A DNA stretch of 32,582 bases from Candidatus Methanomethylophilaceae archaeon (GTDB lineage: Archaea > Thermoplasmatota > Thermoplasmata > Methanomassiliicoccales > Methanomethylophilaceae). The translations under genes were made by a program, and so were the position numbers. A model generated the notes under the pieces. It did no database searches, had not been told where the DNA came from, and saw nothing but the letters and a program-made list of their open reading frames with translations. Of this stretch, positions 1 to 32,582 are shown piece after piece; the first letter of the stretch is position 1; every line of letters starts with the position of its first letter. The DNA is taken from contig JAFYAH010000023.1 in assembly GCA_017540825.1 (NCBI GenBank), positions 1-32,582 of the forward strand, read 5' to 3'.

Positions 1-1
1 G

Positions 2-229
2 ATGATAGCCACATCGATAAGGATGTTCGTCTCCGAGAGGATCCGCGGCACCTCGCTCGGGGATATGGGCATCCCCATGATCATCCGCCGCCTGAACACG
101 CTCCATATTGCCGTCGGCAAGAGGGGCAATAGGCTCAGCGAAGTCACGAAGAAACATAGAGAGATCTACGAAGGTCTGGGGTTGGAAGGCCCTGCCGTCC
201 CTCAGCCCGATGAGAAAAACGAGGAATGA
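2..229 (+). CDS. C-terminal part of an unrecognised protein, cut by the window edge
   Basis: An open frame runs from the left edge to a TGA stop. The first ATG at position 2 is probably internal, since no ribosome-binding site can be seen upstream of it. The 75 visible residues are mostly helical and charged, with an arginine/isoleucine-rich stretch (IIRRLNTLHIAVGKRGNR) and a highly acidic tail ending DEKNEE. I do not recognise a family. It converges on the broken DUF4143 ATPase on the other strand, with only about 28 bases between them. It is probably the end of a real gene because the frame is clean and the composition matches its neighbours, but the function is unknown. Confidence 0.5.
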   Translation: MIATSIRMFVSERIRGTSLGDMGIPMIIRRLNTLHIAVGKRGNRLSEVTKKHREIYEGLGLEGPAVPQPDEKNEE

Positions 230-257
230 ACCTTCTCAGCCTGTGCAGGGTGCCTTG

Positions 258-1289
258 TTATAATAACGAGAGGTCGGGAAGCCCGCGATACCTGAGCTCG
301 TTGTACAGCACGTTCTCCATCAGATGGGTCTCCTCCATCTGCCGGAAATTCAATCTGACGTTGCGGATGCCCATGTCTTCGAAGTACAGCTTGTACGGAG
401 TGCCGATGTACTTGCGGCCTTTTATGTCGTATCTATTCACTTTGGACAATATGAACGCCTCTTCGAAGAAGCGTACGTAGTCGGAGACTGTGTCATCGGT
501 GACTTCCTTCTTCAACACTGTGCGGAATGTATCGGCGATCCTCTTCGGATTAACGAGGGAACCGATCGAAGACGCGACGATGTCCAGGGTATCGGAGAGC
601 GCTGCTGTATTACGCACATGGTTGCGGGAAACCACGTCTTTCAGGTAGGTCTCTTCGCAGAACAGCCTGAGGTAGTCCGCTCTTTCCTCCCTAGAGCCCA
701 TCCGAGCGACGATGGGGATTCCGCCGGTTTCAATATAGTCCCTCCAGATCCTCTCGGGAGGCGATCTCCTTCCCTCGGAGTATTCGAAGAACGAAAGCGG
801 AAGGACGTGCACAACGGTGCCTCTGCCTCTGAATTCAGTGGAGATGTCCGAAGACAGAAATCTGGAATTGAATCCTGTCACGTAGACGTCGAAATCATCG
901 TTTTTCAGGAATCCGTTCAGCGTGCCTACGAAGCCTTCCAAAAGCTGAACCTCGTCCAGCAGCAGATAAAGACCGCTTCTCTTTCTTGCCCATTCTCTTA
1001 CGAAAGCCCTGAACTTCCTGGAATCGACGAGATATCCGCCGCCTTTCTGCCACAGCTTGGTCTTCTCTTCTGGAAGAAACGGGTCCAGCTGGTCAAGGTC
1101 GTCGTCGGAGTCAAATGCGAAGCACAGTATCTTTGATTCGTCCACTCCCGATTCCAGAAGACGGCGGCGGAACAGAACGTTCATAAGGTATGATTTTCCG
1201 ACCCTCCTCGCTCCAGTTATGACCTTTATCAGGCCGTTGCCTCTCCTGTCTAAGAGCTTACCGACGTATCTGTCACGATTTTATTCCAT
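258..1289 (-). pseudogene. Broken DUF4143-type AAA ATPase (nonsense codon 3, C-terminus lost)
   Basis: The frame encodes a P-loop ATPase of the ATP-binding/DUF4143 family, usually about 400 residues. Walker A is GARRVGKS, encoded just upstream of the first usable ATG at 1184. Walker B is LYLLLDEVQ, and the conserved ETGGIP element is present. The natural start appears to be ATG at 1287-1289, preceded by a GGAG-like site, but codon 3 is TAA (1281-1283). No alternative ATG, GTG or TTG lies before Walker A. Initiation at 1184 would drop the P-loop. At the other end the protein stops at MENVLYNELRYRG plus a few residues, losing the roughly 100-residue C-terminal domain that normally follows. Both defects make it a pseudogene. 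The blocking stop is TAA rather than TAG, unlike the interrupted genes elsewhere in the window. Confidence 0.75.
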
Positions 1290-1324
1290 CGCTCCGCCTT
1301 CCTGGGAGTGTCCTGTATGTCCGA

Positions 1325-1363
1325 TAATCGATATTATAGCAAATATTTGATTTTTATCGATTA
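1325..1363. repeat. 9-bp perfect inverted repeat in the gap upstream of the ATPase remnant
   Basis: TAATCGATA at 1325-1333 and TATCGATTA at 1355-1363 are exact reverse complements, separated by 21 AT-rich bases. The element lies about 36-75 bases upstream of the original ATPase start, in the gap after the LRR gene ends. It could be an operator of the dead gene, or a hairpin. A protein-binding site is an inference only. Confidence 0.45.
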
Positions 1364-1424
1364 GATATCGGAGACATCGGCGGATGAACACGACCCTTGT
1401 TGTCATGTTGAGATCAGGACGTAT

Positions 1425-2861
1425 TCAAGATCGGTTCTGCCTGTAGAACACCTTGGCCTTCTCGGCGAGCAGCCCTTCCTCACGCAGGTTGAACGCGTTC
1501 TTGCCGACATGCATCCTCTTCGGCATTGAGACCTTCGCCAGGTTGGCGTTGCAGAAGAACGCCCTCTCACCGATGCGCTTCACAGAGTCCGGGATGTAGA
1601 GGTCTCTGAGATCGCACATGACGAAGGCGAGGACCCCTATGTCTTCAAGGTACCTGGGAAGCTTCACAGAGGTCAGCGACCTGCAGCTTCTGAACGCGGC
1701 CTCCCTTATCCTGGTGACGGATTCGGGAAAGGCCAGGGTGTCGAAGGCGCAGTATTCGAAGGCCCCTTTGTTTATGCATGTCAAGCGGGAAGGCAGCCTC
1801 ACGGAGCTCAGACTGCAGCAGCGGGAGAAAGCGTAGTTCCCGATCTCCTCGATGCTGTCGGGAAGGCTGACCGATAGGAGGTTGCCGATTCCGCTGAAAG
1901 CGCCCTCCTTGATCTCTGCTATGGCCTTTCTGGCTCCCCCGCAGTAGGTGTATTCCGGGATGTTCAGGACCCCGCCCATGCGGCCTATCAGGGGGCTGCT
2001 CCTGCTCGCGCCCGCAGCCTCTCCGGCCATGCCCTAGATGCATATACCGCTGTAATTCTTGGACATCGAGTAATTGAAGACGCTGCCGATGTCGCACACC
2101 ATCGCGGAGTCCAGATTGCCGTTCTGAGCGGCCTTCTGGTGCCATTTCAAAGACTCCGCCTCGGAAGCCGCGACGCCGGTGCCGTCCATGTACATGACGG
2201 CGATGGCGTGCTGGGACTCCGGGTCTCCGGCCATCGCAGCCTCGCGGAACCATCTGGCCGCCTCTACGTCCGACCTGCTAAGACCCTTCCCGGAGAGGCA
2301 CATCTTCGCGACCTCCCGCTTCGATTCGACGTCGCCGAGCCTGGCGGCCTTCAGGCGCCAATCCGCCGACTTCTCTATCGAGGCCGTGATGCCGATGCCG
2401 TTCTTCGCCATGTAGGCAAGCCTGCGGTAGGAATCGACGTCCTTGTTGTTGGCAAGCTCGCGATAGTACAGCGCATCCATGCTGCTCCTGCTCTTGGCTA
2501 TGGACGAGTAGTTCTCGTAGGATATCCTGGCGGACTCGGGGCATCTCTTGAACGGGTAGTCGGACTCCTTCAGGGTGAGTATGAAGTCCGCATACCAGAT
2601 GTCTGCGTCCGCCCCGTTGAGGCCGATGATCTGCTTGACCACCCTGTGCGCCTCGGCCTCCTTCCCGGATGCCATGTGGGCCTTGGCCAGCGCCTTCAGG
2701 TTCTGTATCTGCTTTTCAAATGACGACTCCACGTGGATGTTGTTGACGTCCTTGGTGATCAGGACTCTCGAGCCGCAGTACATGCAGAATCCGAACTCGC
2801 GGCTATCATCCAGCTGGATATCTCCCGCACAGTTAGGGCATTTCAGAGAGAGCAGGGCCAT
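1425..2861 (-). CDS. Zinc-ribbon / Sel1-repeat / leucine-rich-repeat protein with one in-frame TAG
   Basis: One frame of 478 residues runs from ATG 2861 to TGA, interrupted only by TAG at 2034-2036 (codon 276). The N-terminus has a zinc ribbon (CPNC near residue 9 and CMYC near 27). A helical region follows, then Sel1-like repeats at about residues 140-260 (for example YMAKNGIGI, MYMDGTGVAA). After the TAG come BspA-type leucine-rich repeats (LPDSIEEIGNYAF, IPDSVKRIGERAF). There is no signal peptide, so a cytoplasmic scaffold or binding protein is likely. If TAG stopped translation, a second ATG three bases later (2030) could start a separate LRR protein, but only a weak AGGG precedes it. I favour a single protein with TAG decoded, because the same situation recurs in five other genes. 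The partner is unknown. Confidence 0.75.
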
Positions 2862-2878
2862 CCAGCCCAGATATCCGT

Positions 2879-2898
2879 GTCTCGTATATATTCGAGAC
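2879..2898 (-). promoter_or_regulatory. TATA box inside a 6-bp inverted repeat, Sel1/LRR gene promoter
   Basis: GTCTCG and CGAGAC (2879-2884 and 2893-2898) flank the AT-only octamer 2885-2892. The octamer lies 24-31 bases upstream of the ATG at 2861, the spacing of an archaeal TATA box on a leaderless transcript. A repressor bound to the inverted repeat would cover the TATA box; that is an inference. Confidence 0.5.
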
Positions 2899-3003
2899 GG
2901 AGTTCACGGAGCAACAAACGGATCCTCAATCAGGGCACAATTAGAGCAGGTCCTTGCCCTAATCGCTCCACCCGATTTCATAGACGGCCCGAGCCACCAG
3001 AGT

Positions 3004-4785
3004 TCAGTCCGTCTCGAACTGGTTGTCGTACAGGCTGCGATAGCGCCCTCCCAGCTCCATCAGCTCTTCGTGGGTGCCGGTCTCGACTATCCTCCCCGAC
3101 TCGACGACGAGTATCATGTCAGCGTCCCTTATGGTAGACAGCCTGTGGGCTATGACGAACGACGTGCGACCCTCCACCAGCCTGTCCATGGACTGCTGGA
3201 TCCTCGTCTCCGTGAGGGTGTCGACGGAGCTCGTCGCCTCGTCCAGTATTATCAGCTTGGACCTGCGGACCAAGGCGCGCGCGATGCTTATCTGCTGCCT
3301 CTGCCCAGTGGACAAGGACATCTTCTCGTCTATGACAGTGCCGTATCCTTCCGGCAGGGACGAGACGAAGGCGTGGAGGCCGACGGCGTCGCAGGCCTCC
3401 TCTATCTCCATGTCGGAGACGTCGGTCCTGTTGAAAGCGATGTTCTCCCGTATTGTGCCTCTGAACACCCACGTGTCCTGGAGCACCATGCTGAACATCT
3501 CCCTCACCTGACTGGTCTTCATGTCCCTGACGTCGACGCCGTCTACCAGTATGGAGCCGGAGTCGACCTCGTAGAACCTCATGAGGAGGTTGGCTATCGT
3601 CGTCTTCCCCGCTCCCGTCGGCCCAACTATCGCAACCGTCTGGCCTGGCTCGACCCTGAGGTTCATGTCGTGGATGCGCTCGGTCCCGGGCACATAGGAG
3701 AAGCGGACGCCCTTGAACTCCACCAGCCCTTTGACCTCCGGAGGCATGTCCCTCTTGCCGGACTCGTCCTCCAGCTCCTCCATGTCCAGGAACGTGAATA
3801 TCCTCTCGGCGGAGGCGACCATGCTCTGCATCCCGGATATGGTGTTGCTCAGGCGCTCCAGAGGCTGGGAGAACTCCCTGATGTAGATCAGGAACGCCAC
3901 CACCGCCCCGTAGCCTATGAAGCCGCCGAGGATCATCATGGCCCCTGCGATGCAGATAAGCGCATAGCTGAGGTTGCTGACGAACCCCATTAGCTGGGGG
4001 ATGATCTCGGAAAAGAAGCGGGAACGGAACGCGCTCATCCTGAGGCGCTCGTTGATCGTCTCGAACTTGTCGGAGTACCTCTTCTCGGCGTTGTACGCGT
4101 CGATGACGTCGGCCCCGTAGTAGGACTCCTCTACCACCCCGTTCATCGCCCCCAGGTCCTCCGCCTGCATCCTGAAGTGCTTCTGGGAGGCCTTCAGGAC
4201 CAGCGCCGTCGCTCCGAGCCCGAGGAGGACGGGAACGACGGCTACCAGAGCCAGCTCCCAGCTCATCAGCAGCATCATTGCGAAGGACCCGGAGATCATC
4301 ACGGAGGACGTCACGATGTTGTTGATGCTCTCCGCCGAGAGCCTCCGGATCTGGTCGGAATCGTTGGCGAAGCGGCTCATGACGTCGCCGATGCTCATGC
4401 GGTCCAGGATGCGCTGGGGGATGCGCTGTATCTTGCAGCTCAGGTCGATGCGGACCAGGTTGGCGTTCAGCTCGGACGACGTGGGTATGTAGAACTGCGT
4501 CACGGCGCGCAATACGGCGGAAGAGGCGTATATCAGAATGACCAGGAGCATGATCCCGGTGACGGCGCCCATGTCGATGCCCGTGCCTATCCCGTCCGAT
4601 ATGAGGTCGGTGACCTCGCTGAGATACATGGGGGCAAGCAGGACCAGAACGGACGAGGCCACTGAGGCGATGGTGCCCACGGCTATCCTCCACTTGTACG
4701 GGCTGATGTAGCAGCAGAGCCTGAAGAACGCCGGCCAGAACCTGTCGGCTTTCTTCACCCCTTCAAGACGCAGCGGTACGGCCAT
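3004..4785 (-). CDS. ABC exporter half-transporter, second subunit (consensus ATPase site)
   Basis: This is a 593-residue MsbA/multidrug-type half-transporter. An N-terminal six-helix transmembrane domain (about residues 25-320) is followed by a nucleotide-binding domain. Walker A is GPTGAGKTT, the Q-loop region reads VLQDTWVF, the signature is LSTGQRQQ, Walker B is LIILDEATSSVD with the catalytic glutamate, and the switch histidine is in IAHRLS. It starts inside the last 31 bases of the upstream transporter gene, so the two are translationally linked and almost certainly form a heterodimer. The altered signature (T for G) pairs with the partner's altered Walker B. That is the usual picture of heterodimeric exporters with one weak ATP site. 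The substrate is unknown: lipid, peptide or drug. It ends at TGA. Confidence 0.9.
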   Translation of the reverse strand: MAVPLRLEGVKKADRFWPAFFRLCCYISPYKWRIAVGTIASVASSVLVLLAPMYLSEVTDLISDGIGTGIDMGAVTGIMLLVILIYASSAVLRAVTQFYIPTSSELNANLVRIDLSCKIQRIPQRILDRMSIGDVMSRFANDSDQIRRLSAESINNIVTSSVMISGSFAMMLLMSWELALVAVVPVLLGLGATALVLKASQKHFRMQAEDLGAMNGVVEESYYGADVIDAYNAEKRYSDKFETINERLRMSAFRSRFFSEIIPQLMGFVSNLSYALICIAGAMMILGGFIGYGAVVAFLIYIREFSQPLERLSNTISGMQSMVASAERIFTFLDMEELEDESGKRDMPPEVKGLVEFKGVRFSYVPGTERIHDMNLRVEPGQTVAIVGPTGAGKTTIANLLMRFYEVDSGSILVDGVDVRDMKTSQVREMFSMVLQDTWVFRGTIRENIAFNRTDVSDMEIEEACDAVGLHAFVSSLPEGYGTVIDEKMSLSTGQRQQISIARALVRRSKLIILDEATSSVDTLTETRIQQSMDRLVEGRTSFVIAHRLSTIRDADMILVVESGRIVETGTHEELMELGGRYRSLYDNQFETD

Positions 4786-6518
4786 CGACGGGCCTCCATC
4801 TGCGTGGACACTATGCCGGCGTACTTGGGACAGGTCCTCATGAGCGTCTCGTGGTCCCCGTAGCCCGCGACCCTTCCTTCGTCCAGGACGAGTATCCTGT
4901 CGGCGCTGATTATGGACCTCACGCGCTGGCTTATGATTATCTTGGTGGTCCCCGGCATCCCTTCCCTGACGGCCGACACCAGCCTTGACTCCGTGGCCAT
5001 GTCAAGAGCGGAGAAGGAGTCGTCGAGTATCAGGATCTCCGACCTCCTGCAGAGGGCGCGGGCGATGGAGAGCCTCTGCCGCTGGCCTCCGGACAGCTCC
5101 CTCCCGTGCTGGGATATCACTGTGTCCAGACCTTCAGGCATGGCTCTGACGAAATCGGCGGCCTGGGCGTCCTCCAGAGCCTTCCACACGTCCTCGTCGG
5201 TGCGCTGGTCCTCGGTATCACCGAAGTTGACGTTCTCGCGGACGGTCCCGGAGAACAGCTTGGCCTCCTGCGGAACGTAGGCCATGCGAGACTTCAGCAT
5301 GGAACGTGGATAATCCGAGACGGCGACCCCGCCGATCTCTATGCTGCCGCCGTCGGCGTCGTAGCTCCTCTGGAGAAGCTTCGCGACGGTGCTCTTCCCG
5401 CAGCCGGTCTGGCCTATGATGCCCAGGGTGCTCCCCGGCTCCACGCAGAAAGAGACCTCGGACAGCGCGTCCCTGGTGGTCCCCGGGTATCTGAACGAGA
5501 CGTTCTCGAACTGCACCCGAGGACTCCCGGCGGACGGAACAGATGAGACGTAGGCGATGGACGGCTCGAACCCGAGGACCTCCTCGACGCGCCTCACGCT
5601 GACGATGACCCTCGGGTAGTCCCGGATGAAGTCTGCTATCATGACGAAGGCGTTCAGGACCTGGAGCCCGTAAGACGAGAAGGCGATCATGTCCGAGAAC
5701 AGGACCATCTGCTCGCCTGCTCCCGAAGCGGAGGAGATCAGGACAGCCCCTATCCAGTATATCGAGGCGGTGAGGAAGTTGGACACGACGGACGGGAGCA
5801 TGAATAGTGGGAAGCGGACGTGGAACAGGCCCATGTAGTTGTCCAGCATATCGTTCGAGGCCTTCTCGAACTTCTGGCACTGGAACTCCTCCGCGTTGTA
5901 GGCGCGGACGACCTTGGACCCCAGGACGCTCTCCCTGGTCTCGCTGTTCAGGGAGTCCGTGAGCTTCTGCGCCCTGTCGAAGTACTTTATGCTGAGATAG
6001 GTGATGAGCGAGATGGCGGCGACGAGGAAGATGACGCATCCGGCCGTGGCGACGGTCCATTGCCATCCTCCTCCAGAAATCTTGGCGATGGCCCATACGG
6101 AGAGTATAGGCGCTTTGATGACCGTCTGGAGCGCAGTGCTGACGAAGACCTGGACTTCCTTTATGTCACCGGTAGTGCGCGTGATGAGGGAGGCGACGGT
6201 CAGGGTGGCGATGTCATCGGCGGACAGACCTTGGGACTTGGAGTAGATCTCGTGCCGGAGGGTGCGCCCGAACGACGCCGCGATGAACGCTATTATCGTC
6301 CCAGCCGAAAGCGAGGCGACGAGGCTGAGAAGGGCGCAGACTATCATCCCGACCCCGTCCCTAGATATGGCGTCCAGCGTAGTGCCTGTCTGCAGGGCGT
6401 AGGTCATGCTCTGCATGTACTCCGGGATCTTCAGGTCGAAGAATATCTGGGCCACTATGAGGGCGACCACCGGGATTATCAGGAGGCGGTCGCGCCTGCT
6501 CATGTATTTCGTTATCAT
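4755..6518 (-). CDS. ABC exporter half-transporter, first subunit (degenerate ATPase site)
   Basis: A 587-residue ABC exporter half-transporter: transmembrane domain over about residues 10-300, nucleotide-binding domain after about 335. Walker A is GQTGCGKST, the signature is the canonical LSGGQRQR, and Walker B reads LILDDSFSALD, with aspartate where the catalytic glutamate normally sits. The switch position is glutamine (IISQRV) instead of histidine. These two changes mark the non-consensus subunit of a heterodimer such as those of the TM287/288 or LmrCD type. It is the first gene of the pair and overlaps the second by 31 bases. The ATG at 6518 follows an AT-rich divergent gap shared with the remnant at 6643. 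The substrate cannot be read from the sequence. Confidence 0.9.
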   Translation of the reverse strand: MITKYMSRRDRLLIIPVVALIVAQIFFDLKIPEYMQSMTYALQTGTTLDAISRDGVGMIVCALLSLVASLSAGTIIAFIAASFGRTLRHEIYSKSQGLSADDIATLTVASLITRTTGDIKEVQVFVSTALQTVIKAPILSVWAIAKISGGGWQWTVATAGCVIFLVAAISLITYLSIKYFDRAQKLTDSLNSETRESVLGSKVVRAYNAEEFQCQKFEKASNDMLDNYMGLFHVRFPLFMLPSVVSNFLTASIYWIGAVLISSASGAGEQMVLFSDMIAFSSYGLQVLNAFVMIADFIRDYPRVIVSVRRVEEVLGFEPSIAYVSSVPSAGSPRVQFENVSFRYPGTTRDALSEVSFCVEPGSTLGIIGQTGCGKSTVAKLLQRSYDADGGSIEIGGVAVSDYPRSMLKSRMAYVPQEAKLFSGTVRENVNFGDTEDQRTDEDVWKALEDAQAADFVRAMPEGLDTVISQHGRELSGGQRQRLSIARALCRRSEILILDDSFSALDMATESRLVSAVREGMPGTTKIIISQRVRSIISADRILVLDEGRVAGYGDHETLMRTCPKYAGIVSTQMEARRWPYRCVLKG

Positions 6519-6584
6519 CCGAACGCCGCCGTCTCATCAAATGTGTATTGGCATTATCAGCTTACTGCTATATGTATTATTATT

Positions 6585-6596
6585 TTTTTATAATCG
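6585..6596 (+). promoter_or_regulatory. TATA-like element upstream of the ABC fusion remnant
   Basis: The 124-base gap between divergent genes at 6519-6642 is very AT-rich. TTTTTTATAA at about 6585-6594 lies roughly 50 bases before the ATG at 6643, consistent with a promoter plus a short leader. It may simply be the preserved promoter of the lost importer copy. Confidence 0.3.
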
Positions 6597-6642
6597 TATG
6601 TTTAAAGTAATATTAGCATAGATTTAGTAATACTACACCGCG

Positions 6643-7377
6643 ATGAACAAGAACGCCATCACCACCGCAGTTGTCGCGGTCGTAGCAATAGCCGCCGTGG
6701 CCGCGTTCCTTCTCCTCGGAAACGGGGACAAGAACTACAACGGCGGGAACGGAGACAAGCCCGTAATGGACGGGAAGTCCTCATGGTCGAAGTCACAGTG
6801 CCCGTATGCGGACACCAACGCCGACGAGAAGGTCGCATCTGACGACGTCTCCCTGGAGAAGAGGTTCCTCAACGGCGAGAGGACGTCCATGTCCTACAAC
6901 AACTCATACCACGAGGCGATGAGGGCGGAGTACGACGCCATGGAGCTCGTGCGGATGGAGGACCTCGGGAACAAGAGGTTCAACGAGCTCTCGGCCGTCC
7001 ATCACCAGAAGGTGGCCATCGTCAGGGGGATCGTCCAGAGGCCCCGCGTACTGTTGCTGGACGATCTAACCGCCAACCTCGACGTGAGGTACCAGGTCTA
7101 CGTCACTGAGATCCTGAGGGCTCTGGCCGAGACCGAGGAGACGATCGTCGTAATGATCAGCCACGACCTGAACATCTCCGCCAAGTACGCCCACAGCATC
7201 ATCATGATGGGAGAGCCCGGAAGATCTTCAAGGTGGGCCCTCCTGCCGAGGTGCTCAAGAAGGAGAACATCGAGAAGGTGCACAGGACCCGATGCGACGT
7301 CATCCGCTACGAGAGGTCCGGAGCGCGAATCGTAGTGCTCGGATGGCGATATCGGCAGCGACGGGAGGATGAACTGA
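6643..7377 (+). pseudogene. Deletion fusion of a metal-chelate binding protein and its ABC ATPase
   Basis: The first about 85 residues match the start of the binding protein at 19285: a MNKN signal anchor, then a dockerin-like calcium loop (DTNADEKVASDD) and a FLNGE motif. The frame then passes directly into the second half of an ATPase like the one at 21888 (FNELSAVHHQKVAI, LLLDDLTANLD, MISHDLNISAKYAH). The C-terminal half of the binding protein, the whole permease and the Walker A half of the ATPase are missing, so an internal deletion of a second copy of the operon is the simplest explanation. The ABC signature is damaged (LSAVH for LSAGQ), and Walker B has aspartate for glutamate. Around 7216 a one-base loss shifts the frame; the ATPase tail resumes in another frame (VGPPAEVLKKENIEKVH). 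It cannot work as a transporter. Confidence 0.85.
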
Positions 7378-7384
7378 ACCTGAG

Positions 7385-7417
7385 GGCCGGGCGGAGGGAC
7401 GATCGTGAAGCCCGGCC
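7385..7417 (+). terminator. GC-rich hairpin between convergent units
   Basis: GGCCGGGC (7385-7392) pairs perfectly with GCCCGGCC (7410-7417) across a 17-base loop and is followed by a T-containing stretch. It lies between the end of the fusion remnant and the convergent MATE gene. The position suits a terminator for either strand, although archaeal termination depends mostly on T-runs, which are short here. Confidence 0.4.
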
Positions 7418-7457
7418 GATTTGCTTTCCAGGGAGCGTTCTCCAGCCGACAGGAATC

Positions 7458-8822
7458 TTATATTGACGCCCCCTGGCTCGCCTTCGAACGGTATTCCCGC
7501 ATGACGACGTACAGCACCAGGAGCACCACGGACATCATGATCAGGTTCACCGCATCCAGAGACCAATAGATGGCCCCCATGGACGCTCTCGACGCGAACC
7601 AGAAGAACAGTATGAACATCAGCTCCCTGCCGAACATTATCGCCGTGGACATCACGGCTTTGCGCATCGCCTGCAGCATGGATGTGCCGAGCTTCATCAC
7701 TCCGTTCAGTACCGGGACGACGGAGTATATGCGCAACGCAAAGGCCATCTCGTCGTGCAGCGGAGCCATGGCTTCGGAATAGGTGTACAGGGAGACGAGC
7801 TGGTCGGCGAACAGGAACAGCACCGCGCCGAAGGCTATGCCCGCTCCCAGGACGAGCTTCATGGAGTACCTCAACGACTCCGAGACCTTTTCCGGAGCTT
7901 TCTGGCCGAGCTGAGCCGAGACCACTGGGATCAGCGCGGACATGAGTGCCATGGAGGGGATCGTGGCCAGGTCCACGAAGCTGAACGAATTGACGTAGAC
8001 CACCAGCCCCTCCGCTCCGCCGCAGGACGCCACGAGCCCCTGCTCGGGCGCGATGACCAGGCAGGAGAGGATGGATTCCAGCGCCACGGGGACGGTCATG
8101 ACCGTCATGTCCCTGAGAAGCGCAGGCTCGAAGCGGAACCCTCTGACAGAAGGGGAGACGTACATGCTCCCGCGGGCGTAGAGCGACAGTCCGACGACGG
8201 TGGTTATCATGTAGGAGATGCACGTGGCCCACGCCGCCCCGGTTATTCCCATGTCCAGCCCGTATATCATCGCCGGGTCCAGAGCCATGTTGATGACCGA
8301 AGCGGACGCCGACACCACCATGGACTTCCTGGCCGCCCCTTCGGCGCGCATGAGGCCCACGACGAGGCCGTTGAACACCAGCGGGACCGAGCATAGGATG
8401 TACGGCAGGACGTAGTCCATGGCGAGCCCCTCGTTGTGCCCCGCTCCCGACATCGAGATTATCGGTCCTGACGCGAGCAGCATCGCCGGGATGGCCGCTA
8501 CGGCCGCAACCAGGGCGACCGCCAGCGCCTGGGAGGCTGTCCTGTCGGCGGACCGCTTGTCGCCTGCGCCGATGTAACGGGCGATGGATGCGGAAGCCCC
8601 AACCCCTATGGCTATACCGAGGGACACTATGATGCGGAACGCCGGGGCGGATATCGATATCGCCGAGAGCGGGTCTGGGCCGAGCCCGGAGCACCATATC
8701 CCGTCTATGAACGACTGCAGCCTGGATATGAGGTACGTGACGAACAGCGGGACGGCCATATGCAGCATGGCCCTCTTCGGGTCGCTGAGAAGCGCCTCCA
8801 CGTCTTCGCCTTTTCCGGTCAT
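7458..8822 (-). CDS. MATE-family multidrug/Na+ antiporter
   Basis: A 454-residue polytopic membrane protein with about 12 hydrophobic segments in two related halves, the MATE fold. The N-terminal half has the typical AVPLFVTYLISRLQSFIDGIW and ASASIARYIGAGD elements, and the second half repeats the pattern (TVPVALESILS; IPVVSAQLGQ). It should export cationic compounds in exchange for Na+ or H+. I chose ATG 8822, not the in-frame ATG at 8849, because 8822 overlaps the TGA of the TfoX-domain gene by four bases (ATGA), a normal operon junction. It is the last gene of a leftward cluster with the E1-like and TfoX-domain genes. It ends at TAA. Confidence 0.88.
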   Translation of the reverse strand: MTGKGEDVEALLSDPKRAMLHMAVPLFVTYLISRLQSFIDGIWCSGLGPDPLSAISISAPAFRIIVSLGIAIGVGASASIARYIGAGDKRSADRTASQALAVALVAAVAAIPAMLLASGPIISMSGAGHNEGLAMDYVLPYILCSVPLVFNGLVVGLMRAEGAARKSMVVSASASVINMALDPAMIYGLDMGITGAAWATCISYMITTVVGLSLYARGSMYVSPSVRGFRFEPALLRDMTVMTVPVALESILSCLVIAPEQGLVASCGGAEGLVVYVNSFSFVDLATIPSMALMSALIPVVSAQLGQKAPEKVSESLRYSMKLVLGAGIAFGAVLFLFADQLVSLYTYSEAMAPLHDEMAFALRIYSVVPVLNGVMKLGTSMLQAMRKAVMSTAIMFGRELMFILFFWFASRASMGAIYWSLDAVNLIMMSVVLLVLYVVMREYRSKASQGASI

Positions 8823-9214
8823 CCGTACTCGGCTGGCGTAATCGTGCATGCATCATAATTGTTTGCTGAACCTCCGAGAGCAAGAGGCGAGCAGGTCCTT
8901 CGACTCTTGCGGGCAGAGCGCCTGCTGGCGACAATCTCCTCGCACATCGCGTCCACAGCCCTCCGGAGAAGCGCGGCGTCGTACGGCTCGGGGAACAGGA
9001 TCATCTCTCCGCCACCCTCGTATGGGAACGCGGAAGGGCAGTCCGCCAGGATCGTCGAGGAGGCCTTGGTGATCTTCAGCAGGAGCCTGTCGTCGTAGAT
9101 CCCGCCGAACAGGATCCCGTCCTTGTACAGCAGGTACTCTCCCATCATCCTGCGCCAAGCTATCCCCGGAAGGGCTTCCCTCACGGATGCCAGCGCAGCG
9201 GCGTCTGACGGCAT
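8819..9214 (-). CDS. TfoX N-terminal-domain protein
   Basis: A 131-residue protein with the TfoX N-terminal fold: RRMMGEYLLYKDG followed by FGGIYDDRLLLKIT and a phenylalanine/proline-rich end (FPYEGGGEMILF). Family members are small, and their role outside competence regulation in gamma-proteobacteria is not established. A GGGAGG ribosome-binding site lies about 7 bases before the ATG, which fixes the start. The last about 30 residues (after RRSARKSRRT) are not part of the domain. Its stop overlaps the MATE start by four bases. Oddly, the frame of the upstream E1-like gene stays open through all of this gene; the TfoX reading is the convincing one here. Confidence 0.8.
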   Translation of the reverse strand: MPSDAAALASVREALPGIAWRRMMGEYLLYKDGILFGGIYDDRLLLKITKASSTILADCPSAFPYEGGGEMILFPEPYDAALLRRAVDAMCEEIVASRRSARKSRRTCSPLALGGSANNYDACTITPAEYG

Positions 9215-10391
9215 CTCGAGGCCTCCCGTAGAGCAGATCGTTCAGCGCCCGCTCGAGCCTGCGGTATCCAGGAGGGAAGTTCTCGGCTCCTTCCGCGCGT
9301 ATGCCGCGTCCTCCGGCGGAAGCCTCCATCACGAACCTTGTGCCGTCATGGACGTCCGCAGGCCTCTCTCCCCTGAACCCGTCCCATCCGGCGAGGCCGC
9401 ATTCGTTCAGCAGATCTGCGAACGCGGCGCGACCCATGCTGGCCTGGCGCATCAGGACGCGCTCCTCATGCGGGCAGCCAGACATGTCGTATAGCGATAT
9501 CCGGACGGAATCGCCTTCGCCCTCGGCTTCGAAACGGATCGTCCTGCGCATCTCGTAGACGGTCAGCGTCATCCTCTCGAACGATTCCTTGCAGATGCTC
9601 TCCTGGGACATGGCCTCGTACGCGGGACGGGTTCCGGCGATATAAAAGCCTCCGTCGAGAAGCCCGAGGCGTCGCCTGCGCCCGCACACGGGGCAGTCCG
9701 GATCCCTCTGGAAATCTATCTGGACCGTCCTCCCGCAAGAGAAGTCGTAGGAGAAGAAGCGGCCCCTGGACTCGTCCTTGCGGCCCGCGACGAGCTTCAG
9801 GACCTCCGTGGACTCCATCGCGCCTATCGTCATCACCACGGAGCCAATCGATGCGGGCGCGGAGCTCGAGTCCGGCATGTCGCCCAGGATGCACCTCAGG
9901 CAGGGGGTCTCGCGCGGGACGACCGTGCACAGCTCGCCGTCGAACCCCGATATCCCTCCGTGGACCAGCGGCTTGCCCTTGGCGACAGCGTACTCGTTCA
10001 GGGCCATCCTGGACGACACCGAGTCGAGGCAGTCCACCATGACGTCGCACCCGTCGAACAGATGCCCGGAATCCGCGCCGAACCTGCCCGCGTGAGCCTC
10101 GACCTGCACGTCCGGGTTGATCCTGCGGACCCATTCCCCCAGGAGGTCGGCCTTAGGCCTCGGCTCCTCGCCGGACAGGACGTGCTCGCAGTAGGCGAAC
10201 TGCCTGTTGAGGTTGGAGACGTCCGGCGAGTCCGGGTCCATCATCGTCAGCTTCCCGATCCCGGCGAGGGCGAGAGCGGTGGAGACGTAGGTCCCCAGCC
10301 CCCCGCACCCCACTATCCCCACGTTAGCGGAGCGTATCCTCCCCTGCTCTTCCTCGGTGAACTCTATCAGCTGCCTGTCGTACCTTCCCAT
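8853..10391 (-). CDS. HesA/MoeB/ThiF-family (E1-like) adenylyltransferase, end uncertain
   Basis: The N-terminal about 250 residues are an E1-like domain. They show the glycine-rich nucleotide loop GCGGLGTYVS, the aspartate of MMDPDSPDVSNLNRQF with its following arginine, the lysine of RPKADLL and the DCLDS motif. Such enzymes adenylate the C-terminal glycine of ubiquitin-like sulfur carriers (ThiS, MoaD, SAMP). A CPVCG pair near residue 240 may be one half of the usual zinc site. A further about 130 residues of unrecognised domain contain FPPGYRRLERALNDL. Start: ATG 10391, after a GAGG site. The frame finds no stop until TGA at 8853, covering the whole TfoX gene. Past about 9215 the translation is arginine-rich shadow sequence, so the true end is probably near 9215 or a frameshift has removed the stop. 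The carrier partner is not visible. Confidence 0.75.
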   Translation of the reverse strand: MGRYDRQLIEFTEEEQGRIRSANVGIVGCGGLGTYVSTALALAGIGKLTMMDPDSPDVSNLNRQFAYCEHVLSGEEPRPKADLLGEWVRRINPDVQVEAHAGRFGADSGHLFDGCDVMVDCLDSVSSRMALNEYAVAKGKPLVHGGISGFDGELCTVVPRETPCLRCILGDMPDSSSAPASIGSVVMTIGAMESTEVLKLVAGRKDESRGRFFSYDFSCGRTVQIDFQRDPDCPVCGRRRRLGLLDGGFYIAGTRPAYEAMSQESICKESFERMTLTVYEMRRTIRFEAEGEGDSVRISLYDMSGCPHEERVLMRQASMGRAAFADLLNECGLAGWDGFRGERPADVHDGTRFVMEASAGGRGIRAEGAENFPPGYRRLERALNDLLYGRPRDAVRRRCAGIREGSPSGDSLAQDDGRVPAVQGRDPVRRDLRRQAPAEDHQGLLDDPGGLPFRVPIRGWRRDDPVPRAVRRRASPEGCGRDVRGDCRQQALCPQESKDLLASCSRRFSKQL

Positions 10392-10495
10392 GATAGCGCC
10401 CTCTGGTCTCGCCGGACGGGGTTCGGCACCGTGCTCCCGCTCCGACTCGTCTGGCAGGTCATCCTGGGTACATGTAGCTGGCGGCATCCGTCGGT

Positions 10496-12325
10496 TCAGG
10501 GCCCGGGCTTCGTGCCGACGTCCCTGACCATCTCCTCCTCGTATCCCGGAGCCGAGTCCTCGTCGGAGGCCTCCGAGTCGTCTTCGGGCCCCGCGCCGCC
10601 TGCAAAAGGTCTTCTCCTTGACATGCGGCGGTACAGCACCACCACTATCACCGCCGCCGCGGCCACTACATACAGGTGCTCCGCCAGCCCCAGCGGGTTC
10701 GGGACCACGGCGATGAGCAGGAGGTCTATCAGGACGACGGTGAGAAGCGTGGTCATCTCCAGATACTTCCTGTACTTGTCCCCTCTGCGGATGGGATCCT
10801 CCTCCCCGTCCATCTCCACGAGCCTGCGAGTATTCCTGACGATGACGTCCTCGACCTCCCTGATGCTCATGACGAGATAGCTGATGGGAGGGATGAGCAC
10901 CACGAAGTTCAGCATCACCAGCGCGAAGTACCACAGGCGGAGGTCGCCGCCGAACGCGTCGGCCAGCATGGGCCCGGCGATCGGGACCGCGGCATAGAAG
11001 ACGACTTCGATCACGAGTATGACCAGCGCGTCCGTGTAAGCGTCTGCCATCCCTTTGAGTATGGTCTTCTTGGACTTCTTCGTGGCCGTCCGGAACCCGA
11101 TGTACATGGAGTCCCTGATGCTGTCAGCCGAGCGGATGGCTTTCCTGAGGAACCCCGGGCATCTGCCGGAGCATCCGTCCCATATCCGCTCGGAGAACCG
11201 CGTGAGCAGTGGCAGGGACACCATGGACAGCAGGGCGGCCCCGATGACTGAGGTGTAGAACCCCTCTCCGACGACCCCGTAGTCCAGGGCCTCTTTGGAG
11301 ATGATGAACGCGAACTCCCCCATCGCCGTCAGGCTGACCGCGGAGATGAAGCCGTTGCGACCCGACTCCCCTCCGACCCAGTATCCCAGAAGCACCGTCG
11401 CGGTCTTGAGCACGGCGAACAAGGCGTAGAACATCAGCATCGTGGGGATGTTGCCGGAAAGCGTGGCGAGATGGACCTCCATCCCTACCGAGATGAAGAA
11501 CATCGCCATGAACAGGCTCTTCATCGGCTCCACCGCCTCGCTGATCTCCTTGGTCTTCCTGCATCCGGACATGAGCATCCCCATGAGGAAGGCCCCTATG
11601 GCCATGGAAAGCCCGGCTATGCTCGCCAGCCAGGCCATGCCGAACGCGAGGCCGACGGAGAACACTATCACTATCTCCGGAGTGACGTTGTCGGAGACCC
11701 AGTTCACCATCCTGGGGATGATCTTGAGCCCGACCGCCAGGCTTGCGATCATGAACACCGCTATGGAGGCTATCAGCACCACCAGGTTGGTGACTTCCAT
11801 GGTGGACCCGGCCAGGACGGGGGTCAGCATAGACAGCATGACCACCTGCCCGATGTCCTCCATGATGGTGATCAGCACCAGCATGTCGATCTGCTCCTTG
11901 GAGAGCTTCTCCTGGGACTTCAGGACCGCCATGACCACAGCCGTGCTCGACCCCGAGATGATCGCGCCCAGAGCGATGGACTGGACCGGATCGTATCCCA
12001 TGAGCGTCCCGGCTGCGATCCCGCCGACGACCATCAGAGGCAGCTGCACCACCGCGACGGTTATGGCGAACACACCCTGCTTCCTGATCTTCCTTATGTT
12101 GACCTCCAGGCCTATGCAGAACATCAGGAGCACCAGGCCGAAGTCGGACAGCATCTCTATGGCGGCCGTGCCCGTCTCGCTGACCGTGAAAATATTCGCT
12201 ATGACTATCCCGGCGACGAGATAACCGATGAGCGGAGGCAGCTTCGCCTTGTTGAAGACGATGGAGCATACTCCGGCTAGCAGAGTGAACAACGATATAC
12301 TGGTCAGTAGAAGTGCTTCTTCCAA
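10496..12325 (-). CDS. Monovalent cation:proton antiporter, CPA2/KefB type
   Basis: A 609-residue membrane protein. The first about 380 residues are a CPA2 Na+(K+)/H+ exchanger domain: KLPPLIGYLVAGIVIAN, GAIISGSSTAVVMAVL and FISVGMEVHL are family landmarks. There is no TrkA-N (RCK) nucleotide-binding domain. Instead an extra section of about four predicted membrane helices (residues about 425-580) precedes an acidic soluble tail (PEDDSEASDEDS). It exchanges K+ or Na+ for protons and probably serves pH or ion homeostasis. The start is TTG 12325, preceded by GGGGAT and, 31-38 bases upstream, a TATA box. It ends at TGA, about 105 bases before the E1-like gene, which may be cotranscribed. Confidence 0.88.
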   Translation of the reverse strand: MEEALLLTSISLFTLLAGVCSIVFNKAKLPPLIGYLVAGIVIANIFTVSETGTAAIEMLSDFGLVLLMFCIGLEVNIRKIRKQGVFAITVAVVQLPLMVVGGIAAGTLMGYDPVQSIALGAIISGSSTAVVMAVLKSQEKLSKEQIDMLVLITIMEDIGQVVMLSMLTPVLAGSTMEVTNLVVLIASIAVFMIASLAVGLKIIPRMVNWVSDNVTPEIVIVFSVGLAFGMAWLASIAGLSMAIGAFLMGMLMSGCRKTKEISEAVEPMKSLFMAMFFISVGMEVHLATLSGNIPTMLMFYALFAVLKTATVLLGYWVGGESGRNGFISAVSLTAMGEFAFIISKEALDYGVVGEGFYTSVIGAALLSMVSLPLLTRFSERIWDGCSGRCPGFLRKAIRSADSIRDSMYIGFRTATKKSKKTILKGMADAYTDALVILVIEVVFYAAVPIAGPMLADAFGGDLRLWYFALVMLNFVVLIPPISYLVMSIREVEDVIVRNTRRLVEMDGEEDPIRRGDKYRKYLEMTTLLTVVLIDLLLIAVVPNPLGLAEHLYVVAAAAVIVVVLYRRMSRRRPFAGGAGPEDDSEASDEDSAPGYEEEMVRDVGTKPGP

Positions 12326-12350
12326 GCCCGATCCCCACGCCCGAATAACG

Positions 12351-12363
12351 AATTTTATTTAAA
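12351..12363 (-). promoter_or_regulatory. TATA box of the cation antiporter gene
   Basis: On the minus strand the sequence reads TTTAAATAAAATT; TTTAAATA covers 12356-12363, 31-38 bases before the TTG start, giving an expected leader of only a few bases. About 15 bases further upstream, a T5 run (minus strand, about 12377-12381) follows the end of feoB and could terminate that transcript. Confidence 0.55.
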
Positions 12364-12446
12364 TTGATTACTGAACTATCAAAAATCCGGGATCGGAACG
12401 GGCTGAGAGCCGTCCAACGGCCGGAACCTCGCCTTGCCGAGGCCGC

Positions 12447-14360
12447 TCACATGAAGCAGCCCAGCGCCAGGTTGAACGCGGCCCCGATCGCCACCGCCAC
12501 GCACATAGTCGTGATAGACACGGCGACGGCCTCCTTCAGGCCCAGCTCCTTGCCCATCGCCGTCATGGTGGCGAGGCAGGGCATGTAGACCGACATAACT
12601 ACCCCGAACACCACGAACTGCCTGGCGTCCATGAACAGCGTTATGTCGGCTATCCCCTGGGCGGCAGCGAGGATCACCAGCATTCCGTAGGACATCTCCT
12701 TCCTCAGTATGCCTGCTATGAAAGCGATGATCGTGACCGGCGGCAGCCCCAGGATCCCGGCGGTGAGCCACGACATCGGCTCCACCAGAGGCTCGAGGAG
12801 GTCGAACTGCATCAGGACCTCTATGACTATGCTCCCTAGCACCAGGAGGGGGACGGCCAGCTTGAAGAAGTCGCTGGTACGGTACCACATCTTAAGGAGG
12901 ACGTTCTTGGCGCTCGGCACCTGCAGCTCGGGGAGCTCCATCGCCAGGTTGGACGGCTCGCGCTTGAGCCTCCTGTTCAGTATGGCCCCGGAAGCGAACC
13001 CGAGCGCCATGAGCACGGCGAAGATCACCAGCACCCAGACCGCCCCGGCGTACCTTCCGGTCACACCGGTTATGGTGGCCAGCTGCGCCGAGCACGGGAC
13101 GGCCATGCATATTATCGTGCACAGTATCGTCCTCTCCCTCTTGGAGCGGACCGCCCGAGTGGCGAGGATGGCGGGAACGTTGCAGCCGAATCCGACCATT
13201 ATGGGGATGAAGGCGTTGCCGTGCAGCCCCAGCCTGTGCATGGAGCGGTCGAGGAGTATCACCGCCCTCGGCAGATATCCTGAGTCCTCCAGAATGCCGA
13301 GGACTATGTAGAAGACCATGATGTAGGGCACGACGAGGCCCAGGATGGCGCCCAGGCTGCCGTCTATGCCGGCCATTATCGCCTCCCCCAGGTCGCCGCC
13401 GACCTCCCTTCCGAAGTCGACCAGGGCGGTCCCGACCAGCCCAGTGTAGAGGGAGTCGACGGCCTCTGCGATGAGGCCTCCCACGTATATCAGGCAGACG
13501 AATGTCGCCGCGAGCACGCATACGAGTATGGGTATCCCCGTGGACGGGGTGATGGTCATCTCGGAGATCCTGTCCTTCCGGGACGCTTCGCCTACGATGG
13601 GCTCGACGGCGGACATCGCCAACACATGGGCGTCCCCGTACCTGTCGCGGGCGATGTGGACGTCCAGCATGTCCCCGTGGGTGTCCTTGAACTCGGCGGA
13701 AACCTTGCGCACGTACGCCTCGACCTCGGGGGACTCCTTCTCCACGAACATGTCGAGGCCCTCGAGCATCTTGACCGCGGAGCCCCACGTGACGGCGGCG
13801 TCCATGCCCATCATCGTCTGGATGTAGCCCATGATGTGGCCGTCGTACCTTGTCCTGTATCCGGAGACGGCGGCCTCTCCGGAGGATATGCGCTTCAGGA
13901 GGCCGTCCACGCCCTCTCCCGTCTTCGAAGACACGGGAACCACCGGGATCCCCAGGACGTCGGACAGCTTGTCCGCGCTGATCCTGAACCTCCTGCCCGC
14001 CAGGTCCATCTTGTTCAGGGCCAGGATCATGGGGACCTCCAGCTCGATCACCTCCATGGCGAGCACCAGGCTGGACTCCAGGTTCGTCGAGTCCGCGACC
14101 ACCACTATGGCGTCGTTCGTCCTGTCGCGGAGCATGTCTATCACGATGCTCTCGTCCCCGGATCCCGAGGAGAGGCTGTATGTCCCGGGGAGGTCGTGCA
14201 CGTGGACCGTCGTGTCCCCGACGATGACGGTAGACTCCTCGAACTCCACCGTCGTGCCGGGATAGTTGGACGATATCACCCCGACGCCCGTGAGCCTGGT
14301 GAAAAGGCTGGACTTGCCGACGTTGGGCTGTCCGATGAGAGCCACCTGGATGCTCTTCAA
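12447..14360 (-). CDS. feoB: Ferrous iron transport GTPase FeoB
   Basis: A 637-residue FeoB that imports Fe2+ across the membrane. The N-terminal G domain has G1 GQPNVGKSS, G3 DLPGTYSL and G4 NKMD. A helical GDI-like domain follows, then membrane segments with the conserved GYLPRAVILLDR and GFGCNVPAI elements (second gate) and a mirrored half at the C-terminus. I chose the TTG at 14358-14360 as start: it gives the family N-terminus KSIQVALIG, has GGAG 8 bases upstream, and overlaps the reconstructed feoA stop as TTGA. A longer frame to 14423 would only add shadow sequence. feoA lies directly upstream, and both follow a promoter with a DtxR-like operator. It ends at TGA. No TAG is present. Confidence 0.93.
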   Translation of the reverse strand: MKSIQVALIGQPNVGKSSLFTRLTGVGVISSNYPGTTVEFEESTVIVGDTTVHVHDLPGTYSLSSGSGDESIVIDMLRDRTNDAIVVVADSTNLESSLVLAMEVIELEVPMILALNKMDLAGRRFRISADKLSDVLGIPVVPVSSKTGEGVDGLLKRISSGEAAVSGYRTRYDGHIMGYIQTMMGMDAAVTWGSAVKMLEGLDMFVEKESPEVEAYVRKVSAEFKDTHGDMLDVHIARDRYGDAHVLAMSAVEPIVGEASRKDRISEMTITPSTGIPILVCVLAATFVCLIYVGGLIAEAVDSLYTGLVGTALVDFGREVGGDLGEAIMAGIDGSLGAILGLVVPYIMVFYIVLGILEDSGYLPRAVILLDRSMHRLGLHGNAFIPIMVGFGCNVPAILATRAVRSKRERTILCTIICMAVPCSAQLATITGVTGRYAGAVWVLVIFAVLMALGFASGAILNRRLKREPSNLAMELPELQVPSAKNVLLKMWYRTSDFFKLAVPLLVLGSIVIEVLMQFDLLEPLVEPMSWLTAGILGLPPVTIIAFIAGILRKEMSYGMLVILAAAQGIADITLFMDARQFVVFGVVMSVYMPCLATMTAMGKELGLKEAVAVSITTMCVAVAIGAAFNLALGCFM

Positions 14361-14859
14361 GGCATCGGCTCCTTCTGACGAACACGGCCGAGGCCATCTC
14401 GGCGTCGAGCGCGATTGTCGCATACCCTATCCTGACGACGCGCGCGCCCTTGCTGGACACTGCAGAGGCCAGCTGCAGGGGCCTGCTGGGCACGAAGCCC
14501 ATTGACAGCAGGCGCCTGATGACGGAGTCGTCGTCGGACGTGAGGCGCACTATGGTGCCGCCCTCCCCCACGTCCATGTCCTTCAAGGACACGACGGGAG
14601 AGCCCCGGTCGTCGCATCCGCCCCCGCACGAGTCGCAGGCGCCTTCGGACCTCCCCGTGCACAGGACGCTTATGGTGGAGTCGGCATCGTGCCCTGCAGG
14701 ACGTTCCGCCGCGCTCCCGCCCTCCCCTCTGGAGACGCGCCACTTCACCACGGCAGTCCCCCCTGGATGGCCCGGCCCTTGCGAAGACGTCCCTCTAGGG
14801 CGCGGCATGGCCTGTTGAAAGTACGCTGGAGAGCTGCATGAAAAAACGGCGAGACGCAT
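14357..14859 (-). CDS. feoA: FeoA-domain protein with cysteine-rich N-terminal extension
   Basis: The C-terminal half is a FeoA SH3-like domain (GEGGTIVRLTSDDD, LLSMGFVPSRPLQL, GYATIALDAEMASAVFV), the cytoplasmic partner of FeoB. It is preceded by an extension of up to 100 residues containing CDSCGGGC, a possible metal site. The start is unsure: ATG 14859 or ATG 14808, neither with a clear ribosome-binding site. The domain frame has no stop after MASAVFV and runs on for about 1.4 kb inside feoB. Adding one base near the AGAAGG at about 14378 would instead give a short tail ending in TGA at 14357-14359, overlapping the feoB TTG as TTGA, the expected operon junction. I therefore suspect a one-base deletion, real or a sequence error, near the 3' end. 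Confidence 0.7.
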
Positions 14860-14910
14860 GTTTCGCTGTAGACGGAGGGACTCATACGCAAGGTGGCTGA
14901 GATTATCGTC

Positions 14911-14929
14911 ATATTTATGGTTTGCCTAA
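14911..14929 (-). promoter_or_regulatory. feoAB promoter: TATA box overlapped by a DtxR/IdeR-like operator
   Basis: On the minus strand TTAGGCAAACCATAA (14929-14915) resembles the TTAGG...CCTAA core bound by DtxR/IdeR-type iron repressors, with one extra A in the right arm. It overlaps a TATA-like ATAAATAT at 14918-14911, about 50 bases before the feoA ATG at 14859. Iron-dependent repression of feoAB fits known archaeal and bacterial practice, but the match is approximate and no regulator gene is present in the window. Confidence 0.4.
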
Positions 14930-14935
14930 CAATGT

Positions 14936-15874
14936 TTAACTCTGGCTAATCGGAAGAACATGCCGGCGAGATAGGAGCGCTCGCGCTGCCATGCGGCCCC
15001 ATGAGCCGATCCCGGAGGAGGACTGCCCTGACATTAGCCTTCGCTGATTCACCAGCGAAAGAATCCTCTCGGCCTCCGAATCTATCAAGGAGGGGTCGTA
15101 GGTGAGGGAGATGGAGCCCGTGGGGCATCCCTCGACGCACCGCCCGCAGCCGCGGCACTTGTCAGCGTCCAGGACGCACTTCCCGTTCACGATGGATATG
15201 GCGCGCACGAAGCACCCCTCCATGCAGATGCCGCAGCCGATGCATCCTTCCGTGTCGACGGACACCTCCGTCCCGGCCATGCGCTTGTACGTGTCGGAGA
15301 TGTCGCGGTCTATGTCCCTGACCATGTTCCAGAGGCAGCAGCAGGGGCAGCAGTTGCAGATGGTCATCAGGTTCCTGTGGTCGCCGGTGTGCAGCCAGAT
15401 GCTGTCCAGCTTGTTCCTGCCGATGATGTGGACCAGCCCCAGGCGGTCGCACTCGTCGATGTAGGCGCACGCCTCCTCCGGGGAGACGAACCTCCCGTAC
15501 TCGGGGGGTATGCGCTCGGTGCCCTTCCCGATGAAGACGCAGCCCTTGGATTCCGGATAGTCCTTGCAGCCGTTGGACCTCCTGCAGATGCAGAAGTCCA
15601 TGACGAAGATCCTCTCCGAGCGGAGGAGGACCTTCTTCACCAGGTCCGTGGGGGCCACGTTCCTGTCCCCCGGGTCATCGACCCCTATATCGACCTCGAC
15701 TCTGCGGCGCGCGGTGCCCGCCTTGGGGATGACCGCCATGTCATCCCCTTCGAATGCTATGCGCCTCACCGCCTTGCCCATCCTGGGATGCCTGCGGGTC
15801 ATGGACGCCAGACGGTAGCGGGAGTTGAAGCTTAGCCCGACCAGTCCGACGCTGATCCGAGGGATTATGTTCAT
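14936..15874 (-). CDS. Multi-cluster 4Fe-4S ferredoxin-like protein
   Basis: A 312-residue cysteine-rich protein. Its C-terminal third holds a classic 2[4Fe-4S] ferredoxin domain, CIGCGICMEGC and CRGCGRCVEGCP. Upstream are a CNCCPCCC run near residue 172 and two more cysteine groups (CICRRSNGC, KGC) that could bind a further cluster. There are no membrane segments and no signal peptide. Related ferredoxin-containing proteins of anaerobes are annotated only as 4Fe-4S binding; the electron partner is unknown. A TATA-like TTATAA lies 24-29 bases upstream of the ATG, consistent with a leaderless transcript. It ends at TAA, convergent with nothing and followed at once by the feoA promoter of the next leftward unit. 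Confidence 0.8.
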   Translation of the reverse strand: MNIIPRISVGLVGLSFNSRYRLASMTRRHPRMGKAVRRIAFEGDDMAVIPKAGTARRRVEVDIGVDDPGDRNVAPTDLVKKVLLRSERIFVMDFCICRRSNGCKDYPESKGCVFIGKGTERIPPEYGRFVSPEEACAYIDECDRLGLVHIIGRNKLDSIWLHTGDHRNLMTICNCCPCCCLWNMVRDIDRDISDTYKRMAGTEVSVDTEGCIGCGICMEGCFVRAISIVNGKCVLDADKCRGCGRCVEGCPTGSISLTYDPSLIDSEAERILSLVNQRRLMSGQSSSGIGSWGRMAARALLSRRHVLPISQS

Positions 15875-15897
15875 CGAGAGGACAACGGAGACTGGAC

Positions 15898-15903
15898 TTA
15901 TAA
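15898..15903 (-). promoter_or_regulatory. TATA box of the ferredoxin-like gene
   Basis: The palindromic TTATAA at 15898-15903 lies 24-29 bases before the ATG at 15874, placing the expected transcript start at or next to the start codon. Confidence 0.5.
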
Positions 15904-16056
15904 CCGGTTCGTCTGGTTCTCCAAGAAACGGCTCGTGACGAAAGCCGCGATGAAAGGCCCCCTTCCAGCTGGAAGAGAACTCGGGAACTCAGCCGTCCGG
16001 ATCTGCGATCGCCACCCCTCCCCACGCCGCCAGACAAGGGCGCCTCTATAGCAACC

Positions 16057-16062
16057 TTTATA
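16057..16062 (+). promoter_or_regulatory. TATA box of the 48-residue protein gene
   Basis: TTTATA lies 32-37 bases before the ATG at 16094. It is followed by a small CCTGC-AAA-GCAGG inverted repeat at 16063-16075, near or upstream of the expected transcript start. The rest of the 219-base gap 15875-16093 holds only the promoter elements of the two divergent genes. Confidence 0.45.
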
Positions 16063-16093
16063 CCTGCAAAGCAGGCTCCTCTTTCGATTCGCT

Positions 16094-16240
16094 ATGGGAT
16101 TCTTCGGAAAAGTGAAAGACGGCCTGAAAAAAGCATCGGACAACGCCAAGCAAGAGGAGGACCTCGACGAAGGGGTCAGCATCGACGGGGTCGTTACCGT
16201 GATATCGGAGCTGAACAAGAGGCGCAAAGCGAGCAAGTGA
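16094..16240 (+). CDS. 48-residue charged hypothetical protein
   Basis: A short frame from ATG to TGA encodes a lysine- and acid-rich protein beginning MGFFGKVKDGLKK. The start resembles an amphipathic membrane- or partner-binding helix; an acidic middle (QEEDLDEG) and a second helix (VVTVISELNKRRKASK) follow. It has its own TATA-like promoter. I do not recognise a family. Codon choice is like that of neighbouring genes, and the frame is clean, so I believe it is translated. Function is unknown; a small adaptor or stress protein would fit but is only a guess. Confidence 0.6.
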   Translation: MGFFGKVKDGLKKASDNAKQEEDLDEGVSIDGVVTVISELNKRRKASK

Positions 16241-16378
16241 TCCACGCACGGAACGTCGCTGGCGAGAGCCGAAAGTCGTTCATGTCAGCCTGCTGGGAAG
16301 GCCAGGCTGCTGGATCAATTCCCGGATGCCAGCAATACCTTAATAACCTGGCTGTCTGCATAGCACTCAGTGATCTAC

Positions 16379-17020
16379 ATGAACAACAAGATCATTCTGG
16401 TCGTCGCCGTTGTGGCCATCGCGGCCGTTGCCGTGGCAGCGCTCGCGCTCACCCAGAACACCAGCAACAACGCCGACAAGGAATACGTTACGTACTACGG
16501 GAACGGAGGCTCCCTCGGGGAAACCGACAGCTTCAAGTCTCTCGAGACTACCGCCAAGGAATGCGACTTCAAGAACGGCTCCAAGGCGTTCCTGTCGTGG
16601 AACACGAAATCGGACGGCACCGGCAAGAAGTACATGGCCGGCGACTACGTCGCGTTGGGCACCAAGCTCTACGCCCAGTGGTCCCAGAACTCGCTGACCG
16701 TGGAGAACCCCTCCTTCATCCTGTCGCCGCTGATGGGCCTGAAGCTGTACTACACGGACGACTCCCATACGATGGAGGCGGCCGACCTCGTAATCCCGCT
16801 GAAGTCCAGCGGCACCATAAAGCTCTTCCTCGGAAAATGGGGCGAAGTGGAATGGGATGCCGAGAAGTCCATGTTCTCCGGGAAGACCACCACCGGGATG
16901 AACACCACGCAGAAGGTGTCCGTCACCGGAGGGAGCGCGACGTTCTCTGTCGAGGACGGATACGGGGTGATCGCGATATCCTATACGGGAAGCGTCACCG
17001 TCGACTTCTCCAACTTGTGA
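16379..17020 (+). CDS. Membrane-anchored surface protein with an InlB B-repeat
   Basis: A 213-residue secreted protein. ATG 16379 gives MNNK followed by a hydrophobic segment rich in VAVVAIAAVA, nearly the same anchor as in the metal-chelate binding protein at 19285 and its dead copy at 6643. Residues about 36-95 form an InlB B-repeat/Listeria-Bacteroides repeat (YYGNGGSL, FLSWNTKSDGTGKKYMAGD, LYAQW). The remaining about 115 residues look like a beta-sandwich with no motif I know. No lipobox cysteine or clear cleavage site is present, so it may stay anchored by its N-terminus. A GTG nine bases upstream is a less likely start. CTTAATAA at about 16340 suits a TATA box. Adhesion or surface display is the usual assignment of such repeats. 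It ends at TGA. Confidence 0.75.
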   Translation: MNNKIILVVAVVAIAAVAVAALALTQNTSNNADKEYVTYYGNGGSLGETDSFKSLETTAKECDFKNGSKAFLSWNTKSDGTGKKYMAGDYVALGTKLYAQWSQNSLTVENPSFILSPLMGLKLYYTDDSHTMEAADLVIPLKSSGTIKLFLGKWGEVEWDAEKSMFSGKTTTGMNTTQKVSVTGGSATFSVEDGYGVIAISYTGSVTVDFSNL

Positions 17021-17087
17021 CAACCTTTTCCTGGCGGGATCCGGCGGGCGCTCCGCCCGTCCTGCCCTCTTCTTCTACAATACCGAT

Positions 17088-18893
17088 TCAGGGAAGGGCG
17101 CCCCCTTCGCCGATCGCCCCTCGAACATGCCCCATCTGTCGGAACAGCTTCTTGAGCCTGCCCAGGACCCCGCCGCCTTCTTCCTTCGGCATGTCGGACA
17201 GCACGGTCACCTTCGTATTCGGATAGAACGCGCTGTTGTGGATCCTGGTCTGCGGGTACACGTAGGCGTTGTTTAGGAAGTTGCAGCGGAATGCCCATAC
17301 CCCTACCGAGACGACGGACATGGGGATGCGCACGTTCTTGAGACCCGCGCGATAGAACGCCCTCGTGCAGATCGCCCTCGTTGTGCCGGGAATCTGCACC
17401 TCCTTCAAAGACAAGCATTCCTCGAAGGCGCTGGCCCCGATGCTGACCAGCGACCTCCCCAGGTTTATCTGGTTCAGCCGGATGCAGTAATAGAAGGCCA
17501 TATCACCGATGAATGTCGTGTCCGGCGATAGCTCCACGCTGCGGAGCTCGCTGCAGTCCCTGAACGTCTCGTTCATCACCAGCCTCACAGAGGGCGGTAT
17601 CGAGATGCTCCTGAGCTTATCGCATCCGAGGAAGGCTTCCTTGCCCAGATGCTTGAGGCCGGCGGGGAGGCGCACGCTTTCGAATCTGGAGCCACGAAAA
17701 GCCCCGTTCTCTATGTATTCGACGCTGTCCGGAAGCACCTAATGCCTCTCGGAATAGCGGAAGGCATCTTCCCCTATGCTGACTACCTTTCCCCTGAACA
17801 GAAGCGAACTGATGAATCCCGAAGCGAAGGCTCTCCTGGGGATGCGGGTTATCTTGGAAGGCACCTCAAGATGCTGCGTCTTGCAGTTCATGAACGCCTC
17901 CTCCCCGAGACGTTCCAAGGACTCGGGAAGGTCTATGGAGCCTATCTCCGCGTCCTAGAACGCCCCCAGCCCTATGGTCTTGAGCCCCTTCGGCAGGATC
18001 ATCTTGCCGATCTTGGCTCTGCAGAACGCATAGTCGGCTATGGTCTCGACCGTGTCCGGGACGCAGTAGACGCCCTCTTCCATGAGCTGCGGATACTTGA
18101 TGAGCGTCTTCCTGCCCTTGTCGAACAGAACGCCTCTCAGAGAGCAGTAATGCTCGTTGCCGCTCCCCACCTCTATCTTGCGAAGGTCGTTCAGGACGAG
18201 CGCATGCGCGTCAATGAACCTCACCGAATCTGGTATCCTGATCTCGCAGAGCTCTTTTACTCCGAAGAACGCCCTGAACCCTATGTGCTCGAGCCCCTCC
18301 GGAAGGACGATGCTGTGGATCTCGGCCCCCTCGAAGGCGCGGTCCTCGATGGCCTTCACCCCGCCAGGAAGGGACAGATTCCAGAACTTGAACCCCGAGA
18401 ACCACCTTTCTGGTACCACGGTGACCCTCTCCGGGATCGCCATGGGCTTGCGCGCATCGTATGAGTTCTTCAGCGCCCATATCGACCGGTCCCTTTCGCC
18501 CGGAGCAGACGCGGGAGGCGCCGAGGAATGGACTGCCTAGCTGTGGTCGCTCACACGGAAAGGGCACCATTTCTTCGGAGGCCTCTCTGGCAAGAAGCCC
18601 TCCTCCTTGAGCCTCTCGACGAGCATCGCCGTATGCTCCTCCGTGACCCCCCTCTTGGATATCCAGCCCGGAAGATTGCTGGCAATCCCCTCAGGGTCCC
18701 ATCCGTCCACAACCTCGGAGCGCAGAATCATCTCGATGCAGTCCATGTCGACCTGCGAGAACCCGAGCTCCTTCATGCGCTCCAGCACGGCATCCGCATC
18801 GCTTTCGAACAGCCTGGCGGAAGGGCCTCTCTTGTCCTCCCCGGGGCGTTCGGCCACAGGCTTCTTCCTGTCTCCCAGCGGCGTCTGGTCCAT
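17088..18893 (-). CDS. BspA-type leucine-rich-repeat protein with three in-frame TAG codons
   Basis: A single 601-residue frame from ATG 18893 to TGA 17088-17090, broken only by TAG at 18537-18539 (codon 119), 17955-17957 (codon 313) and 17739-17741 (codon 385). Residues 1-118 form a helical domain of unknown function (FESDADAVLERMKELGF; WDPEGIASNLPGWISK). An Ala/Pro/Ser linker follows the first TAG. From about residue 150 there are BspA leucine-rich repeats. The second TAG falls directly after an AF motif (IGLGAF-TAG-DAEIGSIDLP) and the third just before LPDSVEYIENGAF. In both cases the repeat register continues across the codon without any gap. Separate genes cannot explain this, as the pieces are fragments of one solenoid. 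No signal peptide is seen. A TATA box lies 21-27 bases upstream of the start. Confidence 0.85.
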
Positions 18894-18913
18894 GCGACGT
18901 AATCGTCGGCCGG

Positions 18914-18920
18914 ATATTTA
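18914..18920 (-). promoter_or_regulatory. TATA box of the three-TAG LRR gene
   Basis: On the minus strand TAAATAT (18920-18914) lies 21-27 bases before the ATG at 18893, indicating a leaderless or nearly leaderless transcript. This supports the ATG as the true start of the long frame. Confidence 0.45.
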
Positions 18921-19192
18921 GTTCGATGACGTAATACATCCAGTTCTGTGCAGTGCATGCCTATGTCGCACTCCATTGAAGGAGCACTCGGCCGCCGACA
19001 TTTCTGTCTGACGCGCCTCCGACGCTTCCGGACCTATGATGAACCTTTCAGATATCTTGGTAGGAGGGCCCTTTCGGTACAGAACCCGGCCTCGGGATGC
19101 GACCAGCCGATGCCGGGCTTTCGCATGATGGATCGTCGCTCTCGCCTCGCAAAGATGGAGAGGTTTTTCCAGCAACCTTTAACACTTAAGTC
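18921..19192. other. Intergenic stretch without a convincing gene
   Basis: The 391-base gap between the LRR gene and the binding-protein gene contains only short frames with poor composition and no ribosome-binding sites. A CCCGGC...GCCGGG inverted repeat at about 19087-19117 could form a hairpin. No tRNA cloverleaf or known RNA was recognised. The right part, from about 19160, becomes AT-rich and belongs to the promoter of the importer operon. Confidence 0.4.
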
Positions 19193-19200
19193 TTATATTA
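19193..19200 (+). promoter_or_regulatory. Likely TATA box of the metal-chelate importer operon
   Basis: TTATATTA lies in a strongly AT-rich block (19180-19260). From here a leader of about 60 bases would carry the palindrome at 19254-19274 just before the AGGTG ribosome-binding site and the TTG start at 19285. Other AT-rich hexamers in the same block could serve instead. Confidence 0.35.
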
Positions 19201-19253
19201 CCAATACATCCAATTTAACATACAAATTATTATTACTCATTAAATAAATTGAT

Positions 19254-19274
19254 TTATGGATTAAACATCCATAA
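19254..19274 (+). promoter_or_regulatory. 8-bp perfect palindrome next to the ribosome-binding site of the importer operon
   Basis: TTATGGAT (19254-19261) and ATCCATAA (19267-19274) are exact inverted repeats with a 5-base spacer. The right arm touches the AGGTG ribosome-binding site (19274-19278). It could be a repressor operator or a leader hairpin. The TTATGG half-site also appears in the feoAB operator region (14915-14920), hinting at a shared metal-responsive regulator; that link is speculative. Confidence 0.45.
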
Positions 19275-19284
19275 GGTGCTTAAG

Positions 19285-20673
19285 TTGAACAGTAAGACAG
19301 CAATAGCTATAGTGGCTGTAATCGCAGTGGCGATCGTCGCCATCGCGGCCACGCTCATACTGACCTCCAACAACGGGAGCGACAACAAGCCGAGCGGGAG
19401 CGACTACAGCGACTTCAACGTCCAGACCACCAGGAACCTGGTGTTCGGCAACGCCAACAACGACAACTACCTGGACCAGAAGGACGTGGACTACATACAG
19501 TCCATCGTGGACAAGAAGACGACGTGGGACAACGTCAAGTACCCGCTGGCCGACACGGACGCGAACGGGGTCGTGGACTCCAAGGACGTCGCTCTGCTCA
19601 AGAAGTTCCTGAACGGGGAGAAGGCCACCATGCACTACATGAACTGGTACAAGGACAAGGCCAGCATCAACTACCCCGTCAAAGGCCCCGTCTCCGTCGA
19701 CTACACGACGGCGTACGACATGTTCGTCATCCTCGGCGCCTTCGACCAGGTCGTCGGGACCAGGGACGCCGACAACCTCATCGCCAACTACAACGAGACC
19801 CTCTACCCCAAGGCCAGGAGCCAGATCCACAGCATCAGGAACGACGCGGGCAACATGGACCCCGAGAAGATGTTCGCCCTCGGGACCAAGCTCGTCGTCG
19901 GCGATCCCTACGACGCGACCGACGAGGTCGAAAAGGCCATGAAGGCCATGGATCCCGAGGTCAACGTCCTCAAGCTCCCCGTGAACAGGGTCATGAACGG
20001 AATAGACTACACCCACACCATAATCACGCTCGGGGTCATGATGAACAGGCAGGCCAACACCGCGAAGTACATCGACTTCGTGGAAAGCATCGAGTCCGAG
20101 ATCAAGTCCAGCATAACCGACTCCGGAGCCGCGACCAAGACGATGCTACTGTGCTACAACCCGTCCAGCCCCAACTCGATCAGCCTGGACTGCCTGAGCA
20201 CGTTCGTCATGCAGTACACCGATGTTACCAATGCGCTCAGGCTCCCCTTCGAGATGCCCGTGGAGCGCGTCGCGAGGGAGATGGGAGGCATGTACACCAA
20301 CCTCGAGATGGCGAAGATCATGGAGATCAACCCCGAGGTCATCATCATAGACACCTACAACCTCGCCGGTGCAGACATCAGCGCCAGCGAGTACTAGAGC
20401 ATCGTCAGGGAGAAGGTCGAGTACTTCAAGGAGACCAACGCCTACAAGAACAACAAGATCGTGACCATCGCCTTCGAGGTCATCGGCGGCACCGCAGGCA
20501 TATCCTGCCTCCCGCTCATCGGTTCTTTCGTGTGGGGCGAGAAGGTCTTCGACAAGGCCCAGGCCTGGGACTACATCAACAACTATTACCGCAGCTTCAC
20601 CAACATGGGGAAGAACGTCGACATGACCAAGATCAGGGGATACGCTCCCGAGCTGTGGGGAGCCACCGTCTGA
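19285..20673 (+). CDS. Dockerin-bearing metal-chelate ABC substrate-binding protein with one in-frame TAG
   Basis: A 462-residue extracellular binding protein for the permease and ATPase downstream, probably for an iron siderophore, heme or cobalamin. The TTG at 19285 has AGGTG 6 bases upstream and yields MNSK plus a hydrophobic anchor, matching the MNKN start of the dead copy at 6643; a TTG at 19249 is less likely. Residues about 55-115 hold two dockerin-type calcium loops (NANNDNYLDQKD and DTDANGVVDSKD). The periplasmic-binding fold follows (VDYTTAYDMFVILGAFDQVVG; PEVIIIDTY). TAG at 20395-20397 (codon 371) lies in the second lobe. The same frame continues for 91 codons with sequence proper to the family (YAPELWGATV) to TGA. 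Stopping at TAG would remove part of the C-terminal lobe. No frameshift or other stop is present. Confidence 0.88.
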
Positions 20674-20683
20674 TCGGAAATCA

Positions 20684-20730
20684 GGAGGGCGCTGCCGACC
20701 GGATCCGGACGCCCTCCGACCTTCGGAGGT
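20684..20730 (+). promoter_or_regulatory. Two mutually exclusive hairpins around the permease ribosome-binding site
   Basis: GGAGGGCG (20684-20691) pairs perfectly with CGCCCTCC (20710-20717); its loop contains the palindrome CCGGATCCGG. CCTCCGA (20713-20719) pairs perfectly with TCGGAGG (20723-20729), hiding the GGAGG that serves the permease ATG at 20735. The two stems share bases 20713-20717, so only one can form at a time. This could tune permease translation or reduce readthrough from the highly expressed binding-protein gene. Structure and role are inferred from base pairing alone. Confidence 0.4.
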
Positions 20731-20734
20731 CTAG

Positions 20735-21883
20735 ATGAGATACTACGATGACACCGAGCAGGATCCGCTCCTCGGGAACCTTGTCAAGGACTCCATCAAG
20801 AGCTGGGTCAAGGGGACCTCCGCAGAGGACGTCGGCTTCGGCAGAACCGTGAAGGAATACCGCAGGATTATAAGGTTCAGGTACGTCTTCATCGCCGTCT
20901 GCATAGTGGTCATATTCGCCATCGCCGGCTACTCGGTCACCCTCGGGCCGTACGGCATATCCCTGAAGGAGGCGTACGAGATAATCTGGTCGCACCTGAC
21001 CTTCGGGCATTATTCCGACACGGCCAAGGATTACATCGTATGGCAGACCAGGATACCCCGCGTCGCCTTCGCCGTGTTCGGAGGGGCGGCGCTGTCAGTT
21101 GCCGGAGCGGTGATGCAGAGCATCCTGAAGAACCCCCTCGCCGACTCGTACACGACCGGAGTGTCTTCCGGAGCCGGCTTCGGAGCCACGCTGGCGATGT
21201 CCACCGGGATGGTCGTGGGGAGCATGACGGGAGTGGTCTCGTTCGCTTTCGTCTTCTCCATAATACCGACCGCGGTGATAATCGCCATATCCAAGCTGTC
21301 CAACGCATCGCCCACCACGATGATCATGGCCGGGATAGGCGTGATGTACGTGTTCAGCGCAGGCACCACGGTGCTGATGCTGTGGTCGGACCCCCAGGCC
21401 ATGTCGGCGATATACGCCTGGCAGGTCGGGTCGCTGTCCAACTACAACGTAGTCTTCGACAACATACCGATTATACTCGTCGTATCTGTAGTGGGAACCG
21501 TGTTCATGTGCCTTATGGCCGGGAGGATCAACGTGCTGGCCACCGGGGACGAGAGCGCGAAGGCCCTGGGCATAGACGCGGACAAGCTTCGCATCATCCT
21601 CCTGCTCGTGACCGGCCTGCTCGCGGCGGCGATAGTGAGCTTCGTGGGGATAGTCGGGTTCGTGGGGCTGGTGAGCCCGCACATAGTGCGCATATTCATC
21701 GGAGCCGACAACAGGTACCTGATCCCGGCGTCGGCCATCTTCGGCGGGATGCTGATGCTCGTCGCCGACCAGATAGGGAGGGTCGCGCTGTCCACGCCGC
21801 TTCCCGTCGGAGTGGTCATGGCGTTCATCGGAGGACCGATCTTCCTCTGGCTGATCCTCAGGAGAGGGAAGAACGTGTGGTGA
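20735..21883 (+). CDS. FecCD-family metal-chelate ABC transporter permease
   Basis: A 382-residue membrane protein of the FecCD/BtuC type, with about ten hydrophobic segments after a about 45-residue cytoplasmic N-terminus. Family landmarks are RIPRVAFAVFGGAALSVAGAVMQ, the NPLADSYTTGVSSGAGFGA element, LATGDESAKALGID (the loop that contacts the ATPase) and GFVGLVSPHIVRIFIGADNR. It passes an iron-siderophore, heme or cobalamin substrate through the membrane. GGAGGT lies four bases before the ATG but can be hidden in a hairpin. It follows the binding protein by 61 bases and precedes the ATPase by 4 bases, so the three genes form one operon. It ends at TGA. Confidence 0.92.
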   Translation: MRYYDDTEQDPLLGNLVKDSIKSWVKGTSAEDVGFGRTVKEYRRIIRFRYVFIAVCIVVIFAIAGYSVTLGPYGISLKEAYEIIWSHLTFGHYSDTAKDYIVWQTRIPRVAFAVFGGAALSVAGAVMQSILKNPLADSYTTGVSSGAGFGATLAMSTGMVVGSMTGVVSFAFVFSIIPTAVIIAISKLSNASPTTMIMAGIGVMYVFSAGTTVLMLWSDPQAMSAIYAWQVGSLSNYNVVFDNIPIILVVSVVGTVFMCLMAGRINVLATGDESAKALGIDADKLRIILLLVTGLLAAAIVSFVGIVGFVGLVSPHIVRIFIGADNRYLIPASAIFGGMLMLVADQIGRVALSTPLPVGVVMAFIGGPIFLWLILRRGKNVW

Positions 21884-21887
21884 TCCG

Positions 21888-22718
21888 ATGACGGTTATCG
21901 AGCTCAAGGAAGTCACGTTCGGCTATTCCGAGAAGAGGCCGGTCCTCAGGGACATAAACCTGAGGATAGACGAGCCAGGGTTCTACTGCATAGTCGGGCC
22001 CAACGGAGTCGGGAAGTCCACCATTGTGAAGTGCCTTAACAAGATCCTCCTGCCGCAGAAGGGGACCATATCCATAGACGGGGAGGACATCAGCGGGATG
22101 GACTACAGGAGCCTGTCCAAGAAGATAGGGTACGTGCCCGTCTTCTCACAGGACGCGTTCTCCATGAGCGTGGTGGACACCATCATGGTCGGGCGCTTCA
22201 ACCATTCCAAGACCCATAGCCTGGAGGAGAACCTGATGAAGGTCTACGACGCCATGAAGCTCCTTCACATCGAGGGGCTGGCGTACAAGAAATTCAACGA
22301 GCTCTCCGCTGGACAGCACCAGAAGGTCGCCATCGCCAGAGGCCTGGTGCAGGAGACCCCGGTGCTGATCCTGGACGAGCCCACGGCCAATCTGGACGTG
22401 AAGTACCAGGTGTACGTCATGGAGATGCTGAGGGCCATATCGGAGGAGTGCGGCACCATAGTGCTCACCATCAGCCACGACCTCAACATCACCGCCAAGT
22501 ACGCCCACAAGGTGATAATGCTCTCCAAGCCGGGGATCATACGCGCCGTCGGCACGCCCGAGGAGATCTTCACCGACGAGAACATAAAGGCCGTCTACGG
22601 CGTAGACTGCTGGGTGGAGAAGTCCTCCAAAGGGGTGTCCGACGAAGGGCAGGACGCGGGGATAAGCATACCCCACATAACCCTCGGCGAGGCTCTGTCC
22701 GTGGACGAGGACGAATGA
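21888..22718 (+). CDS. FepC/BtuD-type metal-chelate ABC transporter ATPase
   Basis: A 276-residue ATPase energising the FecCD permease. Walker A is GPNGVGKST, the Q-loop is VFSQDAF, the signature is LSAGQHQKVAIARGL, Walker B is LILDEPTANLD, and the switch histidine is in TISHD. All catalytic residues are present, unlike those of the truncated relative at 6643, which matches this protein from about residue 113 onward (VYDAMKLLHIEG; FNELSAGQHQKVAI). The C-terminal about 40 residues extend beyond the domain and end in an acidic tail (SVDEDE). It starts four bases after the permease stop. It ends at TGA, and a T-rich stretch (TTCTTTTATAAA, about 22766-22777) downstream may end transcription. Confidence 0.92.
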   Translation: MTVIELKEVTFGYSEKRPVLRDINLRIDEPGFYCIVGPNGVGKSTIVKCLNKILLPQKGTISIDGEDISGMDYRSLSKKIGYVPVFSQDAFSMSVVDTIMVGRFNHSKTHSLEENLMKVYDAMKLLHIEGLAYKKFNELSAGQHQKVAIARGLVQETPVLILDEPTANLDVKYQVYVMEMLRAISEECGTIVLTISHDLNITAKYAHKVIMLSKPGIIRAVGTPEEIFTDENIKAVYGVDCWVEKSSKGVSDEGQDAGISIPHITLGEALSVDEDE

Positions 22719-22954
22719 AAACCGATTCGGGACGTTCCAGGCTGGGAGCGCCCCGTTCTTTTATAAACCCTCGATTTCCTCCGGGCGTCTAGCTACCATC
22801 GTCGAGACTCGCCGAGACGCTGATCGACCTTGCTTGACTCGAAGAGCATCTCTGGAGCATAGCCGTTCTGGATGGCATCGAACTGCTCGCGGAAGCATCT
22901 CGTTAGCAGACCGCAGATCGCGTCGCTCATTTGGAGTGATGGCCATCCTCCGAC
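22719..22954. other. Gap between the importer operon and the RNase III-like gene
   Basis: It holds the T-rich end of the importer operon at about 22766-22777. On the minus strand a 45-codon frame runs from ATG 22930 (MSDAICGLLTRCF) to a TAG at 22793-22795. It starts 25 bases after the RNase III-like gene stops and has a plausible helical composition but no close ribosome-binding site. I cannot tell a small gene, or a remnant of a larger one, from chance. Confidence 0.3.
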
Positions 22955-23461
22955 TCATGAGAGGCCTTTCAGTCTGTCACTCTCGTTCACGAGCCTCATC
23001 CACATCTGCACAACCGCTTCGGCCTCCGTTATGCTCTACTCGTGGTCAAGAAAGAATGCGCCCAAGCAGGCTTCCATCGCTGTGGCGACATACTTTTGTT
23101 TCCTGTCGGTTTTGCTTTTTCCAGAAGGGTTCCAAGAGTAGTCTATTCTCTTTTCATCATCCTCATGATACTTTAATATCTTCAGGATGTCGTAATGTTT
23201 AGCAATGACGGTGACTAGTGTTTTATCAGATTCGTATCTTTGACGTTCTTTGGAAATCATTTTTGTATCCTGGGAATACAGAATCAAAGATGCTGCCAAA
23301 CGCAAAACAGCATCTCCCACAGTAGCAAGTTTAGAGTTGTCCTCCAGATGATGCTGATTCGTATACCTGCGATAAGAGCTGTCGGTAAGAGCCAGCGTCA
23401 GCTATTTCGAATCGGACTGGAGGTATTTCAAAAAAGGATCATATTCGGGAGCGTCTTCCAT
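22955..23461 (-). CDS. RNase III-fold protein with two in-frame TAG codons
   Basis: Reading TAG through at 23402-23404 (codon 20) and 23036-23038 (codon 142) gives one clean 168-residue frame from ATG 23461 to TGA 22955-22957. It has the RNase III layout: LTLALTDSSYRRY, then LEDNSKLATVGDAVLRL, and near the end YVATAMEACLGAFFLD followed by a helix (TEAEAVVQMWMRLVN). Of the four RNase III metal ligands, the aspartate of GDAV and the glutamate of MEACLG are kept. The first glutamate (LEFLGD in RNase III, LATVGD here) and the ADxxE aspartate are replaced. Mini-III enzymes also have a LAYxGDAV form, so activity is not excluded. There is no double-stranded-RNA-binding domain. A TATA-like element lies 22-31 bases upstream of the ATG. 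Codons are AT-richer than those of neighbouring genes, suggesting later acquisition. Confidence 0.75.
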
Positions 23462-23482
23462 AGATCTCTAAACTACAGAAGA

Positions 23483-23492
23483 GAATTAATTT
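23483..23492 (-). promoter_or_regulatory. TATA-like element of the RNase III-like gene
   Basis: On the minus strand AAATTAATTC lies 22-31 bases before the ATG at 23461, the spacing expected for a leaderless archaeal transcript. It supports that ATG, rather than the internal GTG at 23320, as the start. Confidence 0.4.
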
Positions 23493-23624
23493 CATTCTGT
23501 GACGAATTGAACAGATGCGTGATGTGTCAGCGACTTTCTTCTGGATGGATTCAAGAAGTCGATCGCTGTCGGACTTTGAAAGAGGGTTATGCGAACCAAA
23601 GGCGCCGATGCTCCGTCTCGCCGT

Positions 23625-23631
23625 GTTTATT
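23625..23631 (+). promoter_or_regulatory. TATA box of the serpin gene
   Basis: GTTTATT lies 24-30 bases before the ATG at 23655 and so argues for a leaderless transcript beginning at that codon. An earlier in-frame ATG at 23589 would put the TATA box inside the gene. Confidence 0.45.
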
Positions 23632-23654
23632 ACCGCGAATCAGGATTCCGTCTC

Positions 23655-24830
23655 ATGGAATTAATCGACAGCCGTGTGTCGTCCGGCGTCAACGCCTTCG
23701 CATGGGATTTCTTCGACGCCGCCGGAGAAGAGAACATGGTGTTCTCGCCGTTCGGCATCTATTCGGCCCTGGCCATACTGGCCAACGGCGCCGAGCCCGG
23801 ATCCGCGGCCGAGGAGGAGCTCAGGCGCTTCCTCCGCTTCGATAGCTAGCGCTCGCTGAACAAGCTCGTCAGAAGCATAGCGGACGGATCGTTCGGAGGC
23901 GCCGAGTTCAAGTCGCGCTGCCTTCTCCTGCTGGACTCCGGGCACGTCAAGGAGCACAAGGTGCATGAAGGGTTCGAGAGGGCCGTGGACGAGTTCTACG
24001 GAGGAGGGGTGTCAGAGGCGGACTTCCCCCATCGTCTGGAGGATGTCAAGAGGCTGGTGAAGGAATGGGTGAGGGAACAGACCGACGGTATGATTCCGGA
24101 CTATGAGTCCGCGGCCACGGAGGACGCGGTCGCCGACATCCTGAACGTCGTGTGCTTCAAGGGAAGCTGGACGTCCCCGTTCGACCCCTCGGACACGGAG
24201 ATCGAGGACTTCCGCAACGCCGACGGCACCGTGTCGGAAGCGGAGATGATGAGCGGGACCTTCAGCGAGCCCATGTACTACGATGACGGGAAGCATAGGG
24301 GCCTGGCGCTGACCTACGGGGACGCGAGCTCGGACCTGCGCTTGAACCTCGTCCTCCCCTCCGACCCGGGCTGTCTTGACGTCCTGGGGTCCTGGAGGTC
24401 CGAGACCGCCGAGTACCGCGAGAGGTTCCTGCGCTCGATCGCGATAACGCCCGATTTCGTGGAGGAGGCAGTCGTTCTTCTCCCTCGGATAGACCTGTCG
24501 GCGACATTCGACCTCGCGGACGCGGCCAGGCGCATGGGCATGACCTCGACGTTCGGAGAGCCGAGCTTCTCGCGCATCCTGGACGGGTTCCCGCTCATGG
24601 TCCAGGGCGGCAAGCACCAGGCCCGGATGCTTATCGACGAGGAGGGGACCGAGGCCGCAGCGGTCACAGAGTTGGTCTTGATAGAAGGCTGCCCGATGGA
24701 TTACAAGCCTCCCATGCGTTTCATCTGCGACAGGCCGTTCGTATTCGTCCTGTCCAGCAACGGGGAGGCGCTGTTCGTGGGGTACGTCGGCAACGCCGAG
24801 GAGCTGTCTCCGGCTAAGAAAGGCGCATGA
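23655..24830 (+). CDS. Serpin (serine protease inhibitor) with one in-frame TAG
   Basis: A 391-residue serpin, the usual length of the family. NMVFSPFGIYSALAILANGA near the start is the conserved helix B region. LNVVCFKGSWTSPFD is the strand that follows helix F. The hinge EEGTEAAAVTE has the small residues required in inhibitory serpins. DRPFVFVLSSNGEALFVGYVGN is the C-terminal signature. The P1 region lies within ELVLIEGCPMDYK. TAG at 23847-23849 (codon 65) falls after helix C (RRFLRFDS), and the same frame continues at once with RSLNKLVRSIADG. Stopping there would leave a useless fragment. No signal peptide is evident, so an intracellular role is possible, or export by an unknown route to protect against host or neighbour proteases. 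The ATG was chosen because a TATA box sits 24-30 bases upstream. It ends at TGA. Confidence 0.87.
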
Positions 24831-24853
24831 CGAGGAGTCGCGGGCGGCCTTTT

Positions 24854-25396
24854 TCAGACCGGCTCTCGCCTCGCCCCTGATGTCAGGTAGACCCTGCCAT
24901 CGTCGGTATGCATGACCCTCTCTGACGGCTTCCCGCGACGGCCCTTGGATTCTGGGATTCTGCGGAACCCTATGTCCTCAGGACGCACTGCGGTATCGGG
25001 ATCGAAGGCGCCAGCAGACCTGAGAGCGTCCTCCGCCAGCGCTCCCTCGAGGACGGAGATGTCCGTTTCCGGTCCGAAGCTGACCGCGAGAGCCAGCAGC
25101 CTCATTATCCGGCCAGCGTCGTATTCGTTGCCGGATATCGACGTGGTCGTCCCTCCGAAACAGGCGACGCGGCGGATCTCCCTCTCGTCGAAGGCGTTGC
25201 GGACGGCAGCGCAGACGGCGTCCCCCTCCGACAGGATGGTGGTCGGGTCGTAGGGATGCGAGCCTATCGTCTAGTCCATGGAGCCGTCCATGAGGTGCAG
25301 CCTCCCGTCGATGTCCTCGAGGAACAGGTCGCCTTCCACGTGAAGGACGATGGCGTCCCCCGGCTTCCTCGCGCTGTCCTCCTGCATCGCCGGCAT
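24854..25396 (-). CDS. Unrecognised 180-residue protein with one in-frame TAG
   Basis: A frame from ATG 25396 to TGA 24854-24856 is broken only by TAG at 25271-25273 (codon 42). The part before TAG (GDAIVLHVEGDLFLEDIDGRL) looks like a beta-rich start. The part after it has CFGGTTTSISGNEYD and a helix (AGRIMRLLALAVSF) and ends in a basic segment (SKGRRGKPSERV). I recognise no family. Codon 4 is also ATG (25387) and suits the TATA-like element ATTATATC (25412-25419) better. The gene diverges from the HerA-like ATPase, with 113 bases between them, and converges on the serpin. Composition on both sides of the TAG is that of real coding sequence, and no other stop occurs in the frame. Confidence 0.65.
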
Positions 25397-25469
25397 GATT
25401 CCTCTTGTTCCGATATAATGCCTGCGAGGGGCCCCGCCACCTTCTCATCAGAAATCCGGGCAGGACGAC

Positions 25470-25499
25470 CCCTTTATCTATCAGGAACCGGTTATAATC
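25470..25499 (+). promoter_or_regulatory. Promoter region of the HerA-like gene
   Basis: Two TATA-like elements precede the ATG at 25510: CTTTATCTA at about 25472-25480 (30-38 bases upstream) and GTTATAATC at 25490-25498. The first has the better spacing for a short-leader transcript. Confidence 0.4.
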
Positions 25500-25509
25500 G
25501 TATCCGGCG

Positions 25510-27003
25510 ATGCCGGCGGTGTTCAACATGTATTCGGAAGGGAAAATCTGGATCGCCAAAGGCGACGAGAGGGTGTACCTGCTTCCCCGCATGGCCAACA
25601 GGCATGGCCTGATAACCGGCGCCAGCGGAACCGGGAAGACCGTCACCATGAGGGTTCTGGCCGAGTCGTTCAGCGACGCGGGAGTGCCCGTGTTCTTCAG
25701 CGATATGAAAGGGGACGTCGGCGGGGTCTGCAAGGCCGGAGAGGACACGGAGAAGATGCGCGGCCGCGCGGAGAAGCTAGGGGCCGACGGATTCGAGTTC
25801 AGAGGGTTCCCGACCGTGTTCTGGGACGTCTACGGGGACTGCGGACATCCGGTCAGGACCACCGTGTCCTCCATGGGCGCTTCGCTTCTTGCCCGCCTCA
25901 TGGACCTGACCGGCGTCCAGAGCGACGTTCTGGCCATGGTCTTCAGGATCTGCAAGGACAAGGGCTGGGACCTGATAGACTCCAAAGACCTCGTCTCGGT
26001 GCTGCAGCACATCGCCAAGAACCGCAACGACTACATCGCGGAATACGGGAACATGTCCTCCCAGACCCTCGGCGCCATCCAGAGGTCGGTCCGCACGCTC
26101 GAGGACGAGGGCGGGAACTTCTTCTTCGGGGAGCCGGCGCTAGACATCTTCGACTGGATAAGAGTGGACGAGAGCGGCAAGGGCGTCCTCAACGTCCTCA
26201 ACTCCCAGAAGCTCTCGAGAAGCCCGAAGCTCTACAGCACTTTCATGATGTGGCTGATCCAGGAGCTCTTCGAGAGGCTCCCCGAGGCCGGAGACCCCGA
26301 GAAGCCGAAGCTTGTGTTCTTCTTCGACGAGGCCCATATGCTGTTCTCCGACGCCCCCAAGCCGGTAGTCCAGAACATAGAGCAGATGGTCAAGCTCATC
26401 AGGTCCAAGGGCGTGGGGATCTATTTCATCTCCCAGAGCCCCTCGGACATCCCGGACAGCGTCCTCGCCCAGCTGAGCAACCGCGTCCAGCACGCCCTCC
26501 GCGCGTACACCCCGTCCGAGCAGAAGTCGGTGAAGGCCGCCGCGTCGTCGTTCCGCGCCAACGAGAAGTTCAAGACGGAGGCCGCGATAACCGAGCTGGG
26601 GGTCGGCGAGGCGCTGGTGTCCTGCCTGGACGAGAAGGGGATCCCCACGGTTGTCGAGAGGGCCTTCGTCCTTCCGCCGCAGAGCTGCCTGAGCCCCCTG
26701 ACCCAGGCGGAGTACGAGGGGATCATAAAGGCCTCCCGCTTCGAGTCCAAGTACAGGGACCGCGTCGAGAGGCAGTCGGCCTACGAGACGATGCAGAGCC
26801 TGGAGGAGCAGAGGCAGAAGGAGGAGGCGAAGGCAGCCGGTTCCAAAGCAGCCGCCAAGCCCTCGGGAGGCACGGCGTCCGCCAAGAGCAGGTCCACGAA
26901 GAGCCCCGCCACCAAGGTCGCGGAGAAGGCCATCAACAGGGCGGCAGCAACCGCCGGAAGGGAGATCGGCAAGGGGATATTCAAGAGCCTGTTCAAGAAG
27001 TGA
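25510..27003 (+). CDS. HerA-like P-loop ATPase, DUF853/YjgR family
   Basis: A 497-residue ATPase of the HerA/FtsK superfamily, DUF853 group. Near residue 37 lies Walker A, GASGTGKTVT, followed by FFSDMKGDVGG, a family hallmark. Walker B is LVFFFDEAHMLF, and a sensor-like element follows (GIYFISQSPSDIPDSVLAQL). An arginine-containing element (SNRVQHALRAYTP) may act as the arginine finger. The C-terminal about 80 residues are an Ala/Lys/Ser-rich tail ending in a basic amphipathic helix (GREIGKGIFKSLFKK). The biochemical role of the DUF853 group is not established; a ring-forming DNA translocase is the family expectation. No NurA-like nuclease is next to it. The start is fixed by family alignment at IWIAKG. 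It ends at TGA. Confidence 0.88.
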   Translation: MPAVFNMYSEGKIWIAKGDERVYLLPRMANRHGLITGASGTGKTVTMRVLAESFSDAGVPVFFSDMKGDVGGVCKAGEDTEKMRGRAEKLGADGFEFRGFPTVFWDVYGDCGHPVRTTVSSMGASLLARLMDLTGVQSDVLAMVFRICKDKGWDLIDSKDLVSVLQHIAKNRNDYIAEYGNMSSQTLGAIQRSVRTLEDEGGNFFFGEPALDIFDWIRVDESGKGVLNVLNSQKLSRSPKLYSTFMMWLIQELFERLPEAGDPEKPKLVFFFDEAHMLFSDAPKPVVQNIEQMVKLIRSKGVGIYFISQSPSDIPDSVLAQLSNRVQHALRAYTPSEQKSVKAAASSFRANEKFKTEAAITELGVGEALVSCLDEKGIPTVVERAFVLPPQSCLSPLTQAEYEGIIKASRFESKYRDRVERQSAYETMQSLEEQRQKEEAKAAGSKAAAKPSGGTASAKSRSTKSPATKVAEKAINRAAATAGREIGKGIFKSLFKK

Positions 27004-27347
27004 CGGCGCCTTCGAGACGTTCAAAGACGACATCTCGAGATCTTCTCTTTCCGGGTGCCGATGCGGCTCTTCACTGCGTCTTGCCCAGAGTCCTTCGGCT
27101 CCTCGGCGCTACTCCCTGAGAACCTCGGCTCTTCGGAGAAGAAACCCGCGAGGCTCGGCTGGCCTGCAGAAAACCCGGCTCACAGTAAGTCCTCGCTGGA
27201 GCAGCAAGGATGCTGTGGCAGCCTTGTTAAGACTATAGTGGTATGGCCTTATGTGGATGCACTATAGTCCTATCCGACGTAACATTCTGAGGAGTAGTTA
27301 AGTCGCCGATTTCTATTGATATTATCACGAATGTTTACGTGATTTTT
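27004..27347. other. Gene-poor stretch after the HerA-like gene
   Basis: These 344 bases contain no frame I trust. A 70-codon frame at 27055 has coding-unlike composition and no ribosome-binding site. The only structure is the ACTATAGT element listed separately. The last 60 bases are AT-rich and border the ATPase fragment. The stretch may be decayed insertion-sequence flank. Confidence 0.4.
27231..27269. repeat. Paired ACTATAGT palindromes forming a 10-bp inverted repeat
   Basis: GACTATAGTG (27231-27240) and CACTATAGTC (27260-27269) are exact reverse complements separated by 19 bases. The inner ACTATAGT is itself a palindrome, so the pair is both a direct and an inverted repeat. Two such copies about three helical turns apart (29 bases start to start) look like a dimeric protein-binding site or the end of a mobile element. 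No adjacent intact gene claims it. Confidence 0.4.
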
Positions 27348-27550
27348 TCAATTGAATCTCAAGGTTCCTTCGTCCAGAAGATAGTCGATGACGGACATCA
27401 CCCTGATTCCGTCTTCCGTAACGTGCTCCGGGACGTCATAATCCAAGAGAAGGATCTTTGCGAAACCGTCCTTGATAGCCTTCAGCGGCCTGGTCTCGTG
27501 TTCCATCTTCCCAGGATCATCCATACCCATGGCCACTTGGATGTACACCT
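27348..27550 (-). pseudogene. C-terminal fragment of a DUF4143-type ATPase
   Basis: The 66-residue frame reads VYIQVAMGMDDPGKMEHE, then PLKAIKDGFAKILLLD and DGIRVMSVIDYLLDEG, the typical C-terminal domain of DUF4143 ATPases. It begins in the middle of that domain at about 27550, exactly where transposase-like sequence starts on the other strand, and no upstream part of the ATPase is present. It therefore looks like a gene cut by an insertion and then deleted. It is the domain that the other ATPase remnant (258-1289) lacks, although the two loci are 26 kb apart. Confidence 0.65.
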
Positions 27551-28291
27551 CTCGAAAGACCTGTTGACTACGAGCTCGTCCCCGATGACGACGAGCGTTT
27601 CAAAGACGTCCCCGAGGAGCATCGCATCAAAGCCCTCGCGTGCTACGACTCGAAGAAATCGGCGAAGGACCCTGGGATACTGAGCTCGGCTCTCGACGGC
27701 ATCGAGCAGAAGCTCCGGAAGATGGACTCCCATGCGGCTGTGAACGGGCTGAAGAAGGTCGCAGAAGGGCATTCCAAGTACTTCGAGCTGATGGTCGTCG
27801 AAGGCGATCTGGAGATCAGGGGCAGGAACAACGCGATGTCGTTAGCCTCGAACAGGTAAGGCAAGTTCGTCATGCTGTCAGAGGAATCGGATCGTGGGAG
27901 GACGTGATGGCCTGCTACGACTGCAGGGCCTATGTCGAGCAGGCGTTCGACGCATTGAATAACGAGCTGGACAGAAGGAGGTAGGGGCGAAAGACCCCGA
28001 GACGACCAGGGGCCATCTCGTGATAAAATTCGTGTCCCCCATACTGTGGTGCGCCATGGCTCGGGCTCAGGGGCAGAAGAAGCCGAGCCCGTAAGGTCGG
28101 TGATCCGATTGCTGGACAACATCCTGGCCGTAGGCTCCAAGGACAGATGGCGCGTGCTGGAAATCACGAGGAGGAACCGTGCGGCCATAGGCTCCTTCGG
28201 CATCCCTATTCCAGACAAGTTCATCGAGGCGAGAGACGGGGCGTACATCCCCGAGTCCGTCCTTGAAGAGGTCAGATCCGACCTTGAATGA
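27550..28291 (+). pseudogene. Decayed transposase (IS4/IS1634-like)
   Basis: Transposase-like sequence is spread over three frames. Pieces in order are VDYELVPDDDERFKDV with HRIKALACYDSKKSAKD, ending MSLASNR at a TAA near 27857; then GKFVMLS and SWEDVMACYDCRAYVEQAFDALNNELDRRR, the typical 3' transposase helix with Y...R...E..F..L; then GHLVIKFVSPILWCAMAR ending in TAA; and finally SVIRLLDNILAVGSKDRWRVLEI to TGA near 28291. Several frameshifts plus TAA and a missing N-terminus show it is dead. No terminal inverted repeats could be identified. The family label rests on the overall pattern and is tentative. Confidence 0.6.
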
Positions 28292-28389
28292 CTCTCTGAG
28301 CCGTGCGGAATAGGCGATTGCATACTTACAGAGGGTTGCGGATTTCGGCTCCTATGTTTTCTCCCTTTTCGTTCGGTTTGGCCTTGCTC

Positions 28390-28401
28390 CAATTATATTA
28401 A
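28390..28401 (+). promoter_or_regulatory. TATA box of the acetyltransferase gene
   Basis: CAATTATATTAA lies about 33-44 bases before the TTG at 28434, which fits a transcript with a short leader carrying the GGAG ribosome-binding site at 28424-28427. Confidence 0.5.
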
Positions 28402-28433
28402 CTCTGTCTACATTGCGGAGATTGGAGATTCTA

Positions 28434-29000
28434 TTGATTGAGACTGAGAGGCTGATTCTAAGGACGTTCGTTTTAGACGATGCGGAGGACGTCTTCGAAT
28501 ACCTGAGAGAGTCGCTGGTGAACTGTTTCGCAGACATGAGGCTGGACTCGCTGGATGCGGCGCGTTCCCTGGTCGAGAGACGGAGCAGGGATCCGGAGTA
28601 CTGCCTCGCTATAGTCCTGAAGGATGGCGGCAAGGTCATTGGCGAGATCGGGGCCCATCCGGATCCATGCGAACATGGCGAGGGCAACGGGGCCTCTGAC
28701 ACGTTCAGCCCCTGCTGGATGCTCACGAAGAGATACCACGGCAAGGGTTACGCCTACGAGGCCGCGCACGCGTTCTTCGACTACCTGTTCATACAGAAGG
28801 GTGCGAGAAGGATCTACGCCTACACTGAGGTCGACAATCTGAGCAGCCAGAGGCTGTGCAGGAGGCTCGGCATGAGGCAGGAGGGGCTGTTCAATGAGTT
28901 CATATCCTTCGTAAATGACGAGAACGGTAACCCAGTGTACGAGGACACGATGGAATGGGCGATACTGAAGAGAGAGTGGATAGGAGACCGGCCGTCGTGA
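28434..29000 (+). CDS. GNAT-family N-acetyltransferase, RimJ/RimL-like
   Basis: A 188-residue acetyltransferase that would transfer acetyl from acetyl-CoA to an amino group. The N-terminus IETERLILRTF is typical of the RimJ/RimL branch. The acetyl-CoA loop is YHGKGYAYEA, and the C-terminal part has the usual VDNLSSQRLCRRLGMRQEG. The start is TTG at 28434, chosen because GGAG lies six bases upstream and because it gives the family N-terminus; a TTG at 28413 would only add seven atypical residues. It stands alone, behind the transposase remnant. The substrate is unknown, perhaps a ribosomal protein or an antibiotic. It ends at TGA. Confidence 0.87.
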   Translation: MIETERLILRTFVLDDAEDVFEYLRESLVNCFADMRLDSLDAARSLVERRSRDPEYCLAIVLKDGGKVIGEIGAHPDPCEHGEGNGASDTFSPCWMLTKRYHGKGYAYEAAHAFFDYLFIQKGARRIYAYTEVDNLSSQRLCRRLGMRQEGLFNEFISFVNDENGNPVYEDTMEWAILKREWIGDRPS

Positions 29001-29128
29001 CCCCGAATCCTCATCTGATTCTTCGGCCTAGTTCGATTGTCTCATCTGTGTACGATTCTTGAGGGGAGCCCTTACACTATTCCAACACAGCCCTGTTCTG
29101 GCCGTCTGATTGGATCATAGGTCTTCTA

Positions 29129-29365
29129 TCAATGTACGTCTACAACGCGGTCTCGCAGGTCAAGCCAACTGGCTATCAGGTAGCCTTGCTTCGTGGGCTT
29201 TATGTCCTTCTGCCTACTATCTTCCGAATTCTCCGTCCTCTGGACCAGCCCCTCCTTCTCCAGGATGCCAATGTGATGCGAGGCGTTCTGCTTTGTCATC
29301 CTGAGCTTGAAAGCGTTGGCGCTACATGTCGTAGACCCGCCGTCCTCTCCAGAATCGGGGCTCAT
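29129..29365 (-). pseudogene. MarR-like winged-helix fragment
   Basis: A 78-residue frame contains the recognition helix and wing of a MarR-type regulator: NAFKLRMTKQNASHHIGILEKEGLVQR, then DSRQKDIKPTKQGY. MarR proteins are usually about 140 residues with helices on both sides; the N-terminal dimerisation helix and most of the C-terminal one are missing here. In-frame sequence upstream of ATG 29365 is not MarR-like and meets a TGA. It may be a truncated regulator or, less likely, a short functional one. The ATG overlaps by four bases the TGA that would end the neighbouring PHP frame if TAG were read through. Confidence 0.5.
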
Positions 29366-29610
29366 GACCTCAGTTGAGGAAACTCGCGTACAAGGTCCGT
29401 GCAGATCGACGGTTTGGAATTGGAAGCCCTCGTCGGCTCCTCCGAGAACACCAGTCCGATGATGATGACGTAGACGATGCTGGAGCTGATCTCAACCGCC
29501 TGGCTATCGCGCTAACGGAACACCTCTCGAAGACCATAGCCTTGACTATCGATGCCAACCTCGTAGGGTAGACTGGAAGAGGTTCGGCTACAACTAATTG
29601 ACGCAATACG
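29366..29610. other. Region between the MarR fragment and the PHP gene
   Basis: No independent gene is evident in these 245 bases. The frame of the PHP gene continues across it on the minus strand if TAG at 29611-29613 and 29512-29514 are read, ending at TGA 29362-29364. The translated extension includes a hydrophobic stretch (SSSIVYVIIIGLVF) but resembles no PHP C-terminus, so it is left outside the gene. Confidence 0.35.
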
Positions 29611-30327
29611 CTAAGATGAAAACAATAGGGGAAAGAATGATCGGGAGATTCGAGTGAAAGTACACTCGCGTCGCATCTTCTTGAATCCCCTCAGCATCCA
29701 CTCCCCGATCGACTTGGAGCCGTACTTCAGCGTCCCTTTCATCTTCCGGCTGCTGCTGTGGGCGGTGGCCTTGCCAGCCATTATGGCGTCCACCACGTCC
29801 TGCCAGGTCCTGACGTCGTCCGGTATCTCCACGTACCCCTCGCCTATGTGCCTGGGCGTGTGGGCGTCGCTCCCGGCGGATATCGGCTTCCCTATCCTCT
29901 TCGCCAGGGCCTCGGACTTGACGTTCGCTGACGGGATGGACCTCCCGTTCCTGGCCTCTATCCCGTCGAACGGGTAGGAGAGGGTGTTCCTCTCCCCCAG
30001 CCCGGACCACCACCGGTACGGATGCGCGGCGAAGGCGTATCCCCCGGCCTCGTGGATTAGGTCGATGGTCTCCTGTATGGGGCGGCCTCTGGGGATGAGC
30101 CTGTCTATCCCCAGGGCGACTATGTGGCCTTCCTTGGAGGAGACCTCCTCGGCCGGCACTATTATGACCCTGCCGTTGTCCTTCAGCTGACCGTAGGCCT
30201 CGAAGCTGTTGTGGTCCGTCACCGCGACGCAGCCGATGCCCTTCTCGACGGCGTAGCTCACCAGCTCCTCCAGAGTGGTCTTGCCGTCGTTCGAGTACAG
30301 CGTGTGGACGTGCAGGTCGGCCTTCAT
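29611..30327 (-). CDS. PHP-domain metal-dependent phosphoesterase
   Basis: A 238-residue PHP protein. Metal-binding motifs are DLHVHTLYSNDG at the start, VTDHNS, the EE of PAEEVSS, GHIVALG, AAHPYRW and SAGSDAHTPRHIG. Members hydrolyse phosphate esters of nucleotides or sugars; the substrate is unknown. It starts inside the last four bases of metG (ATGA), so it is cotranscribed with it. Family sequence ends near GFKKMRRE; the last about 20 residues look like untranslated sequence read in frame, so the original stop may have been lost by a small change. The visible stop is TAG, the only case in this window of a convincing gene ending at TAG. If TAG is sense, the frame goes on to TGA 29362-29364. 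Confidence 0.83.
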   Translation of the reverse strand: MKADLHVHTLYSNDGKTTLEELVSYAVEKGIGCVAVTDHNSFEAYGQLKDNGRVIIVPAEEVSSKEGHIVALGIDRLIPRGRPIQETIDLIHEAGGYAFAAHPYRWWSGLGERNTLSYPFDGIEARNGRSIPSANVKSEALAKRIGKPISAGSDAHTPRHIGEGYVEIPDDVRTWQDVVDAIMAGKATAHSSSRKMKGTLKYGSKSIGEWMLRGFKKMRRECTFTRISRSFFPLLFSS

Positions 30328-32570
30328 ACTACGTCAGCACCGTCCATGACTTCGGACTCCACCGTCATGACGCAGCCCTTGCCGTCTCCGAGCGGGACGG
30401 CCTTGTCGCCGTCGATGACCGCGGCTATGACCTCCGGCGAGCCCTCCGGGACCTCGATGTCCTTCCCGAGGAACCTCCCGTCCTTCACATGGGCGACCTT
30501 GATGACCGCCTTCTCGCAGTGCTTCACCTCTATGCGCGAGGAGGAGTTCTGCATCCCGCAGTTGACGACGGTCCCGTTGGGGACGTCCTTCGACGGCTTC
30601 AGGAGCAGTATCGCCGACCCTCCCAGCGGCTCGTCGTCGGCGGCCATGAGCATGCCGTACGACTGGACCCCGCGGAACTTGGCGGGCTTGAGGTTGGAGA
30701 TCACCAGCAGCTTCCTGCCCATCATCTGGTCCCTGGGGTACACGGACTTGAGGTTGGTGACTATCTGCCTGGGCTCCTCCTCCCCGAGGTCGATCTTCAG
30801 GACGTACAGCTTCTCGGCCTCCGGGTGGTCCTCGACGGAGACGACCTCCCCGACGCGGATGTCCATCCTCCTGAAGTCGGCGAACGGGCCCTCCGGAGCC
30901 GCCGCAGGAGCCTCCTTCTTCTGCTCCTTGGGCTTCTCCTCCTTCTTTACCTCGATCTTCTTGTACACGGGCATAGGCTCCCTGAGCTCCTGCCCTTCCG
31001 GCACAGGATCCAGTATCGACGAGAGACCGGCGTCCTCCGGGGTCCCGTCGTATCCCAGGTATCCCCATATCTTCTCCGAGGACCTCGGCATGAAGGGCCA
31101 GGCCATCATCGCCAGGGCCTTCACGATGCGGAGGTTGGTGTTCATGACCCTGCCGCACGCGTCCTTGTCGGACTTCACCAGGGCCCACGGCTTCATGGAG
31201 TCGAAGTACCTGTTGCCGAAGTGGGCGAGGTCCATCAACGCCTTCAGGCCCTTCTTGAAGTCGCACTTCGAGAGGCAGGCGCTGTACTCTTCGAGAGCGC
31301 TCCTGACGGCGTCCATGGCCTCCTTGGACTCCTCCTCGCCGGCCATCCCCGGGACGGTCCCGAAGTTCTTCCTGGTGAAGCTCAGGCACCTGTGATAGTA
31401 GTTGCCCAGGTCCGCGACCAGCTCGTTGTTGATCTTGGTGTTGAAGTCCTCCCAGGAGAACTCCGAGTCATGGGTGTCCGGCATTATCGCCGAGAGGTAG
31501 TACCTGATCAGGTCGGCGTCGTGCTCCTTCAGGACGGAAGGTATGTCGATCGCTCCGCCGCGGCTCTTGGAGAACTTCCCGCCTCCTATCATGAGGTACT
31601 CGTTGGCGGGGATGTCGTAGGGGAGATCCATCCCGCCTATGCCCATCAGTATCGCCGGCCAGATTATGGAGTGGAACGGGATGTTGTCCTTTCCGATGAA
31701 GTAGTAGTGCCTGCATTCCGGATCCTTCCAGAACTCCTTCCAGTAGTCGGGCCTGCCTATCATCCTGGAGTACTCGACGGACGCGCTCAGATACCCGATG
31801 ACGGCCTCGAACCATACGTAGATCACCTTGTCGTCCCATCCCTCCTCGGGGATCGGCACACCCCAGGACATATCCCTGGTTATCGCCCTGTCCTTCAGCC
31901 CGCCCTCGAGCCAGTTGCGGGTGAAGGCCTTGACGTTGGGCCTCCAGTCCTCCTTGCTGTCGATGAACTTGATGAGGTCGTCCGCGAAGGCGCTGAGCTT
32001 GAGGAAGAAGTGGCTGGTTGGCCTGACCTCGGGCTTGGAGCCGCAGAGGGTGCAGTACGGGTCTATGAGCATCCCGGCCTCGAAGGTCGTCCCGCAGCTG
32101 TCGCACTGGTCGCTGCGCGTTTTGTCCGCTTTGCACACCGGGCACACGCCCTCCACGTAGCGGTCGGGAAGGAAGCGGGCGCACTTGGGGCAGTAGTACT
32201 GCTCCGTCTCCTTGACGTAGATGTACCCTTTGGCCTTGAGGTCCTTGAATATCTTCTGGGTGACCTCGAAATGCGTCGGGCAGTGGGTCTTGTTGTACAG
32301 GGTGTACTCTATGCCCATGTCCTCGATTGCCTTCTTGTTGATCTCATGGTATTTGTCCGCATACTGCTCCGGGGTCATCCCGCTCTTCTCGGCGGATACG
32401 GTTATGGGGGTCCCGTGCTGGTCCGAGCCTCCGACCATGAGGACCTCGTTCCCGAGGAGGCGGTTGTACCTGCTGAATATGTCGGGAGGGAGCAGGGAGC
32501 CTGCCAGATGGCCAAGGTGTATCGTGCCGTTGGCGTAAGGCCATGCTATGTTTATGCAGATCTTTGTCAT
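30324..32570 (-). CDS. metG: Methionyl-tRNA synthetase with C-terminal tRNA-binding domain
   Basis: A 748-residue class I aminoacyl-tRNA synthetase that charges tRNA-Met. The HIGH motif appears as HLGH in NGTIHLGHLAGS, and the KMSKS motif as KFSKSRG. A zinc insertion carries four CxxC knuckles (CPKC, CPVC, CDSC, CTLC), the archaeal/E. coli two-zinc type. The anticodon-binding helical domain follows. After a Lys/Glu linker the C-terminal about 110 residues are a Trbp111/EMAP-II-like domain (MDIRVGEVVSVEDHPEAEKL, LKPAKFRGVQSYGM); in many archaea this is a separate protein. The ATG at 32570 is preceded by AGGTAA. It overlaps the PHP gene by four bases. It ends at TGA and contains no internal TAG. 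Confidence 0.96.
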   Translation of the reverse strand: MTKICINIAWPYANGTIHLGHLAGSLLPPDIFSRYNRLLGNEVLMVGGSDQHGTPITVSAEKSGMTPEQYADKYHEINKKAIEDMGIEYTLYNKTHCPTHFEVTQKIFKDLKAKGYIYVKETEQYYCPKCARFLPDRYVEGVCPVCKADKTRSDQCDSCGTTFEAGMLIDPYCTLCGSKPEVRPTSHFFLKLSAFADDLIKFIDSKEDWRPNVKAFTRNWLEGGLKDRAITRDMSWGVPIPEEGWDDKVIYVWFEAVIGYLSASVEYSRMIGRPDYWKEFWKDPECRHYYFIGKDNIPFHSIIWPAILMGIGGMDLPYDIPANEYLMIGGGKFSKSRGGAIDIPSVLKEHDADLIRYYLSAIMPDTHDSEFSWEDFNTKINNELVADLGNYYHRCLSFTRKNFGTVPGMAGEEESKEAMDAVRSALEEYSACLSKCDFKKGLKALMDLAHFGNRYFDSMKPWALVKSDKDACGRVMNTNLRIVKALAMMAWPFMPRSSEKIWGYLGYDGTPEDAGLSSILDPVPEGQELREPMPVYKKIEVKKEEKPKEQKKEAPAAAPEGPFADFRRMDIRVGEVVSVEDHPEAEKLYVLKIDLGEEEPRQIVTNLKSVYPRDQMMGRKLLVISNLKPAKFRGVQSYGMLMAADDEPLGGSAILLLKPSKDVPNGTVVNCGMQNSSSRIEVKHCEKAVIKVAHVKDGRFLGKDIEVPEGSPEVIAAVIDGDKAVPLGDGKGCVMTVESEVMDGADVV

Positions 32571-32582
32571 TGTTACCTGCGC

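Follow-up and report, generated by a model that had tools for sequence, protein, structure and literature searches.

The window, by which we mean the whole stretch of 32,582 nucleotides analyzed, carries nine in-frame TAG codons distributed over six genes when its open reading frames are read with TAG as sense. These genes, along with two downstream transporter genes and a PHP-domain gene that bears on the reading of TAG, are listed below.

1425..2861 (-): Sel1-repeat and BspA-type LRR_5 protein, 478 aa; TAG at codon 276 (2034-2036)
17088..18893 (-): BspA-type LRR_5 protein, 601 aa; TAG at codons 119, 313, and 385 (18537-18539, 17955-17957, and 17739-17741)
19249..20673 (+): ABC transporter substrate-binding protein (Peripla_BP_2), 474 aa; TAG at codon 383 (20395-20397)
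20735-21883, then 21888-22718: FecCD permease, then ATPase, downstream of the Peripla_BP_2 gene
22955..23461 (-): RNase III-domain orphan, 168 aa; TAG at codons 20 and 142 (23402-23404 and 23036-23038)
23589..24830 (+): serpin, 413 aa; TAG at codon 87 (23847-23849)
24854..25396 (-): family A protein, function unassigned, 180 aa; TAG at codon 42 (25271-25273)
29611..30327 (-): PHP-domain gene with an apparent TAG end (29611-29613); the TAG-sense frame continues to a TGA at 29362

All six TAG-bearing genes, which hold one, three, one, two, one, and one TAG in the order listed, terminate at TGA, and none contains an internal TAA, TGA, or frameshift. This exact recount agrees in every respect with the sequence-only reading of the window that preceded our analysis. 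That reading had also put the chance of nine TAGs out of nine at about 1 in 20,000; the outcome is indeed improbable, but the figure itself did not hold, as the stop-trinucleotide composition of the window (420 TAG, 234 TAA, and 937 TGA over both strands) gives a rarer p = 6e-6. With TAG translated as sense, the proposed check on domain content came out in favor of five of the six genes, in which the TAGs lie inside or beside Pfam domains (Sel1 plus LRR_5, LRR_5, Peripla_BP_2, Ribonuclease_3, and Serpin). When codon usage was scanned with a model for which the pyl operon served as seed, five of the six genes kept a coding signal both before and after their TAGs, and the signal was weak in the RNase III-like gene, for which homologs were found in none of the 60 relatives searched. 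At the serpin TAG, relative G018 encodes Arg. Elsewhere in the window, positions 6643-7335 hold a likely pseudogene in which the beginning of a dockerin-like ABC binding protein is fused to an ABC ATPase fragment; it may be what a deletion left of a second operon copy resembling that at 19249-22718.

The genome (2.37 Mb in 73 contigs, 95.6% complete) encodes a full pylTSBCD set, the genes whose presence the sequence-only reading had named as a check on amber decoding. On contig C68, tRNA-Pyl with a CTA anticodon, PylS, PylB, PylC, and PylD are clustered, with PylS scoring 255 bits, above its cut-off of 178, and PylB, PylC, and PylD likewise exceeding theirs. PylS is of the 273-aa type that lacks an N-terminal domain. 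The cluster is neighbored by a gene encoding a corrinoid protein and by an MtmB gene (PF05369, 759 bits) whose in-frame TAG falls in the GVOGP motif, in a column common to this genome and four others. The relatives of PylS at 92-93% identity belong to MAGs classified as Methanomethylophilaceae or 'Thermoplasmata', one of them from sheep omasum, and this identity and source make it most likely that the organism is a Methanomassiliicoccales archaeon of the rumen. In one of the genomes compared (G014), pylB (L095:6604-7671(+)) has a TAG as its apparent end, and 24 more codons follow before the next stop. The archaeal release factor aRF1 is encoded in a single copy with its NIKS and YRCDSxF motifs intact, and a motif comparison with relatives revealed no change peculiar to pyl genomes. 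Judging from these motifs, aRF1 should still be able to terminate at UAG and, because they are intact, TAG decoding likely arises by competition with the factor, not from its having lost the ability to recognize UAG. Competition between Pyl-tRNA and the release factor is also the accepted view (PMC9499178).

The use of TAG as a terminator was determined in sampled stretches, ~380 kb from this genome and 1.66 Mb from the eight genomes that were grouped as pyl-bearing. A count of terminal TAG against TGA and TAA had been suggested beforehand, and TAG proved rare: homology-anchored gene ends in this genome comprised 134 TGA, 15 TAA, and a single TAG (1/150). Across the eight genomes, 4/666 homology-anchored ends were TAG versus 5/95 in two members of the family that lack PylS, a depletion of about ninefold (Fisher p = 0.002). 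PylS was found in seven of the eight genomes in the pyl-bearing group, the exception being an 82% complete assembly (G006) that contributed three of the 666 ends, none of them TAG. At least one of the four TAG ends is doubtful (G018 L235, itself a multi-TAG gene), and among the few genes that still seem to end in TAG, L070:3614-4405(-) has a TGA eight codons on. In the window, the sequence-only reading had flagged the end of the PHP-domain gene as an ambiguous TAG terminator. The TAG is there, but it lies some 18 codons past a lost stop: the G018 protein ends GFKKM-TGA, while the matching codon here is CGA. Since the ancestral TGA was lost, this TAG is not an inherited terminator.

Within the 1.66 Mb of the pyl-bearing group, 31 in-frame TAG and three in-frame TAA codons were spanned on either side by homologs encoded in other genomes, and homolog-spanned in-frame TAG was absent from 0.34 Mb of pyl-lacking relatives. 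The same comparison returned 36 TGA sites, an uncurated set that we read mostly as junctions of neighboring genes in the same frame or wrong-frame calls; because same-frame neighbors dominate the in-frame TGA counts, TAA was taken as the main control. By coding score, about 14 of 310 sampled genes in this genome contain an internal TAG, five of the 14 in the TAG-rich window. The expectation that TAG would be decoded in many ordinary proteins was thus supported, for core genes too, with an extent of a few percent of genes. Among the core genes was replication protein A (L061:11547-13550(-), ~667 aa), whose in-frame TAG occurs in no relative; this gene is the single match in the genome, and its product is 79% identical to that of a relative with Lys at the TAG site. 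Similarly, the UMP kinase of a sister species, G001 (L248:7743-8471(+)), contains an in-frame TAG where this genome encodes Glu, and it is the only full UMP kinase match in G001. TAG was also found in relatives' genes encoding ThiF, MarR, and ABC ATPase proteins. The residue encoded by relatives at most of the TAG sites is K, Q, E, S, D, or R.

Positions of TAG were also compared between species. MtmB, MtbB, and MttB served as positive controls, and in these the TAG position was common between genomes. Two more families had TAG columns common to this genome and G018 only. The tandem winged-helix proteins L079:6148-8004(-) and L235:9393-10838(-), 44% identical to each other, share two TAG sites and have several unshared ones, and TAG is absent from 27 more remote relatives within the order; the L079 frame continues here into a stretch resembling peptidyl-tRNA hydrolase. 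A small two-repeat protein (L075:12279-12794(-) and L231:6397-6912(+)) has a TAG in repeat 2 in both species, with Phe or Tyr at the corresponding position of repeat 1. Apparently conserved TAG columns between L071 and G014 L087, and between G018 L132 and G009 L227, were set aside, since the frames look to be upstream or antisense ones.

Outside the methyltransferases, a conserved TAG was also found in family A (24854-25396). Homologs of this protein were detected in five other species of the genus (6/147 genomes of the order searched, counting this one), a patchy distribution within one genus, and all six species carry TAG in the same column, with 51-58% identity to the copy in the window. 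The motif around it reads LHLM[DN]G.[MT]D-TAG-.I.S.P. Changes concentrate at third codon positions both before and after the TAG, and because this excess persists past the TAG, the downstream part of the gene is evidently translated. TAG is one of just 10 codons, out of 168, that do not vary among the six species. At fourfold degenerate sites, the third base is invariant in all six in 3/34 columns, so the chance of an unconstrained TAG surviving in all six would be (3/34)^3, or about 7e-4, a rough figure that assumes three independent free positions. One of the six copies (G006, L226:4928-5416(+)) carries the TAG in the 82% complete assembly in which PylS was not found.

Searches of family A returned no Pfam or NCBIfam match above cut-off and no match among viral contigs, phages, plasmids, PDB sequences or folds, or BFVD. 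In a phylum-wide sample, a match to G198 (E 0.004, 16 bits, 59 positions) was at chance level and was rejected. An AlphaFold2 model, built from the six sequences with Lys in place of Pyl, predicted a small alpha/beta fold (mean pLDDT 84) that has no PDB match at E <= 0.001, and put codon 42 close to where a confidently predicted beta strand begins. There was no synteny, with neighbors differing in every genome. No convincing conserved RNA structure was detected after the TAG in the six sequences, so a PYLIS-type element is unsupported.

Since TAG is kept in six of six species, selection probably acts on the family A TAG, whether for pyrrolysine or for a switch that depends on Pyl. We give about even odds to family A being a functional Pyl protein outside the methylamine methyltransferases, with a new fold, in which the residue or the readthrough is required, be it for catalysis or for sensing Pyl supply. 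A narrower version, in which the TAG is kept purely as a sensor such that the protein is completed only when pyrrolysine, and with it the methylamine pathway, is available, would fit both the retention of TAG in all six species while silent sites were scrambled and its place toward the 5' end of the gene, at codon 42 of 180. We regard it as possible though on the unlikely side, as a structural or catalytic residue would fit equally well at the start of a strand in a compact predicted fold.

Given the pyl cluster, the near-absence of TAG ends, and the presence of homolog-spanned TAGs in core genes, we conclude with a probability of roughly 0.9 that TAG is an ordinary sense codon in this organism, most likely decoded as pyrrolysine by Pyl-tRNA outcompeting aRF1. 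The sequence-only proposal that TAG is a routine sense codon is therefore supported. We infer from sequence both the identity of the inserted residue, pyrrolysine, and the efficiency of its insertion in competition with aRF1. Under this scheme, PylB, PylC, and PylD would make pyrrolysine and PylS would charge tRNA-Pyl(CUA) with it, most likely constitutively. Pyl-tRNA would then beat the single aRF1 at UAG, making UAG a 62nd sense codon, and gene termination would be left to UGA or UAA as TAG terminators were purged. Because TAG would be tolerated, and because relatives carry K, Q, E, S, or D at such sites, sense codons may have drifted neutrally into TAG, with a minority of sites kept. Most TAG sites do look neutral.

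Several other explanations were weighed. The TAG-bearing genes of the window belong to the accessory gene set (LRR, serpin, and orphans), the neighboring remnant at 6643-7335 really looks like a pseudogene, and the assembly is fragmented into 73 contigs, all of which would suit six pseudogenes or decaying genes whose TAGs are true nonsense mutations. Such decay is very hard to reconcile with nine stops out of nine being TAG (p = 6e-6) with no TAA, TGA, or frameshift, with a family A that is conserved on both sides of its TAG in six species, and with TAG in replication protein A and in the UMP kinase of a sister species, and we consider it highly improbable. Equally so is the insertion of an ordinary amino acid by another amber-decoding tRNA, with pyrrolysine confined to methyltransferases. 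Our scan for CTA anticodons covered only part of the tRNAs of this genome, and relatives often have Lys, Gln, or Glu at TAG sites, as such a tRNA might predict. However, tRNA-Pyl(CTA), PylS, and PylBCD are present and sufficient, and the codons for these three residues are one step from TAG, so that mutation alone explains their occurrence.

An ambiguous TAG that mostly terminates, with partial readthrough, possibly regulated by methylamines, being sufficient for the affected proteins, deserves more weight than either of these and is nevertheless unlikely. It would be in keeping with the intact aRF1 motifs, with the accepted competition between Pyl-tRNA and release factor (PMC9499178), and with the few apparent TAG ends that persist. 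Yet those ends are about ninefold fewer than in pyl-lacking relatives, full-length LRR and RNase III-like proteins would each call for two or three readthroughs, and TAG is present in core genes. Decoding of TAG as an ordinary sense codon, most likely for pyrrolysine, thus remains our preferred reading.

The general phenomenon is already published for the order Methanomassiliicoccales (PMC4153887, PMC5011839), and what is new here is family A. In 'Candidatus Methanomethylophilus alvus', TAG accounts for 1.6% of stops and in-frame TAG was predicted in 16 proteins other than methyltransferases (Borrel et al. 2014, PMC4153887). That archaeon belongs to the same order and resembles the present one in its pyl cluster, its low use of TAG as a stop, and the occurrence of TAG in ordinary proteins. 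Unlike that list, which was a homology-based prediction from one genome (PMC4153887), our data include ~14/310 sampled genes, several with two or three TAGs, and some TAG positions that are conserved between species. ISO4-H5, another ruminal member of the Methanomassiliicoccales with many amber genes, has 46 genes with in-frame TAG, including those for adenylate kinase, Cas3, adhesin-like, and hypothetical proteins, and a cross-species test of TAG positions, as made here, is not described in the parts of that report available to us (PMC5011839). The TAG of family A is position-conserved, as are those of MtmB, MtbB, and MttB that are held under selection, but family A has no detected sequence similarity or TIM-barrel fold similarity to these enzymes. 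No description of a position-conserved Pyl family outside the methyltransferases was found in the open-licence literature. An archaeal 'Pyl code', in which certain archaea consistently use TAG as Pyl, has reportedly been backed by proteomics in work by Kivenson and colleagues in Science in 2025.

These data add a genus of rumen methanogens to the archaea in which TAG is a working sense codon, and standard annotation of their genomes would truncate TAG-bearing genes or label them pseudogenes. The comparison between species suggests that most TAG sites are neutral and that a few are held. Family A makes it testable whether pyrrolysine has essential roles beyond the methylamine methyltransferases, and the conservation of its TAG hints at a real job for this residue outside methylamine enzymes.
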